Shown: in pieces, positions 1 through 64,000 of the stretch | Layout: every line of letters starts with the position of its first letter | Numbering within the stretch: the stretch's first letter is position 1 | Notes under the pieces: model-generated | The model's database searches: none | The model's input: only the letters and a program-made list of their open reading frames with translations | What the model was told of the DNA's origin: nothing | Virus record (IMG/VR): IMGVR_UViG_3300009514_000013 | Coordinates: 1 to 64,000 of that record | DNA: 64,000 nucleotides | DNA from: a virus | Reading direction: 5' to 3' (one strand) | Program-made: the position numbers and the translations under genes

Positions 1-1
1 T

Positions 2-1330
2 TTGGACCAAAAGAACAAATCAATGCAGGCGTTCATCTACTGCACTCCTGAGAATGGAAGCAGTGGTGTTCTGGGCGAGGCAATTGTTCTCAACGGAACA
101 ACCCCTACAAATCTAGCCTTTTCCAACTTGAGTAATGTTGCGAATGTCAATTCAGCTCCAGATGTCCAAGGGACTGATTTTGCTGAAACCACCGATTACA
201 CAGTTGATCTTGTACTTGGTACGGTAACTCGTGTTGGAGGTGGAGCAATTGGAGATGGTGCAACTGTTTATGTCACCTACAATAGAACCGATATGGTGGC
301 AGCGGCTAGCACATGCGATGTCTTGTTGAAGAATTGTACAGTCCAAGGTCAGCGCTTTGTCGAAAATGGAATTACATACAACGATGTTGAAATTGGATTG
401 ATGGTTGAACCTTCTAGAGGTATTTCAGTAGCACCAAATTCATTCTCTGCAGGTGGTTGGTTTCATTATCGAGACGTTCCGGAATTGTTGGATCTTAGAT
501 ACGATCTAAATCTCGGTATTCCTATGCAGCATCTCAATGGGGTTGTAAGGATTGAGGATTGTGAATTCAAAGATCTGACTTTTGCATGGGATACTGAAGG
601 GCTTGAAGGTGTTTCCGCTACTCCTGGTGGACATACTTATCCGGCAGGTTCCGTGGATCGAAGTTTGTTTATGGCTAAGAGAGTCAAAATGGAACGTATC
701 GGGATTGATAATTTGACTCTCTGGTCGTGTATTCACGGCATCAATAGCGGTCTGGATATTGTCTATGATGATTGTGTCTGGCAGACAAACGGAGCAGTTT
801 TCCAAATGAATTCTTCAGCTGAAGATTCAAGTAGTGCTCATTTGGCCGGATGGGTCGGAGAGTCAAATTCACTAAATATGACCAATTGTCGAGCTCTAGA
901 TATTAAGGCTCCTCCTGGTCAATTTGGTATTTTCAATTTTCAACCTGTATTAATATTTGGCTTCGGAGGTTCAATTCCTAATAGGGCTAGTTCAATAAGT
1001 GGTTGTGAATTTGAATTCACAGGTCCTTTGGTCGACTTCTGGGAAATCATCATTTTTAGTCCTGTGAGTGAACTGTCGTTCAATAACAACAAGATTCGAA
1101 CTAGCCGAGGACATCGAGTGGAGCAAGCTCCTGTTCGTGTGAACGATGGAACTGTGTCTCTCATGGGGAATGATTTCTCAGATTGTCAGATTAATCCTGG
1201 TCATTCAGCTATCCGAATCGGTGGAGGTGGTGTTGATTGCACCATCCACGCTGAGCCGAACGACATGATTGAGGATCAGGGGACTGGTACTAAGATCACC
1301 GGTGGGACGCTGAGCACGACCCTACACTAG
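2..1330 (+). CDS. Tail spike / tail fibre protein with right-handed beta-helix (5' end outside window)
   Basis: The frame is open from the window edge, so the N-terminus is probably missing; the first in-frame ATG is at 23. From about residue 105 on, short strand-turn segments recur with regularly placed N, C, G and D residues (LLKNCTVQG, RIEDCEFKDL, NLTLWSCIHG, SLNMTNCRAL, SISGCEFEF), the stacked-coil pattern of pectate-lyase-like beta-helices. In phages this fold is typical of receptor-binding or glycan-degrading tail spikes. I see no assignable catalytic residues. It lies directly upstream of a small structural protein and the lysis genes, a usual place for the end of a tail operon. Confidence 0.6.
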   Translation: MDQKNKSMQAFIYCTPENGSSGVLGEAIVLNGTTPTNLAFSNLSNVANVNSAPDVQGTDFAETTDYTVDLVLGTVTRVGGGAIGDGATVYVTYNRTDMVAAASTCDVLLKNCTVQGQRFVENGITYNDVEIGLMVEPSRGISVAPNSFSAGGWFHYRDVPELLDLRYDLNLGIPMQHLNGVVRIEDCEFKDLTFAWDTEGLEGVSATPGGHTYPAGSVDRSLFMAKRVKMERIGIDNLTLWSCIHGINSGLDIVYDDCVWQTNGAVFQMNSSAEDSSSAHLAGWVGESNSLNMTNCRALDIKAPPGQFGIFNFQPVLIFGFGGSIPNRASSISGCEFEFTGPLVDFWEIIIFSPVSELSFNNNKIRTSRGHRVEQAPVRVNDGTVSLMGNDFSDCQINPGHSAIRIGGGGVDCTIHAEPNDMIEDQGTGTKITGGTLSTTLH

Positions 1331-1347
1331 GTCAGAAGGAGTAATTC

Positions 1348-1920
1348 ATGACTGTTACATTGATTCTCCAGAACCAAGCATCAGCAGACACAACTGCTAC
1401 GGATGCGGCTGCTTCAGCAGAAGAGACATCGGCTGGCTTGGCAGCACTTCAGGCTGAGACCTCTGAAAGTCTTGCTCGGTTGAGCGAAGACGTGGAAGTC
1501 TTGAAAGATCAGGATGACATCAGAGCTGCCATTGTTGGAGCTGCTGAACTTTCTTTGGACTCAGCTGCTGAGGACATCACAGAAGGCGAGTTGAATGGAG
1601 GAGCAGCAGGCACTGTCCGCCGTACCTTCCAAGCATTCTTACGTCGTTCAGGTGGAGTTTCTCTTGGACTTGGTGGAGCACCTACAGTCACAACTGCTGA
1701 GAATGTTGTCGATGTAGATGTACTTGCTCCGACTGTGAATAGGAATGTCAGCTTCAATAAAGATGGAGTCATGGAAATTGAAATCATCTTTGATACAGAT
1801 GCAGGGGCGACTAAAACCTACGCAGCCGGAGATGATGTAAGTGTAACTCTGTCTTTCAACGGTATGGGTGCTTACGATGGTATTCCTGACGTTACCAAGA
1901 CTTACAACGTTATTACCTAA
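1348..1920 (+). CDS. Putative virion/tail-associated protein with N-terminal coiled coil
   Basis: 190 aa. A strong ribosome binding site (AGAAGGAG) lies just before the ATG. Residues 1-60 are Ala/Thr/Glu-rich and helical with heptad-like spacing (AALQAETSESLARLSEDVEVL), followed by a more beta-rich C-terminal half. It sits between the beta-helix spike and the lysis genes, so a fibre, chaperone or trimerisation role is possible. No family recognised. Confidence 0.5.
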   Translation: MTVTLILQNQASADTTATDAAASAEETSAGLAALQAETSESLARLSEDVEVLKDQDDIRAAIVGAAELSLDSAAEDITEGELNGGAAGTVRRTFQAFLRRSGGVSLGLGGAPTVTTAENVVDVDVLAPTVNRNVSFNKDGVMEIEIIFDTDAGATKTYAAGDDVSVTLSFNGMGAYDGIPDVTKTYNVIT

Positions 1921-1934
1921 GAAGGGATTTGAAT

Positions 1935-2141
1935 ATGGCAACGCAAGCTAACCGCGATTCTCTATCAACCGCTCTCTCTGCTAAGAACCAAGCTGACATC
2001 AAAAAGTATGGTTCTGCTCTCCTCGGTGAATTGAGGAATGGAGATCCGAAACCTACTGGTGGTGAGTTGGATATGTGTGATTCGACCGACGCATGCGCTC
2101 GGATGATTCACGCGATCAACTGGTATCTACGTCAACCGTAA
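1935..2141 (+). CDS. Small hypothetical protein
   Basis: 68 aa from the ATG at 1935, preceded by GAAGGG at suitable spacing. Hydrophilic N-terminus (MATQANRDSLSTALSAKNQ) and two Cys/Asp-containing stretches near the C-terminus. Its stop codon lies inside the palindrome at 2138-2151. No family recognised; co-directional with the structural gene before it and the endolysin after it. Confidence 0.5.
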   Translation: MATQANRDSLSTALSAKNQADIKKYGSALLGELRNGDPKPTGGELDMCDSTDACARMIHAINWYLRQP

Positions 2142-2151
2142 AACGTTTTAC
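2138..2151. promoter_or_regulatory. 14-bp perfect palindrome upstream of the endolysin gene
   Basis: GTAAAACGTTTTAC is a perfect inverted repeat 20 bp before the amidase ATG. It resembles the 16-bp GTTAAA...TTTAAC palindromes elsewhere in the window and may bind the same regulator; that link is inference. Confidence 0.35.
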
Positions 2152-2170
2152 CACGTGATGCTTTTGGGTC

Positions 2171-2809
2171 ATGACATGGCTAGTTCCAAAAGAACGCAGG
2201 TTCGAAACACCTGATCGTTATTGGTTTCGATACAAGCCAGAGAAAATCCAAGACATCGAAGCTATCATCATTCACTACACAGGTAGTCGAAAAGCCAAAC
2301 CAACTCGCAATTGGTTGACTCGTAAAGACGGGTCTTACGTGTCAGCGCACTTCCTCATCCATAGAGATGGAACTGTGGATCAACTAGCGTCTTTAGACGA
2401 CAGGTGTTTCCACGCTGGTGGTCGTACATCAAAACTCTTCGGAAAAGGGAATGTTAACGGAAGAACGATTGGGATCGAGTTGATGAACGTTGGTCCAATC
2501 ATTCCGCGTGCTGGTGATTCTTGGATGGATACCAATGGGAATCTGTTCAAAGGAGCTGGCATCAGTGCGGGTGGCAAGCGTCCAGGCCGAAGTGATGATT
2601 ACAAGTACATAAACTGGGAAGCATATCCGCCAGAGCAACTAGACGCTCTCCAGGATTTGCTTCGTAAGTTGATCAAAGAATTCCCATCTGTTGGAGAAGA
2701 TCTCAAAAACAGATTGATAGGTCATGAAGAAGTAGATCCGAAACGAAAGATGGATCCGGGTCCGGCGTTTCCTTGGGAAATCATCAGGAATGGAGTTGCC
2801 TGTGGATAG
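2171..2809 (+). CDS. N-acetylmuramoyl-L-alanine amidase (endolysin, Amidase_2 type)
   Basis: 212 aa, a typical single-domain amidase length. It should cut the amide bond between MurNAc and L-Ala of peptidoglycan at lysis. Visible features are the first zinc His in IIIHYTG (about residue 36), an AHFLIHRDG strand, the RCFHAGG segment, the TIGIELMN strand, and IGHEEVDPKRKMDPGPAFPW, which holds the His/Lys/Asp end of the active site. No signal peptide, so release would need the holin-like product of the overlapping next gene. Confidence 0.9.
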   Translation: MTWLVPKERRFETPDRYWFRYKPEKIQDIEAIIIHYTGSRKAKPTRNWLTRKDGSYVSAHFLIHRDGTVDQLASLDDRCFHAGGRTSKLFGKGNVNGRTIGIELMNVGPIIPRAGDSWMDTNGNLFKGAGISAGGKRPGRSDDYKYINWEAYPPEQLDALQDLLRKLIKEFPSVGEDLKNRLIGHEEVDPKRKMDPGPAFPWEIIRNGVACG

Positions 2810-3128
2810 TCAAATTCAAGAACTCATTGCGATAGGGTTCGACAAATGGACTCTGCTGACAGCAGGTGGAATCTTCATTCTTCTAAGAGCATTGCAAAAG
2901 ACTGCCTTAGCGAAGTGGAATTGGTATCGAAGATCATTACCTATCATTCCGGAGTGTTTAGGGATCGCATCTGCGATTTTTGGAGGTCTTCCTGTTTTAG
3001 AAGGACAATCCGTTGTTCTGAAGATTGCGGCAGGTCTCTGGTGTGGATATCTCTCTCAACGCTTCCACAAGGTTTTGGGTCAAACCATATTAGGTGATGA
3101 CAAATCAATCACATCAAAAGAGGACTAA
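2790..3128 (+). CDS. Membrane protein, probable holin
   Basis: 112 aa; starts inside the last 20 bp of the amidase gene. Three hydrophobic stretches (TLLTAGGIFILLRAL, LGIASAIFGGLPVL and VVLKIAAGLWCGYLS) with a charged tail (GDDKSITSKED), as in class I-like holins. The assignment rests on size, topology and position next to the endolysin, not on sequence similarity. Confidence 0.55.
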   Translation: MELPVDSQIQELIAIGFDKWTLLTAGGIFILLRALQKTALAKWNWYRRSLPIIPECLGIASAIFGGLPVLEGQSVVLKIAAGLWCGYLSQRFHKVLGQTILGDDKSITSKED

Positions 3129-3130
3129 AA

Positions 3131-3484
3131 ATGATGATCGAGAAGATGAAATGGTTATTCGCAGCTTCACTTGCAGCTGTCTTTGGGATTCTGGCTTTGC
3201 TTTATGGGAAAAAGACAAAATCTGTTCTGAGAGCAGAAGTTCGAGCTCATAATCAAAGAGGTCGAGTTCTGAACAATGAGATCAACGTTTTAGCTCACAA
3301 GGTTGAAGTTGAGAAAAACGGTAAGTTGAAGACCAGTCACATAGAAAAGGCTCAACACCTCTCCATGAAGCGTGCTAAGAACGAAGAAAAACGCCTTCGT
3401 TTGATAAAGACGGCGAATGGAGAGATGTCAGATGCTGACCTTGCTGATCACGACAACCACCCTACTCACAACGCAGCCAGTTAA
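3131..3484 (+). CDS. Small protein with N-terminal membrane anchor and helical tail, inner-membrane spanin candidate
   Basis: 117 aa. One N-terminal transmembrane segment (MKWLFAASLAAVFGILALLYG), then a long charged helical region and a His/Asp-rich end. This anchor-plus-helix layout and the position after amidase and holin match Rz-type spanins. The next gene begins inside its 3' end in another frame, as Rz/Rz1 pairs often do. ATGs at 3131 and 3134 are both possible. Confidence 0.45.
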   Translation: MMIEKMKWLFAASLAAVFGILALLYGKKTKSVLRAEVRAHNQRGRVLNNEINVLAHKVEVEKNGKLKTSHIEKAQHLSMKRAKNEEKRLRLIKTANGEMSDADLADHDNHPTHNAAS

Positions 3485-3920
3485 TTGCTCCTTACAAGAA
3501 GGGGCTATTTGGAACACGGGAGATCAACAAGTTTCTGCTGTTGTTTGTGAAGGTCGAACAGGATTCTTTGTCCCATCTGCTCTGTATCGACGTCTTCGAA
3601 ATCCAGAGAACAGTCATGTCTACAAGTTACTACATGAAGAGTTGAAACTTGCTGACAAAGAGATCGTCCACCTGAAGAAAGCTCTCGAAGCATCATCAAA
3701 AGAATCCCAAAGTTACAAACGTATGGTTGATCAATATCGCCTGGACTGGACCCAATCAGAAGAAGCTTTGAGAGAAGCAAACAAGGACGTCAGATCTTTG
3801 GCATCGGTTTCATTCTTTGAACACCCAGTCTTGTGGTTCACACTGGGTGTGGTTGCTACGGTTGTGATTGTGAATACTCTTCAAGAAGATTCAGGTGCTA
3901 CTGTCGTGGTTCCGAAGTGA
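3432..3920 (+). CDS. Secreted coiled-coil protein overlapping the previous gene, spanin-partner candidate
   Basis: 162 aa from the ATG at 3432, which has GGAGAG seven bases upstream; an in-frame ATG at 3417 is the alternative. Hydrophobic N-terminal signal (MLTLLITTTTLLTTQPVNC; the Cys is in a poor lipobox context), a helical middle (ELKLADKEIVHLKKALEASS) and a C-terminal transmembrane segment (LWFTLGVVATVVIV). The first 53 bp are dual-coding with the upstream gene. The second membrane segment is unlike a classic Rz1, so function is uncertain. Its 3' end runs into the convergent repeat gene. Confidence 0.45.
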   Translation: MLTLLITTTTLLTTQPVNCSLQEGAIWNTGDQQVSAVVCEGRTGFFVPSALYRRLRNPENSHVYKLLHEELKLADKEIVHLKKALEASSKESQSYKRMVDQYRLDWTQSEEALREANKDVRSLASVSFFEHPVLWFTLGVVATVVIVNTLQEDSGATVVVPK

Positions 3921-4109
3921 TGGTTTCAACTCATTTCTAAGCGAGTCCTCAAGCGAGTCCTCAAGCGAGGACCTAAGCGAGGAGCCAAGCGAGGGCCAAA
4001 GTGAGGTCTCAAGCGAGGAGCCAAGCGAGGAGCCAAGCGAGGAGCCAAGCGAGTCCTCAAGCGAGAACTCAAGCGAGGACCAAAGTGACTTCATTTCAAT
4101 CTTTTTCAT
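3891..4109 (-). CDS. SLxx tetrapeptide-repeat protein, copy A
   Basis: 72 aa. MKKIEMKSL is followed by about 13 S-L-x-x units (LWS, LEF, LED, LGS x3, LET, LWP, LGS, LRS, LED x2) and RNELKPSLRNHDSST. The ATG at 4109 shares a base with the stop of the upstream minus-strand gene (TGATG), typical of translational coupling. The 3' end overlaps the convergent spanin-candidate gene by 30 bp. The tail after the NELK motif is longer than in other copies, perhaps because no downstream gene constrains it. Function unknown. Confidence 0.7.
   Translation of the reverse strand: MKKIEMKSLWSSLEFSLEDSLGSSLGSSLGSSLETSLWPSLGSSLRSSLEDSLEDSLRNELKPSLRNHDSST
3939..4090 (-). repeat. 12-bp tandem array A
   Basis: About 13 units of AAGCGAG plus five variable bases (plus-strand view). 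Two units carry substitutions (AAGTGAG). Confidence 0.9.
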
Positions 4110-4594
4110 CAATCCAATCCTTTCCAAAACATGATTGGCAGTTCAACCAAATGAACACCAGCTACATCTCTTGCGTATTCCTCGACACCGATCAAGAAAT
4201 CTTGAAAGACATCTAGCGTTGGAGAACCGAGAAGAGCTTCACACCCATCAACTGACCAATGAAGAAACAATGGTTGACCCTCCCACTTGAGAACAGACCA
4301 GATGTCATCTCCCCAGTTGTATGGCCATTCTCTTTCTTCTACCTTCACCTCTTTGTTCTGATCTTTGAGAGAACGATCATATGGAACATACGGACCATCA
4401 TCTCTACCCCAGAACAGTTGTGGTCCCATAGCAGCCCACGTCTTGATCGGTTGAGCGTTTGTCAAGAAAGCTTTGAGAGTCACAGGTTGCAGCATTGTGT
4501 AGAGGGTACCTCTGAGAACAAGAGGTAGAGTTGGATCCCCTAATGGATGCTCCCAGGATGGGAAAGGTTGTCTATGAAGATTGTTGAAGTTCAT
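4109..4594 (-). CDS. Hypothetical protein
   Basis: 161 aa, rich in Trp, Pro and aromatic residues (NWGDDIWSVLKWEGQPLFLHW), suggesting a compact soluble protein. No family recognised. Its start overlaps the end of repeat gene B and its stop overlaps the start of repeat gene A, so it is sandwiched between two SLxx genes in one minus-strand operon. Confidence 0.6.
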   Translation of the reverse strand: MNFNNLHRQPFPSWEHPLGDPTLPLVLRGTLYTMLQPVTLKAFLTNAQPIKTWAAMGPQLFWGRDDGPYVPYDRSLKDQNKEVKVEEREWPYNWGDDIWSVLKWEGQPLFLHWSVDGCEALLGSPTLDVFQDFLIGVEEYARDVAGVHLVELPIMFWKGLD

Positions 4595-4799
4595 CTTCTA
4601 TCCGTCTCAAAGACCAAAGCGAGTCCTCAAGCGAGAACTCAAGCGAGTCCTCAAGCGAGAACTCAAGCGAGGAGCCAAGCGAGGACCTAAGCGAGGAGCC
4701 AAGCGAGGACCAAAGCGAGGAGCCAAGCGAGGACCAAAGCGAGGAGCCAAGCGAGGACCTAAGCGAGGAGTCAATATGTTTCATTTCAAATTCCTTCAT
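4572..4799 (-). CDS. SLxx tetrapeptide-repeat protein, copy B
   Basis: 75 aa from the ATG at 4799 (MKEFEMKHI, matching the family N-terminus); an in-frame ATG at 4811 would add four residues and overlap the RuvC stop. About 13 units alternate LRS, LGS, LWS, LEF and LED, ending WSLRRIEDELQQSS, a divergent form of the REELKQ end. The 3' end overlaps the next gene by 23 bp. Confidence 0.7.
   Translation of the reverse strand: MKEFEMKHIDSSLRSSLGSSLWSSLGSSLWSSLGSSLRSSLGSSLEFSLEDSLEFSLEDSLWSLRRIEDELQQSS
4611..4773 (-). repeat. 12-bp tandem array B
   Basis: About 13 units; the GAGCC and GACCA variants alternate several times in the middle, suggesting duplication of a 24-bp pair. Confidence 0.9.
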
Positions 4800-4800
4800 T

Positions 4801-5331
4801 TCATCCACCAACTTTCTTCAAAACTTCTTTCTCTTGTTTGGTACCTTCTTCGAATCCAGCAAGTACCTTCGCCATCTCCATCAAGCCGTATGCATCAGCT
4901 TCATCATCAGTCTTCAACACCAGATTGTATTTGGAAGCGATCGTAGAGACCATCTGAGTTTTGTTTGCATTACCTTTACCAGTGACAAACTTCTTCAGGG
5001 TTGTAGGAGCAACCTCAACCAAGTGATCTGTCATTGGCAACAGACACTTCCGCAGTATTCCACCGAGTTCTCCTAGGTACACTCCAGCTGTATTGGCTCC
5101 ATATGCGTAACCTTCAATCACAATTACTTTCGGACGAATCTCTTGGATGACTTTAAGAGCATTCAAGACCAAATCATCGATACGTCTCATCCGTGCTTCA
5201 ACAGGAGCTTTCTTCCCAGGTGATTTGCTTTTGAACACGTGGACGTCTGTGAACCACTCCCTTTTTCGCAGTACTGATCTCGCTAGTGCAAAGCTCGTAA
5301 GTGATGGATCAATTCCAATAACACACTTCAT
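4801..5331 (-). CDS. ruvC: RuvC-like Holliday junction resolvase
   Basis: 176 aa, RNase H fold. The acidic residues of RuvC resolvases are visible: Asp in IGIDPSLT (about residue 8), Glu in VIVIEGYAYG (about 73) and the C-terminal Asp pair in KTDDEADAYGL (about 140). It would cut four-way junctions made during recombination-dependent replication, and so clear branches before packaging. It overlaps the upstream gene by 4 bp (ATGA). Confidence 0.9.
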   Translation of the reverse strand: MKCVIGIDPSLTSFALARSVLRKREWFTDVHVFKSKSPGKKAPVEARMRRIDDLVLNALKVIQEIRPKVIVIEGYAYGANTAGVYLGELGGILRKCLLPMTDHLVEVAPTTLKKFVTGKGNANKTQMVSTIASKYNLVLKTDDEADAYGLMEMAKVLAGFEEGTKQEKEVLKKVGG

Positions 5332-5723
5332 TGTAGGTCCTCTGGATCAGGCTCCGAATGTACTGGGCATTGATTGACAGCAACACATAGCGGACATGCT
5401 ACCTTTTGATGTGCATGACATCGGCAAGCACACGAGTCGTTAAGATGTTCTAACCAGTATTCGAAGGCTTCTCTTCTACCTTCGTTCTTCACTTCTTCCA
5501 TTAGACTCACCAAGACTCTTCGATACAGATCGAGATCTGGACTCCTTTCGAAAGTGAAACCTCGAATAAACTTTTTCTTGTCTGATAGAAGTTCTTCTTC
5601 GAACTCATCGAGAACTTCTTTAATGAGCTTCTCATGATCAGGAAGTTCCTCCCATGGATCTTTGCGGCCTGTCTGGATGAGATCCTCATAGGCTTTCTTC
5701 AATATTTTCTTCAAGTTCGTCAT
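5328..5723 (-). CDS. Hypothetical protein with Cys/His-rich C-terminus
   Basis: 131 aa. The N-terminal 90 residues are charged and helical; the C-terminus carries a Cys/His cluster (CACRCHAH, CPLCVAVNQCPVH) that looks like a zinc site. The start lies within the 3' end of repeat gene C and the stop overlaps the RuvC start. Function unknown. Confidence 0.6.
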   Translation of the reverse strand: MTNLKKILKKAYEDLIQTGRKDPWEELPDHEKLIKEVLDEFEEELLSDKKKFIRGFTFERSPDLDLYRRVLVSLMEEVKNEGRREAFEYWLEHLNDSCACRCHAHQKVACPLCVAVNQCPVHSEPDPEDLQ

Positions 5724-5952
5724 TTGAACGCCATCTCAAGGAGCCAAGCGAGTCCTCAAGCGAGGAGCCAAGCGAGGAGCCAAGCGAGTACCTAAGCGAG
5801 TCCTCAAGCGAGGACCTAAGCGAGGACCAAAGCGAGTCCTCAAGCGAGTCCTCAAGCGAGTCCTCAAGCGAGAACTCAAGCGAGGACCAAAGCGAGTCCT
5901 CAAGCGAGAACTCAAGCGAGGACCAAAGTGACTTCATTTCAACCTTCTTCAT
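5686..5952 (-). CDS. SLxx tetrapeptide-repeat protein, copy C
   Basis: 88 aa. MKKVEMKSL, then about 16 units rich in LED and LWS, then RWRSNDELEENIEESL. The ATG lies inside the last codons of the upstream gene, so the stretch reading MKKVEMK here encodes DEEG-stop in the other frame. The 3' end reads through the next gene's start, a 38-bp overlap, as if the original stop after ELK had been lost. Confidence 0.7.
   Translation of the reverse strand: MKKVEMKSLWSSLEFSLEDSLWSSLEFSLEDSLEDSLEDSLWSSLRSSLEDSLRYSLGSSLGSSLEDSLGSLRWRSNDELEENIEESL
5738..5932 (-). repeat. 12-bp tandem array C
   Basis: About 16 units including three consecutive TCCTC variants and a repeated TCCTC-AACTC-GACCA block. Confidence 0.9.
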
Positions 5953-6577
5953 CAGAAATATCCGTTCCTTCAAACTCGATATCGAACGACAACACATCGT
6001 CGAAATCATCAACTTCAACTGTCTTGAGAATACGCCTCAATAGTTCTCTTTTTGCTCGTTGATACAACTGTTTGTTCTCAAGCCTTACTGTGCATCGAAG
6101 AGGCATTACAAACGTCTCTTCTTCAGGTTCCTTCATCTCTTTTCCGCAACCTTTGCAAGTTGCTCGGAACCCGTTGAATGCTAGACATGATGAGCACTGC
6201 CCTTCTGCAATTCGAAACCTCGTCTTGCGGATGCTTACCTTCTTGTCTGTAAACGAATCAGAGTGCTCATGGGTGAAGAACTCGTCATGTAGATCATTTC
6301 CAAGATCAACACCATCAGGCCACCAGTTTTGTTGTGTTTCTCGCCGTTCAGCTTCAATTCCTTTGTTCGTTTTTGTTACCAGTTTGAAAGCAGGAGTCAT
6401 CTGAGGAGCAAAGCCATCAAACAGAACCAACATCGAATGAGCAAAACCAGCCAGTTTGGCTTGATATGTCACTGCTTCTTTCCGTTCGACCCAAAAGTTG
6501 ATGAGTGACCAAATTGTTTGGAAGAGCTTTTCTCGCATCTCTTCTTGGTTCATTTCTCGATTTACAGGTTTCTTCAT
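5939..6577 (-). CDS. Hypothetical protein with a zinc-ribbon-like motif
   Basis: 212 aa. A Cys quartet (CSSC about residue 128, CKGCG about 142) suggests a metal-stabilised ribbon; the C-terminus is acidic (DVLSFDIEFEG). It overlaps the methyltransferase by 4 bp, so the two are likely cotranslated. Function unknown. Confidence 0.6.
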   Translation of the reverse strand: MKKPVNREMNQEEMREKLFQTIWSLINFWVERKEAVTYQAKLAGFAHSMLVLFDGFAPQMTPAFKLVTKTNKGIEAERRETQQNWWPDGVDLGNDLHDEFFTHEHSDSFTDKKVSIRKTRFRIAEGQCSSCLAFNGFRATCKGCGKEMKEPEEETFVMPLRCTVRLENKQLYQRAKRELLRRILKTVEVDDFDDVLSFDIEFEGTDISDEEG

Positions 6578-7416
6578 GAGTGTACTCCTACAACAATCAA
6601 CTCTTTCAGTTTTCGTTTTCGACCTTCCGATCGGCAGCTGATTGATCGATTCATGTCTACTTCGACGATCTTGAAATCTTCAAAAGTATTTCGAGTCCAT
6701 TCAGCATCGCTGCTAGACAGCATCACGTGAACACCTTTGTCATGTAGATCTTTATAAAGACCAGCCAATCGTTCATGATCATCCATGGTGAATCGGTTTC
6801 TGGTATACGAAGTGAACGAGGATGTCTTCGACACAGGGATGTAGGGTGGATCGAAATAGACAAAGTCTCCAGGAAGACAACTTTCACAAATTGTTTCAAA
6901 GTCTAATCTGAGAATCGTCGCTGTCTTTCTGAGTGTCTTGGCAACAGCTCTCAAGTTCTCCTCATCTAGGATCTTTGGGTTCTTGAACTTTCCATATGGG
7001 ACATTGAATTCACCCGATCGGTTCAAACGAAACAGGCCGTTGTAGCATGTCTTGTTTAGGTAGATCGTGCGAGCAGCTGCTTCTGTTGCTGTTAGCTCGA
7101 TTGGTTGCTGTTGTCGAAGTTCTAGGAAGAAATTCTTCTCTCGTTTCTGATGTTCCGACTGAAAAACTTCAAGGATTTTAATAACCCCATCACAGTCTGA
7201 AGCTAAAGAGTGATAGGTATTGATCAATTCTGAATTGAGATCACTGAGACTTGCTCCCAAGTTCAATCGAGAGTTTCTAGCTAGTGAGAAGTACAGTGCT
7301 CCACCACCAAGGAATGGTTCGTAGTACCTACCAAAGGTTTTGGGGATGTACTCCATCAAGTTGGGAAGAAGCCGTTTCTTTCCACCGGCGTATTTCAGAA
7401 ACGGTTTAGGAATCAC
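6574..7416 (-). CDS. dam: DNA N6-adenine methyltransferase, Dam / D12 class
   Basis: 280 aa, a normal length for D12-class enzymes. FLKYAGGKKRLL (residue 5 on) and EPFLGGGALYFSL form the SAM-binding motif, and the catalytic motif IV is DFVYFDPPY (about residue 188). It would methylate adenine, possibly in GATC, to protect phage DNA or regulate it. The GTG start at 7416 overlaps the stop of repeat gene D (GTGA), and the end of that repeat gene supplies a GAGAGGAG ribosome binding site. Confidence 0.9.
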   Translation of the reverse strand: MIPKPFLKYAGGKKRLLPNLMEYIPKTFGRYYEPFLGGGALYFSLARNSRLNLGASLSDLNSELINTYHSLASDCDGVIKILEVFQSEHQKREKNFFLELRQQQPIELTATEAAARTIYLNKTCYNGLFRLNRSGEFNVPYGKFKNPKILDEENLRAVAKTLRKTATILRLDFETICESCLPGDFVYFDPPYIPVSKTSSFTSYTRNRFTMDDHERLAGLYKDLHDKGVHVMLSSSDAEWTRNTFEDFKIVEVDMNRSISCRSEGRKRKLKELIVVGVHS

Positions 7417-7727
7417 TGTTTCAACTCCTCTCTAAGCGAGGACCAAAGCGAGGACCTAAGCGAGTCCTCAAGCGAGTACCTAAGCGAGTCCTCAAGCGAG
7501 GTCTCAAGCGAGGACCTAAGCGAGGAGTAAAGCGAGGAGCCAAGCGAGTCCTCAAGCGAGGAGCCAAGCGAGAACCAAAGCGAGGACCAAAGCGAGAACC
7601 TAAACGAGTACCTAAGCGAGTCCTCAAGCGAGTCCTCAAGCGAGAACTCAAGCGAGTCCTCAAGCGAGGAGCCAAGCGAGGACCTAAGCGAGGTCTCAAG
7701 CGATTTCAATTTGATTTTCTCATCCAT
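7413..7727 (-). CDS. SLxx tetrapeptide-repeat protein, copy D (longest)
   Basis: 104 aa from the ATG at 7727 (106 from 7733). The N-terminus MDEKIKLKSL is a divergent form of MKKVEMKSL; about 22 units follow, then LREELKQ. It is first in the minus-strand operon, divergent from the HTH gene at 7787. Unlike other copies it has no upstream gene to couple to, and no clear Shine-Dalgarno sequence is visible. Confidence 0.65.
   Translation of the reverse strand: MDEKIKLKSLETSLRSSLGSSLEDSLEFSLEDSLEDSLRYSFRFSLWSSLWFSLGSSLEDSLGSSLYSSLRSSLETSLEDSLRYSLEDSLRSSLWSSLREELKQ
7432..7704 (-). repeat. 12-bp tandem array D
   Basis: About 22 units, the longest array. One unit reads AAACGAG, changing SL to SF. 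Confidence 0.9.
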
Positions 7728-7748
7728 GAACATGGTGTATCACATATA

Positions 7749-7777
7749 TTGACTAGTGTCATTAGGTTCTTTTAGAG
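7749..7777 (+). promoter_or_regulatory. Putative promoter for the replication operon
   Basis: TTGACT, a 17-bp spacer and TTAGAG, about 10 bp before the ATG at 7787. The context TTGACTAGTG is repeated at 27579. It lies in the divergent gap between the two operons. The -10 match is weak. Confidence 0.4.
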
Positions 7778-7786
7778 TCTTAAGTT

Positions 7787-8032
7787 ATGAAACCAAATCC
7801 AAAGCTTGATCAGAAAATGATGGCCAATGGATACGTGTCTGTGCACGAAGCTTCGAAGAGAACAGGCATTTCCAAACCACAGATCTACGATGGGATCAAC
7901 ACCGGTAGTATCGAGTCTGTAATGGTTGTCAACCGCAAGTATTTAGAAATCGAAAGCTTTCTTGAGTTTGCAGGAGACGGCGGAAGAGTTCTTTGGGAAC
8001 GATACGAATCTGAAGAAACACAAAGCTCATAG
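7787..8032 (+). CDS. Small helix-turn-helix DNA-binding protein (MerR/excisionase-like)
   Basis: 81 aa. The segment YVSVHEASKRTGISKPQIY (about residues 16-34) fits the winged-helix 'DNA-binding protein, excisionase' pattern, with a following strand (VMVVNRKYLEIESFLEF). It is the first gene after the divergent promoter region, so it may regulate the early operon; that role is inferred from position. Confidence 0.6.
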   Translation: MKPNPKLDQKMMANGYVSVHEASKRTGISKPQIYDGINTGSIESVMVVNRKYLEIESFLEFAGDGGRVLWERYESEETQSS

Positions 8033-8050
8033 AGCACGAGAGGAAGATCC

Positions 8051-9484
8051 GTGGAGTTGACCTTTCGCGTCCACCGTGGACTTGAACTAAAGACAGAAGG
8101 TGTTGATGGAGACCTCCTCAAAGGTCTCAAAAAAGCGTTCACCTATTCCAATCCAGAATTCCACAAGAAAGAAAGGTTTAACGTTTCTACTTGGAACACA
8201 CCTAGGTTTTTGTGTTCATATGAAGATGTTGGAGATACCATCCTTTTCCCACGAGGTGGTATCGGGAAACTCAGGAAAGTTCTTGATGAATTTGGAATCA
8301 CAAATTGCAAGTTCATAGACGATCGTCTTGAGTTGGACACTGTTGAGTTTGAGCTCAGTGAAAGAGCTCAACCCGTTACTCTGAGACCAGACCAAGAAAA
8401 GCTCAAAGCCGCTATTATTCAGCGTGAAAACTGTCTTATCCGATCGGCTACAGGTTCTGGAAAAACAGAACTGATCATCGATCTCATTCGAGAAATCGGC
8501 CAACCGTCTCTAGTTGTTGTTTGGTCATCGGGTCTACTCAAACAATGGGTTGAACGTATCAAACTCAGATGGGGTTGGGATGAAAATGATATTGGAATCG
8601 TGGGTGGTGGGAAGAAACGAATCCGACCTCTTACTATTGCAATGCAACAAACGCTTTGGAAGAACGCTCATGAAATTGCTCCTCATTTTGGTTTGATCGT
8701 CGGTGATGAAATCCAGCGTTGGAGCTCCAGAACATTCCAAGAAACCATTTCTCAGTTTCCAGCTAGATACAGAATCGGAGTATCGGCCGATGAACGTCGT
8801 AAGGATCGCCTTGAGGTACTTACCCACGATGCCTTTGGTCAGGTAGTGGCGGAAATCTCACGAGAGGAACTCATAGCCCAAGGAAAGCTATGCGAAGTAG
8901 AGATCCTTGTTGTCCCAACGGAAAACCGAATCGTTGAACTAGACCAAGCTCCTCCCCAGGATCGGGGTCAAATCCTGGCAAAATTGTATACCAAGATCAT
9001 CGGTCACCTGGTCCAAGACCGATACCGGAACAACATCATTTCTCAGATAGCTGGCCATGAGGCTCACGAAAAGGGCCGTAGCATCATCATCTTCACCGAC
9101 CGAGTGAATCATGCCCGGGAGCTCTCAAAGCTCATCACAGGGGCTGAGAGCGTACCCTGTGGCATGTGCATAGGTGGTCCTGAAAACAGAGAGTTGTTTG
9201 AAGAGACTACCGAACTGCTTAACAACGGTACGATCAAATGCGCTGTTGGTACCTCAGCAGTGTATCAAGGGATTGATATTCCGAGACTCACAGTGGGGAT
9301 CGTCGGGACTCCAACCGGCAACAACCAACAACTCCTTGAGCAACAGATCGGAAGGCTCCGAAGGAAGTTCCCGGGGAAGATCAGAGGCACCCTCTATTAC
9401 ATTTGGGATCGTCATATTTTCCCCAATCATCTACGTAACTTAGAACGTTGGTACGGACGAGACTTGGTCAGGGTGGTGGAGTGA
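8051..9484 (+). CDS. SF2 DNA helicase (UvsW/XPB-like)
   Basis: 477 aa, GTG start with a purine-rich site (AGAGGAAG) upstream. Walker A is IRSATGSGKTELI (about residue 130), the DEAH-like motif is LIVGDEIQRW, motif III-like is RIGVSADERR, and the C-terminal helicase half contains the motif VI-like QQIGRLRRKFPGK. Related phage helicases remodel branched DNA and control origin use. Its stop overlaps the start of the initiator gene (GTGA). Confidence 0.85.
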   Translation: MELTFRVHRGLELKTEGVDGDLLKGLKKAFTYSNPEFHKKERFNVSTWNTPRFLCSYEDVGDTILFPRGGIGKLRKVLDEFGITNCKFIDDRLELDTVEFELSERAQPVTLRPDQEKLKAAIIQRENCLIRSATGSGKTELIIDLIREIGQPSLVVVWSSGLLKQWVERIKLRWGWDENDIGIVGGGKKRIRPLTIAMQQTLWKNAHEIAPHFGLIVGDEIQRWSSRTFQETISQFPARYRIGVSADERRKDRLEVLTHDAFGQVVAEISREELIAQGKLCEVEILVVPTENRIVELDQAPPQDRGQILAKLYTKIIGHLVQDRYRNNIISQIAGHEAHEKGRSIIIFTDRVNHARELSKLITGAESVPCGMCIGGPENRELFEETTELLNNGTIKCAVGTSAVYQGIDIPRLTVGIVGTPTGNNQQLLEQQIGRLRRKFPGKIRGTLYYIWDRHIFPNHLRNLERWYGRDLVRVVE

Positions 9485-10566
9485 AAGGTATCAACGAACT
9501 CATCCGCAGAGGTGCTATCGCCGAAGTCGGGCACATTCCTTTTTCGGTCTACCTAGTTCTTCGTAATTTCGTCTGGAGAAGTACCAGTAAAGGTGTACCT
9601 GCTCTGCGTAAAGCTCGTGCTAAAGGGCAGGTGATCAGCAAGATCTCCTATCCGAAAATACAGGAGTTGACCTCACTCTCCATTGGTTCAGTACGTAAGG
9701 CAATTACTACATTGGTTGATCGTGGTTGGGTTCAAATTGAGAGCTCTGGAGGTCGGGGTACTTCCTACCTCCTAGGTGTGATCGAAAATCACTCAGAGAC
9801 CTTCTTTGCTGATGATGAGACTGTCACCAGAGATCACTCTCAAAAATCCGAGACTGTCACCAGAGATCAGTCTCAAGTCGGGATCGGGTGTCACGAGAGA
9901 TCAGTCTCAAAATCCGAGACTGTCACCAGAGATCAGTTGAGACTGTCACGTGGTGACACCATAATACATAAAGAATCTGTAAAAGAAGAAAATTACATAA
10001 CCGCGAAGAAGACTAGAAAACGATCTACCAACTCTTCGCGGTACTCTGATCCGAAACAGGAGTCTCGTAACAATGATCGGCGCACCTGGGTAAACCTTGA
10101 TCCACCTGAACCTGCCAGGGTTTCTCGTAAAAAAAGCTCAGTTGTCGATGAAGAAAGTAATCGACGGATTTCCCCCGATGAGCTACGACATCTGAACTCA
10201 GCCCGAGTGAAGAAGCGAGCTGGTCGAATCGGTGATTACACAGGAGACGAAATGGTGGCTGCTTGGCGGTTGATGTTCTCAAAGGCATTTCGAATCGAAG
10301 ACTCGACGTTGGACACTGCGAAGGCTCGAAAGAGAGCAGCGCAAATGATCATCGCTCGAGCCACCGACTGGCACAGCGGAAATCGTGCTCAGCTTTTCGA
10401 TTACCTCCGAAGTCAAATTGGTCTCTGGGCGAACAAGGAACCAGGTGCCAAGTTCCCGGCTGGTTCATTTCCGAAGTTGAACATGTTGCTCAAGCAAGAC
10501 CACAACGGTCGCTCGTGGTGGTGGGACGAGTGGGCTTCAAAAAAGAAGCGTGGGATCAAGGCGTAA
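9481..10566 (+). CDS. Replication initiator-like winged-helix protein
   Basis: 361 aa from the GTG at 9481; an upstream TTG at 9448 is less likely. The N-terminus has a winged-helix segment (YPKIQELTSLSIGSVRKAI, then LVDRGWVQI). The middle (residues 113-160) contains 11-residue repeats (ETVTRDQSQKS type), and the C-terminal 120 residues look like a DnaD/helicase-loader type domain. Lambda O and similar initiators also carry their origin inside their own gene. It lies between the SF2 helicase and the DnaB-like helicase, which supports a role in replisome loading. Confidence 0.6.
   Translation: MKGINELIRRGAIAEVGHIPFSVYLVLRNFVWRSTSKGVPALRKARAKGQVISKISYPKIQELTSLSIGSVRKAITTLVDRGWVQIESSGGRGTSYLLGVIENHSETFFADDETVTRDHSQKSETVTRDQSQVGIGCHERSVSKSETVTRDQLRLSRGDTIIHKESVKEENYITAKKTRKRSTNSSRYSDPKQESRNNDRRTWVNLDPPEPARVSRKKSSVVDEESNRRISPDELRHLNSARVKKRAGRIGDYTGDEMVAAWRLMFSKAFRIEDSTLDTAKARKRAAQMIIARATDWHSGNRAQLFDYLRSQIGLWANKEPGAKFPAGSFPKLNMLLKQDHNGRSWWWDEWASKKKRGIKA
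9817..9959. repeat. 33-bp iterons inside the initiator gene, putative replication origin
   Basis: GAGACTGTCACCAGAGATCA recurs at 9817, 9850 and 9916, with a diverged copy at 9883, giving an exact 33-bp period. A last copy at 9939 leads into the inverted repeat TGTCACGTGGTGACA. Initiator proteins commonly bind iterons within their own coding sequence (the lambda O arrangement). Origin activity is inferred. Confidence 0.55.
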
Positions 10567-10578
10567 AATCGCTTTAAC
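10563..10578. promoter_or_regulatory. 16-bp palindrome upstream of the DnaB-like gene
   Basis: GTAAAATCGCTTTAAC, one mismatch from the consensus GTTAAATCGCTTTAAC. It ends 17 bp before the ATG at 10596, further away than the other copies, and overlaps the stop of the initiator gene. Confidence 0.5.
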
Positions 10579-10595
10579 GTGGATGGGGGTTAACG

Positions 10596-11978
10596 ATGGG
10601 TGAGCGTGTTGTTGATGTCGATCTGGCCAACGAGCGAGTCATTTTGGCCACGATGATCCACGACCCCGAGAGACGACGTCAGCTCGCTCTCAGGCTGCGT
10701 TCGGATGACTTCGGGGACCCGAGGCACCAGGTCATGTTTAGAGCCCTGAGTGGCCTCTCAAGGGCTTCTCTCACGTGGTCAGAAGATACCTTCGCTGAAT
10801 TTGCCAAGGGCGAGGACTTCGGATCGTGGAAATATCTAAGAGAAATCGTTGACAAATACGAGGCAAATACCAACCTCGATTACCATATAGATCGGCTCCG
10901 TTTGGACCGTGTGAAACTGGAGTTGATAAGGGATGACCTTCAGGATTTGTCCCGAGCATGTGAGGATCCAAGTGCTCCACCAGAACGAATCAGGAGCGTC
11001 CTGAAGAGCGCTCTGACTCGTATCGATCGCATGGGGCACAAGTTCACCTCCGGTGGAGATCTCCTCGTAGACGGCTATTACGAGACCCTGAAGATGAGGG
11101 CCATTGTTGGTGATGTTGTTGAGGGAACAGGGTTCGAGATCCTTGATTCAGTCCTTGCTCGTGGCTTCGTCCCAGGGACTCTATCAGTCATTGCAGCCAG
11201 ACCCGGTTTTGGAAAGACTACGTTCCTTGCCAACTTCATAAGGCATCGGGTCCACAACAAAAAAGGCATCTACGTCTGCGGATGGGAGATGCTTCCTGAA
11301 GATTACCTAGACATGATGATCTCAGCTGAGACAGGTATCCCCGAAAATGACTTGGTTCGTAGGGTCAAATCGTTTTCAAAGGAACAAAACCGAGCCATCA
11401 TCGAAGCAGCGGAACTCTATCGAAATCGAAATCTGATTGAGTTCGAGGCGAACCCTTTTCCTCATCTCGAAAAGACTCCGAAGAAGTGGGACACCAACGA
11501 TCGCAACCTTGATTTTTTTGAATCGTCAGTTCAAAGAGCTTCAAGAACAAAGACCGTTGTTGCTCTTGATGTTGTTGGCAAGATGTTCTCCGATCGACGT
11601 CCGGATTCAGTGACCGAAGCACTCGTCCGAATCCGTGGAATGGCTCAAGCCTATGGCGTTCACATCATGCTTCTTCACCACATCAACCGAGCTGGTGCAG
11701 AAGGTCGGCCAGCACTTGAACACATCAAGAACTCAGGTGCTTTCGAAGAAGAAGCTGATCTCATTTTTGGTCTTGATCGTCCACGTCTCAGAGCGGGAAT
11801 AGAGAAGCGATCGAAGATGAAAGACACCTTGGACATTCACGTTCTCAAGCAACGCAAAGGTCCAGCACCGGCATGTGTACGCTATACCTTCGACGGTACG
11901 CGGTATGCACTTTCCAATGAAGTTGAGGTTGATCTCAGCATGTTGGAAACAAATGATGAAGAAGATTGGGATATGTGA
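10596..11978 (+). CDS. dnaB: Replicative DNA helicase, DnaB family
   Basis: 460 aa, close to the usual DnaB length. The N-terminal helical domain begins with the typical NERVILATMIHDPE. The RecA-like motor has Walker A in VIAARPGFGKTTFL (about residue 205), a Walker B-like strand (TVVALDVVG) and the H4-like MLLHHINR. It would unwind the phage fork, working with the primase and family B polymerase in the same operon. Confidence 0.9.
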   Translation: MGERVVDVDLANERVILATMIHDPERRRQLALRLRSDDFGDPRHQVMFRALSGLSRASLTWSEDTFAEFAKGEDFGSWKYLREIVDKYEANTNLDYHIDRLRLDRVKLELIRDDLQDLSRACEDPSAPPERIRSVLKSALTRIDRMGHKFTSGGDLLVDGYYETLKMRAIVGDVVEGTGFEILDSVLARGFVPGTLSVIAARPGFGKTTFLANFIRHRVHNKKGIYVCGWEMLPEDYLDMMISAETGIPENDLVRRVKSFSKEQNRAIIEAAELYRNRNLIEFEANPFPHLEKTPKKWDTNDRNLDFFESSVQRASRTKTVVALDVVGKMFSDRRPDSVTEALVRIRGMAQAYGVHIMLLHHINRAGAEGRPALEHIKNSGAFEEEADLIFGLDRPRLRAGIEKRSKMKDTLDIHVLKQRKGPAPACVRYTFDGTRYALSNEVEVDLSMLETNDEEDWDM

Positions 11979-12022
11979 TCACCGTCATTTCGGTAATGAT
12001 TTTCATTTGTTATGGTTTGGAT

Positions 12023-12238
12023 ATGGATGAGGGTACAACGAAAACAACAGAGGTAGTTGGTAGGCTTGTAGATACAGGTCACGCGATTTGGTTTGAGAGT
12101 GACAAAGGCGAAGCGTTCGATTTGCCTCCTAGTCTACTCCCTCATTTGATGCGTGATGAGATCCATCGTGGCAACACCGTGGAAGGTTCTATGGGAACTC
12201 TGACCGTAACGGTCGAATGGAAGAAAGGTGAATTGTGA
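12023..12238 (+). CDS. Small hypothetical protein
   Basis: 71 aa from the ATG at 12023. A GTG at 11975 overlapping the helicase stop would add a hydrophobic N-terminus (ITVISVMIFICYG), so the start is uncertain. The body has beta-type stretches (VVGRLVDTGHAIWF). No family recognised. Confidence 0.5.
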   Translation: MDEGTTKTTEVVGRLVDTGHAIWFESDKGEAFDLPPSLLPHLMRDEIHRGNTVEGSMGTLTVTVEWKKGEL

Positions 12239-12489
12239 TTAATGAAGTCGAGGTGGTGTGCAACCACATGCAACAAGAGAGTGAATATCATTCCATCGTG
12301 GAAATGGCGCAAGAAGGAGTCCTACAAGGGATGGAGATGCGGGGTATTGTTGATGAGATCGAATCTCATCTTAAACGTCGCATGTTCCCAAATGAAGTTC
12401 TCATTTTGGGTGATGAGATGGACAAAGCAGAACGTTTGATTGAACGAGATGAGCAAGACTACAGGGACATGGTGCGATGGACGATCTGA
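12235..12489 (+). CDS. Small acidic helical protein
   Basis: 84 aa, GTG start overlapping the previous stop by 4 bp. Almost entirely helical and Glu-rich (MQQESEYHSIVEMAQEGV). Its 3' end overlaps repeat gene E by 13 bp. Function unknown. Confidence 0.5.
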   Translation: MINEVEVVCNHMQQESEYHSIVEMAQEGVLQGMEMRGIVDEIESHLKRRMFPNEVLILGDEMDKAERLIERDEQDYRDMVRWTI

Positions 12490-12704
12490 AGGAAATGAAG
12501 CCACTTAGGTTCTCGCTTGGCTCCTCGCTTAGGTCCTCGCTTTGGTCCTCGCTTGGCTCCTCGCTTTGGTCCTCGCTTAGGTCCTCGCTTGAGGACTCGC
12601 TTAGGTACTCGCTTGGCTCCTCGCTTGGCTCCTCGCTTGAGGACTCGCTTGGGTACTCGCTTTGGTCCTCGCTTTGGTTCTCGCTTAGAGATGAGTTGGA
12701 TTAA
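12477..12704 (+). CDS. SLxx tetrapeptide-repeat protein, copy E
   Basis: 75 aa: MDDLKEMKPL, about 16 units, then LRDELD. It starts inside the previous gene and ends 14 bp inside the primase gene, filling the junction of two replication-operon genes. The same array is also open in the primase frame as an Arg/Pro-rich string, which I do not regard as translated. Confidence 0.7.
   Translation: MDDLKEMKPLRFSLGSSLRSSLWSSLGSSLWSSLRSSLEDSLRYSLGSSLGSSLEDSLGYSLWSSLWFSLRDELD
12504..12686 (+). repeat. 12-bp tandem array E
   Basis: About 16 units of CTCGCTT plus five bases. LGS, LRS, LWS and LED predominate. Confidence 0.9.
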
Positions 12705-13701
12705 TCTAGACGTCATAGAACTTCTTCAAGTTCTGAAGATCGAAGTTCACAAGTCGGGAACCGAGTTTCGTGGCCACTGTCCTGATCCGGATCATAAGAA
12801 GCGTCCAGGTCCAGGATCTTGGCAAATCAAGCCGAGAGGGAAGAAGGCTGGTCAACATTACTGCTACGCCTGTGGATTTGGTGGTGGTCCGTTTAATCTC
12901 GTTCAGACGGTCCTCGGACTTTCGAAGCAAGAAACTTGGAAATGGCTTTCGGACTTCTGTGGGAACACAATCCCCCAAGGAACTTCGATCGTCTCAAGTG
13001 TCAAAGAAGACGAGGATTCTATTTCTCTTCGATTTCCTAAAGGTACTCGTATTTTATGGGGTGATGTGAATGCATCGGTCCAAGAAGCTAGAGAGTATTT
13101 GGAATCCAGAGGTGTGGTTGAAGAAGAGATTAAACGTTTCAAGATGGGTGCTGTCCCCGTCGATTCCCCTTCTTACGGTGGGCGGTTGATCATTCCGGTG
13201 ATCGTCAACGGTCACTTGGTGGATTATGTTGCGCGTCTATACGTAGATCGTCCGAGTAGTGTCCCTAAAGCACTGTCCGGTAGAAGGGACAGAGGGGCTC
13301 AAAAGGAACTGTCTCTATGGGCTTACGATTTTTTGGATCCAGATCTTGAGGTTGTGCACGTTGTTGAAGGTGTGTGGGGTGCTCTTGCATTGATGAGGGC
13401 TGGTGTCCCCAATGTTGTGGCCTCCTGTGGTTCGTCATGGAGTCCTGAACGCACTGAGTTGTTGGAGCCGTGGGTATCAATCATTCTGATACCCGATGGA
13501 GATGATGCGGGTTCAAAGTTTGAAGCTAGGGCTAGTTCTCTTCGGTTCGGTCATGATTACCGAGTTGTCGATTTACCTCACAAGATGCAACCGGATGACA
13601 TTCCACCGAATCAAATCCATGAGTTGATTGCTGGAGCTCGCCCAGCTCGATTAGCTGATGGTTGCCAAGTTCGATTACAAGAGTTTTCCGGGAAAGATTG
13701 A
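12691..13701 (+). CDS. DNA primase with zinc finger and TOPRIM domain
   Basis: 336 aa from the ATG at 12691, directly after the array. The N-terminal zinc-binding region (GHCPDPDH ... HYCYACGFG) is DnaG/T7-primase-like. The TOPRIM domain has the Glu of VHVVEGVWGALA and the DGD of IILIPDGDDAG. It should make RNA primers on the lagging strand. No helicase domain is fused; the DnaB-like gene upstream supplies that activity. Confidence 0.85.
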   Translation: MSWINLDVIELLQVLKIEVHKSGTEFRGHCPDPDHKKRPGPGSWQIKPRGKKAGQHYCYACGFGGGPFNLVQTVLGLSKQETWKWLSDFCGNTIPQGTSIVSSVKEDEDSISLRFPKGTRILWGDVNASVQEAREYLESRGVVEEEIKRFKMGAVPVDSPSYGGRLIIPVIVNGHLVDYVARLYVDRPSSVPKALSGRRDRGAQKELSLWAYDFLDPDLEVVHVVEGVWGALALMRAGVPNVVASCGSSWSPERTELLEPWVSIILIPDGDDAGSKFEARASSLRFGHDYRVVDLPHKMQPDDIPPNQIHELIAGARPARLADGCQVRLQEFSGKD

Positions 13702-13705
13702 TCTG

Positions 13706-13750
13706 TTGACTCGTTGATGCGTTGGGTCTATCCAGATGAGACCCAACGCA
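13706..13750 (+). promoter_or_regulatory. Promoter-like element overlapped by a 12-bp inverted repeat
   Basis: TTGACT at 13706, a 17-bp spacer and TATCCA at 13729. A perfect 12-bp inverted repeat (TGCGTTGGGTCT / AGACCCAACGCA, 13718-13729 and 13739-13750) covers the -10 region. It could be an operator, or an RNA hairpin before the next gene; no T-tract follows, so an intrinsic terminator is less likely. Confidence 0.45.
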
Positions 13751-13766
13751 CAATGAGGAGCATTTC

Positions 13767-14414
13767 ATGACTACAGGGACAGCAACCGTCACACCAATCT
13801 CAGAAGCTAAAAATCCCAATATGGAAAAATCAGTCAAACGGCTGAAAGAACTTGAAAAGTCTATCGACAATCTCAAAGAGCAGGTGACCAAGTTGGAGTG
13901 GGACATCGGTAAGAACTTGTCGAACATCAAAGACAAAGCCCTTTGGCAAGTGGCTGGTCATCATAAGAGTTTTGGTGAGTACGTCCAGACCAGATTCGGA
14001 TTCACACGACAAACAGCTTGGAGTTACATCGAAATCGCAACCAAGCTGTCACGAGAAGATGCAGAAGAACTCCCCATCACCTACCAAAGGCAAGTAGTTA
14101 AGATTCCTGATCCTGAAGAACGGCAAAAGCTGATCGAAGAAGTCAAGAAAGAAAAGCCAACCACCCGAGAACTGGCTAAGACCGTTGATGCAAAGAGAAA
14201 AGAAATTGGTCTCAAAACGGAACGGGTTGGGTTTGAAGGAACTGTAATGCTCAACCAACGTCTCAAACCCGGAGTAGTCGCAGAAGGTACATGGGAAGAA
14301 AGTGGTGAAGCTTGGGTTGCCAGATTAGAACTAGGTGGGCAAGTCTTTGAGTTCAAGGATTACGGTCAGGATGTAGATCCAAACTGGACACTGACTTTGC
14401 TTGAAGATGAATAA
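13767..14414 (+). CDS. HTH/coiled-coil protein, DUF3102-like
   Basis: 215 aa, good ribosome binding site (ATGAGGAGC). A coiled-coil N-terminus (KRLKELEKSIDNLKEQVTKL) is followed by a segment that looks like an HTH (SFGEYVQTRFGFTRQTAWSY, about residues 70-89) and a beta-rich C-terminus. The middle resembles DUF3102/ParB-type HTH proteins of phages and plasmids. First gene after the operator-like hairpin; possibly a regulator or a recombination accessory protein. Confidence 0.5.
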   Translation: MTTGTATVTPISEAKNPNMEKSVKRLKELEKSIDNLKEQVTKLEWDIGKNLSNIKDKALWQVAGHHKSFGEYVQTRFGFTRQTAWSYIEIATKLSREDAEELPITYQRQVVKIPDPEERQKLIEEVKKEKPTTRELAKTVDAKRKEIGLKTERVGFEGTVMLNQRLKPGVVAEGTWEESGEAWVARLELGGQVFEFKDYGQDVDPNWTLTLLEDE

Positions 14415-16941
14415 AGACACTCTCGTTCATGCCCTGATGGGCTCTCATGACAGCATCCGTTTGATAGGCCGTTCTGGTGAATTCGAAGTTGATTGTGAAG
14501 ATGTCTTCTACGTCAGCCTTGAAGATGCCAGACGACTTCCGGGTTCTTGGAGACAATTTCTGTCTGAACCGAAAAACGGATTTGTACGGGTCAAGTGGCC
14601 TGAGCCTGTTCGAGACAAGGGAAATAGAAAAGGGCGTCTTTCATACTTCACACGCAAATATTTCGAACCTCGTAGGGTCAAGCCTTTAGAAGCTGACATC
14701 GAACCAGTTCAACGGTTCCTGATCGAACATCCGCGGATTGATTTCACTCGTGATTGGCGGAAGCTCTGGTATGACATCGAAGCTGAACGAATCGACAACT
14801 GGGATAAGCCGTGGGAGTCCCGGATACTATCAATCTCGTGGAAATCTTCGAACGGTAAGAGTGGACACCTAAGAGCCAAAGAACTGGACGACAACAGTGA
14901 GCAACGAATCCTACAAGCATTCATCAAGATCGCTAATAAACATGACATCATTCTTGCTTGGAATGGTTCTCGGTTCGACGATCGTATTTTTGCTGGCCGC
15001 TGTGAGTTGCTAGACATTCCATTCGATTCCACTCTCTACCACTGGTTGGATCATCTGAAGATCTTCAAGAAGTACTACCTTCGAAGCGAGGATGGCGCAG
15101 TCACGTCATCGTTTGCTCTTGATGCAATCTCGGAGAAGTTTCTAGGTGAAGAGAAGAAAGTTCCAATCACAAGCCTAGCCATAGAACAAGGGTGGGATCA
15201 GACCGGAGATCTTTTCACTTGGGTCTGGAAGAACTCTCCAGAACTCTTGAAAGAGTACAACGATCAAGACGTTGATCTGATGGTGAAGCTTGAAGAAAAG
15301 ACTGGGTTTATTGATCTGCATCTCTCGTTGTGTCGTCTGTGTAGAGTCTTACCTGGTTCAAGGTCTCTTTTTCCTACGACTTTGGTTGATGGTCGCATGC
15401 TTCAGATAGGTCACAAAAAGAGCTATCACTTTCCAACGAAACGGTATCACTTTAATGATGACGGAGAGCAGGCTAAGGGAGCGTTCGTCCCTGAAGCTGT
15501 CACGGGTCTGCATAGATCAGTTGCTGTTCTCGACTACGCCAAGATGTACCCAAGTATCATCCGCACCTTCAATATGAGCCTTGATACCATTTGTTCCGAT
15601 GGAGATTTGAAAGTTCCCGACACCGACGAACAAGGCAAACCGACTGGTGAGTACGTAGCTAGATTCAAGAGTGATCACGAAGGTCATTTACCATCAGCAC
15701 TACGTGGCATCCTCGTTGCGCGTTCTCAGTACTCAAAGATGCAAAGTGAAGCCGAAGTTGGCAGTCCTGAATTCCATGACGCAGCTCGCCTTTCAACTGC
15801 TTGTAAGGTTCTGGCCAATACATTCTACGGAGTTATCCTCTCACCGAGATCTCGTTACTATCGGAAAGAGATTGGTGAGTCTGTAACGTCTGTTGGGCGG
15901 TACCTGTTGTCTACAACTCTGGCCACTACACAGAAGCATGGCTACAAGTTTGTCTTCGGTGACACTGATTCAGTTGCGTTTGTTGCTACTGATGAACAGG
16001 CACAAGGTATCAAAGATGAAATGAATGGCGAAGTGATACCTGCTCTTCTCGAACCTCTTGGAGTCACCTCGAGTGAGATCATGATCGACTATGAGAAGAG
16101 GTATGATCGTGTTGTTGTCACAGCTTCCAAGAAATATGCAGGAAAGTTTGCTCTCTACAAAGGAAAGGTTGCTGGTGATGATGTTGCATTCGACATCAAA
16201 GGTTTGGAGATAGTTCGCTCTGATGTGTCGATTGCTGCTAGGAACCTCCAGAAGTTCATCATCAACGAGCTTTTGTCTGGTTCTCCTTCCAGCAAGATTT
16301 GGATGGATGTTGAGTCGTTCCGCGATTCACACATGAGTGGTCGGACTGATGTGAAAGATTTGGTATTGTCCAAGGCCATTTCCAAGGATTTGAAAGACTA
16401 CTCAAGCAAACCTCCTCAAGTTCGAGTTGCCGAATGGATGAAGAGTGAAGGTCGAGAGGTTGGAGAGGGTACCAAAGTACCTTTCCTCTTTGTGGATGGA
16501 GACGTGATTCACCCGGACCAACTTGAATCGTCAGAGGATCTGGATCGAGTTTACTACTGGAATAAGTACATCTACCCACCATCACAACGAGTCTTGGAGA
16601 AAGCGTTTCCATCGGAGCAATGGGAGAGCCTTCTGTTTCCAAAGAACTTCGGAAAAGATCAGCTTGACATGTTCATATCAACTGGTCCTTCCCAGAAGAA
16701 GGTACGTCGAACGAGAAAGGTTCCCAAGATCATCATTCATGTTGATCATGAATCCACGAAGGTAAAACAGTTGCGTAAGATGTTTGAGAGTTTCTCTGGC
16801 GATCACCCGGTGAGGGTTGATGTTGAGAGTCCCAAAGAGGTTGTGGAGATGATTTGTCAACAGAAAATTCAGAATCCTCAAACCTGTTCAAAGTTTGGAA
16901 CTGCTTTGCGTACCATCGGAATGTCTTGGTCTCTTGAGTGA
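14407..16941 (+). CDS. Family B DNA polymerase with 3'-5' exonuclease
   Basis: 844 aa. Exonuclease motifs: ExoI LWYDIEAE (about 120), ExoII DIILAWNGSRFDD (about 180), ExoIII YNDQDVDLM (about 288). Polymerase motifs: A VLDYAKMYPSII (about 377), B KVLANTFYGVI (about 468), C FVFGDTDSVAF (about 516), and KKYAGK. It replicates the phage genome with proofreading. The ATG at 14407 overlaps the stop of the previous gene. The exonuclease is in the same chain and no intein is visible. Confidence 0.93.
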   Translation: MNKDTLVHALMGSHDSIRLIGRSGEFEVDCEDVFYVSLEDARRLPGSWRQFLSEPKNGFVRVKWPEPVRDKGNRKGRLSYFTRKYFEPRRVKPLEADIEPVQRFLIEHPRIDFTRDWRKLWYDIEAERIDNWDKPWESRILSISWKSSNGKSGHLRAKELDDNSEQRILQAFIKIANKHDIILAWNGSRFDDRIFAGRCELLDIPFDSTLYHWLDHLKIFKKYYLRSEDGAVTSSFALDAISEKFLGEEKKVPITSLAIEQGWDQTGDLFTWVWKNSPELLKEYNDQDVDLMVKLEEKTGFIDLHLSLCRLCRVLPGSRSLFPTTLVDGRMLQIGHKKSYHFPTKRYHFNDDGEQAKGAFVPEAVTGLHRSVAVLDYAKMYPSIIRTFNMSLDTICSDGDLKVPDTDEQGKPTGEYVARFKSDHEGHLPSALRGILVARSQYSKMQSEAEVGSPEFHDAARLSTACKVLANTFYGVILSPRSRYYRKEIGESVTSVGRYLLSTTLATTQKHGYKFVFGDTDSVAFVATDEQAQGIKDEMNGEVIPALLEPLGVTSSEIMIDYEKRYDRVVVTASKKYAGKFALYKGKVAGDDVAFDIKGLEIVRSDVSIAARNLQKFIINELLSGSPSSKIWMDVESFRDSHMSGRTDVKDLVLSKAISKDLKDYSSKPPQVRVAEWMKSEGREVGEGTKVPFLFVDGDVIHPDQLESSEDLDRVYYWNKYIYPPSQRVLEKAFPSEQWESLLFPKNFGKDQLDMFISTGPSQKKVRRTRKVPKIIIHVDHESTKVKQLRKMFESFSGDHPVRVDVESPKEVVEMICQQKIQNPQTCSKFGTALRTIGMSWSLE

Positions 16942-16989
16942 TTTTTCAGTTGACCATTTTTTGATGATCCCTTCACCCTGACTAACAGG

Positions 16990-17172
16990 ATGAGATTGGG
17001 AAAGTTCAAAACTCAAAGTGGTAAGCAGCAGTGGTTCCAGTTCATGGAGCTCGAGGAGCCGATCTTTCTTCAAAGAGAGATGGAAGAGCCGTTGAGGAAT
17101 GTTGTTCTATCCTTTTTGAGTTTGTTGGCACTGGTCGCTTGTGTTGTGGCTGCTATGGTTTCGGTGTGGTGA
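16990..17172 (+). CDS. Small membrane protein
   Basis: 60 aa; charged N-terminus and a C-terminal transmembrane helix (FLSLLALVACVVAAMVSVW). The stop shares a base with the ATG of repeat gene F. EEPIFLQREMEEPL recalls DPIFLERPLSW in the frame at 31629; this may be chance. A TTGACC element at 16950 may lie in its promoter. Confidence 0.45.
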   Translation: MRLGKFKTQSGKQQWFQFMELEEPIFLQREMEEPLRNVVLSFLSLLALVACVVAAMVSVW

Positions 17173-17351
17173 TGAAGAAAGTTGAAATGAAACCTCTTAG
17201 GTCCTCGCTTTACTACTCGCTTTGGTTCTCGCTTGGCTCCTCGCTTTGGTTCTCGCTTTACTCCTCGCTTGAGGACTCGCTTGAGACCTCGCTTAGGTCC
17301 TCGCTTGGCTCCTCGCTTTGGTTCTCGCTTAGAAATGAGTTGAAACAATGA
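17172..17351 (+). CDS. SLxx tetrapeptide-repeat protein, copy F
   Basis: 59 aa: MKKVEMKPL, about 12 units including the aromatic-rich LYY, LWF and LYS, then RNELKQ. It starts at TGATG with the previous gene and ends in ATGA with the next, the clearest example of a copy fitted exactly into an operon junction. Confidence 0.75.
   Translation: MKKVEMKPLRSSLYYSLWFSLGSSLWFSLYSSLEDSLETSLRSSLGSSLWFSLRNELKQ
17196..17332 (+). repeat. 12-bp tandem array F
   Basis: About 12 units; includes the rare TACTAC (YY) variant, shared with array H. Confidence 0.9.
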
Positions 17352-17947
17352 ACCAAAGACCAGTCAGACGATCAAAACGTAAGGAGACGGAGCTACAAGA
17401 CGCTGAGAGCTTTGTTGATAACTGGGCTTCTGTTATTGATGGTATCGTTGAACTCGATCCAAATGAAGTACACTCTCGCCTTGAACGAGAACTCAAGATA
17501 AAAGGTCTGATGAGTGGTAGTCACTTGTTGTCTGCACTCGCATCAGTCAACTCAAATTATGTTGAAGCATGTCGGTTGAAGAATCGAGCCAGGCGAGAAT
17601 ATGAACTGTACAAAGTGGAGTGGGACACTTGGTTGGAAGAAAAGAAAACAGCCGCTCGCCAAGCTCTTGAGGAAGAGAAAGCTCAGAAAAAGTTCAAGAA
17701 ACAGATTGACATAGCGATGGTGAACGATCAGGTTCGTGTGACTTGGCCACAGGATTATCGGAGTAGATACTCGCGTTGCAAAGATTTCCAAGCGGCGGTT
17801 CATACACTTGAAGATCTGGCTGAAGCGTGGAAGTCACAATCTCGGACACTGGCAGCAATGAAAGATCTGGTGCTAGGGATGGGTGCTGCGAGTGGCAATA
17901 CATTCGAAGAACTATTTGCGAATTTGAAAGGAAAGAACGATGGGTAG
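17348..17947 (+). CDS. Hypothetical coiled-coil protein of the recombination block
   Basis: 199 aa. Basic N-terminus (RPVRRSKRKE) and a long helix (EEKKTAARQALEEEKAQKKF) in the middle. It overlaps the next gene by 8 bp and lies just before the possible ssDNA-binding protein and RecA genes, so a mediator role is conceivable but unsupported by motifs. Confidence 0.5.
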   Translation: MNQRPVRRSKRKETELQDAESFVDNWASVIDGIVELDPNEVHSRLERELKIKGLMSGSHLLSALASVNSNYVEACRLKNRARREYELYKVEWDTWLEEKKTAARQALEEEKAQKKFKKQIDIAMVNDQVRVTWPQDYRSRYSRCKDFQAAVHTLEDLAEAWKSQSRTLAAMKDLVLGMGAASGNTFEELFANLKGKNDG

Positions 17948-19130
17948 ACGTTTAAATTCTTACATGGATATGGATACAGCCAGTGGTAATTGGCTGAAGG
18001 CTTGGAAGGATAAGGGCTTTCTGAGAGTTTGGTTGCACCCAAGCCCACCTTGGGTTCGCCATCTCCACAACTTCAAGAAGATCGTGATTGATGAAGATAG
18101 TGGTACACCGAAGAAAAAGATTGGGTGGCTACCGTTCGTATGTTGGGAACCTGATGAATACCACAGACAGAGAAAGTGGGATGACGCTAGCCCTGCTTCA
18201 CTCTGTCCTTTTGACAAGGTCATAGAACACATAGTGAATAGAGATGATCTCTCTGATGATGAAATCATTTTCTCATTCAGAACAAAGAGCGAATCGCATG
18301 AGATTATGAAAGTGGATTTCATCGGAGAAGGTGAGACTGGGAACAGTTGGAAATTCAATGGGGTTGCTCGTATTGAATATGTGATTGGCGTGATCCCCAA
18401 CGATTCTCCAGATGGTGTTTATCTAACCAACGAGCCGTTCTCGATCGGTCAAGGTTTGGTTTCAAGGATCAAAAAAGACATCATGCGAAAGGGTGAAGAG
18501 TTCAATCCAATGGCCAGACCCATTTGCTATACCTTTGAATATGACAAAGATGAAGCTCCTCAAAAACGATACAACGTGACTAGAGATCCTGAGGCTGAAC
18601 TCACCGATGAGATCCAAGAGCTTTGGGAGCAAGAGAGTCCTGATGCTTCTAAGTTCGTTGCTAGAGGAAATCCGGAAACATTACTAGAGTCGATGCAGGC
18701 TGCTGCTCAAGTTGAGATTCCATTCGATGAACTCTTTGCTGATGCGCTAGCTGAATGGTCAAAGAATGAACTTGAAGATGAGATGGAGTTTCCTCCCAGG
18801 GAGAAAGCAACCAAGACCAAGAAGACTAAAGCCCGAGCAACAAAGACAAAAGCCAAAAAGACCAGAGCGAAAGCTAAGACTGAGCCGGTGGAGGCTAAGG
18901 AAGAAGAAGAGAAGCCAAAGCGTCCTGTTCGAAAAGCTGCACCGAAGCCTAAAGAGACGATCTATGAGTGTGACTCATGTGGAGGTGATTGGCCTGAGAG
19001 CCTCGATGCATGCCCGAGTTGCGGTAATGAGGCTGATGATTCCATAGCCAAGTCTGCTCAAGAAGCAGGTGAAAAGAAGCGAAGCAGTATCCCATGGGAC
19101 TTGAGTGAGGATGAGGAAGCCAGAGCATGA
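17940..19130 (+). CDS. Possible single-stranded DNA-binding protein with C-terminal zinc ribbon
   Basis: 396 aa. Residues 1-240 are a globular beta-rich domain with many aromatic residues (FLRVWLHPSPPWVRHL, WLPFVCWEPDEY). A Lys/Ala-rich linker follows (KATKTKKTKARATKTKAKK), then a zinc ribbon (YECDSCGG ... DACPSCGN) and an acidic tail ending DLSEDEEARA. An acidic tip and a position next to RecA and helicase genes are typical of phage SSBs, but I cannot identify the OB fold with certainty. Alternative: another nucleic-acid-binding replication factor. Confidence 0.45.
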   Translation: MGRRLNSYMDMDTASGNWLKAWKDKGFLRVWLHPSPPWVRHLHNFKKIVIDEDSGTPKKKIGWLPFVCWEPDEYHRQRKWDDASPASLCPFDKVIEHIVNRDDLSDDEIIFSFRTKSESHEIMKVDFIGEGETGNSWKFNGVARIEYVIGVIPNDSPDGVYLTNEPFSIGQGLVSRIKKDIMRKGEEFNPMARPICYTFEYDKDEAPQKRYNVTRDPEAELTDEIQELWEQESPDASKFVARGNPETLLESMQAAAQVEIPFDELFADALAEWSKNELEDEMEFPPREKATKTKKTKARATKTKAKKTRAKAKTEPVEAKEEEEKPKRPVRKAAPKPKETIYECDSCGGDWPESLDACPSCGNEADDSIAKSAQEAGEKKRSSIPWDLSEDEEARA

Positions 19131-19411
19131 GTGATGGTTTAAGTGATGCTATAGGCTACTGTCGATCTAAATACGATCATGAACATTCTGGTTCTAAAGA
19201 AGATTGGTATGAAAAAGGGATCCAGGTAGGTCGCAAGCAAGGCTTTTTAGATGCTTTTTCTTCAACCAGATTCACAGAAGAATGTAACAAGTCATTTGTT
19301 GCCGGTTGGGAAAATTGCTTGGAAGATCTTCTTGCAAGAGCTGCCGAGTTAGACCTTGAAACGATCCGAGTGTTGAAAGAAGAGTTGCGTATACACAGGT
19401 CTAAAAAATGA
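19127..19411 (+). CDS. Hypothetical protein
   Basis: 94 aa, overlapping both neighbours by 4 bp. GIQVGRKQGFLDAF and KSFVAGWENCLEDL look like two related helical segments, as in small proteins built of tandem helical hairpins. Function unknown; coupled to the RecA-like gene. Confidence 0.55.
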   Translation: MSDGLSDAIGYCRSKYDHEHSGSKEDWYEKGIQVGRKQGFLDAFSSTRFTEECNKSFVAGWENCLEDLLARAAELDLETIRVLKEELRIHRSKK

Positions 19412-20556
19412 AAAGAAAGCCTAGAAAAAAGACTCCTGCTCACGAGAAAACGCAAGACATGTTCACAGCACTTGCTGGAAACTCACGTCTTGCTAGGTCT
19501 ATGGCTGAGGTTGAAGAGTTCAGATCTGTTCCTACGATCTTCACTTCTTTCAATCGTGCAAGTCAGGTTGCTGGAGCTCCATTATCGTGTCTGTGGTTGG
19601 TTCATGGCCCTCCAGGAGGAGGCAAGACCGCGTTTCTTTGTGGTCTGATTCGTTCCTTTCAAAAGGTTAACGGTCTTGCCTCCTTCATTGACGCAGAGCT
19701 AGCAGCTGACACCAAGAATTGGTTTCGTAGTCTAGGAGTTGATCCATCTAGGTGTTTGTATCTCGGCCGTACTGGTAGTGAAGAAGAGAAAAAAGCTCTG
19801 ACGTATGAGGACATTGTGAAGGAGTCTGATCAGCTGATCGATCGATACCAGGTTGGTAAACGTGATGGAAGCATTCCTATGGGCACTCCGTACATCAACA
19901 TTGTTGATTCGATATCCAAGATGGTTCCTGAGGAGCTCTTCAAGAAGTTGGACAAGGAAGGTGGATCTGCTCTTCGTTCTGGAGCTGGAAGGCTCCAAGC
20001 TCTTCTGAACACAGCTTGGATGATGGAACTAGGTCCAAAAGTTGGTGATGACGATATTCTCTTTGCGATCATTTCTCACGAAATGGAGTCACAGGACGCT
20101 AGCAAGTGGACACCTGATTTCAAAGTTCGAGGTGGTCAAGCTTTGATTTACGATGCCATGGTTCAGATTCGAGTGTCATTCGCAGGACAGGTTAAAGACT
20201 ACTCAGCTGATGGATCTCCGATGGTGGGAAAGAGACATCGGGTTCGAATTCTGAAGAACAAGCATGGTCCTGCTTATGGAGAAGCAATCTTCTACACGAG
20301 CAACGGAAACGGAATGGCTCCAATGGGGTTTGATCGGCCTAGGGAAGTGGTCCATGAAGGCTTACGAAGAGGTCACCTCCAAGGACCAAAGGCTGATGGG
20401 AATCTCAAGCTAACAGCCGGCACATCGATCACTTGGGGCGATGAGAAGTTTCAGCTCAAAAAGCTGTATACACCCGAAGGTCTAGAGCTGGTTGAGAAAA
20501 TCGCTCAAAGGCTCGATTCCGAATTACTGGAGGAAGATCGAGATGCTATCAATTGA
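19408..20556 (+). CDS. RecA/UvsX-like recombinase
   Basis: 382 aa. Walker A is VHGPPGGGKTAFL (about residue 68), then the strand ASFIDAELAAD and the Walker B-like INIVDSISKM; later RGGQALIYDAMVQIRVSF and RILKNKHGPAYGEAIFYT match the C-terminal part of RecA-type ATPase cores. It should pair homologous DNA, working with the SbcC/D nuclease, RuvC and UvsW-like helicase in the window. Confidence 0.8.
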   Translation: MKRKPRKKTPAHEKTQDMFTALAGNSRLARSMAEVEEFRSVPTIFTSFNRASQVAGAPLSCLWLVHGPPGGGKTAFLCGLIRSFQKVNGLASFIDAELAADTKNWFRSLGVDPSRCLYLGRTGSEEEKKALTYEDIVKESDQLIDRYQVGKRDGSIPMGTPYINIVDSISKMVPEELFKKLDKEGGSALRSGAGRLQALLNTAWMMELGPKVGDDDILFAIISHEMESQDASKWTPDFKVRGGQALIYDAMVQIRVSFAGQVKDYSADGSPMVGKRHRVRILKNKHGPAYGEAIFYTSNGNGMAPMGFDRPREVVHEGLRRGHLQGPKADGNLKLTAGTSITWGDEKFQLKKLYTPEGLELVEKIAQRLDSELLEEDRDAIN

Positions 20557-20591
20557 TGGTCTAGTTAGATTGCCCATGATACGTTTTCAAC

Positions 20592-20903
20592 ATGACATCG
20601 AAGAAAACCCGATCTCGACGAATCGAGAAGAGGACGGCTCAACCTCTGTCCGAGCTGATGGATCTTCCGGAAAAGCCCAAGGAAGAACTGAAGCCAGAAG
20701 TAGCATCGTCAAAACCAAATCGAGATGTTCTGACTGCTCTAGCCGAACTTCCAATGGGAGCTCTTGTTCATCAGATCTCTTCGAGAGCAGGGTTGTCGAA
20801 ATTGGATGCCTACGAATCTCTCAACCTGCTCTGCCAGCAAGGTTACTCAAGAAGAACAGGGAAGGTTTACCAAATCACCCAAAAGGGAAGCAAAGCTTTG
20901 TAA
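20592..20903 (+). CDS. Winged-helix-like small protein
   Basis: 103 aa. Basic N-terminus (TSKKTRSRRIEKRTAQ) and a C-terminal winged helix (LPMGALVHQISSRAGLSKLD, then GYSRRTGKVYQI). Probably DNA-binding. It stands between the recombinase and SbcD genes. Confidence 0.5.
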   Translation: MTSKKTRSRRIEKRTAQPLSELMDLPEKPKEELKPEVASSKPNRDVLTALAELPMGALVHQISSRAGLSKLDAYESLNLLCQQGYSRRTGKVYQITQKGSKAL

Positions 20904-20919
20904 TCTTCCGAGGTGCCTT

Positions 20920-22008
20920 ATGAGTAAGGTTGCCTTCGTTGCCGATGTTCATCTTGGCAACCATCAACGGTACGGTGGAGCTATCGAACTTGGGATGAAC
21001 CGTCGTTGTCGTGAAGTTCTTGAAACTCTGAAAGTAGCTGTAGCTGAAGCTGATGAGTGCGAATCTTTCGGAGTACTTGGTGATCTCTTTGATGTTACTA
21101 AGCCAATTCCACAGATGGTGAAAGCTGTTCAGGACATCCTAGAACCATCACCATCTCCATTCGTCATGATGGGAAATCATGATCAAGTCTCTTCAAGATC
21201 TGGAGATCATGCTCTAGGTCCTCTGGAGCCTGTCTCGGAAGTTATCGAAACGCCTAACCTCATCCACCTAGATGACTGTGACCTGGTTGTTTTACCTTTC
21301 CGGCCAGGTGTCGCCGATGATTGGGTTCCAGAGGACCTAGATTCCTTGTTTTCAAACAGGAGAATTCGTCCAGGTTCTGTTCTCTGTTTGCACCTAGGGA
21401 TCAAAGATTCTGAAACACCTAGCTATCTGACCGGTTCTCATGACTGCATCGACGTTGATCATGTAGCTGAGCTGATGCAGCGATATGACATCATCGCGAC
21501 AGTTGCGGGTAACTGGCATGAGTTGAAGAGTTGGAAGCGTGGTAAAAGTCAGATTCTTCAGATAGGCACTCTTGCTCCAACCGGCTGGGACAATCCGGGC
21601 CTTGATGATTACGGCCATATGGCTATCTGGGATTCGAAGACGATGACGTTTGATGTTCTCGAGATTCCAGGTCCACGCTTCTTGAAGATACGAGATCGAG
21701 AAGAGTTGAAAGCATTACCTCCTGGAGATGAATACGAGATCTACCTTGAGTGGACTGTATCAGATCCGAATGACTTGGTGAGTGCAAACCAAGAGATTGA
21801 GGAGATGATCAGTAAAGGTCGTATCGTCGCTGGTGGTGCATTCCTAGACAAGAAAGAGCAAGAGAAGAAAGCGAGAGTGTCAGCCAAAGCAGCTGCATCA
21901 AGTGAGACTTTGGAAGATGCACTATCGGCTTACATCAACACCATGGAGCTGGATGAACGAGTGACAACAGATCGGCTGATTGGTCTCACCAAGAGGTACT
22001 TGGGATGA
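20920..22008 (+). CDS. sbcD: SbcD-like exonuclease subunit (metallophosphoesterase)
   Basis: 362 aa from the ATG at 20920. Phosphoesterase motifs are VAFVADVHLGNH (D-x-H), LGDLFD, MMGNHDQ and GNWHE; the last is a variant of the usual GHxH. With SbcC this forms the Mre11/Rad50-type nuclease (T4 gp47/gp46), which resects DNA ends and feeds recombination. The SbcC gene lies 0.7 kb downstream, separated by two degenerate repeat-type genes and one other. Confidence 0.85.
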   Translation: MSKVAFVADVHLGNHQRYGGAIELGMNRRCREVLETLKVAVAEADECESFGVLGDLFDVTKPIPQMVKAVQDILEPSPSPFVMMGNHDQVSSRSGDHALGPLEPVSEVIETPNLIHLDDCDLVVLPFRPGVADDWVPEDLDSLFSNRRIRPGSVLCLHLGIKDSETPSYLTGSHDCIDVDHVAELMQRYDIIATVAGNWHELKSWKRGKSQILQIGTLAPTGWDNPGLDDYGHMAIWDSKTMTFDVLEIPGPRFLKIRDREELKALPPGDEYEIYLEWTVSDPNDLVSANQEIEEMISKGRIVAGGAFLDKKEQEKKARVSAKAAASSETLEDALSAYINTMELDERVTTDRLIGLTKRYLG

Positions 22009-22232
22009 ATCAAATTCGCTTTTTGAAGGGCTATTCGCTTAGGGACTCGCTTAACATTTCGTTTATTTGGTCGGTTGACTCTCCACTGAGGTTCTCGCCA
22101 GATGATTCATTTTTAGGTTACTTGCACTGGTCTTTGAGTGACTATCTTGGTGGTCAAATTGCTAATTCCGTGAAAGATGTGTTGAAACAATGGCTGAAAT
22201 CTCAGACGACATCCTTCGAAAATTCGAAATAG
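22005..22232 (+). CDS. Degenerate SLxx-type microprotein
   Basis: 75 aa, ATG overlapping the SbcD stop (ATGA). YSLRDSLNISFIWSVDSPLR and SPDDSF keep the S-L-x-x period with mixed codons, and VLKQWLK replaces ELKQ-stop: the bases GTTGAAACAATGG around the next ATG match those at 17342. It appears to be a diverged array gene whose stop was lost, so it now runs 43 bp into the next gene. Confidence 0.5.
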   Translation: MNQIRFLKGYSLRDSLNISFIWSVDSPLRFSPDDSFLGYLHWSLSDYLGGQIANSVKDVLKQWLKSQTTSFENSK

Positions 22233-22564
22233 CTGCTAAGCACTATTGGGATGAGACTTCCAAAGAGTGTTGTGTTTGCCAATGCCAGTTTAGAACTGGT
22301 GATGTCTGCCTAGTGTATGGAGACTTCGATAACCCGATTGAGAGACAGTTCTTCTACTGTGTTCCTGATGGCTACAAGCGAATACTTGCGGGTCAGTTTC
22401 CGTCAGCGTCTTCTCTTTTCGTTTCAGATGAGCACAGATTCAGCCGGATGAAGGATCTTCCGGAAGAACTACAACAGTATGTGATTGAAGGTTTCGAATG
22501 TATCGAAAAGCTCCACCTCGGAATGGAAGAGTTCATCAAAAAGGTCAAGGAGTCTATGCATTGA
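22190..22564 (+). CDS. Hypothetical protein with Cys motif
   Basis: 124 aa. KECCVCQCQFRTGDVCLVYG contains closely spaced Cys residues that could bind zinc; the C-terminal half is helical. Positioned inside the SbcD-SbcC gap. Function unknown. Confidence 0.55.
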   Translation: MAEISDDILRKFEIAAKHYWDETSKECCVCQCQFRTGDVCLVYGDFDNPIERQFFYCVPDGYKRILAGQFPSASSLFVSDEHRFSRMKDLPEELQQYVIEGFECIEKLHLGMEEFIKKVKESMH

Positions 22565-22740
22565 ATTCTAGGATTCATACGATTCGGATCGATCTAAAAA
22601 ATCAACTTTGTTGGGCAATAGATGATCAGGTAGAAACGAGTCTACGGTGGTCTAGAGGAGATAGTCTTTGGGACTTTTGGGACTCTCTTCAAGTATCGCA
22701 CGCTTCTTTTTTCACTTGTTGTAAAAATGAGGGCTTATGA
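22561..22740 (+). CDS. Degenerate SLxx-type microprotein
   Basis: 59 aa from a TTG at 22561 overlapping the upstream stop. ETSLRWSRGDSLWDFWDSLQ keeps the repeat's residue types (LRW, LWD, DSL). It ends with a 4-bp overlap onto the SbcC start. Confidence 0.4.
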   Translation: MNSRIHTIRIDLKNQLCWAIDDQVETSLRWSRGDSLWDFWDSLQVSHASFFTCCKNEGL

Positions 22741-24398
22741 AGATACGTAGAGTCAGTGGAAAGAACTTCATGCTTTGCAAGGAGTTCGAAATTGAATTCC
22801 CCGACAGGGGATTGATCGTCATCTCCGGACCCAACGGAAGTGGAAAGTCCACGTTCGCTGAATTCAATGCTTTTGGTCTCTTCGGAAAGACTCTTCGTGG
22901 TGCATCTCCATGGCGAAGTGGTGAAGCTGGAGAACTCACGGTCCAAACTGATGGAGTCCAAGTAACTCGGAAATCTACCAAAGGTGGAAGTCAGAAGCTT
23001 GAATGGTCTGAAAGTCAGAGCGATGATGAAGGACCTGTCTATGGTTCGTCTAGCAAAGCCAAAGAACCTCTCATGGAACTACTCGGATCATTCGAGAACT
23101 GGAGGAAGTGTTCAGTCTTCTCATCATCAGACGCAGCTCTCTTCTCCATGGCTACGGACAAGATCCGCAAAGAACTTTTGGAAGACCTACTAGGGATCGA
23201 TAAATTCGATTCAGCTCTGAAGAAGTGTCGTGAAGATCTGAGCCAGGTTGGTTCGAAATACCAGACTCTTGAGATGGAGATTAGACACACTCAGGTTCTT
23301 CTAGAGGAGAAGAAAAACCAACTCCGGCAAGCTTCAGAAGCTATTGAGGAATGGGTGGACCTTAAGCCAGTCCGATCAACCTCATCAAAACTAACCACGA
23401 AGCTTGATGAGATCCGTAAGCAACAGCGCGACGTCGGTAAACAAATCCGGCATCTTGGCTCTCAAGGCGCTGAGGAAAAAGCCACCCTCCGACAGATTCA
23501 AAAACAGCTGTCATGCATTGACGTGGGCCAGTGTCCAACTTGCGGACAAGACGTGGGAGACGATGTGCTCGATCCTTTGAAAGGTGAGGTATCGAAGATT
23601 GAAGCACAACTGGAGAAGTCTCATCTTGAAGTTACCAAACAAATTGATGAGTTGGAGACTCGACTGGATGAACTCCAAACCGCTGGTGATTCCCTCGACA
23701 AAAAGATCTCCGATTCAAAACTCAAACAACGTGAGTTCGAACAGGCGAAGCATGTGAAGGAGAAGTTCGCCAACATCATTGATAATGCTCAGGAAGAGGC
23801 CAACGAACTGTCGGAGAAGATCAACGGTTTAGCATCAGAACTTGAGACGATCTCGTTTGAGAGACTTGAACTCCAATACGTAGAAAAGATCCTTGGGATG
23901 AAAGGCGTACGTGCTCATATTCTCGGGAAGTCACTTGATGGTCTCGAATGTGTGGCCAATTCATACCTCAACCGGATGACTGATGAGAACGCTACTCTGA
24001 AGCTGAAGCCTTACACGGAGAAGAAGACGGGTGGTGTCTCAGATTCGATCTCTATGGAAATAGGTGAATATGGTGGAGGGCTCGGATACAAGGCGTGCTC
24101 AGCTGGCCAGAGACGCCGAGTAGACTTAGCTCTTCTTCTTGGACTAGCTGTGGTCTCAGATGCTTCGAAAGGTAGTTCTCCTGGGATGTTGTGGTTTGAT
24201 GAGGTCTTCGATGCTCTAGACGATCAAGGAGTTCAGGCGGTATCAGAGATTCTTCACGAGATCTCAAAGGAGCGTCCTGTAGTGGTCATCTCTCATCACC
24301 CAGCCATTCTTGGCTACCTCGATCCTGTGGCGAAGTTGAGAATATGGACGGAAAGGGGTTCAGATGGTTTCTCGAAAATCAAAACCCAAAGCAGATGA
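22737..24398 (+). CDS. sbcC: SbcC/Rad50-like ATPase
   Basis: 553 aa, shorter than bacterial SbcC and in the T4 gp46 range. Walker A VISGPNGSGKST (about residue 30), long coiled coils, a zinc hook C-x-x-C in GQCPTCGQD (about 267), the signature CSAGQRRRVDLALLLGL (about 455) and Walker B GMLWFDEVFDALD (about 487). It clamps DNA ends for the SbcD nuclease. Confidence 0.92.
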   Translation: MKIRRVSGKNFMLCKEFEIEFPDRGLIVISGPNGSGKSTFAEFNAFGLFGKTLRGASPWRSGEAGELTVQTDGVQVTRKSTKGGSQKLEWSESQSDDEGPVYGSSSKAKEPLMELLGSFENWRKCSVFSSSDAALFSMATDKIRKELLEDLLGIDKFDSALKKCREDLSQVGSKYQTLEMEIRHTQVLLEEKKNQLRQASEAIEEWVDLKPVRSTSSKLTTKLDEIRKQQRDVGKQIRHLGSQGAEEKATLRQIQKQLSCIDVGQCPTCGQDVGDDVLDPLKGEVSKIEAQLEKSHLEVTKQIDELETRLDELQTAGDSLDKKISDSKLKQREFEQAKHVKEKFANIIDNAQEEANELSEKINGLASELETISFERLELQYVEKILGMKGVRAHILGKSLDGLECVANSYLNRMTDENATLKLKPYTEKKTGGVSDSISMEIGEYGGGLGYKACSAGQRRRVDLALLLGLAVVSDASKGSSPGMLWFDEVFDALDDQGVQAVSEILHEISKERPVVVISHHPAILGYLDPVAKLRIWTERGSDGFSKIKTQSR

Positions 24399-24648
24399 GA
24401 ACCGTTCCCTAGAAGACGGTACTCCGCTTCTTGCTCTCGAGGTTGATACAAATAGAGAGCGTCGACCAAAAACCAAACCTAAGACTCCACTTGAAGAGAA
24501 GTTCAAAGAGCAAAAGAGGATCCTTCAGGTGTACGTGATGAGACAACTTCAGTGGGGTGAGGTCGAGGGTTTCAAACCTATTGAAGTTTCTCTGTTGAAG
24601 GAAGCTTTGGAGGTGCTCGGATGGCTACCAACAGACTTGAAATTGTGA
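24364..24648 (+). CDS. Hypothetical basic protein
   Basis: 94 aa, overlapping the end of SbcC by 35 bp. Lys/Arg/Pro-rich first half (RERRPKTKPKTPLEEKFKEQ), then helices (VYVMRQLQWGEVEGF). No family recognised. Confidence 0.5.
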   Translation: MVSRKSKPKADENRSLEDGTPLLALEVDTNRERRPKTKPKTPLEEKFKEQKRILQVYVMRQLQWGEVEGFKPIEVSLLKEALEVLGWLPTDLKL

Positions 24649-24791
24649 ATTTCGTTGCTCCAGAACTTGAAATTCCTGCGAGGTATTCTCTTTTTTTCAT
24701 TGGTATTTCTACATCAATCGAATTTTCTCTACTCGACTCATTAATAAATGAGTTACAATTTCTCTATGGCTACAAGTCAGAAACGACCTAG
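24621..24791 (+). CDS. Degenerate SLxx-type microprotein
   Basis: 56 aa. The segment SIEFSLLDSLINELQ lines up with SLEFSLEDSLRNELKQ of the array genes, but with different codons. It begins inside the previous gene and runs 26 bp into the methyltransferase gene. Translation is inferred only from this pattern. Confidence 0.4.
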   Translation: MATNRLEIVNFVAPELEIPARYSLFFIGISTSIEFSLLDSLINELQFLYGYKSETT

Positions 24792-26010
24792 AGCAAATCA
24801 ACTCGCCCATATCCTTTCTGATCTCAGAAAACTCGCTGTCCCAATCGAATCCCTCAATCCAGATCCAGAAAACACCAGACGTCACTCGGAATCTGATCTG
24901 AACGTCATCAAGTCTTCTCTTGATGAACTCGGCCAGCACCGACCACTTGTTGTCCAGAAGGAAGGTCGGATCATCCGCGTTGGTAATGGTACTTGGACAG
25001 CTGCAAAGGAATTAGGGTGGAAATGGATAGCCGCGGTTGTTGTTGACGAAGACCGTATGACTGCCACAAGACGATCAATCCTCGATAACCGAACTGCTGA
25101 ACTCTCTGAGTGGGATACTGATCAGCTCGTAAAGCGCCTTGATGAAGCCAAGGAAGACGATTGGGAACTAGAAGACTTCGGCTGGGATGATGAAGAACTT
25201 GCTAGGTTGACTGCTTCTGAGGTTGAAGATGAAGAGGTAGATTTTGAAGAGGTTGTCGAGGATGAAGTTCCGGAGCCTCCCAAGAAAGCAGTTTCGAAGC
25301 TAGGTGATGTTTGGAAACTGGGTGATCATATATTGGTTTGTGGCGATTCTCGCGATTCGCAATCTTATTCATCTTTTGATTCTTCGTTTCATATGGTTCT
25401 GACAGATCCTCCTTATGGAGTTGGGTATGTAGGTGGTACTGGTTTGACCATCCAAAATGATACTGAAGATGGGTTGGAAGAAATGTTGACGAATGTTTTT
25501 GGCAATGTTTTGGAAAAGTGTGAAAAAGGATCTATGTGGTACGTTTTTGGACCACCCGGTCCACTTGGAATAATATTTGGGAGAGTTTTATTATCGTTTG
25601 GTGTATTGAGACAGATTCTCATATGGGTGAAAGACCGATTGGTTTTAGGAAGATCTCATTTCCATTACCGCAACGAGCCGATTTTTTATGGATGGAGTGG
25701 AACAAGTTCCAGACATCCTCCTCCAAACAGAAAGCAGGATTCTGTTTGGGAGTTTGATCGACCACATGCCAACAAAGAACATCCTACGATGAAACCTCTG
25801 AATCTACTTCAGCATGCGATCGTGATGGGATCTTCGAAAGGTGATTTTATAGTTGATCCGTTTTCTGGTTCTGGATCTACACTAATAGCATCTGAGGCTA
25901 CCGAAAGAATTTGTTGTTCTGTTGAAATCGATCCTAGATACTCAGATGTCATCATCGAACGTTGGGAGAACTTCACTGGTAAGAAGGCAAAGAGAATCAA
26001 GAAAGGTTAG
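24766..26010 (+). CDS. ParB-domain / DNA methyltransferase fusion
   Basis: 414 aa from the ATG at 24766; an ATG at 24748 lies within an inverted repeat and is less likely. Residues 20-110 form a ParB/Srx-type N-terminal domain (VPIESLNPDPENTRRHSESD, QHRPLVVQ, RVGNGTW). The C-terminal half has the methyltransferase motif IV VLTDPPYGVGY and the SAM motif VDPFSGSGSTLIA. Phages and mobile elements commonly carry this fusion as an orphan methyltransferase, probably for anti-restriction. The target base is N4-C or N6-A, not decidable here. Confidence 0.88.
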   Translation: MATSQKRPRANQLAHILSDLRKLAVPIESLNPDPENTRRHSESDLNVIKSSLDELGQHRPLVVQKEGRIIRVGNGTWTAAKELGWKWIAAVVVDEDRMTATRRSILDNRTAELSEWDTDQLVKRLDEAKEDDWELEDFGWDDEELARLTASEVEDEEVDFEEVVEDEVPEPPKKAVSKLGDVWKLGDHILVCGDSRDSQSYSSFDSSFHMVLTDPPYGVGYVGGTGLTIQNDTEDGLEEMLTNVFGNVLEKCEKGSMWYVFGPPGPLGIIFGRVLLSFGVLRQILIWVKDRLVLGRSHFHYRNEPIFYGWSGTSSRHPPPNRKQDSVWEFDRPHANKEHPTMKPLNLLQHAIVMGSSKGDFIVDPFSGSGSTLIASEATERICCSVEIDPRYSDVIIERWENFTGKKAKRIKKG

Positions 26011-27152
26011 CAACCCGGCCAGAGAATCTCTGAGATGAATACTGGGATCTGATTGGTATGGATCGGAAACAACCTTCCATCGGTTTCGTTTGCAATGTCA
26101 TCAAAAAATGCTTGTAGCTCAACAAATCCGTAGAATGTGATACCTCTCGCTTTCAACTCGTTTGCCACATCTTGCTCTGTTAACCCTCTTGCACTTTGAC
26201 CATGTTCATCAGCAAACAAGAAGATGAATCGATTTGCTCCTGGTCTCCAATGTACGAACCTTCCCTTAGCCGCATCACTGATGATGTCGTATGACAGTTC
26301 GCTACTTCCAAATGTCCTGGTCATAGAAGCCAGGTTGTTCGGGTCAGGGCATGGTCCAACTGGAAATGTCATGCCTAGCGAATAGCATTCTCTATTTGGA
26401 GAAGCTGTTGAGGTGGTGTTCCCACCAGGCATGTCGATTGGGAACATAGCCACATCAGTGGAATCGTCTTGAGTCTGTCGATTCCAGTAGTCAGCCAGCG
26501 AATCTCCAACAACAGAGACACGAGTTCCCATTGAACAACTACGGTCGATAATCACTACGATGTCGATTTTGACTACGTCCCCTGTGTTTGGAACGTCATC
26601 CACAACTCCATTACAATCGTTATCGATCTGGTCACATCGTTCGGCGAATGGAAGAACCTGACCTTCACAAATCCACTTTCCATAATCACAATAAGAAAGT
26701 CCTATTTTGCATGGTGGGTGTGTAGCTTTCCAAAACTCAGCATCGAAGCACCAGTCTCTGGCGATCCCGTCATCAACCAACCCGTTGCAGTCGTTGTCTG
26801 AACCGTCACATTCTTCTGGTTGTTTCTTGTAATCGGTTGAACAGACGATCTCTTCCCCGTTGCAGACAGTCCGTCCCCCTCGACAGATGCCCAACCCACA
26901 TGATTCTCCGACCCCACCGATCCGGTCGTCGACTTCACCATTGCAGTCATTGTCAATACCGTCACAAATCTCATCGCTTGGAAGAATGTCACCGACACAT
27001 GAGACACCTATCGATGATGTTTCAGTGGTTCCAGGCCGACATTGCCCAACTCCCGAAGTTCCACTTGGTCCCGAATAGCAAGAACCGTAGTGACTCACGA
27101 GTGGTTCTTCACACGCATATAGAAGTACCAAGAGGATTGAAAGGCTTCTCAT
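26007..27152 (-). CDS. Lipoprotein with MopE-type metal-binding repeats and a von Willebrand A-like domain
   Basis: 381 aa. Signal peptide with a lipobox (SILLVLLYAC, Cys about residue 14). Residues 60-195 carry three 'DGxDNDCNGxVDD' repeats (CDGIDNDCNGEVDD type), the putative metal-binding repeats frequent in myxobacterial and other delta-group surface proteins. A VWA-type domain follows with DIVVIIDRSCSM, a near-canonical MIDAS (D-x-S-x-S). It would sit on the host cell surface after infection. Very unusual for a phage; probably a host-derived moron for surface change, adhesion or superinfection exclusion. Confidence 0.8.
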   Translation of the reverse strand: MRSLSILLVLLYACEEPLVSHYGSCYSGPSGTSGVGQCRPGTTETSSIGVSCVGDILPSDEICDGIDNDCNGEVDDRIGGVGESCGLGICRGGRTVCNGEEIVCSTDYKKQPEECDGSDNDCNGLVDDGIARDWCFDAEFWKATHPPCKIGLSYCDYGKWICEGQVLPFAERCDQIDNDCNGVVDDVPNTGDVVKIDIVVIIDRSCSMGTRVSVVGDSLADYWNRQTQDDSTDVAMFPIDMPGGNTTSTASPNRECYSLGMTFPVGPCPDPNNLASMTRTFGSSELSYDIISDAAKGRFVHWRPGANRFIFLFADEHGQSARGLTEQDVANELKARGITFYGFVELQAFFDDIANETDGRLFPIHTNQIPVFISEILWPGC

Positions 27153-27592
27153 CTTTCTCTCTCCCTCACTTGCTTCGTGTCAGATGCAAGTCTACGAAGA
27201 TCGTTTTCTACCAGGTTGAAATCAACATCGTGCAACTCAGCTGCTTTGAGCCCATCTTCCATGTGACGAACTCTGTGAGCTAGCTCATGTGGTAGGCATC
27301 CATCCATGGTCAGTTCTCCAAACACTCGTGCAGTGATCCTAGCTTCATGTTGATAGTACCAGCATGGGCACCCAGGCTTGCGAATTACTCTCCATGGAGC
27401 ATTGAGTTGGATATGGATTTCCCAAGTTTCTGGGACCGTTTCGTAACTCTGCATGGATTCTAGGGCTTCTGGAAGATCTGGCCACGTCCACGAAAATGCT
27501 TCCTCTGTGACGATCACTGTGGTATCACCTACGACTATATCTGACCCACAACCACCTGAAAACATTGAAAAGAATATGTTGACTAGTGCCAT
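27149..27592 (-). CDS. Lipoprotein with HExxH metalloprotease-like motif
   Basis: 147 aa from the ATG at 27592 (longer starts exist upstream). Hydrophobic leader ending SGGC, a good lipobox. HELAHRVRHMED near residue 107 is a zincin-type HExxH; no distant third ligand can be assigned. It overlaps the VWA lipoprotein gene by 4 bp, so the two form a small minus-strand unit inside a plus-strand genome. Confidence 0.6.
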   Translation of the reverse strand: MALVNIFFSMFSGGCGSDIVVGDTTVIVTEEAFSWTWPDLPEALESMQSYETVPETWEIHIQLNAPWRVIRKPGCPCWYYQHEARITARVFGELTMDGCLPHELAHRVRHMEDGLKAAELHDVDFNLVENDLRRLASDTKQVRERER

Positions 27593-27607
27593 AAAGGTGC
27601 TTACCGT
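27579..27607 (+). promoter_or_regulatory. Putative promoter, plus strand
   Basis: TTGACT, a 17-bp spacer and TACCGT, six bases before the ATG at 27614; transcription would begin at or next to the start codon. It shares TTGACTAGTG with the element at 7749 and overlaps the 5' end of the divergent lipoprotein gene. Confidence 0.4.
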
Positions 27608-27613
27608 ATTGGT

Positions 27614-28027
27614 ATGGATGAGAGACAAAGCCAAATGACTATAACAGACCGCTATTTACCCCCGACACACATCGGGTCCAGAACAGCTGCACTAATTGAG
27701 AATATCGAGGCTATCGATATTCGACAGGAAGAAGATGGATACTTTGATGCTGACACAGTTGTTGCCATCAAACGAAAATCCATTCACAAAGGACTCAAGG
27801 TGGCTCGGGATGCTGGTCGCAACGAGAACGAGTTTCGGATTCGTGAGCTTGAAATGGAAGTAGAGATGTTGAAGTCTCAAGTCGAACGGCTGATCTCCAC
27901 ATTGGAGTTGCACCAGAAAACATCATCGGCTGAATCAAAGATGCTCAAGGATGCCCTTGCTCAAAATCACCTGATGCTGACTTCTCTCTGGAAATCCTTT
28001 GAGCTGAAAAAGGCGGGAAAGAAATGA
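27614..28027 (+). CDS. Hypothetical coiled-coil protein
   Basis: 137 aa (or from the ATG at 27635). A long C-terminal coiled coil (RIRELEMEVEMLKSQVERLI). Overlaps the beta-helix gene by 4 bp. No family recognised; may be an accessory of the next gene's product. Confidence 0.5.
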   Translation: MDERQSQMTITDRYLPPTHIGSRTAALIENIEAIDIRQEEDGYFDADTVVAIKRKSIHKGLKVARDAGRNENEFRIRELEMEVEMLKSQVERLISTLELHQKTSSAESKMLKDALAQNHLMLTSLWKSFELKKAGKK

Positions 28028-29172
28028 AATACGTCATTGATACGGAACTGGAACCCATAGCAGTTGTGGTCCACTCCAAGGATCAGTCTCACTATGTCTC
28101 GTTTGAACCACATGAAGAGGAGATCATCTCGGCGGATGAGAACGAACCTGAGCCAGATCCTGTGGTGGAACCAGATCCAATCATCGAGGTGCAACCTGAT
28201 CCAGAACCAGAGCCTACACCTGTCACTGAACCTGAACTACCGTTTGAGGTGAACAAACCGGTGCTTCCGAATTCAACAATCTCACGTGGTCATCGTGAAG
28301 GTCTGATCTATGATCCGGGTGTTTATACCTTAAATGGTGATGTTGGAAATCTTGTATTGGCAATTGATGATGTGACGATTGATTTCAATGGGCACTCGGC
28401 AGCTTCTGTGATTATTGCGAGTGGAGTAGGCAACGTTGCTATCAAAAATGGACGAGCTGATCATGTTGTATGCGAGTTCAATTATCGAGACAATCTTGGG
28501 AATGTGAATCAGGTGTACGATAGAGTTGGTAGCCATGATCTCTTTTTCGAAGACATGGTCATTCACTCGGACACGCAATCAGCTCTCAGTCTACGTGGTC
28601 AGAGAGTACACATGTTGAGGTGCAATTTGTTTTCTCGTGACAAGTACGCTGTTTGGGGTGGTGGTATTTCCAACCAAGAAGACTTTCTGTTCGAACAGTG
28701 TGAATTTCGTTCAGGTGGACCGCAAGCTGTGTTCCGTATACATGACGCGTATCGATCACTAGCTTACAATTGTCTGTTCAGGAGTGGTGACCTGGGAGAT
28801 GCCAAGCACGCGTTCCGCTATCATTGTAGTGATAGAAATTCTAGACACTTCGAGACTGGAGATCTTCAGTGGCCGAACCGTCCTGAAGAGCTTCCTGCAC
28901 ATGATCTTGCAATGGTGAAGTGCACTGTGACTGGTTCAGGTAACGGGATCATGTTGGCGAAGACTTCCTCTGAACGAGGTATTGAGGATGTACACTTGAT
29001 CGAGTCAACGTTTGAGGCATCTGGTGTTGATCGATTCAACTTGAATGTTCCGATGATGAGAAGAGTCACGGTGACTGGGAACAATGTTGAGACTCATGGT
29101 GGTGGGGATCCTTACGGACCATATCGGAATCTTCCACAAGATTGGACTTGGGAACGTAACACATGGACCTGA
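28024..29172 (+). CDS. Pectate-lyase-fold (beta-helix) protein with Pro/Glu-rich linker
   Basis: 382 aa. After a short N-terminus comes an acidic Pro-rich linker (EPDPVVEPDPIIEVQPDPEP, residues 45-75), then parallel beta-helix rungs (VTIDFNGHSAASVIIASG, LFFEDMVIHSD, FLFEQCEFRSGG, VHLIESTFEASG). The Pro/Glu linker suggests a stalk carrying the helix. It could be a second tail spike or host-surface enzyme; no signal peptide is visible. Expressed apart from the main tail genes. Confidence 0.6.
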   Translation: MKYVIDTELEPIAVVVHSKDQSHYVSFEPHEEEIISADENEPEPDPVVEPDPIIEVQPDPEPEPTPVTEPELPFEVNKPVLPNSTISRGHREGLIYDPGVYTLNGDVGNLVLAIDDVTIDFNGHSAASVIIASGVGNVAIKNGRADHVVCEFNYRDNLGNVNQVYDRVGSHDLFFEDMVIHSDTQSALSLRGQRVHMLRCNLFSRDKYAVWGGGISNQEDFLFEQCEFRSGGPQAVFRIHDAYRSLAYNCLFRSGDLGDAKHAFRYHCSDRNSRHFETGDLQWPNRPEELPAHDLAMVKCTVTGSGNGIMLAKTSSERGIEDVHLIESTFEASGVDRFNLNVPMMRRVTVTGNNVETHGGGDPYGPYRNLPQDWTWERNTWT

Positions 29173-29229
29173 GTCATCACTCATTGGTAGGTAGGATTCA
29201 AAGACCGATACATGAAAGGATAAGATGGG

Positions 29230-29517
29230 GTGCTTTCGTTCGATTCAAAAAATATTTCGATTTTAATACGTTTGTTGTTGCTATTGATGCTGAGTGCTTG
29301 CGGCAACTACGTAGAGGAGCAGCCGACAATTCAGTTGACATGCGAGAATCATCTGGTGCGTTGTGAGAACAACAGTTTAGATGAGACTGCTTTGATGAAC
29401 TGTGCTTCGGTTCATGCACATTGTATATGGAAGCGTGGTTCGGGTTGTGATGATTGTGAAGTAACAGCTTACCAAGAGACCTGTCGAGATAGGTGTGGTG
29501 AGCTCAATGAAAACTAG
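29230..29517 (+). CDS. Small Cys-rich lipoprotein
   Basis: 95 aa from a GTG at 29230. Hydrophobic segment RLLLLLMLSAC gives a strong lipobox; the mature part has ten Cys, probably disulfide-bonded (VRCENN, HCIWKRGSGCDDC, CRDRC). Third predicted lipoprotein of this 3-kb segment. Role unknown; possibly superinfection exclusion. Confidence 0.6.
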   Translation: MLSFDSKNISILIRLLLLLMLSACGNYVEEQPTIQLTCENHLVRCENNSLDETALMNCASVHAHCIWKRGSGCDDCEVTAYQETCRDRCGELNEN

Positions 29518-29530
29518 AAGGAGATAGACA

Positions 29531-29917
29531 ATGTATAGACAAGGCGATGTGTTCATTTTTCCAGTGAAGGATCCTGGTTCTGAGAATGTTGGTCCAGAAG
29601 TGAAGCGAGACAACGGTCGAGTGGTGCTTCAATACGGTGAGGTGACTGGTCATGCTCATGCAATTCATGAATCACCTGTTCATTTGTTTGATTTCAGCGA
29701 TGACTTTCTGAAATCGAATGAGTCATTTCGAAAGAACGTTGAAGATGTCATTGGAGCGCCATTGGATCCTCAAATCGATCGGTTGTTGACGGTTGGTGAA
29801 ATGTCGGCACTAGTTCACGAAGAGCACGATACAATTCCGATTCCTCCAGGAACGTACATTGCAAGGAGGCAGCATGAGTACAGCGATCGTGAGCGTGAAC
29901 GATACGTTGAGGATTAA
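29531..29917 (+). CDS. Conserved phage-type hypothetical protein
   Basis: 128 aa with a good ribosome binding site (GAAGGAGA). MYRQGDVFIFPV and VLQYGEVTGHAHAI match a small uncharacterised protein I recall from many phages (His-containing GHAHAI motif). Function unknown. Confidence 0.6.
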   Translation: MYRQGDVFIFPVKDPGSENVGPEVKRDNGRVVLQYGEVTGHAHAIHESPVHLFDFSDDFLKSNESFRKNVEDVIGAPLDPQIDRLLTVGEMSALVHEEHDTIPIPPGTYIARRQHEYSDRERERYVED

Positions 29918-30077
29918 GAGGGATCTTTATAGGTACACACCGAATTCACTACGTTGGGATCTCATGCATGGTGTCGCTCACCCTTTGGGAGATGCATTAC
30001 GCTTGTCTTTGATTCTCAAGGTTGAGGCAGAACTAGAAAGGTATAAAAATGGAGAAAATCAAAGAACTAACACCTGA
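29874..30077 (+). CDS. Microprotein, possible degenerate SLxx relative
   Basis: 67 aa, ATG preceded by AAGGAGG. NSLRWDLMHGVAHPLGDALR and LSLILKVEAELERYK recall the HPLMDSL / RRELK pattern of the copies at 32595. It overlaps its upstream neighbour by 44 bp and the next gene by 29 bp. Confidence 0.45.
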   Translation: MSTAIVSVNDTLRIKRDLYRYTPNSLRWDLMHGVAHPLGDALRLSLILKVEAELERYKNGENQRTNT

Positions 30078-31002
30078 ACAGAAAGCCGAGATGGTTGTCT
30101 GGCGAAAGCGATGGTTTGACATTGGGTCATGTTGCGATCCAGCTGACAAGCCAAAAGCAGAAGCAGCCATCTCGAAGATGTACGAGCTCATCGGTCAGAC
30201 TGCACCAAAGTTCATTTGGTGCAAGAGTCCACTTGATGCAAATCGAGAGATTCACCGCTACTCAAAAGGGTTACCGGCTGATCATTCTCTCGAAGGTGAA
30301 GACATCGAAATCCAGGGGGCATACCAATGGGGGCAGATGGACTCCTACTGGATTTCTTTCTACCTCTTCTGTCGGGATGTAGTTGGTGTTGAGTACTCTG
30401 AGAAAGATTCAGAGACGTTGGACCTATGGTCTGAGATTGCTCAGTCTTGTGGTTGGTGGTGGCCTTATGAAGGTGTGTGTTTTGTGTCTGACCGCCCTCT
30501 TGCGGTTCATTGGGAAGACGATCGGGATCCTCCTAGGATTCACAATCCGAATGGACCAGCTGTGGAGTACCGTGATGGATTCAAGGTCTACGCTATTCGG
30601 GACATCCGGGTAGAGCCAAGGATTATCGAGAATCCAGAAACCATCACGTTCGAGGAGATACTCAGAGAGCGAAACGCTGAGATCCGTAGAGTCCTACTCA
30701 GGCAATACGGTGAAGAGCGATTTGTGAATGATTCGCGAGTGAAGATGTTTGCCCAAGATGAAGAAGGTATCCTCTATTCGATTGATGGTGAGGACATCGA
30801 CTTCATGTTGCTCAAGGTCATCAATTCAACGCCTGAACCAGATGGTAGCCTTAAGCCGTATTTTCTCACGACGTTCACTAGTACTGAGACGACGAGAGAG
30901 AATACTGGTATCGACTACCACGGACCATGGACACCTCACGCAGCTAGAGCGATCAGCTTCAAGATTCATCCAGACAAGTTCAATTGTTTGATGGAGACCT
31001 AG
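30049..31002 (+). CDS. DUF6745-like protein
   Basis: 317 aa. GWWWPYEGVCFVSDRPLAVH, RIHNPNGPAVEYRDGFKVYA, the PETITFEEILRERNAEIRRV region and the YGEERF segment match my recollection of DUF6745, found in actinobacteria and other groups. No enzymatic function is known to me. I recall SVxx-type tetrapeptide runs in some members of that group; here an SLxx gene follows directly. Confidence 0.6.
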   Translation: MEKIKELTPEQKAEMVVWRKRWFDIGSCCDPADKPKAEAAISKMYELIGQTAPKFIWCKSPLDANREIHRYSKGLPADHSLEGEDIEIQGAYQWGQMDSYWISFYLFCRDVVGVEYSEKDSETLDLWSEIAQSCGWWWPYEGVCFVSDRPLAVHWEDDRDPPRIHNPNGPAVEYRDGFKVYAIRDIRVEPRIIENPETITFEEILRERNAEIRRVLLRQYGEERFVNDSRVKMFAQDEEGILYSIDGEDIDFMLLKVINSTPEPDGSLKPYFLTTFTSTETTRENTGIDYHGPWTPHAARAISFKIHPDKFNCLMET

Positions 31003-31003
31003 G

Positions 31004-31189
31004 ATGAAGAAAGTTGAAATGAAACCTCTTAGCTCCTCGCTTAGGTCCTCGTTTAGCTCCTCGCTTTGGTCCTCGCTTGGCTCCTCGCTTTGGTCCTCGC
31101 TTGGCTCCTCGCTTAGGTCCTCGCTTGGCTCCTCGCTTGGCTCCTCGCTTAGGTCCTCGCTTGAGGAAGAGTTGAGGTCTCGACGTTAA
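31004..31189 (+). CDS. SLxx tetrapeptide-repeat protein, copy G
   Basis: 61 aa: MKKVEMKPL, about 12 units (mostly LRS, LGS, LWS), then LEEELRSRR. Starts one base after the DUF6745 stop; its own stop overlaps the 16-bp palindrome at 31185, so here the cassette ends an operon rather than feeding a coupled gene. Confidence 0.72.
   Translation: MKKVEMKPLSSSLRSSFSSSLWSSLGSSLWSSLGSSLRSSLGSSLGSSLRSSLEEELRSRR
31025..31166 (+). repeat. 12-bp tandem array G
   Basis: About 12 units; one reads CTCGTTT (SF), the same substitution found in arrays D and H. Confidence 0.9.
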
Positions 31190-31200
31190 AGCGATTTAAC
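31185..31200. promoter_or_regulatory. 16-bp palindrome before the ATG at 31205
   Basis: GTTAAAGCGATTTAAC, positions -20 to -5 relative to the start codon. No Shine-Dalgarno sequence fits between it and the ATG. Confidence 0.6.
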
Positions 31201-31204
31201 CGCC

Positions 31205-31381
31205 ATGAACTTCCTCCTAGCCACATCAGTTCCCCCTAAGCAACCTCCTGAACTGGAAGAAAACCCCCCTCTCCCGGTTCAGGAGGTTGTACCCAACACC
31301 CCACCAACCTACTCAGAAGCTGTCGAAGATACCCTCTCAGATGAAGAGGATTACGTACCATTCGAAAGGAATTCGTGGTGA
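31205..31381 (+). CDS. Proline-rich microprotein
   Basis: 58 aa. Pro- and acid-rich, probably disordered (PPKQPPELEENPPLPVQEVV), with a PPTYSEAV motif and an acidic end. It has no visible ribosome binding site; the palindrome occupies that place. First gene of a new transcription unit leading toward the terminase genes. Function unknown. Confidence 0.5.
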   Translation: MNFLLATSVPPKQPPELEENPPLPVQEVVPNTPPTYSEAVEDTLSDEEDYVPFERNSW

Positions 31382-31647
31382 TCGCATTACGCCTTGTTAT
31401 TGTTAGCCTTTTCCTGTGCTTTGTGGCCTTCGTCTACGGTTTCGTGATAGCTCGGAATTCTATGGATGGAAACGTTGACCACATCAGATGCGAAGCATGG
31501 TGCGACCAGGTCAAAGCTACTGACTACAAGTTGATCGACTCTGGTTGCTGGTGTGAGCACTCAAATGTCTGGTTCAGACAAGCTGATTTCGAAACTGGAG
31601 TTGTTCGAACTTGTGACCAATCTGTTGAATCCGAGGTGGTGAGGTAA
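31375..31647 (+). CDS. Small membrane-anchored Cys-containing protein
   Basis: 90 aa. N-terminal transmembrane or signal segment (LRLVIVSLFLCFVAFVYGFV), then an exported domain with five Cys (IRCEAWCDQV, GCWCEH, RTCDQ). GTG start overlapping the previous stop. Function unknown. Confidence 0.55.
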   Translation: MVIALRLVIVSLFLCFVAFVYGFVIARNSMDGNVDHIRCEAWCDQVKATDYKLIDSGCWCEHSNVWFRQADFETGVVRTCDQSVESEVVR

Positions 31648-31853
31648 TCCCATTCGTTCATCTGGTTGGTGATCCCATCTTTTTAGAACGACCTTTGTCA
31701 TGGAACGTTGAACTTGAGGTAAGGGAATGTTTGAAGACCTTGTTTGGAAAAGTCCGATTAACTTGGGAGAGATATCCAAATTCCGAGGAATGGTCATTTG
31801 ATTTGAAACGAATTTCATCATTGACTCAACCACCGACGATCATTGATGATTAA
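31629..31853 (+). CDS. Possible small ORF, start unclear
   Basis: The frame is open from 31629 to the stop at 31851-31853 but has no ATG; an ATC, ATT or internal TTG would have to serve. DPIFLERPLSWNVELEVREC resembles part of the protein at 16990. It fills the gap between two genes and may be a decayed member of the junction microproteins. Low confidence. Confidence 0.25.
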   Translation: MRGGEVIPFVHLVGDPIFLERPLSWNVELEVRECLKTLFGKVRLTWERYPNSEEWSFDLKRISSLTQPPTIIDD

Positions 31854-31860
31854 TTCCCTC

Positions 31861-32595
31861 ATGGCAAAAGCACGAATATCCGAAAAGAAATACAACCTCC
31901 TCCTAGAAGCATTTCGCGAAGTCCCTGGAAGGACATGGAAGGCATCTGAGATCGCCGGAGTGCAGCCTAAAACCGCACAAAGAGCTTGGGAACGCGGTTG
32001 GGATGATCCGATATGGGCTCGAACTCCGATCAGAGAAATCGTCGAGAAAGAACAGATTGCAGCTAGAGCAGAGCTTCAACGCCAAGGTGAAAAAGAGAAA
32101 GCCAAAGACACGGCTGATCGCGAGAAAGCTAAACTCGACATTGTCCAACAACGAACCAAAGAAGCAGCCGGTATCAGGAACTCCACCACCAACGTTCTCG
32201 CCATCATTCAGAACCAAGGGAAATTCCTACAGAGTACCCAACGCATCAACGATCATCTCCTGGTCAAGTTTGAAGAAGATGTCAAAGCAAACAAGATCTC
32301 GGTGAAGGAGTACACTCAGATTATCAACAGCCTGGCCAATGCTGTGACGAGAGCTGTTCAAGGTCTGAAGACCGGAATGGAAGCAGCAAGACTCTACCTT
32401 GGAGAACCTGAGCAGATCGTTGGTTTCGTCCAACCTCAGGTGAACTATCAACTCGACTACAACAAAGCAGAAGCTACATTCGGAGCTGAGTTCATCAAGA
32501 AGGTCATGAGAGACTTGGCGGAAGAGAGGATGACTGCAGAGGTCGATCGCTTCTTCGAATGGGAACATGAGCAAAGGAACATGGAGTTGAACTGA
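31861..32595 (+). CDS. Putative small terminase subunit
   Basis: 244 aa from the ATG at 31861 (31846 is possible). N-terminal HTH-like segment (TWKASEIAGVQPKTAQRAWE, residues 25-44), a long basic/acidic coiled coil (EKEKAKDTADREKAKLDIVQ) and a helical C-terminal domain. DNA-binding N-terminus, central oligomerisation helix and position 1.7 kb upstream of the terminase ATPase gene are typical of TerS, but no diagnostic motif exists. Confidence 0.5.
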   Translation: MAKARISEKKYNLLLEAFREVPGRTWKASEIAGVQPKTAQRAWERGWDDPIWARTPIREIVEKEQIAARAELQRQGEKEKAKDTADREKAKLDIVQQRTKEAAGIRNSTTNVLAIIQNQGKFLQSTQRINDHLLVKFEEDVKANKISVKEYTQIINSLANAVTRAVQGLKTGMEAARLYLGEPEQIVGFVQPQVNYQLDYNKAEATFGAEFIKKVMRDLAEERMTAEVDRFFEWEHEQRNMELN

Positions 32596-32771
32596 TGAAG
32601 CAGTTGGAGATGAAAAATGTCAGGCGTGATCTTGATAAGACTCTTGGTTCCTCCATTGTCATGAGACTCGATGCGTTCATTACGTCATCTATTTTTCATC
32701 CACTCATGGATTCGCTTCATCAGTCACTTGTAGGCTCAGTACGTCGTGAAGAGAGAAGAGAGTTGAAGTGA
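32595..32771 (+). CDS. Degenerate SLxx-type microprotein
   Basis: 58 aa. The N-terminus MKQLEMKNV and the C-terminus REERRELK-stop match the array genes, but the middle keeps only traces (TLGSS, HPLMDSLHQSLVGS). ATG and stop overlap both neighbours (TGATG at each side). The best link between perfect arrays and degenerate copies. Confidence 0.6.
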   Translation: MKQLEMKNVRRDLDKTLGSSIVMRLDAFITSSIFHPLMDSLHQSLVGSVRREERRELK

Positions 32772-32956
32772 TGGAGCCGCTTATGAATGAAGTGAATTCA
32801 AAGCTCAAGCATCCGCTCATGGATCGACTCTATACATTGCTTTCATTTCAACCTCATATTCTACACCCGCTCGATGTTTCTCTTTGGGGATCACTAGGAA
32901 GATCATTCCTAGTAGGAGTTCGTACATGTTTGAACGAAAAGACGAGTTCGAAATGA
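32771..32956 (+). CDS. Degenerate SLxx-type microprotein
   Basis: 61 aa. KHPLMDRLYTLLSFQ and HPLDVSLWGSLGRSF keep the spacing of L and S every four residues. Overlaps the next microprotein. GTG at 32768 is an alternative start. Confidence 0.5.
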   Translation: MEPLMNEVNSKLKHPLMDRLYTLLSFQPHILHPLDVSLWGSLGRSFLVGVRTCLNEKTSSK

Positions 32957-33096
32957 AATTCAGGTCTTTGAATGAGACCTTGGCAGAGTCGCTTGAGTAC
33001 TCCATCGAGGGCGCTCTCAGATTTTCACTTGAGAAACCGCTTAGGGATTCTCTTATCCGGTCGCTGGTGATGCATCTTTCCATGAAGAGTGAATAA
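32926..33096 (+). CDS. Degenerate SLxx-type microprotein
   Basis: 56 aa from the ATG at 32926 (ATG at 32953 overlaps the upstream stop). FEMKFRSL matches the family N-terminus, then LAESLEYSIEGALRFSLEKP and LRDSLIRSL follow. The SL pairs are written TCTTTG, TCGCTT, TCACTT, TCTCTT and TCGCTG, a synonymous spread absent from the perfect arrays. Confidence 0.6.
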   Translation: MFERKDEFEMKFRSLNETLAESLEYSIEGALRFSLEKPLRDSLIRSLVMHLSMKSE

Positions 33097-33461
33097 TGGA
33101 CTGGCTCCTTTCTTCAACAACTGGTGTTGTTCTACTCCTGCTGCTATTTCCGGCATTGGTTGGTCTGGTCATAAAACTGTTGCAAAAGCATGAACAGAAG
33201 GTGGAGCCTAGAAACAGCTATGAGTGTTGGATCAGGAAGAGGAAGATGAGAGTTGAAGTAGTCGAGATGATGTGTGACCCGGAGTCGATGAGTGAGTTCA
33301 CGGCTACCGTGTGGCGAGTTGATGAGAACAACAAAAGTCATATCGAACGATACGAATCGTGGTTAGGTGCGCAATGGAGACAAGGTCTAGATTTGGTGGA
33401 TCCAGAAACCAACGACCTACTGAAAACGGAGTTTGAACGATGGGTGAACAAGACAAAGTAG
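33096..33461 (+). CDS. Membrane-anchored hypothetical protein
   Basis: 121 aa. N-terminal transmembrane helix (TGVVLLLLLFPALVGLVIKLL), then a charged soluble domain (MRVEVVEMMCDPESMSEFTA). Overlaps both neighbours. Function unknown. Confidence 0.5.
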   Translation: MDWLLSSTTGVVLLLLLFPALVGLVIKLLQKHEQKVEPRNSYECWIRKRKMRVEVVEMMCDPESMSEFTATVWRVDENNKSHIERYESWLGAQWRQGLDLVDPETNDLLKTEFERWVNKTK

Positions 33462-33625
33462 TTTCCGACGAAGAGCTAGCACAAGTCTTTCATCAGAAGG
33501 CTATGGATGCTCTTGGTGTTTCTGGAGAGGTTGCACTGCAGATGTATCGAGATGGCAATACAGACAACAATCGATTCTGGGATGACATGCGTGTGCTTTT
33601 GCACATGTTCGACAGGGGTGAATAA
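33440..33625 (+). CDS. Small helical hypothetical protein
   Basis: 61 aa, acidic (SDEELAQVFHQKAMDALGVS). Starts 22 bp inside the previous gene and its stop overlaps the next ATG by one base. No family recognised. Confidence 0.5.
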   Translation: MGEQDKVVSDEELAQVFHQKAMDALGVSGEVALQMYRDGNTDNNRFWDDMRVLLHMFDRGE

Positions 33626-33942
33626 TGAATGTAAATGACTTCGCCAAAAAGCTTGGATGGCCACCACCTACTGACGATCCAGCTTTCCGGACAATTGCGT
33701 TGATCTTCAAGCGATACGTCGTCCATTACATTAAGCTCTTCTTCATCTGGACTGTCCCGATGTTCGCACTTGGCGGTCTTCTCTCCCTTTGGGCTTACCT
33801 AGGCATCAGGACCTCTCTTTGGATCTGGACCCCTGATTCTTACATCATGTACCTAGCCTGGGTTTGGGGCTTCAATTCGATGTTGACCTTTCCAGTACTC
33901 GTACCGTTTGCTTTGTGGGTGGCAGACAAGGTTGGGTTGTGA
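33625..33942 (+). CDS. Small membrane protein with about two or three helices
   Basis: 105 aa. Hydrophobic segments YIKLFFIWTVPMFALGGLLS, then SLWAYLGI and a C-terminal MLTFPVLVPFALWVA. Trp-rich. Could be a second holin or an exclusion protein; nothing decides. Confidence 0.5.
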   Translation: MNVNDFAKKLGWPPPTDDPAFRTIALIFKRYVVHYIKLFFIWTVPMFALGGLLSLWAYLGIRTSLWIWTPDSYIMYLAWVWGFNSMLTFPVLVPFALWVADKVGL

Positions 33943-33944
33943 AG

Positions 33945-34127
33945 ATGTCGTCAATCCGATTGGATATTTATTCCTTTTTGGAAGAGCTACCTAAACTAGC
34001 AATGATGGATACAGTACTGGATCTGCCATGTAGTGCTCGGCTTGACCTCTATGAGGGTCTTGATACTCCATTAAGGGAGTCGCTCAACTTTTCAATGCAA
34101 AAGACGATTGAGTTCGAGGTTGGGTGA
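33945..34127 (+). CDS. Degenerate SLxx-type microprotein
   Basis: 60 aa. LDLYEGLDTPLRESLNFSMQ retains the four-residue rhythm near the C-terminus, ending with KTIEFEVG. Directly abuts the next microprotein. Confidence 0.4.
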   Translation: MSSIRLDIYSFLEELPKLAMMDTVLDLPCSARLDLYEGLDTPLRESLNFSMQKTIEFEVG

Positions 34128-34316
34128 ATGGCGAAATTGAAGCTATGTGGTACGTTCTCCCTACGGGATCATCTCCAAATTGAGCTTGAAGATGTCGTTG
34201 AAAAGAGCTTGTCTGAACCAGTACACGATATCATCATCGGTGAAATCTATGACATCCACAAATCGCTTAATACCTCTCTGTGGCGACACACTCACGTAAC
34301 CTTATATGAGCGTTAA
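34128..34316 (+). CDS. Degenerate SLxx-type microprotein
   Basis: 62 aa. FSLRDHLQIELEDVVEKSLS and KSLNTSLWRH carry the pattern. The ATG directly follows the previous stop; the TAA lies within the palindrome at 34312. Confidence 0.4.
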   Translation: MAKLKLCGTFSLRDHLQIELEDVVEKSLSEPVHDIIIGEIYDIHKSLNTSLWRHTHVTLYER

Positions 34317-34327
34317 ATCGCTTTAAC
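34312..34327. promoter_or_regulatory. 16-bp palindrome before the terminase ATPase gene
   Basis: GTTAAATCGCTTTAAC, positions -20 to -5 from the ATG at 34332. It is the reverse complement of the copies at 31185 and 44877. No Shine-Dalgarno sequence is present. Confidence 0.6.
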
Positions 34328-34331
34328 ACCC

Positions 34332-36317
34332 ATGGCTGAACACTCTCTCCTCCACATCCGCAACCGAGCGATCCAGAAAGCCAGAGGCAACTACAACCAC
34401 TACGCCGAGTTCGCTCTTCGCAACAACTTAGGAGACCACATCAGGCAGGGAGTCCTTCACCGCATCTGGCAGGTTCACATCCAGCACTGTTGGAAGCATG
34501 GGTACGATCCAGCAATCCTGGCCCCATTTGCTCACGGAAAGTGCCAGCCCAAAGGTTCGTTGGTCCAAATGGCCGATGGGTCGAGAGTTCCTATTGAGAG
34601 GATCAACGGTGAACAAGTCATTGGTTTCGATGAAGAGGAATACTCGTTCTCTCCATCTTCTGCCCGGTCATTCCCAAACGGAGTCAAGCGAGTCCTCAGG
34701 TTGAATCTATGGTCTGGTCGTTCTGTTGAAGTAACCGAAAATCACCCACTCCTGACGGCCGATGGGTGGTCTCCAGCTACCAAATTGGAAGTGGGTGATC
34801 ATGTAGCTGTGTCTCGTAAAATTCCAGACGTTGGTCGTACTCGTCTACGTGAAGGTGAGGCGCGACTAATTGGGTATTTCATTGGGGATGGGGGGACAAC
34901 TACACGTCCGATTTTCACAGTAGCCGATGAAGTGATTGAGCAATCCTTTTGTGAGACTGCGAGGGGGCTTGGGTTTGATCCCAATTCTCACTGTTACCAA
35001 AAGACAGCGAAGACGGTATATGTCAAAGGTGCTAGGAAGTGGCTTCGTAGCATAGGCCTTCTTGGTTGCAACTCGCACACAAAGCGCATCCCGGAGAGCA
35101 TCTTCAAGGCACCTCTAGATCAGGTATCCGAGTGTCTCGCTGCTTATTTTGAATGCGATGGTAACGTCTCCACACAACGTACAGGGTCCGCTGAATACTA
35201 TTCGGTTAATCGAGATTTGCTTTCCGATGTCCAATCTCTCCTCCTGCGGTTCTCAATCAGATCTCAACTCAGACGAAAACGAGGTCGTTACAATGGTGAA
35301 GTTCACGAGTCTTGGCGCCTGACGATCACAGGGAGTGATAACCTCGAATTGTTCAGAGATCAGATTCCTGTGATCGGTTCGAAGCGGGAGAAGCTAAAGT
35401 CGATTCAATTGGTCAAGGCAAATGCGAATGACGATGGGGTACCTCTAGTGTACCGTGAGTACCTGTATCAAACTCCTTATTGGCATAAGAGGAATACCGG
35501 TGTTTCTCTCGACCAAATGTCAAAAAGGACTACCAACCGAGAGACTGTTCGGAAAGCAGCCTTAGCTGAAGGAAACAAGTATCTGATGAACTTGGTTTCG
35601 GATTGGGTGTCGTGGGATCGAATCGTATCGATTGAAGACATGGGTGAATTGGAGACCTTTGGGTTGGAAGTCGATCGTCTTCACACGTACATCACTAATG
35701 ACGTCATCGTTCACAACACGATTCAGCTAGTCGTTGGTTTCCCAACATTCCTACTCGGACAAGATCCAAACCAACGCATCAAGGTCATCTGTCAGAATGA
35801 CGTCAGAGCCATGGAGCGCGTCATGGGTATCTCTGCAATCATCAGATCAGCTCCTTACCAGGTCCTGTTCCCAAACGTCAGAGAGGTACCAAGAGAGCTC
35901 GCTAGGAAGAAAGGTCTACAGTCCAAATGGACTTCTCACGAGATCTTCTTACACAGAGAAGGCTTCGCCATTGACCCATCCGTTCAAGCAGCAGGCGTCC
36001 TCTCAGGCGGTACTGGTGGCCGTTGCGATCTCCTCATCTTTGACGATGTTGTTGACCAGAAGAACGCCATTGACCAACCAGAACTCAGACAGAAGGTGAT
36101 CGACAACGTAGACAACGTCTGGTCTCAAAGGCTCGAGCCGACAGGTAGAAAGCTCTTTGTAGGAACTCCATGGCATCAGGCCGATCTGACCCACAAACTC
36201 ATGGAGAGGCCATCCTGGTCGGTCTTACGCAACTGGATATCCGAAGACTTCAAACGGATTGAGATGGAGGTCTACAATCCACCACCTGGCTATCCGATTC
36301 CTGTGCTTCAGGAGTGA
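34332..36317 (+). CDS. terL: Large terminase ATPase half, interrupted by an intein
   Basis: 661 aa precursor: N-extein residues 1-70, intein 71-462, C-extein 463-661. After splicing (269 aa), PFAHGK joins TIQLVVG to restore Walker A HGKT. Walker B is CDLLIFDDVVD, and the coupling motif KLFVGTPWHQADL follows. It powers DNA translocation into the procapsid. The chain stops after PPPGYPIPVLQE, where a TerL would continue into the nuclease domain; that half is encoded separately at 49332. The start codon follows the 16-bp palindrome. Confidence 0.85.
   Translation: MAEHSLLHIRNRAIQKARGNYNHYAEFALRNNLGDHIRQGVLHRIWQVHIQHCWKHGYDPAILAPFAHGKCQPKGSLVQMADGSRVPIERINGEQVIGFDEEEYSFSPSSARSFPNGVKRVLRLNLWSGRSVEVTENHPLLTADGWSPATKLEVGDHVAVSRKIPDVGRTRLREGEARLIGYFIGDGGTTTRPIFTVADEVIEQSFCETARGLGFDPNSHCYQKTAKTVYVKGARKWLRSIGLLGCNSHTKRIPESIFKAPLDQVSECLAAYFECDGNVSTQRTGSAEYYSVNRDLLSDVQSLLLRFSIRSQLRRKRGRYNGEVHESWRLTITGSDNLELFRDQIPVIGSKREKLKSIQLVKANANDDGVPLVYREYLYQTPYWHKRNTGVSLDQMSKRTTNRETVRKAALAEGNKYLMNLVSDWVSWDRIVSIEDMGELETFGLEVDRLHTYITNDVIVHNTIQLVVGFPTFLLGQDPNQRIKVICQNDVRAMERVMGISAIIRSAPYQVLFPNVREVPRELARKKGLQSKWTSHEIFLHREGFAIDPSVQAAGVLSGGTGGRCDLLIFDDVVDQKNAIDQPELRQKVIDNVDNVWSQRLEPTGRKLFVGTPWHQADLTHKLMERPSWSVLRNWISEDFKRIEMEVYNPPPGYPIPVLQE
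34542..35717 (+). other. Intein with LAGLIDADG homing endonuclease, inserted in Walker A
   Basis: 392 aa. First residue Cys (HGK|CQPKGSL), Hint block B-like VEVTENHPLLTADGW, C-terminal block FGLEVDRLHTYITND with the terminal His-Asn before Thr (VIVHN|T). Two LAGLIDADG-like helices, RLIGYFIGDGG and CLAAYFECDGN, indicate a homing endonuclease. Splicing residues Cys1, HN and Thr+1 are all present, so it should be active. Confidence 0.85.
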
Positions 36318-36325
36318 TCAAGATC

Positions 36326-36397
36326 ATGGACATTGCTGCCATCATAAGTTTGGTGCTGCTTCTGTCTGCAGTTCGAGGTTGGAATGATGAGGAGTAG
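36326..36397 (+). CDS. Possible 23-aa membrane microprotein
   Basis: IAAIISLVLLLSAVRG forms a short hydrophobic helix with an acidic tail (NDEE). It lies just after the terminase ATPase stop. Too short to be sure it is translated. Confidence 0.2.
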   Translation: MDIAAIISLVLLLSAVRGWNDEE

Positions 36398-36480
36398 ACG
36401 GAAGTGAGCTTCGTCACAAGTCCTTGAAATCAGTTCTTTTTTGTTTGACCTCTCCGACCAGGTGTTTAAACTATTTGTAC

Positions 36481-36648
36481 ATGAACAACACGGCAAGCAT
36501 CGAAGTGAAATCCACCAGCAAAAAACACACTACTCGCGACGATCGTGGGCGATTCGCTGCTGAGTGCATCACTTGCGGCGAAGCGAAATCAGACCCCATG
36601 AATGAAAAATGCGACGACTGCAACGCGCATGACTATGGACAATTTTAG
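36481..36648 (+). CDS. Small zinc-ribbon protein
   Basis: 55 aa. Two Cys pairs (ITCGEAK, EKCDDCNAHD) near the C-terminus and a basic N-terminus. A TTGACC element at 36445 lies 30 bp upstream and may be its promoter. Function unknown. Confidence 0.5.
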   Translation: MNNTASIEVKSTSKKHTTRDDRGRFAAECITCGEAKSDPMNEKCDDCNAHDYGQF

Positions 36649-36660
36649 GAGTAAGGAACG

Positions 36661-36948
36661 ATGAAACTTTTCATTCGAAGCATTCCCGAAAACGTAACAT
36701 GGAACGAACTATTCGACCTGTGTGATAACGCTAGCAAAATGTCGGCCCTACTCGATGAACAGAACACTATCCGCAAGCGCGAGGGTCGTTCTACGCTACT
36801 TAGGACTGTGGTGCGACATAACCAGGTCGTTCGCCATCTGATGGATGTTGTCGGTCATGAAAGCTTCCCAGCATTCGCACATGCGAACGACTGCACTCCT
36901 GGCGACATGGCATTTGTACGATTTGCGTCACATCCGAAATATCTTTAG
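36661..36948 (+). CDS. Hypothetical protein
   Basis: 95 aa with a clear ribosome binding site (AGGAGTAAGGAA). Helical, Arg/His-rich (LLRTVVRHNQVVRHLMDVVG). No family recognised. Confidence 0.55.
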   Translation: MKLFIRSIPENVTWNELFDLCDNASKMSALLDEQNTIRKREGRSTLLRTVVRHNQVVRHLMDVVGHESFPAFAHANDCTPGDMAFVRFASHPKYL

Positions 36949-36983
36949 TGAAACCAACACAAGGAAAAGGAAAGGTAACAACA

Positions 36984-37859
36984 ATGAAACTGAACACAAT
37001 CGAAGCACTCGACAAGTACAACATCAACTTTGACGTCCGAAAGGTTCCCGTGACTCTCGCATCTGGAACACCAGTTCCAAACGTCAACGCAATGGTCCGG
37101 ACTGACACTCTCCAGCCATTTGAAGGAGTCTCGGTCTCCGATACCTACGAGGTAGTTCAGACCCGAGACTTCGCTGACATCATTGAGAGGGTCACTGGTA
37201 GATTCCAAGCAGATTTCATCAATGGTGGTTCGTTCAAAGAAGGTCGGGTTGTACATCTCCAATGCAAGCTACCTGACACGATTAGAGTCTTGGATACGGA
37301 TGACGTGATTGAGAAGTATCTGACCTTCGTCAATTCGTTTGACGGCTCATCACGGTTTCTCATCCTTCCAACATCGATTCGGATCTTCTGCCAGAACCAG
37401 ATGCCAGCACTGAACGCTGATGCTCGAGATCGAGGATTGAGGTTCAGTCACACTCGTTCGGTACGACAGCGGATTAAGCAAGCTGATGAAGCAATCCTTT
37501 CGGCTATGAACGCCTACAGGAAGACTGAGGAGACTATTAACCAGTTGGCATCGACTCAGTTCACCGATCAACAGTTCGAACAAGTCAACCGGATGATCTT
37601 CGGAGTTAAGGATGATGTAGAAGAGATTCCAACTCGAACGAAGAATGCAATGGACAAAACCCGAGATCTCTTTGAATCTGGTATTGGGTTGGATCGATGG
37701 AGGGGTACAGCGTGGGCTGCTTACAACGCAGCAACAGAGTATAGCGATCACCATCGATCGCTGAGAGCAACCACTAACAAGTTGGAATCTCAGTTGATGG
37801 GTTCTGGACTTCTCTTCAAGCAAAAGGCTCTTGGGGCGATCATGAACGTGGCTGCGTAG
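36984..37859 (+). CDS. DUF932-family phage/plasmid protein
   Basis: 291 aa from the ATG at 36984, preceded by AGGAAAAGGAAAGG. FEGVSVSDTYEVVQTRDFAD, FVNSFDGSSRFLILPTSIRI and CQNQMPALN are typical of the DUF932 family (TIGR03299-like). The family is common on plasmids and phages; its function is not established. Confidence 0.75.
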   Translation: MKLNTIEALDKYNINFDVRKVPVTLASGTPVPNVNAMVRTDTLQPFEGVSVSDTYEVVQTRDFADIIERVTGRFQADFINGGSFKEGRVVHLQCKLPDTIRVLDTDDVIEKYLTFVNSFDGSSRFLILPTSIRIFCQNQMPALNADARDRGLRFSHTRSVRQRIKQADEAILSAMNAYRKTEETINQLASTQFTDQQFEQVNRMIFGVKDDVEEIPTRTKNAMDKTRDLFESGIGLDRWRGTAWAAYNAATEYSDHHRSLRATTNKLESQLMGSGLLFKQKALGAIMNVAA

Positions 37860-37960
37860 GAAAGGTAGAATGGGATCATTATTTCGGGCGTATGGCCGGT
37901 AGATCTTCAAAAGAGAATGAGATCATGCGTGCTATGGGTACAATTCGTGGTTGGTGATCA

Positions 37961-38239
37961 ATGACTTGGGACTTCACAGGACTCAAACATGAGTACAGGT
38001 GCAATTCATGCGGATATTCAATCTACACTGAACCGGGAAAGAAACCTTCAGTTCTCTGTCCAGCGTGCAATCCGATCATTCTTCCTGGTCTAATGTTTGG
38101 AGACGATGACACTCTCCCAGGCTATCCTGTTGAACCTCCTGATGAAGAGTTGACTGAAGATGAACAAGCGAAGAAGAAGTTGGACAAGTTCTTTCACGAC
38201 CCAAAAGATCCGAAGAACAAGTGGTGGCCTGATGAGTAA
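37961..38239 (+). CDS. Small zinc-ribbon protein
   Basis: 92 aa. YRCNSCGYSI and VLCPACNPI form a four-Cys ribbon; the C-terminal half is acidic then basic (DEQAKKKLDKFFHDPKDPKN). The 100 bp before it hold only very short frames. Confidence 0.55.
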   Translation: MTWDFTGLKHEYRCNSCGYSIYTEPGKKPSVLCPACNPIILPGLMFGDDDTLPGYPVEPPDEELTEDEQAKKKLDKFFHDPKDPKNKWWPDE

Positions 38240-38240
38240 G

Positions 38241-38293
38241 TCATCAAAAGTGATGGGTTAAGCGTGTATGAGTACGCATCTCATCAAAAGTGA
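38241..38293. repeat. Direct repeat pair flanking a short leader
   Basis: TCATCAAAAGTGA occurs at 38241 and 38281. An 11-residue frame (MSTHLIKSEEI) starts at 38269 and its TGA overlaps the ATG at 38300, so it could be a coupling leader peptide or chance. Confidence 0.35.
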
Positions 38294-38299
38294 GGAGAT

Positions 38300-38878
38300 A
38301 TGACTACCTGGTTCACATCAGATCTACATCTTGGTCATAAACGGATGCTGGACTTCAGAAGAGATCCACTCGACCGACCATTCAACTCTGTTCAAGAGCA
38401 TGATGAGCACATCATTAGCCTATGGAACTCCAACGTTGACCCAAAGGACAACGTGTACATCCTGGGTGATCTGTCCTTCCTTCCGAAAGGCGAGCTGCTT
38501 GGAGCTCTGTATCGGATGAACGGTAACAAGCATCTGGTGCTCGGCAATCACGACAAGAGGAACCTGAACAACGAAGTGAAGAAGAGGTTCTGTTGGGTCA
38601 AGGACTACTATGAGCTGAAGTACGAAGGTCAACACATCGTGATGTCTCACTATCCAATGCTGGTCTGGAACAAGCACTACCGAGGTTCTTGGATGCTTCA
38701 TGGTCATTCTCATGGGCATCTCAAAGAGGACCCGTTGGCGAAGCGCATGGATGTCGGCCTAGATGCAGCGAAAAACCTATTGCCTAGTAAGGAGATGCGA
38801 CCACTCTCGTTCGAAGAGGTAAAGAAAGTGATGGACAATCGGGGATTCAAGGCGTTGGATCATCATGGGGCGCAATGA
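38300..38878 (+). CDS. Metallophosphoesterase
   Basis: 192 aa. All motifs of the calcineurin-like family are visible: FTSDLHLGHK, YILGDLSF, LVLGNHDKR, MSHYPMLVW and MLHGHSHGH. Such small phosphoesterases act on phosphodiesters or nucleotides. Could be a nucleotide-processing or RNA/DNA end-processing enzyme. Overlaps the next gene by 4 bp. Confidence 0.8.
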   Translation: MTTWFTSDLHLGHKRMLDFRRDPLDRPFNSVQEHDEHIISLWNSNVDPKDNVYILGDLSFLPKGELLGALYRMNGNKHLVLGNHDKRNLNNEVKKRFCWVKDYYELKYEGQHIVMSHYPMLVWNKHYRGSWMLHGHSHGHLKEDPLAKRMDVGLDAAKNLLPSKEMRPLSFEEVKKVMDNRGFKALDHHGAQ

Positions 38879-38889
38879 AAGGAAGGGCG

Positions 38890-39762
38890 ATGAAACAATT
38901 GTATGACTTCTCGAATGATCGGAAGAGCGAATCCTTGATTGAGACAGTCAAGAAAGAATTTGAAGTGAAGAAACCAATCCTCGACCCACAAAAAGCTGCC
39001 GAGTATGCGAATGAGCACGGATTGCCTGTGCCGGGGCGGCGCAAACGACATGGTGGAACATTAGATGGATCGCCGTTCTTGATTCGGGAAATGAGGAACG
39101 GGAAGTTGTCCGACCGCAAATGGGTCAGTTGTAGTTCGTATGGGTATGGACATGCTTTTATGTTAGTCCCAACCGGAGAAACACGAAAATTGATGGAGCA
39201 AGAAGATGAGCCCAAAAACAAAGATACAAATCGCTCACGACATCAAGGAGGCAGCAGAAAGGCTGAAGAGTGCTTTGGTGAGTCTTCCAGCGAACAGTTT
39301 AGCGGTGGAGACCATAGAGGAACTAGTGCTAGCTGTGATTACAGCCAACCTAAAACTGCTCAAGCGTGCGACCAAACCTCAGCCCACGGAGTCAAGCCAA
39401 GAGGAGGATGGCGATGGTTAGAACTTGGTGAGTCATTGTCTGAACATGATCAACGTCGATGGTCAGCACAGAATCCAAACAAATGGGCTATGAAGAAAAA
39501 ACTCGACATGTTTGCGGATGAGTCTAGATGGCGCCGTCCCATCTTCGAAGGCAAAACAGATGTGGAACGCGCTATACTTGGTGAGATTCCAGACAAAAGG
39601 CGCCATAGGCCTGAATTAGCGGGTGTAGAGAGATGGTCTTGTCTCCGTCATGACAAGAGAGATGAAGACCATTGGCTTGCTTCAAATATCCCAGGAGCAC
39701 GTTCTGATTTCGATACAGCCGTTGGCTACGATTGTATGTACGGTGAAGAGTTCGAGGAATGA
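38890..39762 (+). CDS. Hypothetical protein with a nested second gene
   Basis: 290 aa from the ATG at 38890 (AAGGAAGGG upstream), or 295 aa from 38875. Residues 1-105 and 180-290 look like ordinary protein, but the middle (from EDEPKNKDT on) is low-complexity and coincides with a well-formed gene in another frame at 39206-39421. Either the middle is a disordered linker on a dual-coding stretch, or two genes have been joined by a lost stop or sequence error. Function unknown. Confidence 0.45.
   Translation: MKQLYDFSNDRKSESLIETVKKEFEVKKPILDPQKAAEYANEHGLPVPGRRKRHGGTLDGSPFLIREMRNGKLSDRKWVSCSSYGYGHAFMLVPTGETRKLMEQEDEPKNKDTNRSRHQGGSRKAEECFGESSSEQFSGGDHRGTSASCDYSQPKTAQACDQTSAHGVKPRGGWRWLELGESLSEHDQRRWSAQNPNKWAMKKKLDMFADESRWRRPIFEGKTDVERAILGEIPDKRRHRPELAGVERWSCLRHDKRDEDHWLASNIPGARSDFDTAVGYDCMYGEEFEE
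39206..39421 (+). CDS. Small helical protein nested in another frame
   Basis: 71 aa. Regular amphipathic helices (IKEAAERLKSALVSLPANSL, VETIEELVLAVITANLKLLK) and a polar tail; a more natural protein than the other frame gives over the same bases. Starts ATGAGCCC with AGCAAGAAG upstream. Confidence 0.5.
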   Translation: MSPKTKIQIAHDIKEAAERLKSALVSLPANSLAVETIEELVLAVITANLKLLKRATKPQPTESSQEEDGDG

Positions 39763-39770
39763 GAAGTATT

Positions 39771-39863
39771 GTGAAATTCGAATGGCTTGATGGTGATTGT
39801 TTTGGTCCGCGAACGATTATCCTTCGAGCTGGCAGCTCGAGGTCGAGGGTGAATGATGGCTAA
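39771..39863 (+). CDS. Possible 30-aa ORF
   Basis: From a GTG at 39771; MKFEWLDGDCFGPRTIILRA looks protein-like. It overlaps the start of the next gene. Weak evidence. Confidence 0.2.
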   Translation: MKFEWLDGDCFGPRTIILRAGSSRSRVNDG

Positions 39864-40047
39864 AAAGAAAAAGAAAAAGAACCACAAAGGCAAACAGAGC
39901 GTCTACCTTCCCGAACCGATTCTCAACGAGATCCGTTCCGAATCAGCAAGACAAGAGCGATCCATGTCATGGCTCATCCAGAAGTCTTGGGAGCTATCAA
40001 GGAAGAAGCTCATGTCACTGCAGGATATAGAGGTCCTGACGAAGTGA
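39856..40047 (+). CDS. Small basic protein resembling the TIGR04563 family
   Basis: 63 aa. A Lys-rich start, then KQSVYLPEPILNEIRSESAR and RSMSWLIQKSWELSRKKL, which has ribbon-helix-helix spacing. I recall a similar small family (TIGR04563) in Myxococcales and related bacteria. If right, this supports the host inference. Probably a DNA-binding RHH protein. Confidence 0.5.
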   Translation: MAKKKKKKNHKGKQSVYLPEPILNEIRSESARQERSMSWLIQKSWELSRKKLMSLQDIEVLTK

Positions 40048-40268
40048 TCGGTCGTCTCCTCAGACTGAATGTCTTCATAGCTGCTATTTGGGTACCTTGG
40101 ATTGTTGGGAAAGTGGCGATTGAACACACTGGTTTGGATGTGACGAAGTTTCCATTTCCTGTACCTCAGACATGGGCTGTTGGCTTCGTATTCGTCGCTG
40201 GTACATTCTTAGTTGGATACCTTGTGTTGCGAATTATCGAATGGGTCTGGTACGGGGATATTCTTTGA
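40044..40268 (+). CDS. Small membrane protein
   Basis: 74 aa from the GTG at 40044 (GTGA overlap). Two transmembrane helices: LNVFIAAIWVPWIVGKVAI and TWAVGFVFVAGTFLVGYLVL. Function unknown. Confidence 0.55.
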   Translation: MIGRLLRLNVFIAAIWVPWIVGKVAIEHTGLDVTKFPFPVPQTWAVGFVFVAGTFLVGYLVLRIIEWVWYGDIL

Positions 40269-40314
40269 CACTTTTCTCCTTCACTTTCCCCGATCAATCA
40301 CTCACCATTTCTGA

Positions 40315-41340
40315 ATGAAGAAAATCCTAGTCCTAGGTGGTGGTCATCAAGGCAAGATCATCGCAAAAGAACTCGCACCTGATTTCGAAGTAATGGTTGG
40401 TGACATTTACGAGACCGTCTTACCAAACGTGGATCCTATATATCTTGATGTTACAGACACTGAGATGCTCAAGGACGAAGTCCTCGGATACGATCTCGTC
40501 ATTGGTGCTCTCCCATCGAAGTTCGGATACCAAGCTGTTAGAGCCGTCCTAGAGGTCGGTGTTCCAATGATAGACCTCTCGTTCTGTCCAGAAGATTTGA
40601 TGGAGTTAAATGGTCTAGCCAAAAAGAATGGCACCTTCCTCATTTCAGATTGTGGTCTCGCTCCAGGTCTCTCCAATCTCATTGTTGGCTACGAATTCAG
40701 CAAGAGAGAAGTAGAGAACATCAAGATCATGGTTGGTGGAGTGGCCAAAGACATCGATGCACCGTATGGGTACAAGGTCAGCTGGTCTGTTGATGACCTC
40801 TTAGAGGAATACACTAGACCTGCAAGGATTCGTATTGATGGAGAGAATGTCCAGATCCCAACGCTCACCAACTACGAGGTTGTAAACATCCCAGGAGTTG
40901 GAATCATGGAAGCGTTCTGCACCGACGGTCTCCGATCACTACTGCGAATTCACGGCCCTAAGAACCTCGTTGAGAAGACTCTCAGGTGGAGAGGTCATGT
41001 TGACCAGATCAAGCCACTGATACGTGATGGAACGTTCGTAGAGACCATCACAAGAGAATGCCAGAATGGTGAGGATCTCGTGGTGATGAGGATCGAGATG
41101 GATGATGATGTCATTCAGACAGTCATCAAGGCATCTGATGGAATCTCCGCTATGTCTCGTGGAACAGCTCTCACTACAGCGATGACAGCTAGGTTGGTTC
41201 TGGAAGATGATGTGTTTGTGAATTCGAAAGGAGTCTACTTCATGGAAGACTTCTTACCAGAAGAGTCGATGAAGTTGTTAGAGATGTTGGAGACTCGAGC
41301 TGGGGTAGCGTTCAATTGGTTCAAGAAAGGAGAAGAGTAA
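40315..41340 (+). CDS. Saccharopine dehydrogenase-like oxidoreductase
   Basis: 341 aa. N-terminal Rossmann fold (ILVLGGGHQGKIIAKELA, residues 4-21), then YDLVIGALPSKFG, VPMIDLSFCPED and the family-typical SDCGLAPGLSNLIVG. These fit NAD(P)-dependent enzymes of the saccharopine/carboxynorspermidine dehydrogenase group (lysine metabolism or polyamine synthesis). Rare in phages; probably an auxiliary metabolic gene. The substrate cannot be told from the sequence. Confidence 0.8.
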   Translation: MKKILVLGGGHQGKIIAKELAPDFEVMVGDIYETVLPNVDPIYLDVTDTEMLKDEVLGYDLVIGALPSKFGYQAVRAVLEVGVPMIDLSFCPEDLMELNGLAKKNGTFLISDCGLAPGLSNLIVGYEFSKREVENIKIMVGGVAKDIDAPYGYKVSWSVDDLLEEYTRPARIRIDGENVQIPTLTNYEVVNIPGVGIMEAFCTDGLRSLLRIHGPKNLVEKTLRWRGHVDQIKPLIRDGTFVETITRECQNGEDLVVMRIEMDDDVIQTVIKASDGISAMSRGTALTTAMTARLVLEDDVFVNSKGVYFMEDFLPEESMKLLEMLETRAGVAFNWFKKGEE

Positions 41341-41353
41341 TCGCGACAAAACA

Positions 41354-41386
41354 CTGTCACGATTCTGTCGCGATTCTGTCACGATT
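41354..41386. repeat. Three tandem 11-bp repeats
   Basis: CTGTCACGATT, CTGTCGCGATT, CTGTCACGATT directly after the dehydrogenase stop, followed by a partial copy. Could be a protein-binding site for control of the next gene. Confidence 0.5.
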
Positions 41387-41423
41387 CTAGTCAATCGGCT
41401 GGGTTAAGAAAGGAGAGGGGTGA

Positions 41424-41654
41424 GTGAAAAAGGCATGGAATGTTATCGTAAGAAACGTGGTAGGTGGTCTGGTTGGCTACGGAGCACTCTCAGCATCAAA
41501 TGACTTCATGGGTATCTTCTTCCCGAAAGTGGAGTCGAGGACTTTCGCTTATGTGGTTGGGGTTGGTATCGGTTTGGTCTTTTTCGTCATATGTATGAAA
41601 CCGATCGTGGATTTGGAAGCTAATCAATCCACATCGGATCCAAGTAGAGAGTGA
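41424..41654 (+). CDS. Small membrane protein
   Basis: 76 aa, GTG start with GGAGAGGGG upstream. Two hydrophobic segments (NVVGGLVGYGALSAS, AYVVGVGIGLVFFVICM). Convergent with and overlapping the minus-strand gene by 35 bp. Confidence 0.5.
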   Translation: MKKAWNVIVRNVVGGLVGYGALSASNDFMGIFFPKVESRTFAYVVGVGIGLVFFVICMKPIVDLEANQSTSDPSRE

Positions 41655-41895
41655 GTTCATCGACGTTCAGCTTGCTCACTGGTTTCCCATCTCGAATCTC
41701 TTCGTTCTGAAACTTCTCTTGAATGAACTGACGAGCTGCTTCCAAGATCTCGTCACACTTCGGTGGTTCTTCCCAGATATTCAGGCACTTCTTGCACAGT
41801 GGAGTAATCACTTTTGACTTGTCGAGAGTGTAGGTCCCAAGAGAGGTCTGGCATTGCATGCATTCGATTTCGATGAGTGGTTGTGTGTGACTCAT
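41620..41895 (-). CDS. Small zinc-ribbon protein
   Basis: 91 aa from the ATG at 41895. CMQCQTSLGTY and LCKKCLNIW form a four-Cys ribbon; the rest is helical. The only minus-strand gene in this part of the window; the palindrome at 41917 lies 22 bp before its start. Confidence 0.6.
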   Translation of the reverse strand: MSHTQPLIEIECMQCQTSLGTYTLDKSKVITPLCKKCLNIWEEPPKCDEILEAARQFIQEKFQNEEIRDGKPVSKLNVDELTLYLDPMWID

Positions 41896-41916
41896 GCGGT
41901 GAGTATACGCCAGTAC

Positions 41917-41932
41917 GTTAAAGTGCTTTAAC
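41917..41932. promoter_or_regulatory. 16-bp palindrome between divergent units
   Basis: GTTAAAGTGCTTTAAC, with perfect 7-bp arms. It lies between the minus-strand zinc-ribbon gene and the repeat gene H, so it could control either side. Confidence 0.55.
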
Positions 41933-42005
41933 ACAGGGAATGCCCTCTTCAGATTTCTGTTGACCTCTGTTGAACGGGTGGATCATGCTTTCGAGTGTGG
42001 GTGAA

Positions 42006-42212
42006 ATGAAGAAATTGAAATCGCTTAGGTACTCGCTTGGCTCCTCGCTTTACTACTCGCTTTACTCCTCGCTTGAGGACTCGCTTAGGCACTCGCCTAG
42101 GTACTCGCCTTGGTCCTCGTTTAGCTCCTCGCTTTACTCCCCGCTTTGGTTCTCGCTTTGGTCCTCGCTTAGGTTCTCGCTTTGGTCCCAAATGTGTTTA
42201 ACAAAGGAATAA
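42006..42212 (+). CDS. SLxx tetrapeptide-repeat protein, copy H
   Basis: 68 aa: MKKLKSL, about 14 units with more substitutions than other arrays (LRH, PRY, PWS, FSS), ending LWSQMCLTKE. It opens the nucleotide-enzyme operon after a TTGACC element at 41960. Several units have CTCGCCT or CTCGTTT, so this copy seems to be drifting. An AAAGGA site at its 3' end serves the MazG gene. Confidence 0.7.
   Translation: MKKLKSLRYSLGSSLYYSLYSSLEDSLRHSPRYSPWSSFSSSLYSPLWFSLWSSLRFSLWSQMCLTKE
42020..42186 (+). repeat. 12-bp tandem array H
   Basis: About 14 units, the most diverged of the nine arrays (changes inside the constant CTCGCTT). Confidence 0.88.
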
Positions 42213-42216
42213 ACCA

Positions 42217-42561
42217 ATGACAGAAGGAACAGAACTGTTTGAAAGCGTAATCCATCACTTCTCAGAGCAAGTGAATGAGCTTGCTAAGGAGAAAGGTTGG
42301 TGGGAAGAAGATCGCAACGACGGAGAGATGATTGCTCTCATCCATAGCGAATTGTCAGAAGCTCTTGAAGCTCTCAGGCATGGCAACCCACCAAGTGAGA
42401 AGATTCCAGAGTTCAGCCAAGTCGAAGAAGAACTCGCTGATGTTCTCATCCGCATCTTTGATTTCGCCTACACCCGTGGATGGAACCTAGGTGAAGCTGT
42501 TGTGGCCAAGCATGACTACAACCAGAGTCGGCCATACAAACATGGCGGAAAGAAGTTCTAG
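42217..42561 (+). CDS. MazG-like nucleotide pyrophosphohydrolase
   Basis: 114 aa. The metal-binding E-x-x-E and E-x-x-D motifs of the MazG fold are seen in HSELSEALEALRHG and EEELADVLIRIFDFAY. It would hydrolyse nucleoside triphosphates to monophosphate and pyrophosphate, adjusting dNTP or ppGpp pools. Phage MazG is common. One of three nucleotide enzymes within 2 kb. Confidence 0.85.
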   Translation: MTEGTELFESVIHHFSEQVNELAKEKGWWEEDRNDGEMIALIHSELSEALEALRHGNPPSEKIPEFSQVEEELADVLIRIFDFAYTRGWNLGEAVVAKHDYNQSRPYKHGGKKF

Positions 42562-42720
42562 ATGAAACTGGTAAAGATTTCGACTCAAGGTTGGTCGGTG
42601 AAAACGGAACTACCGGTAAAGATCCGATCTCTAGCTTCTTTTCTAAGACATTCGATAGCGTGGTCATTTGGATTCAACGAAGAAGATGAGTTAGTCGAAA
42701 GAGGTAGGATCAGTGAGTGA
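42562..42720 (+). CDS. Microprotein, possible degenerate SLxx relative
   Basis: 52 aa. MKLVKIS at the start, IRSLASFLRHSIAWSF in the middle and EEDELVERG near the end loosely follow the MKKVEMK - SLxx - EELK layout. Starts one base after the MazG stop. Weak link. Confidence 0.35.
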   Translation: MKLVKISTQGWSVKTELPVKIRSLASFLRHSIAWSFGFNEEDELVERGRISE

Positions 42721-42916
42721 AACAACAACGGTGTTTGAAGTCGAATGCATAGCTGAGACTGAGAAAGCAATCCTAGTCACTGACAATGCAGGTTTTGAAG
42801 AATGGATTCCAAAGAGCCAGATTCATGATGATTCTGAAGTGTACAAAGAAGGCACCTCAGGAGATCTCGTGGTCAAGACTTGGATGGCGAAGAAACTCGG
42901 ATTGGATACGGAATGA
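42713..42916 (+). CDS. Small hypothetical protein
   Basis: 67 aa, GTG start. TVFEVECIAETEKAILVTDN and FEEWIPKSQIHDDSE suggest a small beta-barrel; proteins like this are often annotated as phage hypothetical proteins. Overlaps both neighbours. Confidence 0.5.
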   Translation: MSETTTVFEVECIAETEKAILVTDNAGFEEWIPKSQIHDDSEVYKEGTSGDLVVKTWMAKKLGLDTE

Positions 42917-43122
42917 GAATGATCGAGTTCAGTCCGAATCGCATGTACTCTGCGCCAAAAGCTTCTCTTCGATACAGGTTACAAACCGAAGTTATAAACT
43001 TCTTTTGGCCTTACTCGCCTTTAGAGTTTGAACCTATTCAACTTGGGCTGATCTCTTCTCTAACTTCAATTACACATTGCGTAAGACAAGAGCTTGAAGT
43101 AAGGAGCACCCATGACAAGTGA
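42913..43122 (+). CDS. Microprotein, possible degenerate SLxx relative
   Basis: 69 aa. KASLRYRLQTEVINFFWPYS, SPLEFEP and RQELEV recall SLRY, SLEF and REELK of the arrays. ATGA overlap upstream; the end overlaps the HD gene by 11 bp. Confidence 0.4.
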   Translation: MRMIEFSPNRMYSAPKASLRYRLQTEVINFFWPYSPLEFEPIQLGLISSLTSITHCVRQELEVRSTHDK

Positions 43123-43645
43123 CAGAAGTTGGTTCCAGACCTACACTGCAAAAGTATTCAGGCCCAAGGAACCCGAATCAGAACTTGTGTGTATCGAAGA
43201 CATCGCCCATCACCTATCGAATATTTGCCGCTACAACGGAGCATGCCGATCGTTCTACTCAGTAGCTCAGCACTCAGTTCTCGTCTCAAGGATTGTTCCG
43301 AGAGAAGATGCACTTTGGGGATTGCTTCATGATGCAGGTGAAGCTTACATAGGTGACATGGTCCGGCCTCTGAAGATCCACATGCTGGAGTTCCAGAAAG
43401 TAGAAGAAGGAGTCATGAAAGCTGTGTGTGAACGCTTTGGACTCAATCCAAAGCAACCTGCATCGGTGACCAAAGCTGACATGACTATCCTTGCAACAGA
43501 AAAGAGAGATCTCTGTAGAGAAGCTCCGATTCCATGGGGTATTGAGCACATCGCTCCAATCACAACAACGATCAGTCCATGGCCACCGCAGAAAGCAAAA
43601 GAGATCTTTTTAGAAGAGTTCCGGAATCTATTTGAGGGAGAGTGA
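43112..43645 (+). CDS. HD-domain nucleotide phosphohydrolase (YfbR-like)
   Basis: 177 aa. The HD signature is visible: SVAQHSVLVSRIV (first His) and LWGLLHDAGEAYIGD (HD pair), then MTILATEKRDL, which holds the downstream Asp region. YfbR-type enzymes remove phosphate from dNMPs; phage relatives (DatZ) hydrolyse dATP. The length equals that of small phage HD dATPases. Followed directly by a DUF5664-like gene. Confidence 0.75.
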   Translation: MTSDRSWFQTYTAKVFRPKEPESELVCIEDIAHHLSNICRYNGACRSFYSVAQHSVLVSRIVPREDALWGLLHDAGEAYIGDMVRPLKIHMLEFQKVEEGVMKAVCERFGLNPKQPASVTKADMTILATEKRDLCREAPIPWGIEHIAPITTTISPWPPQKAKEIFLEEFRNLFEGE

Positions 43646-44070
43646 TGACATTGGTAATGGGAAGTCGAACAACACCTGGTCTGCTTGAAGAAGTGAAAGA
43701 GAAGAAGTCTGAACGGAAGTGGGAGAAGCCATCCGGCGAACAAGCTGTTCAGTATGATGAGGGAAAACTTCGGTATGATCTGATTTCTCGATTTGCTCTC
43801 CGTGAAGTTGTCAGAGGAGCTACGTTTGGAGCAAACAGCAAGTATGACGACTGGAATTTCCTTAAAGGAAAAGGGTTGTCAGTCTCAGCTCAGTTGGCTT
43901 CTATCGAACGCCATTTCAACAAAATCATGATGGGAAATGACATCGATGAAGAGTCTAAGGTTCACCATCTTGGGCTGATTGCGCTGCGGGCGATGATGGC
44001 TTACGAGACTCTGATGTTTCACCCAGAACAAGATGATCGCTTCTACAAGAACAACAAGCCGAAGAAATGA
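43645..44070 (+). CDS. DUF5664-like dNTP hydrolase-associated protein
   Basis: 141 aa. YDEGKLRYDLISRFALREVV, KYDDWNFLKG and NDIDEESKVHHLGLIALRAM follow the pattern of DUF5664 (Pfam PF18909), which I recall being linked with dATP/dGTP diphosphohydrolases. The ATG shares a base with the HD gene stop, so the two are coupled. Exact reaction not established. Confidence 0.6.
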   Translation: MTLVMGSRTTPGLLEEVKEKKSERKWEKPSGEQAVQYDEGKLRYDLISRFALREVVRGATFGANSKYDDWNFLKGKGLSVSAQLASIERHFNKIMMGNDIDEESKVHHLGLIALRAMMAYETLMFHPEQDDRFYKNNKPKK

Positions 44071-44104
44071 ACGCCATCCAACAACTGCTCTTTAGTCAAG
44101 TAGA

Positions 44105-44524
44105 ATGTCGAATGCACAAGAACTATTTGAGAATCTCATCCTCACCGAAACTGATCTCTCTGGATTAGCCGCAACCATCGCTGTCCTCGCTTCTCCTAGC
44201 GATCGAGGTTCTGCACTTACTCGCATCTATATTGGTGTCGACTACTGCAACAAGCTCCTCAATCAACTTCTCCAATTGACAGATCAAGAGCTTCCATTCC
44301 GAGACAAGTTCTTGAAACTTAGTGATGTGTACCAACGGCGTTTGAGTGCTCTTGAAGAGATCGGAAATCAAAGTCGTATACCTACGGTTGGAGCTATGAC
44401 TACCGTTTCTTGGGTTGTTGAACTGGTTGATGAACCACTCCGTGAGATTGTTGATGGGTTGAAGACACTGGCAGCGATTTCATCAATCGAGAACTTCTTG
44501 CGTTGGTGTCTGCTCAGAGTGTGA
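44105..44524 (+). CDS. Hypothetical helical protein
   Basis: 139 aa, entirely helical (DYCNKLLNQLLQLTDQELPF). No family recognised. Confidence 0.5.
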   Translation: MSNAQELFENLILTETDLSGLAATIAVLASPSDRGSALTRIYIGVDYCNKLLNQLLQLTDQELPFRDKFLKLSDVYQRRLSALEEIGNQSRIPTVGAMTTVSWVVELVDEPLREIVDGLKTLAAISSIENFLRWCLLRV

Positions 44525-44540
44525 TAAGTTCGAAATTGAA

Positions 44541-44876
44541 ATGACCAAGTGCGTTGGCTGCGAATGGCCATCAGGTTGTAAAGCTCAATTCAACCCACCC
44601 AAAATCATGATCCGGAATCGTTATCGGTACTTGTGCAAAGCTCATGTTCAGATAGCCGAAAGAGATCCGATCTCAACAGCAGAAACTTTCTGGGCGCTCG
44701 ACAATTGGAAACCGAAAGATATGGTTTGTCCGCTCTGTGATGGTCCGTTGATGACTACTGGCGTCTGTGTGAGTTGTGACGAACTCCTAGTCAGACGGGA
44801 AATAGCTGGTCTTTTTGACAAGTTGGTGACTGAAGAGGTTCCTGATGAGGACGACGAATCCTCAGAAGCTGCCTAG
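44541..44876 (+). CDS. Zinc-binding hypothetical protein
   Basis: 111 aa. Two Cys clusters: CVGCEWPSGCKAQF with LCKAH, then VCPLCDGPLMTTGVCVSC; probably two zinc sites. Acidic C-terminus. Its stop is followed directly by the palindrome at 44877. Confidence 0.55.
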   Translation: MTKCVGCEWPSGCKAQFNPPKIMIRNRYRYLCKAHVQIAERDPISTAETFWALDNWKPKDMVCPLCDGPLMTTGVCVSCDELLVRREIAGLFDKLVTEEVPDEDDESSEAA

Positions 44877-44892
44877 GTTAAAGCGATTTAAC
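44877..44892. promoter_or_regulatory. 16-bp palindrome before the ATG at 44895
   Basis: GTTAAAGCGATTTAAC, positions -18 to -3 from the start codon; only two bases remain before the ATG, so no ribosome binding site is possible downstream of it. Confidence 0.6.
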
Positions 44893-44894
44893 AC

Positions 44895-45263
44895 ATGGAG
44901 AACACCGACGAGATTCGTATCCATCTCACCACCCTGGTGCAGAACGCTGCGAGAGCCTGCAAAATAGCCGGTCTCGAGCATGAATTCAGAAAGCTGTCCC
45001 AAGTCCAGGTAGATTTCAAAACCCGCCTAGCGTGCGTTTTCAAAGCTGTCAGGCTGGTGGAGACTTCCATCTTGGTGAATTGGGGTAAATCGCTCATGAC
45101 CCCAGGTTTTTCTGGCCTAGCCGCGGAATCTATTGCTATCGTTCGATTAGGGGCTATCACTGCTCTCACGGAGGCTGATGTAGATGTCAAAAGGAAATGG
45201 ATCCAAGAACTGGTCAACCGTTCCGACTGTAAAGTTCTCTCCTACTCGAAAGAAGGAACTTGA
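44895..45263 (+). CDS. Hypothetical protein
   Basis: 122 aa, helical (TTLVQNAARACKIAGLEHEF). Its 3' end overlaps the next gene by 80 bp in another frame. No family recognised. Confidence 0.5.
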   Translation: MENTDEIRIHLTTLVQNAARACKIAGLEHEFRKLSQVQVDFKTRLACVFKAVRLVETSILVNWGKSLMTPGFSGLAAESIAIVRLGAITALTEADVDVKRKWIQELVNRSDCKVLSYSKEGT

Positions 45264-45573
45264 GAAGCTATTCGAAGAACGTGTCGAACAGTACCTGGGT
45301 GATCCGACGATCAAAGAATTGGTGCAACGATACAGAAAGAAGATCGATCTACAAGAAGAGATCTTCGCATCTCCAATTGATGTTCATGAAGCTTTCGACG
45401 CGGTAGTTGTTGCCCACTGCTTCGCAGATCACGAACCAGTTGACCTAGCGAAGAAGGTTGAAAGTAACCTAGTTATGGTTCGTGCGATGTGTCGCCACTA
45501 CAAGAAACTTGCTGACATCTGGAAAGAGAACTGTGATGCTCTTTGCGAATTGGTGAAAAATGACGACGTTTGA
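45184..45573 (+). CDS. Hypothetical helical protein
   Basis: 129 aa. KKELEKLFEERVEQYLGDPT and following helices; basic N-terminus. If the ATG at 45184 is used, 80 bp are dual-coding; internal starts cannot be excluded. Confidence 0.5.
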   Translation: MSKGNGSKNWSTVPTVKFSPTRKKELEKLFEERVEQYLGDPTIKELVQRYRKKIDLQEEIFASPIDVHEAFDAVVVAHCFADHEPVDLAKKVESNLVMVRAMCRHYKKLADIWKENCDALCELVKNDDV

Positions 45574-45970
45574 AGAGAAGTACCCAAATGTGAAACCAGC
45601 TCCTCTTCTTTCGGATAGCGATCGAAATAGGTGGATCGTAGAAAAAGAACCACAGAAGGTAGAGACAGAAGATCTCGTTGTAGAGGAGAAAAAGGCTGAA
45701 CCTGTTGTTGATCGATGGGCGAAGATTGGCAAACTCTCTCTCAATCTCGACGGGATCGGTGGTACAGTTCCAGAACTTCTCTTGCTCCTCATTGCAGAAG
45801 TTAGAGAGTTGGTGATGCAACCAAAACAAGAAACAGTTGCTTCAGTGGTTCAATCCAGACCGGATTTGCAGAATGCTTTGAAAGACAGCATCGGAGAGAT
45901 TCAAAAGATGATGGGTGCTCTCAACCGAGGTAAGCCAGGAACTCCATTGAAGAAGGTGAATGGAGAATGA
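45560..45970 (+). CDS. Hypothetical protein
   Basis: 136 aa. Charged N-terminal half (VETEDLVVEEKKAEPVVDRW) and a helical C-terminus. Its last codons overlap the ATG of repeat gene I (ATGA). Confidence 0.5.
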   Translation: MTTFEEKYPNVKPAPLLSDSDRNRWIVEKEPQKVETEDLVVEEKKAEPVVDRWAKIGKLSLNLDGIGGTVPELLLLLIAEVRELVMQPKQETVASVVQSRPDLQNALKDSIGEIQKMMGALNRGKPGTPLKKVNGE

Positions 45971-46167
45971 AGAAGGTTGAAATGAAACCTCTTGGCTCCT
46001 CGCTTTGGTTCTCGCTTGAGGACTCGCTTGAGGACTCGCTTGAGTTCTCGCTTGAGGACTCGCTTGAGGACTCGCTTAAGGACTCGCTTTGGTCCTCGCT
46101 TGGCTCCTCGCTTTACTCCTCGCTTGGCTCCTCGCTTTGGTTCTCGCTTAGAGAGGAGTTGAAGTAG
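45967..46167 (+). CDS. SLxx tetrapeptide-repeat protein, copy I
   Basis: 66 aa: MKKVEMKPL, about 14 units rich in LED, then LREELK. The end contains GAGAGGAG, which also serves as ribosome binding site for the next gene; its TAG overlaps that gene's GTG. Confidence 0.75.
   Translation: MKKVEMKPLGSSLWFSLEDSLEDSLEFSLEDSLEDSLKDSLWSSLGSSLYSSLGSSLWFSLREELK
45985..46147 (+). repeat. 12-bp tandem array I
   Basis: About 14 units; five are the GAGGAC (ED) form and one is AAGGAC (KD). Confidence 0.9.
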
Positions 46168-46382
46168 TGATTCCTAAACCATCTCCATGGTCCAAGTGGG
46201 TTGTTAAATCTCTACAGATTGTAGGTGGAACCTTCTTGGGGTCTCTCATAAGCATGTTGGCAAGCAACTTCTTCCCTATATCACCGGGATTTCTACTTCT
46301 TTTGTATGGTCTCTCATGCTCCTGGGGTGTCGTCTTCATCACCGACCTCATGATTTTCTGGTCAAAACGTAAAAAGTCCTGA
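46167..46382 (+). CDS. Small membrane protein
   Basis: 71 aa with a GTG start eight bases after GAGAGGAG. Two hydrophobic helices (FLGSLISMLASNFFPI, FLLLLYGLSCSWGVVFI). Function unknown. Confidence 0.5.
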   Translation: MIPKPSPWSKWVVKSLQIVGGTFLGSLISMLASNFFPISPGFLLLLYGLSCSWGVVFITDLMIFWSKRKKS

Positions 46383-46396
46383 TAAGGAAGAACGTA

Positions 46397-46621
46397 ATGA
46401 AAAATGAACACCAAGCTGTCGTACTAGCAATGGCTCAGCACATTTACAAAGATCTTGTCGCCAAGAACATCACTAGTGAAGTGATGACGGATCCACCAGA
46501 AGGAGAAAAAGCTGACCAACTTGCCGACGCTCTAGGCAACGCAGCTGTCTTCTCAATCCAGGCTGCTGAGATCTTCCTCGCATCAGCAGAAGGTTGGTTT
46601 GGTGACGAAGAGGGTAAGTAA
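46397..46621 (+). CDS. Small hypothetical protein
   Basis: 74 aa, acidic and helical (AALGN-type: KADQLADALGNAAVFSIQAA). Its stop overlaps the ClpP-like ATG. No family recognised. Confidence 0.5.
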   Translation: MKNEHQAVVLAMAQHIYKDLVAKNITSEVMTDPPEGEKADQLADALGNAAVFSIQAAEIFLASAEGWFGDEEGK

Positions 46622-47421
46622 TGGCTGTTGCTCTCATTAAAGAAGACATTGATCGTTGGTTCGAATATGGAGTCTACCCGCGAACAAGGACGATCTACTT
46701 AGGTGGTATTCATGGATACGATCATGGTGAAGATGAAGACCATTTGGGTGAGTCTGGGATCTATTGGAACACCGCACGACGGATGATTCAGAGCCTACAC
46801 TTACTTGATAGCAACATTGATCAACCTATTACTGTTGTGATGAATAGCGTTGGTGGTGACTGGCAGCATGGAATGGCAATCTACGATGCGATTCGTTTGT
46901 CAAAATGTCATATAACGATCATTAACATGTCTCATGCTCGTTCCATGACGAGTTTGATTTTCCAAGCAGCCGATCTGCGCATCATTGCACCGAACGGCTA
47001 TTACATGATTCACGATGGGACCAGTGGATTTGGAGGTATCCCAAGATCAGCTATCAACTGGATACAGTACGAAAAAGATGTGATCTTGCCAAAGATGTAC
47101 AGTATTTATTTGGAACGTATCAAAGAGGTGGATGGTAAAGGGGAGTACAAAGTTGACATCCACGAAGCAGCTGAGATTTTGAATTCGAAAATCCCAGATG
47201 GTTCAAAGCGAATTCTTCCATCGAGAGGGATTGAAGGTATCAAACTCTCTCATATTCAAGCTCTTTGTTCTCAAGATACGATCTTCACACCTACGGAAAT
47301 GATCCGACTTAACTTTGTTGATCGGATGATGGAAACTGGTGATCTTGTGGGGGCTTATGTGAATCCGAAGATGCATGGTCTTCCGACAGGATTGGAGAGT
47401 CTTCAAGATGAAGACGAATAG
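46621..47421 (+). CDS. ClpP-family serine protease
   Basis: 266 aa. Active-site elements of ClpP: the strand VVMNSVGGDWQHGMAIYDAI, the nucleophile Ser in SHARSMTSLIFQAA (about residue 112), His in NGYYMIHDG (about 137), and Asp in LNFVDRMME. Longer than bacterial ClpP (about 200 aa) with an insertion of about 50 residues after the His. In phages such proteins serve as prohead (capsid maturation) proteases or altered ClpP. It lies 6 kb upstream of the portal gene, so a capsid role is plausible. Confidence 0.8.
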   Translation: MAVALIKEDIDRWFEYGVYPRTRTIYLGGIHGYDHGEDEDHLGESGIYWNTARRMIQSLHLLDSNIDQPITVVMNSVGGDWQHGMAIYDAIRLSKCHITIINMSHARSMTSLIFQAADLRIIAPNGYYMIHDGTSGFGGIPRSAINWIQYEKDVILPKMYSIYLERIKEVDGKGEYKVDIHEAAEILNSKIPDGSKRILPSRGIEGIKLSHIQALCSQDTIFTPTEMIRLNFVDRMMETGDLVGAYVNPKMHGLPTGLESLQDEDE

Positions 47422-47429
47422 GACTGCTT

Positions 47430-48578
47430 ATGAAACGGAAAAAATGCGGCAAATGCGGCAAAGTCAGACAGATGGCTTTGAACGGAAAAAGAAAAGATGG
47501 GGCTCAGAAATATAGAAACGTATGTAATTCTTGCAAAGGTAAATCTCCTAATAATCGTCGAAAAGTTGAACGTCCCATCAAGACAAAGATTCCAGATGAA
47601 GCTCCGACCAAAAACCCACAAATACTGAAACTGTGGCAGCTGGCTTCAACACGACCTCAAGCATTCGAAGAACTCTGCGATCGTATGGATGTGTCACCGA
47701 AGATCATGCGGAAACTGATCCAAGAAGCTAGGGATGGTGGTTTAAGCATTCATGTAGAAAACGATCATGTTGGTGCTCGAGTCCAATCTATTGATGACGA
47801 ACAAAATCTTTTCCACAAGAACGATATTTCTCCTGTGGTCGGTAAAGAAGTTGTTGTAGGTGTTATTTCCGATACCCACTACGGATCGAAGTACTGCCTT
47901 CGTGGTCACATCAAAGACGCAGTGAAGAAGATGTACGAAGCTGGTGCTCGAATCATTCTTCATCCTGGAGATGTGATCGATGGTTGTTATCGACACGGTG
48001 AGTTCGAACTCACTCATTACGGTTTAGAGGATCAAGTTCGTGACCTTTTCAAGAATCTACCCAAACACAAGGGTTTATCGTATCACTGCATCACTGGCAA
48101 TCATGACGACACGTTCTGGGACCGGACCGGAGTCAATGTTGGTCACTATATCGAAGGGACCTTTAGGCGTCGTGGACGAAACGATATTCACTTCTACGGC
48201 CAACGAGGAGCTTTCCTCAATATATACGGCGTTCGAGTACATTTGTGGCACCCACGAGGTGGAGGGAGTTACGCTCGAAGTTATGCCCTCCAGAAAAAAC
48301 TAGAAGGGTACATGCCGGGTGAGAAGCCAAAGATCATGGTGGCTGGCCACTGGCATCAGTACTGTCATATTCACGAGAGAGGTATCCACGCATTTATGTG
48401 CCCGACCTTCCAAGGGGGAGGATCTGCGTTTGGTCGCTCGATGAGAGGTTCTCCGAATATCGGTGGATTGTTGTTTAGATGGCGTCTTGCGGAAAACGGA
48501 ACCCTCCGACAATTCAATTCCGAGAAATTCACCTATTACGAGAGAGAAGTTGTCCACGAGGTTGGAGAATCTGAGTAG
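47430..48578 (+). CDS. Large metallophosphoesterase with N-terminal zinc finger
   Basis: 382 aa. Residues 1-37: four-Cys finger (KKCGKCGKVR, NVCNSCKGK); 60-110: a winged-helix-like segment; then phosphoesterase motifs VVGVISDTHYGSK, LHPGDVIDG, ITGNHDDTFW and VAGHWHQYCH. The combination suggests a nucleic-acid-directed phosphodiesterase. Third phosphoesterase in the window after the SbcD-like protein and the gene at 38300. Confidence 0.75.
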   Translation: MKRKKCGKCGKVRQMALNGKRKDGAQKYRNVCNSCKGKSPNNRRKVERPIKTKIPDEAPTKNPQILKLWQLASTRPQAFEELCDRMDVSPKIMRKLIQEARDGGLSIHVENDHVGARVQSIDDEQNLFHKNDISPVVGKEVVVGVISDTHYGSKYCLRGHIKDAVKKMYEAGARIILHPGDVIDGCYRHGEFELTHYGLEDQVRDLFKNLPKHKGLSYHCITGNHDDTFWDRTGVNVGHYIEGTFRRRGRNDIHFYGQRGAFLNIYGVRVHLWHPRGGGSYARSYALQKKLEGYMPGEKPKIMVAGHWHQYCHIHERGIHAFMCPTFQGGGSAFGRSMRGSPNIGGLLFRWRLAENGTLRQFNSEKFTYYEREVVHEVGESE

Positions 48579-48583
48579 TTTGG

Positions 48584-48600
48584 CAGGAACCTAGCTCCTG
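48584..48600 (+). terminator. Hairpin after the phosphoesterase gene
   Basis: CAGGA-ACCTAGC-TCCTG directly after the stop. No T-tract follows, so a terminator role is doubtful. Confidence 0.25.
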
Positions 48601-48660
48601 ACGTATCTTCAATCTAGAGACTTACTTGGATCTGTTCTAAGGGGTTCTCCGGAATGAGAT

Positions 48661-49023
48661 ATGAAAAGTTTCCTGTTAGCAATCGCCCTATTCCTCGTAC
48701 CTGCCATGGCATCGGCCGATTGTCGCGTTGTTCGTTCAGCTACTAAGAAAAGTAAAGAGTTCGTAACAACCATCTCATGCACGATCGAAGGTCAGTTGGT
48801 GGACCTCCTCCTCATCCGCCAACACCTGGCTGCGGTGAAAATCCAAAACAAAGATTCTGGTTCGTTGATAACGGTGCATGAGGATGATCTCATCTTGAAT
48901 GTTGAAGCATGGTCATGGGCGATCATCCGCCTCCAGAACATCATCCATGAACAAGGTAAAGTGATTCAGAAGCTACAAAAGTCTTGTCGGAAGCATTGTT
49001 TTACGACTAAAGATAAGAAGTGA
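48661..49023 (+). CDS. Secreted hypothetical protein
   Basis: 120 aa. Classical signal peptide (MKSFLLAIALFLVPAMASAD, cleavage after ASA) and four Cys in the mature part. Function in the periplasm unknown. Overlaps the next gene by 4 bp. Confidence 0.6.
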   Translation: MKSFLLAIALFLVPAMASADCRVVRSATKKSKEFVTTISCTIEGQLVDLLLIRQHLAAVKIQNKDSGSLITVHEDDLILNVEAWSWAIIRLQNIIHEQGKVIQKLQKSCRKHCFTTKDKK

Positions 49024-49331
49024 CTTCAGACAAGACTCCTCCTGAAGAATGGCTGTTCGAGCAACCGGATCCGGTCAAACAATATGCGAATCGACTACGA
49101 GATGAGTGGTATCGGGAAGACATTAAACTTCTCAGATCGAGAATTCGTGACCTCGAACAGCAGAAAGTAGAAGTTGGAAAAGAACGTGATCGATGGGCGA
49201 AGCGTATGAAGCTCCTTGAAGCTCGAATCAGACACGCAGCTGAAACTCTCGATGGTGGCTTCAGTCCACCCGAGATCAATGAAATCCGCAAAACCAGAGG
49301 TCTACCAATCATCAAACAACTGGAGGACTAG
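49020..49331 (+). CDS. Coiled-coil hypothetical protein
   Basis: 103 aa, GTG start overlapping the previous stop. Long coiled coil (IKLLRSRIRDLEQQKVEVGK). Immediately precedes the terminase nuclease gene; an accessory packaging role is possible. Confidence 0.5.
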   Translation: MTSDKTPPEEWLFEQPDPVKQYANRLRDEWYREDIKLLRSRIRDLEQQKVEVGKERDRWAKRMKLLEARIRHAAETLDGGFSPPEINEIRKTRGLPIIKQLED

Positions 49332-50105
49332 GTGTCAATTCCAATCCGTCTCAAGTCGATTCCTCTATGGGTTGAACACTGGTCAGAAGAATCACTCCGG
49401 AAGAGATACTCCCAAGAACCAAGAGCATTCGAACGCGGATTCAGACTCAAGGCATTCTCTGATGATGAAGCAACATTCCCGAGCTTCTCCCAATGCGAAG
49501 TCCCTGGGATCACTCTTGGAGAGATTCAACGATCGAACTGGCCCAAGTTCACAGGAGTCGACCTCTCATCTAAGAAGCGTCCTGGTAACACCATTGCCAC
49601 GGTTGCAGTCGATCCGAAGACAAGACGTCGATATCCCATAGACATTCGATATGGTGCCTGGAGGTCATCTGAGACGGCTGAGCAAATCCGTATTGTTGAT
49701 GAACTCTTCAGCCCGATGGTTATCATGGTTGAAGACAACGCTTACCAAGAGGCTCTCCTGGATTGGATCTCTGATGACAAGTCTCGGTTTCCGTATTGGG
49801 TTAAGATCGAAGCCACTACCACTACAGGTGGTAGAAAGTCGGATCTAGAGAAAGGTCTCCCCGGACTTGAGGTCGAATTCTCGAAAAAGGGTTGGGCGTT
49901 TCCCCTATCCGAGTATGAGAATGTGACTCCTGATGAGGCACCACCAGCTGGCCACTGGGCGCGTTTAGCCCAAGAACTTCGCCATCACCCCATTGCAGCT
50001 ACATCGGACGGTGTAATGGCTTTGTGGTTCGCCAGGCAAGGTATTGAACTCTACGGCGGAATGGCTTTCCACGATGTCCAAATTGGAGACTTGACAGTCC
50101 GCTAA
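49332..50105 (+). CDS. terL: Large terminase nuclease half (separate gene)
   Basis: 257 aa, GTG start directly after the previous stop. IPLWVEHWSEESLRKRYSQE at the N-terminus is the linker that follows the ATPase domain in ordinary TerL proteins. The RNase H-like nuclease has Asp in FTGVDLSSKKRPGNT, VIMVEDNAYQEAL, and a C-terminal helix with HHPIAATSDGVMALW. It cuts concatemers during packaging. Together with the spliced 269-aa ATPase the total is 526 aa, a normal TerL. No intein remnant lies at the break. Confidence 0.75.
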   Translation: MSIPIRLKSIPLWVEHWSEESLRKRYSQEPRAFERGFRLKAFSDDEATFPSFSQCEVPGITLGEIQRSNWPKFTGVDLSSKKRPGNTIATVAVDPKTRRRYPIDIRYGAWRSSETAEQIRIVDELFSPMVIMVEDNAYQEALLDWISDDKSRFPYWVKIEATTTTGGRKSDLEKGLPGLEVEFSKKGWAFPLSEYENVTPDEAPPAGHWARLAQELRHHPIAATSDGVMALWFARQGIELYGGMAFHDVQIGDLTVR

Positions 50106-50125
50106 CACTAATTTGATCTTTTATA

Positions 50126-50316
50126 GGTTGTGCACGCAAACGTGACGGAGGGTCGTAAAAGGAGTACTGGTGGTCCGGGTTGCGACGGAGAAGCCTGCGA
50201 GACTGGCGTATACAGGGGGATGAGACACATGCTGAAGCCCCGATACCAGTCAGGTGGCATTGTGGTTCCGACTGCGATGTTCATCAGTTGTGTGACGATC
50301 GGGAGAGACCGATATC
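50126..50316 (+). ncRNA. Structured noncoding region, possible group I-like core
   Basis: No convincing gene. Several pairings can be drawn: GTCGTAA/TTGCGAC, GACTGG (50201 region) with CCAGTC (50246 region) enclosing a GGGG/CCCC hairpin with GATA before the closing strand, a GTGCACGC/GCGTATAC pairing crossing it (P3/P7-like pseudoknot), and ATCGG-GAGAGA-CCGAT just before 50317. The P7-J8/7-P7' layout recalls group I introns, but A-rich joining segments are missing and no splice sites are evident. Confidence 0.3.
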
Positions 50317-50396
50317 GGGGATGAGAAGGGTTCGACAGTCTGATGAAATCCTGAAAGGGACCAGGCTGGACCAGCGTTCGATTCGCTGCATCTCCA
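50317..50396 (+). ncRNA. tmRNA-like acceptor (tRNA-like) domain without an mRNA-like part
   Basis: 7-bp acceptor stem GGGGATG/CATCTCC with a G3:U70 pair and discriminator A, the alanine identity set. Then AGAAGGGTTCGA as in tmRNA 5' ends, a 5-bp stem CAGTC/GGCTG (P2-like) closed by a short loop with a possible TCCT-GAAA-GGGA hairpin, GAC, and a T arm CAGCG-TTCGATT-CGCTG. A regular D arm and anticodon arm are absent. CCA is not encoded. The tag frame and pseudoknots of a complete tmRNA are missing. Confidence 0.5.
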
Positions 50397-50433
50397 TTGA
50401 AACCAGGTGGGCAAATGAGCCTAGCTTTATTGG

Positions 50434-50631
50434 ATGCGTATGAACTCGGTAAGAAAACATGCTCTCAAAGCGGGAATGGCCAACTCCATGTGGACCCCTG
50501 AAGATATCCGTGAAATTCGCAAGTTGAGGGAAGAGGGTTCCTCTTACAAGGAAATCCTTTACATGTACCCGATGTCCAAATCCACACTTTCCTACATTGT
50601 GAATTACAAAACCCATGTATCATCTCTCTAG
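50434..50631 (+). CDS. Small helix-turn-helix protein
   Basis: 65 aa (ATG at 50440 also possible). WTPEDIREIRKLREEGSSYK, then a recognition-type helix and SYIVNYKTH match the resolvase-like HTH used alone in phages or at the end of HNH homing endonucleases. It follows the structured RNA directly and may be a remnant of a homing gene or a regulator. Confidence 0.55.
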   Translation: MRMNSVRKHALKAGMANSMWTPEDIREIRKLREEGSSYKEILYMYPMSKSTLSYIVNYKTHVSSL

Positions 50632-50639
50632 AGAAAGAG

Positions 50640-50996
50640 ATGGACTCATACTCCAAATCGGATTTCGAACTTCTTGTTTTTGAGAGTGGGATAGCATTCT
50701 CCATCCGAGAAAAAGGCGGTAGCAAAGCAAGATTTGAGAACGTGTCGATAGATGCTATTGGCATTTCAACAAGTGGTTTTCTTTATGGATATTGGTACCC
50801 GATAGATGCGGATTTCCCGACTCGCATCACTGGAGTTTCTTTCAAAGCGGTGTGCGAATTCTGCGAAAGCGAGATGGTTGTCCGTCGCATTACGAAGAAA
50901 CCTGCTCAGTTCAGTGTGTCTTGCAAAGAGTGTAAAAGAATTCTGAATGTTCCGAATCGTCCTCCGCTACGTCTGGTGATCAACAACAAAAAATGA
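50640..50996 (+). CDS. Zinc-ribbon hypothetical protein
   Basis: 118 aa. The C-terminal half has VCEFCESEMVVRR and SVSCKECKRILNV, a four-Cys ribbon. N-terminal beta-rich domain. Function unknown. Confidence 0.55.
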   Translation: MDSYSKSDFELLVFESGIAFSIREKGGSKARFENVSIDAIGISTSGFLYGYWYPIDADFPTRITGVSFKAVCEFCESEMVVRRITKKPAQFSVSCKECKRILNVPNRPPLRLVINNKK

Positions 50997-51011
50997 TGTA
51001 GGTGTTGATCA

Positions 51012-51566
51012 ATGAGTGATTACGTCCGTGGAGACATCGTTAATCTAAACCGTGCTCAAAGTTCTCAAGTTGAGATTTTGACTGTCCCGACAACCGAAGA
51101 TGAACCGTACACAATAACACTTCCGATCAACGAAGAATATAAGTCTTTCACATACTTAGCATCGGTTGATGATTCGCTATCAGATGTTGCGTTTGGCCTC
51201 GAAGATGTTCTAGAGAAAGAACAAACCAAGTTCTCAGTTGCTGTGAATGACGATCAGGATGCTGTTGTCATCGTTGGACCGTTGGGTCTGTCATTTGAAG
51301 GCACTACCTCAACCAATCTTCGGTACTCGCTCATTGAAGACGCAGTTCGAGCCATTCGTCACGATACTGGTGAAAAGATTGGAAACTGCCGTGTCCTCGC
51401 TTCGGAGAATTCTTTGGAGAAGCTTCGGGAATACGCTACAAGAGATCGTGATGGTACTGTTCGGATTGTGAATCAGATCCGGTTACGAGAATTGAATTCG
51501 GCTAATGTTTTCGAAGTGGAAGCTGATGAGATCCTCACAGTCATCGAAAGAGAAGGAACCGCATGA
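51012..51566 (+). CDS. Hypothetical protein
   Basis: 184 aa, beta-rich acidic protein (AVNDDQDAVVIVGPLGLSFE). Overlaps the next gene by 4 bp. It begins a run of small genes leading to the portal. No family recognised. Confidence 0.55.
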   Translation: MSDYVRGDIVNLNRAQSSQVEILTVPTTEDEPYTITLPINEEYKSFTYLASVDDSLSDVAFGLEDVLEKEQTKFSVAVNDDQDAVVIVGPLGLSFEGTTSTNLRYSLIEDAVRAIRHDTGEKIGNCRVLASENSLEKLREYATRDRDGTVRIVNQIRLRELNSANVFEVEADEILTVIEREGTA

Positions 51567-51937
51567 TGGAGAAGACGTGTGTGAACTGTGGGGATGAGTT
51601 CGAGACAGATAACGAGGACTGCCATTGGTGTTCTGAGTCTTGTTGGGGAGAAATAGAAAACCTTCAACTACAGACACACGATTCGTACCACGAAGAAATC
51701 GGTGTTTCAGAAGCAGACAAGGCCCGAACAGCATTATCGTCTCCTATGGAAACAGAGATTTCAGAAGACGTAGAAAAACCATGGACGCGGGATTTGGCGG
51801 TAGCTGAACGACTTGTTGAGAGTGCAGAAATTGCCAACGATCCAAATGACGTTTCCTTTTTGATCGATCTTGCTTCTAGCTATCTGCAACGTGCTCGAGA
51901 TAGCGTCCAACCATTTGTAAATCAAAGGGCTAGCTGA
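51563..51937 (+). CDS. Zinc-finger hypothetical protein
   Basis: 124 aa. N-terminal Cys motif (KTCVNCGDEF, HWCSESCWGE) followed by a helical domain (VAERLVESAEIANDPNDVSF). ATGATG start overlapping the previous stop. Confidence 0.55.
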   Translation: MMEKTCVNCGDEFETDNEDCHWCSESCWGEIENLQLQTHDSYHEEIGVSEADKARTALSSPMETEISEDVEKPWTRDLAVAERLVESAEIANDPNDVSFLIDLASSYLQRARDSVQPFVNQRAS

Positions 51938-52146
51938 TGTTTCAGATTAAAACGTTCGATTTGCCGGTCACTTACAACGAAGTAGGTAATCGGGAAGTGC
52001 TAGAAGACTTCGCCAGAACCAGACTTCGGAGTGACATGAAAAAGATGGGGTATGAAATTATTCCTTCCTCTTTTCGTGTGGTTTGGTATGAATCATCTCG
52101 CGGTGTGGCTACTGCCAATGGCCTTCCGATCAAAGGAGTTAGTTGA
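51937..52146 (+). CDS. Small hypothetical protein
   Basis: 69 aa (FQIKTFDLPVTYNEVGNREV). One-base overlap with both neighbours. No family recognised. Confidence 0.5.
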   Translation: MFQIKTFDLPVTYNEVGNREVLEDFARTRLRSDMKKMGYEIIPSSFRVVWYESSRGVATANGLPIKGVS

Positions 52147-52598
52147 TGAAGTATGAGCTTGAATTGGATGACACCGGCAATCGGTACTGGTTGTGTACGC
52201 TAGATGACGGTACGCAAGAAGCGATTCCGCCAGGATGGAAATTGGAACTAGGTTCGGGTTCCTGGACTGTCGAAGGTACAAACCACGGGCTTCCGATTGG
52301 AACTGTGGTCGCGGTCGAATTTCCTGAGAATCCAGAAGAGAGGAAGAAAGAATCTCTCTTGAAGCTATTACGACGCTCTCTGCAGAAGTCTTTCAAAGCT
52401 GAAGGATTGGAACTGTCTGACGAAGAAGCTGACGAGAAGATCCAACAGACGATTGATGAGATTCTCGAGAAAACCAAGAACCCCGATGTCTTAAGAGCGA
52501 AATCGTCACTTGAAATTCCTGAGCCACCGCAAATCCTACCTGGTGAACAGAAGATTGTTGATCAGTTGATAGGGGCAGGTTTCGGACGACATGGCTGA
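52146..52598 (+). CDS. Hypothetical protein
   Basis: 150 aa. Beta-rich N-terminus (YELELDDTGNRYWLCTLDDG) and helical C-terminus (KLLRRSLQKSFKAEGLELSD). Overlaps the next gene by 8 bp. Possibly a virion-assembly accessory given the portal downstream. Confidence 0.5.
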   Translation: MKYELELDDTGNRYWLCTLDDGTQEAIPPGWKLELGSGSWTVEGTNHGLPIGTVVAVEFPENPEERKKESLLKLLRRSLQKSFKAEGLELSDEEADEKIQQTIDEILEKTKNPDVLRAKSSLEIPEPPQILPGEQKIVDQLIGAGFGRHG

Positions 52599-53160
52599 AT
52601 CGAAATCACAGACTTCTGAAGCACCTCTAGTAAGACGTTCGGATGTAGAAGTCTTGGATGATCCTCGTCAGATTCGACTGACTCCCAAACAACGGGAGGA
52701 GATGGATCGGAAAATCTACAAGACTTGGAGAGCTGTTCAAGATGGAATTCCAGAACAGAGGCACACTCCTCGAATTGATCCCTACGATGTTGCTCAGATC
52801 GAACAAGACCAGATGCAGGAAGCTGCTAAGAAACCTGAGGTCTGGAAAAAGATCATGGAATATTATGGTTTCACCTGGTATTCAGCTTCTGATCTCGATG
52901 CTCATCCCATGGTAGGACCAGCTCGCTACCGAACTAGAGATCAGAGAATCTTTTTGAAACCTCAGCCTTGTGGTCAATGGAGAAATGACTTGGAGATCCA
53001 AGAAGGTTTTTCTAATCCTCCAGAACGCTTGAAAATGGCTTTCACCTTGAAGGACCTCATCCTTGGATTTCGAACACCTGAGCAATTCGACAAATGGATG
53101 AAGAAACAGATTTCCGCAGTGATTTCGACCCAAATGCGAATGAGCCGAAATTCCGTATAG
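52591..53160 (+). CDS. Hypothetical protein upstream of the portal
   Basis: 189 aa. Charged, with the segment KKIMEYYGFTWYSASDLDAH in the middle. No recognised family. Position suggests a packaging or head-related role. Confidence 0.5.
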   Translation: MAESKSQTSEAPLVRRSDVEVLDDPRQIRLTPKQREEMDRKIYKTWRAVQDGIPEQRHTPRIDPYDVAQIEQDQMQEAAKKPEVWKKIMEYYGFTWYSASDLDAHPMVGPARYRTRDQRIFLKPQPCGQWRNDLEIQEGFSNPPERLKMAFTLKDLILGFRTPEQFDKWMKKQISAVISTQMRMSRNSV

Positions 53161-53170
53161 TATTGGCTCT

Positions 53171-53326
53171 ATGCCTGCCAAGTCGAAAGCTCAACTTCGC
53201 TTTCTATTCTCCAAAGGAGCCAAGAAAAAAGGCATCACCGAAGAACAAGTTCGAGAGTGGGCAAGATCTACTCCGAACATCTCTAAACTACCTGAACGTG
53301 TAGGCAAAAAATCTAAGAAGAAGTAG
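53171..53326 (+). CDS. DUF3008-like small basic protein
   Basis: 51 aa. MPAKSKAQLRFLFSKGAKKK at the start matches the 'MPAKSKAQxRF' opening of small basic phage and bacterial proteins (DUF3008-like), followed by a Lys-rich end. Probably DNA-binding or virion-associated; function not known to me. Confidence 0.6.
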   Translation: MPAKSKAQLRFLFSKGAKKKGITEEQVREWARSTPNISKLPERVGKKSKKK

Positions 53327-53336
53327 GGTCAAGACA

Positions 53337-55055
53337 ATGGCTGGAATCGATATGTCTTTTGGTGGTCAAGAATTTCCGAGAGCGTTGGAGGTTCGCCAAT
53401 ACCTCTACAACAATGCGATCTTAGGGCAAACGACTAGGCTCCGAACTTTGGATCGATTGGATGCTTTCTACAAAGGTCTTGAATATGCTCACCACCAAAC
53501 CGGATGGGATGGATTCTCCGCAGATCAATTAGAGACGATTTCTCCTGATGCCACTAAACCGTTAGGTTTCACCAAACCAGCCGACAAGACCATGGTTGGT
53601 CAAAAGCGACCAACAGCACCTCTTCGTTTGACCGGAACGGTTGTGGATCGGTTCACAGGCCTCCTCTTCTCGAAGAAGCGTCTACCCAAAGTCACGATTG
53701 AAGATGATCAAGAATCCAACGACTTCGTCCAAGCCGTATTCAAGAAGACACGGTTTTGGAGAACTATGTACAACTCCCGAACCTATGGCGGTTCGATGGG
53801 CTCTTCTTTGATCACAGTTCAGTTGAGGAATGGTCGTTTCTCGTTCAAAGCTCATAGTCCCAAGACGATTCAAGACATCGTTTGGGAAGATCCAGATCTC
53901 AAGATACCTGCTGGAGTTCTCATCCAGTACATCTATTACGTGGAAAAGGATGAAGTAGATCCGAAGACAGGTGCTCCGACTGGAACAATGAAGAACTGTC
54001 CTTATCTCTATCGAAGGATTATAGATGCTGAGTGTGACGTCATTTTCAAACCGGCTGAGATTGTGAACAACAAACTTCCTGAGATGGAGATTGATGAACA
54101 CCAAAGCTACCAGCATAGATTGGGAGAATTCCCTGGAGTCTGGATTCAGAACCTTCCATGTGAAGAAGAAATCGATGGCGTTGCCGATTGCGAAGGTGTC
54201 TATCAGATCTTCGACACAATCGATCGGCAACTGGCTCAATCGAACAAGGGGTTGTTAGCCAATCAGGATCCTACAGTTGTCCTTTCGATTGATAAGAAAC
54301 TCATGTCGGCAGGAGTTCCTATCCACAAAGGATCTGAAAATTCTTTGAATGTTGGAATGGGTGGATCAGCCAACTACTTGGAGATATCTGCATCGGGAAT
54401 CACAGCAGCAAGAGAATTCGTCAAAGACTTGAAACAAGCTGCAATGGATCGAGCTCAGGTTGTTCTTGCTGATCCTCAGACGATGGCTGGTTCAGCACAG
54501 TCTGCTTTAGCAATTGAGTTTCTTTATCAACCGATGCTCGAGAAAGCTGACAGGTTACGAGAGCAGTATGGTCAAGCGATTGAGGTTCTTGTTGACCTAC
54601 TGTTGAAGTTGGGTCGGATTTGGTCGGATCCGCTTCGATATGAAGGAAATGCGAAACCTAAGTTTGATTTGCCTCCGAAGATTGTTGAGATGGATTCAGA
54701 TCCCGAGAATCCAGAAGCTGAGATGGGTGTTCAAAAGCTCAAAGTGTTTCCAGTACCCGGAGAAGGTTCTCAGGTAGCATTGTCTTGGGGTCCTTACTTC
54801 TCGCCTACTCCTACAGATGTTCAGACGCAAATTGGTGTTGTTGCTACAGCTTATGGAGCTGGATTGATTGACCTGGACACGGCAGTCAGCAAAGTAGCTC
54901 ACATCCTGGATATTGAAGATGAAGAAGGTCTGTTACGGCGAGTGAAGGAAGAAAGCAAAAAGCGCAAAGCTGATGTGATGGCTAATTTAGAAGAAGCTGG
55001 AATGGGATGGCCTACCTCTCCAATTCCACGTCCAGAAGGTGAGGAACTCATATGA
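53337..55055 (+). CDS. Portal protein
   Basis: 572 aa. RLDAFYKGLEYAHHQTGWDG and TGTVVDRFTGLLFSKKR at the N-terminus and the helical QSALAIEFLYQPMLEKADRL region are in the style of SPP1/HK97-type portals. The dodecameric portal forms the DNA entry vertex and binds the terminase. Size and its place before the MuF-like, scaffold and capsid genes support this. Confidence 0.75.
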   Translation: MAGIDMSFGGQEFPRALEVRQYLYNNAILGQTTRLRTLDRLDAFYKGLEYAHHQTGWDGFSADQLETISPDATKPLGFTKPADKTMVGQKRPTAPLRLTGTVVDRFTGLLFSKKRLPKVTIEDDQESNDFVQAVFKKTRFWRTMYNSRTYGGSMGSSLITVQLRNGRFSFKAHSPKTIQDIVWEDPDLKIPAGVLIQYIYYVEKDEVDPKTGAPTGTMKNCPYLYRRIIDAECDVIFKPAEIVNNKLPEMEIDEHQSYQHRLGEFPGVWIQNLPCEEEIDGVADCEGVYQIFDTIDRQLAQSNKGLLANQDPTVVLSIDKKLMSAGVPIHKGSENSLNVGMGGSANYLEISASGITAAREFVKDLKQAAMDRAQVVLADPQTMAGSAQSALAIEFLYQPMLEKADRLREQYGQAIEVLVDLLLKLGRIWSDPLRYEGNAKPKFDLPPKIVEMDSDPENPEAEMGVQKLKVFPVPGEGSQVALSWGPYFSPTPTDVQTQIGVVATAYGAGLIDLDTAVSKVAHILDIEDEEGLLRRVKEESKKRKADVMANLEEAGMGWPTSPIPRPEGEELI

Positions 55056-55555
55056 ACAAATTCAAATCATGGGCTGTTGAAGAACAAGAAGAAGATTTCG
55101 ACTTCACAGAAGTGAGGAGAAACGAAGAACCTGTTCAACCACAGCAACAAGTTCAACCGACATACCAACAGCCAGTTCCACAAGCACAACCACAAGGAGC
55201 TGTGTTCTATTCTCCACCTCCACAACCAATGATGATTCAACAATCGACTGGCTTTGTCGGCAATTACCATCCAGCACCTCAACCAATAGAACCGATTCCT
55301 CGAACTTGTTGTTTGGTGAAAGCTGATCCTGATGGGGATCCGTATGAACGAATGATGGCGCAGATTCCAGATTCGGCTAAAGAAGCAGGGATTGATAAAT
55401 CAAACGGTGTTGATGCGATGTCTCTCTCGGCTGAATCTATTGATGATCACATTCACCGAGTTCATTCGACACCGTCAGGAATGGTACGCCAACAAGGAAG
55501 ACCGAGCCGAATCAGTACTAAAGGAAACTCCTCAGGTGGTCCAGTTGGATTGTGA
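55052..55555 (+). CDS. Gln/Pro-rich protein between portal and MuF genes
   Basis: 167 aa. Acidic N-terminus, then a disordered Q/P-rich stretch (VQPQQQVQPTYQQPVPQAQP), then a mixed C-terminus. ATGA overlap with the portal. Possibly a head accessory protein. Confidence 0.5.
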   Translation: MNKFKSWAVEEQEEDFDFTEVRRNEEPVQPQQQVQPTYQQPVPQAQPQGAVFYSPPPQPMMIQQSTGFVGNYHPAPQPIEPIPRTCCLVKADPDGDPYERMMAQIPDSAKEAGIDKSNGVDAMSLSAESIDDHIHRVHSTPSGMVRQQGRPSRISTKGNSSGGPVGL

Positions 55556-55556
55556 T

Positions 55557-55572
55557 GTTAAATCGCTTTAAC
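55557..55572. promoter_or_regulatory. 16-bp palindrome before the MuF-like gene
   Basis: GTTAAATCGCTTTAAC, positions -20 to -5 from the ATG at 55577; identical to the copy before the terminase ATPase gene. Confidence 0.6.
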
Positions 55573-55576
55573 ACCA

Positions 55577-56557
55577 ATGGCTGATCCTTTTACCAAGAGG
55601 TTATTTGAACTTCATCTGAATCAACTCCAGAGACACGTTCGAAAGAATGGTGTTAAAGGCCTGGAATCTTTGTATAAAGAAGCTAAAGCTGACTTGTATG
55701 ATCGTCTCCTCCAGGCTGGTGGTAGTTCTGCAACAACGCCAACAGCACTCCAATTGAGAGCGATGATTGCCCAAGTAGATGCGGTTACAGAATCTCTTGG
55801 AAAGAATTTGAATAGTCATCTCAAAGACATATCAAAGTCTGCTTCTGAAATGGGTGCTCGACACGGAATTGATGAGTTCAAGAAGTTGGAGAAACATTTC
55901 ACGGGGAACGTTCCAGTCCTTCAAATTGAAACTGCTGCTCAACTTAAAGGTCTTGTGAAAGATACAACTTCGTCGCTACTCCGTCGCTATAGTCTTGCTT
56001 CGTCTGTTTGGAGTAATCAGGCCATTCAGGACATCGAGCAAGCTATGTCTGTTGGTTCAATGGCTGGTAAGCCAACCAATGACATCATCCAGGAAGTGAT
56101 GGGGAAAACCGGCATCCTGGAACAAGAAAGATGGAGAGCTGAGAGAATTGTTCGGACCGAAACAGCATTTGCTCATGGCCGGTCAAAATACGATGCGATG
56201 AAGCGAACCTCGGAAGAGCTTGGAGAGAAGAAACTCTACAAACGATTGATCGAGACTTTAGACAATCGAACTGGTGATGACTCTTTTGTTCTCCATGGTC
56301 AGACAGTTCCAATCGATGAACCGTTTCGGTGGAAGCACAAACGAGCTGGTTCTTGGGTCGTGACAGAATACCAACATCCTCCAAACAGACCGAATGACAG
56401 AGCTGTTGTGATTCCGTGGGATCCATCATGGGAAGAAACTTCTGGTGAGCGCCCATTGACGCGAGCCGAACTCAATACAGCACCTCCCACAAGATGGCGA
56501 AAGAAAGCAGGAGTTGAGATCCCACCTGGCCATCGTCCTGGTAAACCGGCTAGATAG
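55577..56557 (+). CDS. Minor head protein, MuF / SPP1 gp7-like
   Basis: 326 aa. N-terminal helices, then ERWRAERIVRTETAFAHGRS, typical of the Mu F domain, and IETLDNRTGDDSFVLHGQTV with FRWKHKRAGS toward the C-terminus. This protein binds the portal or DNA in the head. The palindrome just before it may start a late transcription unit. Confidence 0.75.
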   Translation: MADPFTKRLFELHLNQLQRHVRKNGVKGLESLYKEAKADLYDRLLQAGGSSATTPTALQLRAMIAQVDAVTESLGKNLNSHLKDISKSASEMGARHGIDEFKKLEKHFTGNVPVLQIETAAQLKGLVKDTTSSLLRRYSLASSVWSNQAIQDIEQAMSVGSMAGKPTNDIIQEVMGKTGILEQERWRAERIVRTETAFAHGRSKYDAMKRTSEELGEKKLYKRLIETLDNRTGDDSFVLHGQTVPIDEPFRWKHKRAGSWVVTEYQHPPNRPNDRAVVIPWDPSWEETSGERPLTRAELNTAPPTRWRKKAGVEIPPGHRPGKPAR

Positions 56558-56562
56558 AACTT

Positions 56563-56772
56563 ATGGAACAACCAGCCGACAACCCTTCTCTCGATGAGAT
56601 CGAGCTGTGGGTGCGAGCAGCTGCACGTCAGATCCGCGCATGTGCAAAAAACAATATTTACGGGACTCTGAGATTTGAATTCTTCAATGGTCGAATCACA
56701 AGAAGTTTGATCGAGAAATCTGTGAAGGATCCATCAACTCTTGCGCCAGGCTTCGAATCGTCTGTAGATTAG
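56563..56772 (+). CDS. Small hypothetical protein
   Basis: 69 aa: helical N-terminus (SLDEIELWVRAAARQIRACA) and a beta hairpin (YGTLRFEFFNGRITRSLIEK). No family recognised. Confidence 0.5.
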   Translation: MEQPADNPSLDEIELWVRAAARQIRACAKNNIYGTLRFEFFNGRITRSLIEKSVKDPSTLAPGFESSVD

Positions 56773-56811
56773 CGAAGGTATCAGCAGTCTTAGCTATCAG
56801 GGAGAAATAAA

Positions 56812-57363
56812 ATGCCAATGCCACCAAATGTTCTTCGAAATTGGGCAAACGGAGCCACCCAAAACGCCATGACTCCAGAAGAGGAAAACCCGGGCGAAGA
56901 GAATCTCATGGAGGAAGAATCCGAAGGAGAAGAAGTCGAGGGTAAAAACCGACTTTGGAATGATGGGATCGAAGAAGGTGAAGAAGTAGAGCCAGAGGAA
57001 TTGGAAGAACTCTCCGGATGGCTTGAAGAAAATGAACCTGAGATCGCTGCTGCAGTGAATGAACTCGGAGAAGCAGTTTCTCTGGAAGACGCTGCAATGA
57101 TCGATAGGGCAAAGGTTTCTCTCCAAGAAGCAACTCAGTATCTGAATCCTGAATATCCCGAACTCTCCGAAGGTCAAAAGGAAAAAGCTGAGAAGACTAT
57201 CTCTAAGCACATGCGTGAAAAGGGTCACCCGGCTGCTGGTACTCCAGAACATAAGCAAGCTGTTGCCATCGGACTGGCAGAAGCCCGTAAAGGCGAATCA
57301 AATCCAGGTCCTGAAGATGAAGAAGAGCTAGCCGAAGAAGAGATGGATATGGGTGAAATCTAA
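56812..57363 (+). CDS. Acidic head-assembly-associated protein
   Basis: 183 aa, strongly acidic (EEESEGEEVEGKNRLWNDGI). A segment TPEHKQAVAIGLAEARKGES resembles the small 'HKQAIAIGLSEAR' motif frequent in phage and bacterial proteins of unknown function (DUF6496-like). Lies among the head genes. Possible DNA mimic or scaffolding aid; unproven. Confidence 0.5.
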   Translation: MPMPPNVLRNWANGATQNAMTPEEENPGEENLMEEESEGEEVEGKNRLWNDGIEEGEEVEPEELEELSGWLEENEPEIAAAVNELGEAVSLEDAAMIDRAKVSLQEATQYLNPEYPELSEGQKEKAEKTISKHMREKGHPAAGTPEHKQAVAIGLAEARKGESNPGPEDEEELAEEEMDMGEI

Positions 57364-57689
57364 TGACGCTTCCAGCACGCGATACTCCGGGGACTCTCGG
57401 TACTCTCGGATTCACAGGAGCTGGCTCGGACGAATTCCGAGATTATCGCCCGAGAGATGGTCACACAGTTTCGGTGTATTTCGTCCGAGCCACTGTCAAC
57501 GGAAATGCTGATTTCATTCGAGTTGCCCAAGATGGTAGCGAACAAGTAATTGCTCCTGGAGTTGCGGTAACGGCTGGGACTGAATTGATTCAACAAATTC
57601 AACATCCTGTGAATCAAATTCGTGTTCGATACACCGCAGTGGGAGTAGGCACAGCAACGTGTGAAGCGTTGGATGGTGGCATGGCGTAA
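57363..57689 (+). CDS. Hypothetical beta-rich protein, possible capsid decoration protein
   Basis: 108 aa, beta-strand-rich (HTVSVYFVRATVNGNADFIR, QIRVRYTAVGVGTATCEALD). Size and location among the head genes fit a decoration or stabilising protein, without sequence proof. Confidence 0.45.
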   Translation: MTLPARDTPGTLGTLGFTGAGSDEFRDYRPRDGHTVSVYFVRATVNGNADFIRVAQDGSEQVIAPGVAVTAGTELIQQIQHPVNQIRVRYTAVGVGTATCEALDGGMA

Positions 57690-57712
57690 CTATCCAGTGA
57701 TACGTTCTAAAA

Positions 57713-57898
57713 ATGGATCAACCGAAAAAGAGTTCAACTCCTATTCCTGACACACCTTTTGAGTCTGAAAACGTCATGGCTGAAGACGCGGCCCGTGTGT
57801 TGAAACAACAGAGAGAACAGTCCGGTGGACTTGAAGACGCATCCAATGAAGGCGATGCACGAGTTTCAGATTCAAAACCTTACAAGAATCTGAAATAG
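57713..57898 (+). CDS. Small disordered protein
   Basis: 61 aa, hydrophilic (DAARVLKQQREQSGGLEDAS). No family recognised; separate ribosome binding site is weak. Confidence 0.45.
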   Translation: MDQPKKSSTPIPDTPFESENVMAEDAARVLKQQREQSGGLEDASNEGDARVSDSKPYKNLK

Positions 57899-57943
57899 CT
57901 CGGGACTTGTAACGAATTCCGTTCGACTGGTAGAACCTTAACT

Positions 57944-58201
57944 ATGCCAACCCCGAGAGATGCTGCGATGAAACATAACGCACCTGGTTCGATGCCTTCT
58001 TATTGTGGTCAGTGTGGTGGACCTGGCTCCATGTGTACTTGTGCAAGTTACAAAGAGCATGGGGCAAACGCCACAAATGCTGGTTCAGCCTCTGCTGACA
58101 ATGGTCCGGAGATCAAAGAGACAAAATCTAATGGGCCCGGCAATGGTTCAGAAAAGAAAGAGAACGGTTCGGAAGAAAAGAAAAACGGAAACCCGTACTA
58201 A
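57944..58201 (+). CDS. Small Cys- and Gly/Asn-rich protein
   Basis: 85 aa. A short Cys motif (YCGQCGGPGSMCTCASY) followed by a repetitive Asn/Gly/Lys/Glu tail (GSEKKENGSEEKKNG). Probably disordered with one metal site. Confidence 0.45.
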   Translation: MPTPRDAAMKHNAPGSMPSYCGQCGGPGSMCTCASYKEHGANATNAGSASADNGPEIKETKSNGPGNGSEKKENGSEEKKNGNPY

Positions 58202-58212
58202 GAGGAAACGAC

Positions 58213-58395
58213 ATGGCTCAAGACAACACTCAGAATAAGCCCACTCAGCAAGATTCCGAACGAAAAGATGAATACCTTGGCGGTTACAAAGATGGATCGG
58301 AAGGCCTCTCGGAAGCACAGAAGTTCGGAACAGATCAGATTCCTGTGACCCACGATGCTCTTCCTGCGAAAAACCTCCAAAAAGCCGGTGGATAG
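58213..58395 (+). CDS. Small hydrophilic protein
   Basis: 60 aa with AGAGGAAACG upstream (DEYLGGYKDGSEGLSEAQKF). The stop abuts the next ATG. No family recognised. Confidence 0.45.
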   Translation: MAQDNTQNKPTQQDSERKDEYLGGYKDGSEGLSEAQKFGTDQIPVTHDALPAKNLQKAGG

Positions 58396-58788
58396 ATGTC
58401 GGTTCCGAAACAAGTAAAGATTTCGGGTGCGATGACCATCGGGCCTATTCAACCAACCACCGCACCTTTCCCAAGTGGTGAAGGTGTTGTGAGTTTGAAT
58501 TTGCTTCACACAAGTCAGGTTGACACAGGTCCCAGATCAAGAATGATCAACTCACCAGCTTCTTTTGAAGATCTCCTTGCTGGTACAGGGATTACCAACC
58601 TTCGTTGGCTGTATCTTCGACCTCGTAATGCAACATTGACGTTCCGTCTGACATCTCCAGCTGGCGTCGATCAAGTCTTAACAATCTCTGAAATGTTGGT
58701 GATGTCTTGCCCATCACCTGGTTCTGAATGGACCTCTCTTGGTGTTCAAGGGGCTGGTGATCTTGAAATGATGCTGGCCGGAGATTAG
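58396..58788 (+). CDS. Hypothetical virion protein
   Basis: 130 aa, beta-rich (NLRWLYLRPRNATLTFRLTS, VLTISEMLVMSCPSPGSEWT). Directly follows the previous stop. The context suggests a capsid or spike accessory. Confidence 0.5.
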   Translation: MSVPKQVKISGAMTIGPIQPTTAPFPSGEGVVSLNLLHTSQVDTGPRSRMINSPASFEDLLAGTGITNLRWLYLRPRNATLTFRLTSPAGVDQVLTISEMLVMSCPSPGSEWTSLGVQGAGDLEMMLAGD

Positions 58789-58814
58789 AAATCCTATTGG
58801 AAGGAAAATAGAAA

Positions 58815-59234
58815 ATGTCTGCAGAAAATCCTACTGTTCGAGAAACTCTTAACAATGGCGTTGTCATGCGCATGTCTGATGCGAGTCGTGAGCTTTGCAT
58901 GGGGGATGTTCTTGCTCGCTTGGTATCAGGTACAGCAGCGGATGAAACCGCTCTGGATCCCGACGGCGCTGGAAACACTTTGAATTTGGCCTCTGCTCCA
59001 TCTTGCTTGTTGGATCTTGTAGCTAACGCGGGAACTTTCACCGGCCGTCTTGAATTGGTGATTGATGCTCGTGACACATCAGCTCCTCGATCTGGTCAAG
59101 CGATGTGGGATGGTCCCGGATCAACCAGGCTTCGATTCAATGCATCTGATGCAATTACTGATCTTGATGCTTGGTATGCCCAATCAACTGACACCTTGAG
59201 CGCTCTTGATCGTGTTCTTGGTCAACGTGACTAA
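58815..59234 (+). CDS. Hypothetical virion protein
   Basis: 139 aa, with GGAAGGAAAA upstream. Mixed alpha/beta (TGRLELVIDARDTSAPRSGQ). Just before the scaffold gene; possible decoration or spike protein. Confidence 0.5.
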   Translation: MSAENPTVRETLNNGVVMRMSDASRELCMGDVLARLVSGTAADETALDPDGAGNTLNLASAPSCLLDLVANAGTFTGRLELVIDARDTSAPRSGQAMWDGPGSTRLRFNASDAITDLDAWYAQSTDTLSALDRVLGQRD

Positions 59235-59251
59235 AATCAAAGGAGAATTTG

Positions 59252-60196
59252 ATGTTTGAAAACGGAAAACCCGTCGAAGGTCAAGTTCAGATTGTCGCTT
59301 CCGATTCTCAGGAACCTCCTAAGGATCCTATGGTTTCGGCTGAACCTCCAAAAGAGGCAGAAGCTCAACCAGTAACCCCGGAAGCGAAATCTTCTGAAGA
59401 AAAGCCAGAAGCCAAAGAAGAGAAAAAGCCCACGTCTGTGAAAGCGAAGAGGACCAACATGGCCCAGCCACCGAAGAAAAAGACATCTCAGCGTAAACGA
59501 TCCATTGAAGATCAAATCGTTTCTCGAGCTCGTCGAGAGTTTCGAAAAAAGATGAAGCCTGTTGCTGAAGCTTTAGGAATTGATCCCAATGACGATGAAG
59601 CTTTCAACGCAAAAATCGACGAAATGTTGAAAGTTCAAGAAGAATCGAAATCTGTGAGTGAGCGTCTGGAAGGTCGGTCGAAAGCTCTTGAAGAAAAAAA
59701 TGGTGAATTGAACGCCAAGATCCACCAACTGCAGACAGAGCTTACGAAATCTCGTCGTGAACTTGTTTCTGAACAAAGAAGCTTTCAGAACCTTCAGATT
59801 GAATATGAAATCAGGACTGAAGCGACGAAAGCTGGTCTCAGAGATCATGACTACGCGGTACATCTCTTCAAACAATTTGTGAAAAGTTCTCCAGAAGATG
59901 CGGAAATTGATCCGGGTTCTTATTTCGAAGGCTTGAAAAAGGATTCTTCGAATCGTCATTTGTTTGTCGAAGAATCCGTATCGGCTGGACCAAAGCCAGT
60001 TTCAGATCAGGTTCAAAATCAAGAAGCAGTAGGAAATAACCAAAACCAAGCCCAGAATCTTCCTCCCCAGGGTGCACCTAAGCCTGTGGATCCAGGGACA
60101 AACACACAGGAAGCTCCTGATGCGCTAACCATGAATCAGCGTGATTTTAACAAACACACGCAAGACAAATATGGGTTCAGAGCTGGGCTGGCTTGA
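59252..60196 (+). CDS. Capsid scaffolding protein
   Basis: 314 aa from the ATG at 59252. Acidic Pro/Glu/Lys-rich N-terminus, a long central coiled coil (KALEEKNGELNAKIHQLQTE) and a Gln/Pro-rich disordered C-terminal part, immediately upstream of the major capsid gene. This is the usual make-up of phage scaffolds, which direct procapsid assembly and are then removed. Confidence 0.7.
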   Translation: MFENGKPVEGQVQIVASDSQEPPKDPMVSAEPPKEAEAQPVTPEAKSSEEKPEAKEEKKPTSVKAKRTNMAQPPKKKTSQRKRSIEDQIVSRARREFRKKMKPVAEALGIDPNDDEAFNAKIDEMLKVQEESKSVSERLEGRSKALEEKNGELNAKIHQLQTELTKSRRELVSEQRSFQNLQIEYEIRTEATKAGLRDHDYAVHLFKQFVKSSPEDAEIDPGSYFEGLKKDSSNRHLFVEESVSAGPKPVSDQVQNQEAVGNNQNQAQNLPPQGAPKPVDPGTNTQEAPDALTMNQRDFNKHTQDKYGFRAGLA

Positions 60197-60243
60197 ACCA
60201 AATACGGTGCTTTGTGTAAGTTGCCGTGTAGAGGGAGATTGAA

Positions 60244-61635
60244 ATGGCCGAGTCAACTGTCGGTGCTAACTTTGTTGTAGCGTTTAACCCAACCGTCGTG
60301 AGTGCGATCCAAGACCGTACTCTCGTGCGTGTCTTCCGTGATGCGCTCTTTCCACGCCTCCTGTATCGAGGCGAAGCAGCACCTGAAATGTGGCCGGTCA
60401 ATCTCGGTGCAAATCAGACCTTTACTCGTACTGGTTTGATGCGTCCGACCACTCGGCCTCTTGATCAGAATCAAGATCCTACTCCGAGTGGTTATGACAT
60501 TGAGCAATGGGAAGCAGAAGCCAAGCAATATGGTTCTGCTATCGATACCCACATGCCGACCAGCTATGTTTCGTTGGCTTCAGTCTATTTGCGAAACATG
60601 CATCAACTTGGCCTCCACTCTGGCCAATCTCTCAACCGAACAGTTCGTGACAAAGTGTTCAACGCCTATACGGCTGGAAATACTGTTGTTGATGGTGCTG
60701 TTGGTGGTGGAGTCGCTGTTCCTGTTGTTTCTCTGAATGGTTTCGCCCGAGTCATCTCTGGTGGACGGCCAGTCCCGGTCTCAGCAGCTGCTCCTCTCCA
60801 GGTCACGATTATCTCTGGTGGTGTTCCGATTACACGAAATGTAATCGCTGCAACTCCTACGACTGCTGGTGATGAAATTCACGGTGGTACTCTGACCCTG
60901 GATGTGGCCCATGCGGGTCTCGCAGATCGAGACATCGTTCTTGCTGGGAATCGTTCTCAGGTCATCAACTCAGGCGGTTCAGTTTCGATTGACGGTATCG
61001 CTAGCTCGGATCAGTTCACCATGGCTGACATTCGTGCTTCGATTGCTCAGTTGAGGCGAAACAATGTTCCGGCTCACGAGGATGGCACCTATCACTGCCA
61101 CTTGGATCCGACTTCCGAAAGTCAGATCTTTGGTGACAACGAGTTCCAACGTCTGAACCAATCGATTCCTGATTACGTTCACTATCGTGACTTCGCCCTT
61201 GCTTCTATTGCAGGAACCACGTTCTACAGGAACACCGAAGCTCCTTTGAGTGCGACAGTCGATCAGGATCCTCAGTTCGGAAACACCTTTGCTCCGGAGA
61301 TCTTCAACACTCCAGCTGCTGGGTCTGCAGTTGAGATCCACCGACCTCTCTTCACCGGAACTGGTTACCTGGAAGAGAAATACCTCGATGAGAGCAAATA
61401 CATCTCTGAAGCTGGAATCATCGGTAAAATCGGCGAGTTCGCTGTTGTGAACAACGGCATCCAGATCATGACGGAGCGAATTCGTCTCATCCTTCGTGCT
61501 CCGTTGGATCGGCTCCAGCAACAGACTTCGGCTGCTTGGTCGTTCTCTGGTGACTGGCCTCTGCCTACGGATTCAACTGTCTTGACCTCACCAGCTGACT
61601 ACAAACGAGCTGTTGTCGTTCAACACGGTTCTTAA
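60244..61635 (+). CDS. Major capsid protein
   Basis: 463 aa, ribosome binding site AGGGAGA. Good codon regularity and Thr/Val/Ala-rich beta content. It follows the scaffold. N-terminal FRDALFPRLLYRGEAAPEMW and C-terminal helices suggest an HK97-fold subunit; the Gly/Val-rich part (residues 150-250) may be an inserted surface domain. Assignment rests on position and composition more than on a motif. Confidence 0.7.
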   Translation: MAESTVGANFVVAFNPTVVSAIQDRTLVRVFRDALFPRLLYRGEAAPEMWPVNLGANQTFTRTGLMRPTTRPLDQNQDPTPSGYDIEQWEAEAKQYGSAIDTHMPTSYVSLASVYLRNMHQLGLHSGQSLNRTVRDKVFNAYTAGNTVVDGAVGGGVAVPVVSLNGFARVISGGRPVPVSAAAPLQVTIISGGVPITRNVIAATPTTAGDEIHGGTLTLDVAHAGLADRDIVLAGNRSQVINSGGSVSIDGIASSDQFTMADIRASIAQLRRNNVPAHEDGTYHCHLDPTSESQIFGDNEFQRLNQSIPDYVHYRDFALASIAGTTFYRNTEAPLSATVDQDPQFGNTFAPEIFNTPAAGSAVEIHRPLFTGTGYLEEKYLDESKYISEAGIIGKIGEFAVVNNGIQIMTERIRLILRAPLDRLQQQTSAAWSFSGDWPLPTDSTVLTSPADYKRAVVVQHGS

Positions 61636-61640
61636 TCTTT

Positions 61641-61800
61641 CGGACTCAGGTCCGATTGCACCTCCCAATATGGGAGGTTTCGGGAGTTCGCTCCCACCTA
61701 CGCCTTCGTGCGGTACTAGGGACTCAGGTCTCTAGGTTTACGAGGGTCCGGGATATTGGTTCTTATCCTTTTGTGGATCCCTCCTGCGGGGTTATAGCTG
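61641..61800 (+). ncRNA. Multi-hairpin structured RNA downstream of the capsid gene
   Basis: Six or more adjacent hairpins: CGGAC-TCAG-GTCCG (61641), ACCTCCC-AATAT-GGGAGGT (61660), GGGAG-TTCG-CTCCC (61682), a CGC-CTTCGT-GCG hairpin (61701), CTAGGGAC-TCAG-GTCTCTAG (61716) and GGATA...TATCC (61751), enclosed by GAGGG/CCCTC. Two share the apical ACTCAGGT. No open gene. Possible roles are mRNA stabiliser, processing site or attenuator. Confidence 0.55.
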
Positions 61801-61870
61801 TGTGCGTTATGAACGCTTTATCAAACCCGGGCCCTCAATTCTTTTTCCAACCGGAAAACCGGAGAATCAA

Positions 61871-62347
61871 ATGACAGAAGAAACGCCAAAACGTCGTCGT
61901 GGACGTCCAAAGAAGAATCAATCTCTTTCTGAACCAAAAGGTAGCCAAGTTGTAAAAGCACCACCTGAGAAACCAGAAGAACTGGATGGTGTAGTTTTTG
62001 TTGATGACAAAGGCGATCCAAGAGAGCTGAACGCTCAGGTTGAAGAAACAAAAGAGAGAACTGTAGCTAGTGACAGTGCGAATCAGGAAGCAGCTAAGAA
62101 GGTGGTTGAGCGGCTTCGATATGAAGTTCCACAAATCAAAAAGGTGACAGTCGATGTCCCGAAAGCGACTGATGAGGAGCAACAGAAGGCAAAACCAACT
62201 GTGTACAGAGTTATCAGTTCACCAGGCCCACTAGCTCGAGGTGCTTCAACTTTCGAACTGAAGCGAGGCAAGTTGATCACCAACCGCGACTACGACATTG
62301 AAGGTCTCATAGCTCAGGGCGTACAGTTGGAAGAGTTCCGAGTCTAG
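61871..62347 (+). CDS. AT-hook-like basic protein of the head operon
   Basis: 158 aa from the ATG at 61871 (GGAGAAT upstream). The N-terminus has PKRRRGRPKKNQ, a clear AT-hook core (RGRPKK), then an acidic/helical region and a C-terminal domain (AQGVQLEEFRV). In many phages a small protein with this kind of C-terminus follows the capsid gene (head completion). DNA binding through the minor groove is inferred. Confidence 0.5.
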   Translation: MTEETPKRRRGRPKKNQSLSEPKGSQVVKAPPEKPEELDGVVFVDDKGDPRELNAQVEETKERTVASDSANQEAAKKVVERLRYEVPQIKKVTVDVPKATDEEQQKAKPTVYRVISSPGPLARGASTFELKRGKLITNRDYDIEGLIAQGVQLEEFRV

Positions 62348-62374
62348 AGTTTCCCTGGCTCGGGGGAGGAAAAC

Positions 62375-62809
62375 ATGGCAGTTCGTCTGTCCGAGCCAGA
62401 TCGTTGTAGGGTTCGACACCATCTCGGGTACTTGAATACCGAACCTGTAAGTTCAATTGCACTTGGTTTTCCAGGAGCTGGACAAGCTCAATTCTTGGTT
62501 GAAACAGCTATGGACCGGCTCATCCCGGAAGCAGTCGGAAAGATTCTCAAGTATCTAGCGATCTTAGATTCGATTGAAGCTCAGATGGTTGATGCTCTCA
62601 AACGTCTAAAGGTGCAGAAACTAGGAGAGATCACTCTTCGAAACAGCAACGAGGAACCTGTTGAACAAGACCTTCTGGAGAAGGAATACAACCGCTGGGC
62701 GAAACGTCTAGCTGATGATCTCGGTGTTCCGATCAACAAGTTCTCAGAGAGATTCCAAAGCGGTTTCTTCGGTGGTCCTGGAATCAACATTCCTGTAGCA
62801 GGTCCCTAA
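62375..62809 (+). CDS. Putative head-tail connector protein
   Basis: 144 aa. Starts with RLSEPDRCRVRHHLGYLNTE, the style of phage head-completion and adaptor proteins, followed by helices. Located two genes after the capsid. The function is inferred from this N-terminus and the position. Confidence 0.5.
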   Translation: MAVRLSEPDRCRVRHHLGYLNTEPVSSIALGFPGAGQAQFLVETAMDRLIPEAVGKILKYLAILDSIEAQMVDALKRLKVQKLGEITLRNSNEEPVEQDLLEKEYNRWAKRLADDLGVPINKFSERFQSGFFGGPGINIPVAGP

Positions 62810-63544
62810 ATGGCAAAAACAAATCTCCGACCGTTGGGTGACATGTCTTTGGTGGACTGTCTCACCGAGTGTGTAGATGATGCTCGTCAGCTCTACACCG
62901 ACTTCGGACTTCGTCCTTACAGGGTAAAGCTTGTTTGGATCGGTTGGTCTGTTGATGAAAACGAAGATGGGATGGTGCAAGAAAACGTCTGGGCCGATGT
63001 CAACGAAACCGATCTTGAAACCGTAACTAGAGATCCAGACATCATTGACCCCCACACTGGCCAGCCTGCTCACCTTGCGTCTGTTGGCGTTGGTAGACCC
63101 TTCTTAGCTAGAGAAATAGAACTCCTTCCTACGCCTCGTGTAGGAGCTCTAACAGGGATAGGGAAAAACCAAGATTCGGTTGGTCTAACAGAACGAGGAA
63201 CACTTTCTGTTGATCAGATCTCATCTCGTCTCTCTGAAGATCTTTTGATGGGTCTGGAGTTTCCATTTCGAGATCTTGATCAGCCAGACAATCTGAAACG
63301 AGGAATTGAGTTCTTCTGGGAAGTCCAAGAAGACCGAAAGTCTGGATATGTCACTCCTGGTTTTGAAGGTTGTGAAGAACCACAAGAACTTCGATCAGTT
63401 CGGCATCGGTACCATGTGTCGAGTAAGCCATATCGAAAAGCTGATGCATTTCAATGGAGTGTGAATCTCAATCGTGCGGATGGTGAACGAGGGCGAGAAG
63501 GTGATACGTCAGTCATCGGATCAGGTGGTGATGTAGATGGTTGA
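62810..63544 (+). CDS. Structural protein of the neck region
   Basis: 244 aa; ATG directly follows the previous stop. Beta-rich, no signal peptide (RVKLVWIGWSVDENEDGMVQ). Usually connector or tail-terminator proteins are encoded here. No family recognised. Confidence 0.5.
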   Translation: MAKTNLRPLGDMSLVDCLTECVDDARQLYTDFGLRPYRVKLVWIGWSVDENEDGMVQENVWADVNETDLETVTRDPDIIDPHTGQPAHLASVGVGRPFLAREIELLPTPRVGALTGIGKNQDSVGLTERGTLSVDQISSRLSEDLLMGLEFPFRDLDQPDNLKRGIEFFWEVQEDRKSGYVTPGFEGCEEPQELRSVRHRYHVSSKPYRKADAFQWSVNLNRADGERGREGDTSVIGSGGDVDG

Positions 63545-64000
63545 GAAAGTCATTGCTTTTAAAGACATCCCGGCGGAACTCCGAAAGGTTGCTGAGAAAG
63601 ATCGTAAAGCTGCAATGAGGGCTGTTCGACGTACACTCGAAGTCGATGCTCAACGTTGGATCCAATGGTCGATTCGTGGAGGTAACTCATCTGGCAATTA
63701 CAGAACTCCGATCAATACTGGTGCTTATGCGAATTCTTGGAAGCACGAAATGACTTCAGATGGTGGAATCTTCTACTCAACTGATGGAGTCAAAGCAGCG
63801 GTTATCGAAGACGGAAGGCGCGAAGCACCAATTCCGATTGTACCATTGGTACATTGGATTCGTCAGAAACTTGGAGAGACTGATGTTAAGAAGGCTACAA
63901 GAATCGCTTTTGCTATCTCAAAGACAGCAGCGGAGAAAGCCCGAGAAGGATTGAAAGTTCTCGATCGGGCTCATCCAAAGATCTTTGATGCGTATGTAAA
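63537..64000 (+). CDS. HK97 gp10-like / neck protein (3' end outside window)
   Basis: At least 154 aa, open to the window end. AMRAVRRTLEVDAQRWIQWS, PINTGAYANSWKHEM and AAVIEDGRREAPIPIVPLVH match the pattern of HK97 gp10-type neck or tail-completion proteins: N-terminal helix, an 'NTGAYANSW' loop and a Glu/Gly strand. Overlaps the previous gene by 8 bp. Confidence 0.65.
   Translation, partial: MVEKVIAFKDIPAELRKVAEKDRKAAMRAVRRTLEVDAQRWIQWSIRGGNSSGNYRTPINTGAYANSWKHEMTSDGGIFYSTDGVKAAVIEDGRREAPIPIVPLVHWIRQKLGETDVKKATRIAFAISKTAAEKAREGLKVLDRAHPKIFDAYV

Follow-up and report, generated by a model that had tools for sequence, protein, structure and literature searches.

The window examined here, 64,000 nucleotides of an 84,362-bp IMG/VR virus record, raises the question of what nine short repetitive genes dispersed along a phage genome might do. 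All nine arrays reported in an earlier note on this DNA were recovered, with offsets of a few bases only (Table 1). A search of the whole record for three perfect copies of CTCGCTT set 12 nt apart returned 44 forward and 48 reverse matches, every one within the nine arrays, and a reversed-pattern control returned none. Each array reads S-L-x-x without a stop (9/9), so that the period is four residues rather than the five of pentapeptide repeats, and no pentapeptide Pfam match was found in the five array genes scanned (C, D, E, G and I). We counted 10 to 23 units per array, close to the previous figure of about 11 to 22. Approximately 8–10 residues precede the array and from a few to about 25 follow it. 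The common start claimed for the family, MKKxEMK-like, is clear in A, B, C, F, G and I and looser in D, E and H, while the common E-L-like end (EELK, NELK, DELD, DELQ and similar) is present in eight of the nine genes and absent from H; in A and C residues continue past it. Outside the array genes the nine flanks differ and have no sequence in common.

Table 1 Features of the window discussed in the text
Feature	Position	Strand	Remarks
Array gene A	3891–4109	-	SLxx array 3939–4090
Array gene B	4572–4799	-	array 4611–4773
Array gene C	5686–5952	-	array 5738–5932
D12-class DNA adenine methylase gene	6574–7416		after array gene D
Array gene D	7413–7727	-	array 7432–7704; longest array
Array gene E	12477–12704	+	array 12504–12686
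Array gene F	17172–17351	+	array 17196–17332
Possible decayed array gene (YSLRDSLNISFIWSVDSPLRFS...)	22005–22232	+	putative
DUF6745 (PF20530) gene	30049–31002	+	317 aa, without repeat array; 145.8 bits, cut-off 27; proposed partner
Array gene G	31004–31189	+	array 31025–31166; one base past DUF6745 gene
Probable decayed array gene	32595–32771	+	start MKQLEMK, end RREERRELK, repeat blurred
Possible decayed array gene (MKFRSLNETLAESLEYSIEGALRFSLEKPLRDSL...)	32953–33096	+	putative
Array gene H	42006–42212	+	array 42020–42186; most degenerate of the nine
Array gene I	45967–46167	+	array 45985–46147

Across 616 variable units from six records, no stop codon occurs where 45.2 would be expected from position-wise composition, an absence that supports translation of the arrays; this count took only units with the commonest fixed hexamer of each genome, and the expectation treats codon positions as independent in units that are related by duplication, with no formal probability attached. 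Together with the stop-free frames, it upholds both the protein reading and the assignment of the arrays to one family. Pairs of units differing by a single base comprise 13 synonymous and 181 nonsynonymous cases (six records), against a synonymous opportunity of 0.21–0.25, with two of the six records little under that opportunity (0.167 in L302 and 0.154 in L310). Most third codon bases are nearly frozen in arrays of this class of two fixed and two variable residues; unit diversity in the window is 0.06 at position 3, 0.00 at positions 6 and 12, and 0.44 at position 9. The fixed DNA of the unit differs among phages and the amino-acid scheme is constant. Out-of-frame arrays in related phages, named beforehand in the earlier note as evidence against a protein, were found in none of the relatives examined; one locus (L390) is a fused DUF6745 gene broken by a frame change. 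Longer runs of units recur in different arrays beyond chance, with nine common four-unit runs (permutation mean 0.8) and five common five-unit runs (mean 0.1), numbers that none of 1000 permutations reached, whereas two-unit runs show no excess (69 vs 62.1). A block of seven units is common to C and E, which sit on opposite strands. The suggested exchange between arrays, or else shared descent of blocks, is supported by this sharing.

Repeats of two fixed and two variable residues are often embedded in DUF6745 proteins of phages and bacteria, including Manatee Spring siphovirus (MW202476), the Mycobacterium abscessus prophage prophiGD102-1 and Nocardia farcinica. These fused arrays resemble those of the window in scheme (S-L-x-x, Q-L-x-x or Q-V-x-x), the first variable residue usually being W, R, G or E, and they occupy one place in the proteins of phages and of Nocardia, between the N-terminal part and the core. 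The single DUF6745 gene of the window, the only place (30400–30906) matched by PF20530 in the whole record, aligns on either side of the array place and has only a short linker there; the arrays are instead separate and in nine copies, and the five scanned (C, D, E, G and I) have no PF20530 match. Eight of the nine lie 11–26 kb away from the DUF6745 gene, and A–D are on the other strand. A DUF6745-like gene without an array also occurs in Microcystis phage Ma-LMM01 (gp174). The tandem cluster of small paralogues in that phage (gp148–gp157) does not consist of tetrapeptide arrays.

Six virus records with stand-alone arrays, comprising the window and five chosen by eye from a pattern-scan list, were inspected for the family. 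Four carry a DUF6745-like gene, which is array-less in all four, although two of the three other than the window are at or just below the cut-off of 27 (G005, 27.4 bits; G003, 26.8 by itself and 27.3 when its neighbours are included; G004, 25.9) and these three are related (DUF6745 identity to G003 is 94% for G005 and 55% for G004). The remaining two records, which may be fragments, have no DUF6745 over the cut-off. No DUF6745 was found in 50 comparison viral records, a non-random set with many short members taken from the pattern scan with already-seen array loci (such as the fused L053 and L054) and others left out, which measures the rarity of DUF6745 in records without visible arrays; no positive control was matched within that run, and the same family search did match in the six-record run.

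For a wider test, 37 and 80 DUF6745 loci were drawn from two protein scans, the query of the former including split-lineage proteins, so that the split clade is over-sampled. Antisense shadows of arrays and six duplicate or near-duplicate contigs (L398, L389, L376, L412, L402 and L373) were removed, other near-duplicates being kept; six loci truncated at the start of a contig, together with L342 and L343, also truncated, were left out of the count. L313 was added as array-less, on its relation to L301 only (53%; no Pfam match at E 0.01), and L315 and L434 as fused. Ten loci with an array detected in another frame were counted as fused, and eight of these were confirmed in the DUF6745 frame, the other two being the frame-broken L390 and the array-less L396. 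In the first count of unique contigs, a stand-alone array lay within 10 kb of 14/35 array-less but only 1/68 fused genes (Fisher p = 4e-7). The array near the sole fused exception (L407) proved to be that of another fused DUF6745 gene (PF20530, 36.7 bits), and L396, initially placed among the fused genes, has no array of its own but has an array gene immediately upstream. Following inspection of single loci, the numbers became 15/36 array-less vs 0/67 fused. Fused loci have less flanking sequence because contigs break in the array (17/60 have 9 kb on both sides), and we therefore restricted the test to genes flanked on either side by 9 kb or more of known sequence, excluding L313, L315, L434 and also L396, which is at a contig start; arrays were near 8/17 array-less vs 0/18 fused genes (p = 0.001). 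Among 50% identity clusters, window included, arrays accompanied 8/12 of those with array-less genes only and 0/27 of those with fused genes only, two clusters being mixed (before L396 was moved). The fused and stand-alone forms thus exclude each other in viral contigs, and the pairing is statistically supported. As 21/36 array-less loci (9/17 with full flanks) lack a stand-alone array within 10 kb, an array-less DUF6745 does not require arrays in trans. Up to seven stand-alone arrays occur per locus, all in the same orientation as the DUF6745 gene in the loci listed. At L317 (same contig as L252) a 20-unit R-V array next to DUF6745 runs off the end of the contig and may or may not be a whole short gene.

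Array gene clusters of a similar kind are found elsewhere in IMG/VR, as stand-alone S-V-x-x and Q-V-x-x mini-genes (L307–L310, L312, L313, L318, L326, L334 and L437). Like the window genes, these are short, combine a fixed start, an array and a fixed end, and are near an array-less DUF6745, but they mostly form tandem clusters whereas the nine of the window are dispersed. A second protein family with S-V-x-x arrays has no match to Pfam (five scanned) or PHROG (two scanned). The closest published counterpart is mycobacteriophage Tweety gp54 (PMC2884959 and PMC9262239), a protein of tetrapeptide repeats. The number of its repeats varies from phage to phage and, according to a review, changes in defence-escape mutants, tuning escape from a prophage defence. 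Both gp54 and the window arrays use a 12-bp unit encoding two fixed and two variable residues; the gp54 unit varies at positions 7, 8, 10 and 11 and not at 1–6, 9 and 12, and the window is nearly the same except that position 9 is variable, gp54 diversity being 0 at positions 3, 6, 9 and 12. The fixed pair is A-A in gp54 (variable residues G/W/Q and S/Y) and S-L in the window, and gp54 is one gene with long unique ends, including >130 residues before the array, that the window genes lack. It has no Pfam match and none to DUF6745. The earlier impression that no such phage system had been described is only partly right: the repeat class is known in fused form in DUF6745 and is published for gp54, and the portions of open-licence PMC papers covered gave no description of split, stand-alone array sets.

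We propose that the window arrays are variable modules split from DUF6745 that act with it in trans, probably in counter-defence or recognition, a reading to which we give roughly an even chance. The nine genes would encode stand-alone hypervariable tetrapeptide-repeat proteins, each 12-bp unit supplying the S-L pair and two variable residues. The module embedded in DUF6745 of many phages and some bacteria would have split off and multiplied in the window phage, leaving the DUF6745 core as one common subunit for interchangeable arrays of differing length and variable residues, with which it would physically interact. Gain, loss and exchange of units between copies, with recombination as their putative source, would preserve the reading frame and leave most third bases alike, and selection may maintain diversity at the two variable residues. 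If gp54 is a guide, the arrays are probably adjustable modules for counter-defence or for recognising the host. More tentatively, the genes could form a repertoire system in which a constant DUF6745 is served in trans by at least nine short proteins, their paired variable residues making up surfaces that recognise diverse host defence components; selection for diversity would act on a repertoire renewed as the dispersed genes recombine their 12-bp units, as in eukaryotic immune repeat receptors. Such a case is described (PMC12222747) in the WD40 repeats of Podospora NLRs, which have high internal conservation, evolve in concert and carry a few hypervariable sites under diversifying selection, although these are unrelated in sequence, eukaryotic and within one large protein, and serve as an analogy only. 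The split-module proposal would connect a mycobacteriophage repeat, later tied to counter-defence, with the uncharacterised DUF6745 family of phages, actinobacteria and cyanobacteria, with whole sets of repeats kept as separate genes in some phages. It predicts binding of array proteins to the DUF6745 core, and it would give a natural setting in which to study how recombination rapidly tunes protein recognition in phages.

Near-identical units, blocks common to several loci and probable decayed copies would also be expected of selfish or neutral 12-bp repeats that spread between gene junctions by slippage, encode harmless peptides and are simply tolerated by DUF6745. We consider this unlikely, given the lack of stops, the single reading frame, bounded by a start and a stop of its own, that each of the nine arrays has kept, an amino-acid scheme that stays constant while codons differ among phages, and the mutual exclusion between the fused and the stand-alone form. 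That exclusion also bears on the idea that the arrays are free-standing counter-defence proteins of the gp54 type acting alone, with DUF6745 as another user of the repeat: the 12-bp logic, the near-equal variable positions, the altered repeat number in escape mutants reported in the review and the two records with stand-alone arrays but no DUF6745 (G001 and G002) agree with it, but the long unique ends of gp54 are missing and stand-alone arrays were found beside array-less and not beside fused DUF6745, and we regard this idea too as improbable.

A DNA or RNA element, such as an iteron, recombination site or structured RNA that is open by chance, might account for units of seven nearly fixed and five variable bases and for the scarcity of third-base change. 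It is very unlikely, as the fixed DNA varies between phages and the amino-acid scheme does not, the coding frame is stop-free, and RNA folding z-scores of six of the nine arrays range from -1.98 to +1.18. Least credible of all is an assembly artefact, in which repeats were inserted or the metagenome contig is chimeric; many related loci do start within a few hundred bases of an array, where contigs break, and unit numbers may be wrong, but the nine flanks are distinct, the same design recurs in many contigs and the fused form is present in GenBank records. As targets of a diversity-generating retroelement the arrays were rejected, PF00078 being found in none of nine records including the window, which are possibly incomplete, and in all three control genomes. 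The Campylobacter phage repeat regions in the available text of PMC4546147 are unrelated to the window arrays.

No near relative of the phage was found in INPHARED (terminase, portal and the first 24 kb as DNA), viral contigs gave no close terminase relatives, and an MKKxEMK start followed by an array was met in none of the viral contigs searched. Exact four-unit CTCGCTT matches in genomes of 84,980 species (one each) amounted to 39 stretches, in which the W/R/G/E-type variety was absent (six frames read by eye) and poorer S-L-x-x runs occurred, for example SLFTSLLA (L267) and SLPHSLPY (L266). PADLOC gave a single weak match, to a Nocardia array (17 bits). The structure prediction called for in the earlier note returned array D as one long helix, but not confidently (AlphaFold2, mean pLDDT 70.3, pTM 0.41); the fused L089 array had a pLDDT under 50, and a PDB fold search gave no match. 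Two features of the window were absent from the earlier note, namely the array-less DUF6745 gene beside G and degenerate copies such as that at 32595–32771.

The 12-bp unit arrays of genes A to I were found at all nine places given in the earlier note, and the coding frame is open through each of the nine, in agreement with its claim that they contain no stop. The unit reads CTT-x-x-TCG in the coding frame and the protein is therefore a run of S-L-x-x, with 10 to 23 units per array; a pattern scan of the whole 84,362-bp virus record located three consecutive exact units nowhere outside the nine arrays. The exchange between arrays that had been suggested, or shared descent of blocks, is supported by a common unit order above chance, in runs of at least three units. 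The nine arrays are genuine and make up a family of coding genes. Terminase, portal, head protein and replication genes identify the record as a tailed phage, and three queries found no near relative among 50,697 phage records. Probable and possible decayed copies are listed in the table below. Genes D and I have ends in common, and the string GTGATTCCTAAACC, found in both, spans the stop and continues past it, so the downstream genes of both start with identical five codons (V-I-P-K-P, as read); the copied unit may extend beyond the stop.

Coordinates and termini of array-related features and of other repeats
Feature	Record	Position	Remark
Array-less DUF6745 gene	window	30049-31002	sole DUF6745 match
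Probable decayed array copy	window	32595	same start and end as array genes, repeat blurred
Possible decayed array copy	window	32953	
Possible decayed array copy	window	22005	
Small gene, perhaps another decayed array gene	window	34128-34316	blurred four-residue rhythm (TFSLRDHLQIELEDVVEKSLSEPVHD)
Common end, gene D	window	7400-7440 (-)	
Common end, gene I	window	46150-46180 (+)	
11-bp tandem repeat	window	41354-41393	3.5 copies of CTGTCACGATT, flanked by open frames
Small paralogues gp148-gp157	Ma-LMM01 (L344)	20713-22742	tandem, mostly overlapping
Stand-alone array gene	L334		MNSVKEQV...KEDIENE
Stand-alone array gene	L326		MKNLKDQV...KKDLK
Stand-alone array gene	L318		MIDPGPCV...SLEEES
Second S-V-x-x family member	L237	8687-9508	
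Second S-V-x-x family member	L148	492-1292	
Second S-V-x-x family member	L220	499-1257	
Second S-V-x-x family member	L213	4026-4715	
Paralogue/DUF6745 region gene	L001	13-651	
Paralogue/DUF6745 region gene	L001	1048-1599	
Paralogue/DUF6745 region gene	L001	3532-4530	
Paralogue/DUF6745 region gene	L001	4534-5127	
Paralogue/DUF6745 region gene	L001	10761-11369	

Within one genome the fixed pair uses nearly a single codon pair (in the window, TCG in 109 and CTT in all of the 112 units counted); between phages the codons change and the scheme fixed-fixed-variable-variable is kept. W, R, G and E are common at the first variable place across phages, as is Y in some. The variable codons of 616 units from six records with stand-alone arrays include no stop codon, against 45.2 expected from base composition at each position. 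Variation falls mostly at unit positions 7, 8, 10 and 11, and in the window additionally at position 9, with almost none in the third bases of the fixed pair across the six records. One-base neighbours among variable hexamers, summed over these records, comprised 13 synonymous and 181 nonsynonymous pairs at a synonymous opportunity of 0.21-0.25; four of the records show a strong deficit, L302 and L310 a slight one. Except at positions 7, 8, 10 and 11, there is little or no variation in gp54, the tetrapeptide-repeat protein of mycobacteriophage Tweety, or in those fused arrays that were measured. The pattern is consistent with concerted evolution in which the two variable residues are kept diverse; targeted mutation is a possible source of the variation, but a search of nine records for a reverse transcriptase gave none.

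The earlier note knew of no such phage system. Repeats of this class have in fact been seen before, in Tweety gp54 and in DUF6745 (PF20530) proteins, but the split form, multi-copy arrays paired with an array-less DUF6745 gene, is undescribed in the literature searched (open-licence PMC papers), in which no paper naming DUF6745 was found either. Scanning viral contigs for the repeat pattern brought up DUF6745 proteins whose array separates an N-terminal part from the core, a fused form also present in a Manatee Spring siphovirus, a Mycobacterium abscessus prophage and Nocardia farcinica. When 98 genomes were sampled from the phylum to which an Oscillatoria assembly belongs, 7 contained DUF6745; one Oscillatoria assembly (G064) has seven matches (L349-L355).

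The DUF6745 gene of the window has a short linker at the place where other DUF6745 proteins carry the array. Because it is array-less and array gene G follows it after a single-base gap, core and arrays appear to belong together. Stand-alone S-V-x-x genes occur in five other virus records, chosen by eye from the array scan; three have an array-less DUF6745-like gene (27.4, 26.8 and 25.9 bits against a family cut-off of 27) and two have none. With the window included, such a gene is present in 4/6 stand-alone-array records versus 0/50 viral records without visible arrays, the latter a non-random sample. Microcystis phage Ma-LMM01 also has an array-less DUF6745-like gene (gp174); its small tandem paralogues gp148-gp157 are not tetrapeptide arrays.

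Two protein scans yielded 37 and 80 DUF6745 loci, which were sorted by an array detector indifferent to the codons used and counted after removal of duplicates and cut genes. On first classification, a stand-alone array lay within 10 kb of 14/35 array-less and 1/68 fused genes (p=4e-7). Two loci had been misfiled: the array at L407 is part of a second fused DUF6745 gene, and L396, filed as fused, is array-less with an array gene directly upstream. The corrected counts are 15/36 and 0/67; the scans over-represent one clade, the loci are non-independent, and metagenome assemblies are unreliable within repeats. Fused loci have less flank because contigs often break inside arrays, and the count was therefore restricted to loci flanked on each side by 9 kb or more, leaving 8/17 array-less versus 0/18 fused (p=0.001). 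Among clusters at 50% identity, before reassignment of L396, stand-alone arrays accompanied 8/12 array-less-only and 0/27 fused-only clusters, and one of two mixed clusters (that including L407, L323 and L334). Nine array-less proteins with stand-alone arrays were rescanned against Pfam; eight exceeded the PF20530 cut-off (L334, L326, L437, L341, L317, L321, L323 and L310) and L313 had no Pfam match. Most of the stand-alone genes are well formed; that of L317 is cut off at the contig end, and L302 carries eleven in succession, each of the ten junctions being an 11-base overlap.

Fused and separate forms are thus mutually exclusive in this sample of DUF6745 loci. Such exclusion is a usual sign of two parts acting together, and on this basis we propose that the array proteins would act in trans by docking on the DUF6745 core. 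No stand-alone array was found near 21/36 array-less genes, so the core can exist without them, and 8/9 window arrays lie 11-26 kb from the DUF6745 gene. Structure prediction gave a low-confidence helix for the arrays and was no help on mechanism. The repeat logic of Tweety gp54 is nearly identical to that of the window arrays. A review reports that gp54 acts in counter-defence and that the number of repeats differs among its escape mutants; the first description of gp54 had already judged the pattern consistent with selection for variation (PMC2884959, PMC9262239). By analogy with this role, the window arrays may represent a collection of tuned modules that counter several host defences.

Arrays of the gp54 type (A-A-x-x) were also seen in viral contigs L045, L056 and L023. 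A second phage protein family, with no Pfam name, is likewise array-bearing, with S-V-x-x arrays ahead of a related C-terminal part (e.g. PSFDGxxWRLH). In phage contig L001, several paralogous genes built of another repeat, EEPDxxVRxxVAxRIPxxRIDHLxTP, surround a DUF6745 gene that carries an SLxx array.

Follow-up and report, generated by a model that had tools for sequence, protein, structure and literature searches.

A candidate lambda-type replication origin inside the O-like initiator gene of a poorly known tailed phage

Known intragenic origins and the locus under study

The origin of replication of lambdoid phages is located midway along gene O and comprises iterons and an AT-rich region (PMC7466680), with neighboring iterons bound by O dimers to give the O-some (PMC3985674). 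In lambda itself, the 40 nt of gene O that are richest in AT come just after the annotated iterons (39034 to 39118), and an imperfect palindrome comes next. SPP1 has an oriL made of direct repeats within gene 38 and an AT-rich DNA unwinding element (DUE), used with a DnaB-family helicase, and it carries a second such origin, oriR, at a distance from oriL (PMC6316719).

We analyzed bases 1 to 64,000 (the window) of a virus record of 84,362 bases, which is possibly incomplete. Here, direct repeats also lie inside an initiator gene and an AT-rich tract lies beside the array, as in lambda-type intragenic origins. Judging from the sequence, we consider it highly probable (about 0.86) that these repeats are the iterons of a candidate lambda-type origin located inside the gene of their presumed binding protein. 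The likely replication origin of the original prediction is therefore upheld by an O-like initiator, a DnaB-like neighbor, repeats with more or less complete dyads that are partly out of frame, an AT-rich tract, an inverted repeat, and a turn in the GC skew. The position of an origin inside the initiator gene has long been known from lambda, so this appears to be a clear but ordinary further example; its value is that it locates the probable start of replication in a poorly known tailed phage without a close relative in the collections searched.

Replication genes

The genes surrounding the candidate origin are as follows.

8051 to 9484, plus strand: upstream helicase of the DEAD/ResIII superfamily (PF04851, 6.5e-14; phrog_16, 7.8e-57)
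9481 to 10566, plus strand: O-like replication initiator gene, 361 aa (PHROG profiles)
10596 to 11978, plus strand: DnaB-like replicative helicase (PF03796, 8e-25; PF00772, 1e-10; phrog_19, 1.5e-46)

The upstream helicase gene and the initiator gene overlap at GTGA, in which the stop codon of the former shares bases with the GTG start codon of the latter. The protein matches PHROG profiles annotated as "replication initiation O-like" (phrog_678, E = 3e-7; phrog_391, 5.5e-5; phrog_270, 1.5e-4), and the first 111 aa alone still match phrog_678 (E = 1.1e-5), so that its place in the O-like family is assigned by profiles of the N-terminal, DNA-binding half (PHROG 678 and related). Helix-turn-helix matches in Pfam are subthreshold (HTH_41, 20.5 bits versus a cutoff of 25). 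A winged-helix gene between two helicase genes had been predicted; the position is right, and the subthreshold Pfam and O-like PHROG matches support a helix-turn-helix domain but no winged helix in particular. A repetitive linker sits between the two halves of the protein, and the C-terminal half has no match to a PHROG or Pfam family. Structure predictions made without an alignment had mean pLDDT values of 40 and 37. Against lambda O there was no significant BLASTP alignment, and with neither direct similarity nor a C-terminal match, the comparisons indicate that the initiator is not lambda O proper.

Searches of IMG/VR with peptide patterns found no close relatives of the initiator, DnaB, or the DNA polymerase, and the spaced iteron pattern had no match in the same collection. 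A tblastn search with the initiator against phages and plasmids gave nothing significant, and no relative was found among solved structures. Downstream of the DnaB-like helicase gene, the phage codes for its own primase and a family-B DNA polymerase.

The repeat array

The array and the inverted repeat that closes it have the following components.

9822 to 9836, plus strand: iteron 1, core TGTCACCAGAGATCA
9855 to 9869, plus strand: iteron 2, core TGTCACCAGAGATCA, at the center of the perfect dyad GAGACTG-N11-CAGTCTC (9850 to 9874)
9889 to 9903, plus strand: iteron 3, core TGTCACGAGAGATCA, in a reading frame unlike that of the other three iterons
9921 to 9935, plus strand: iteron 4, core TGTCACCAGAGATCA
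9944 to 9958, unstranded: inverted repeat TGTCACGTGGTGACA, that is TGTCAC-GTG-GTGACA, closing the array (read from the sequence)

The four copies share a 15-bp core, TGTCAC(C/G)AGAGATCA, starting at 9822, 9855, 9889, and 9921. The original prediction of four repeats, placed inside the initiator gene and ending in an inverted repeat, is borne out on all three points, as the span from 9822 to 9958 falls within the O-like gene; the exact 33-bp period proposed for them is not, since the start-to-start spacing is 33, 34, and 32 bp. Exact matches to TGTCACSAGAGATCA in the whole 84,362-base record are limited to the four iterons, and the reversed control pattern had 0 matches there. Repeat positions in the initiator gene numbered 69, versus at most 4 (first test) and 0 (second test) in codon-shuffled versions. 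The best-kept extended unit is that of iteron 2, GAGACTG-TCACCAGAGAT-CAGTCTC, a dyad with 7-bp arms that are perfect in this copy and carry one mismatch in copy 1; in copies 3 and 4, one of the two arms is degraded.

A repeat inside a gene could also be a protein feature, in this case a repetitive disordered linker grown by slippage and devoid of any role as DNA. Iterons 1, 2, and 4 are read in codon phase 2 and give peptides of the ETVTRDxSQ type, with an 11-residue spacing from copy 1 to copy 2, and they lie in the linker between the protein halves, all of which would fit such an origin by slippage. Iteron 3, however, is read in codon phase 0 and encodes the unrelated peptide GCHERSVSK while keeping 14 of the 15 core bases, with flanking changes that bring the frame back before copy 4. 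The 11-residue protein repeat said to be superimposed on the DNA repeat thus holds for copies 1, 2, and 4 and breaks down at copy 3. Differences from the consensus over the four copies cluster outside the core (22 of 72 positions, versus 1 of 60 within it), and a 15-base block this conserved arose in 0 of 20,000 column permutations. Iterons in differing frames are also found in lambda (phases 0, 2, 2, and 1), and a linker grown by slippage would leave the dyads and the AT-rich tract unexplained, so we regard the protein-only explanation as very unlikely. The origin reading is favored because the letters of the core DNA are kept where the peptide is not. This points to selection acting on the iteron DNA, with the out-of-frame iteron 3 as a neat natural sign that DNA rather than peptide is under selection; four copies in one genome make this an argument and not a proof.

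AT-rich tract and inverted repeat

Two further elements lie directly behind the array.

About 9956 to 10020, unstranded: AT-rich tract, proposed as the DNA unwinding element; AT content 77% over 44 nt, versus a gene mean of 51%
10000 to 10042, unstranded: perfect 10-bp inverted repeat ACCGCGAAGA / TCTTCGCGGT, arms at 10000 to 10009 and 10033 to 10042, with 23 nt between them

No 44-nt or 60-nt window of the whole record is richer in AT than this tract, which shares the top rank with peaks near 24.69 and 29.24 kb, and the order of elements is iterons, AT-rich tract, and 10-bp inverted repeat.

The array might instead be an operator through which the initiator autoregulates the downstream replication genes, with the true origin elsewhere. 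Dyads are typical of regulator sites, and a promoter-like sequence, TTGAGA-17-CATAAT (10/12; 9937 to 9965), overlaps both the closing inverted repeat and the AT-rich tract. Yet the number of promoter-like sites does not exceed chance expectation (3 found, 4.4 expected), and an array in the middle of the gene, followed by a top AT peak and an inverted repeat, suits an origin better. Both roles may also coexist, as in lambda, where the pO promoter influences ori-lambda (PMC3985674). An operator with the origin elsewhere therefore seems improbable to us.

For the candidate origin, a mechanism can be borrowed from the known systems. The N-terminal helix-turn-helix domain of the initiator would bind the four sites with their more or less complete dyads, which may lie on roughly one face of the DNA because they are spaced 32 to 34 bp, or about three helical turns, apart. 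The initiator-iteron complex would then melt the AT-rich tract directly downstream, and the product of the next gene, the DnaB-like helicase (10596 to 11978), presumed to be loaded at this site, would be recruited, probably through the C-terminal domain of the initiator. A bolder proposal, which we hold only tentatively and consider rather doubtful, is that a largely self-sufficient replisome (initiator, DnaB-like helicase, primase, and family-B polymerase) is combined here with a lambda-type intragenic origin of unusual three-turn spacing and an undescribed C-terminal family that recruits the helicase.

Comparison with described origins

Among the closest described systems are lambda O and ori-lambda, together with the origins of lambdoid Stx phages, which also have four mid-gene iterons that are partly out of frame and bear internal dyads, the dyads here being perfect in copy 2 and less complete in the other copies. 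As in lambda, an A-rich AT tract lies behind the iterons on the same strand and is followed by an inverted repeat. In contrast, the iteron sequence is unrelated and the spacing is 32 to 34 bp rather than the 20 to 24 bp of lambda. Where the lambda O-P module continues with a P-type loader, the next gene of this phage is its own DnaB-like helicase, and, again unlike in lambda, the genome also encodes a primase and a family-B DNA polymerase.

SPP1, with gene 38, oriL, and the helicase gp40, resembles the locus in having direct repeats and an AT-rich DUE in the gene of a putative origin-binding protein and in coding for a DnaB-family helicase. It differs in its separate loader, gp39, and its second origin, oriR, neither of which we identified in the phage studied. 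In Pectobacterium phage ZF40 (gp14-gp15), a helix-turn-helix O-like gene with internal repeats is likewise followed directly by a DnaB-like helicase, but the repeats are unrelated, the similarity between the initiators is not significant, and the AT peak does not immediately follow the repeat cluster.

As no close relatives were found, the comparison was extended to IMG/VR loci around distant DnaB-like helicases and four phage records, giving a panel of 126 reading frames that precede the helicase. A repeat cluster was scored when it stood above codon-shuffled controls, and the AT maximum was sought in the 76-nt window directly behind the cluster. Clusters were present in 35 of the 126 frames, and in 22 of these 35 the AT maximum of the gene lay directly behind the cluster, versus about 3.4 expected, a count that is approximate because a few frames overlap. 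Initiator, O-like, DnaD-like, or primosomal families were matched by 17 of the 19 non-lambda genes scanned. The panel repeats are unrelated to the iterons described here, and, in those looked at, the spacing is mostly 11 or 20 to 24 bp, which puts 32 to 34 bp at the long end of the panel. The recurrence of this layout in many other phages (22 of 35 panel genes) argues for the origin reading, and it suggests that iterons followed by an AT-rich tract, inside a gene that precedes a DnaB-like helicase, are a usable origin signature for uncultured phages.

GC skew and a second array

After detrending, the cumulative GC skew is lowest at 10,204, about 200 bp from the site, and highest at 55,010, near the opposite point if the replicating genome is circular. 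Among plus-strand genes, those that lie beyond about 10 kb show a GC skew above that of the rest, a difference equaled in size by 3 of 96 rotations. When third codon positions are taken by themselves, the skew lacks significance (20 of 96 rotations) and favors 15 to 17 kb; changes in gene orientation near 7.75 kb also affect the skew. For the original prediction, which named GC skew as a check, we take the skew as weak support for an origin near 10 kb.

One more array was found in an intergenic region.

41353 to 41387: 11-bp tandem array ACTGTCACGATTCTGTCGCGATTCTGTCACGATT, which has ACTGTCACG in common with the inverted repeat that closes the iteron array

It is possibly another binding site. 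An extension of the preferred reading, not exclusive of it, is that the phage, like SPP1 (PMC6316719), has a second origin besides the iteron array, perhaps at 41353 to 41387. The presence of ACTGTCACG both there and at 9942 to 9950 fits this idea, but the common word is just 9 bases long, the intergenic array lacks the full iteron core, and none of the top AT peaks is next to it; we consider two origins unlikely.

Other features of the genome

A degenerate 12-bp minisatellite (AAGCGAGGACCC / CTTGGGTCCTCG) forms nine dispersed arrays in both orientations.

First five: 3939 to 4085, 4612 to 4774, 5739 to 5928, 7434 to 7703, and 12504 to 12688
Last four: 17196 to 17330, 31028 to 31163, 42021 to 42188, and 45999 to 46149

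None was found between 64 and 84 kb of the record. Several fall within reading frames or at their ends, where they encode SLEDSLxSSL, RLGPRLAP, or KRGPKRGA according to the frame. Two 106-kb contigs of IMG/VR, for which little relation to the phage could be detected, also carry the unit; we discarded these as relatives, as they have no detectable homolog of the initiator or the polymerase and at most a weak helicase match.

At 34332 to 36317, an intein with a LAGLIDADG endonuclease domain is inserted in the terminase large subunit gene, and a saccharopine dehydrogenase-like gene (PF16653, 6.8e-25; PF03435, 6.5e-9) is located at 40315 to 41340. A minus-strand gene at 26007 to 27152 codes for MopE-type putative metal-binding motifs with a weak match to a VWA domain, which is unusual for a phage, and the gene at 24748 to 26010 fuses a ParB N-terminal-like domain to a DNA N6/N4 methyltransferase.
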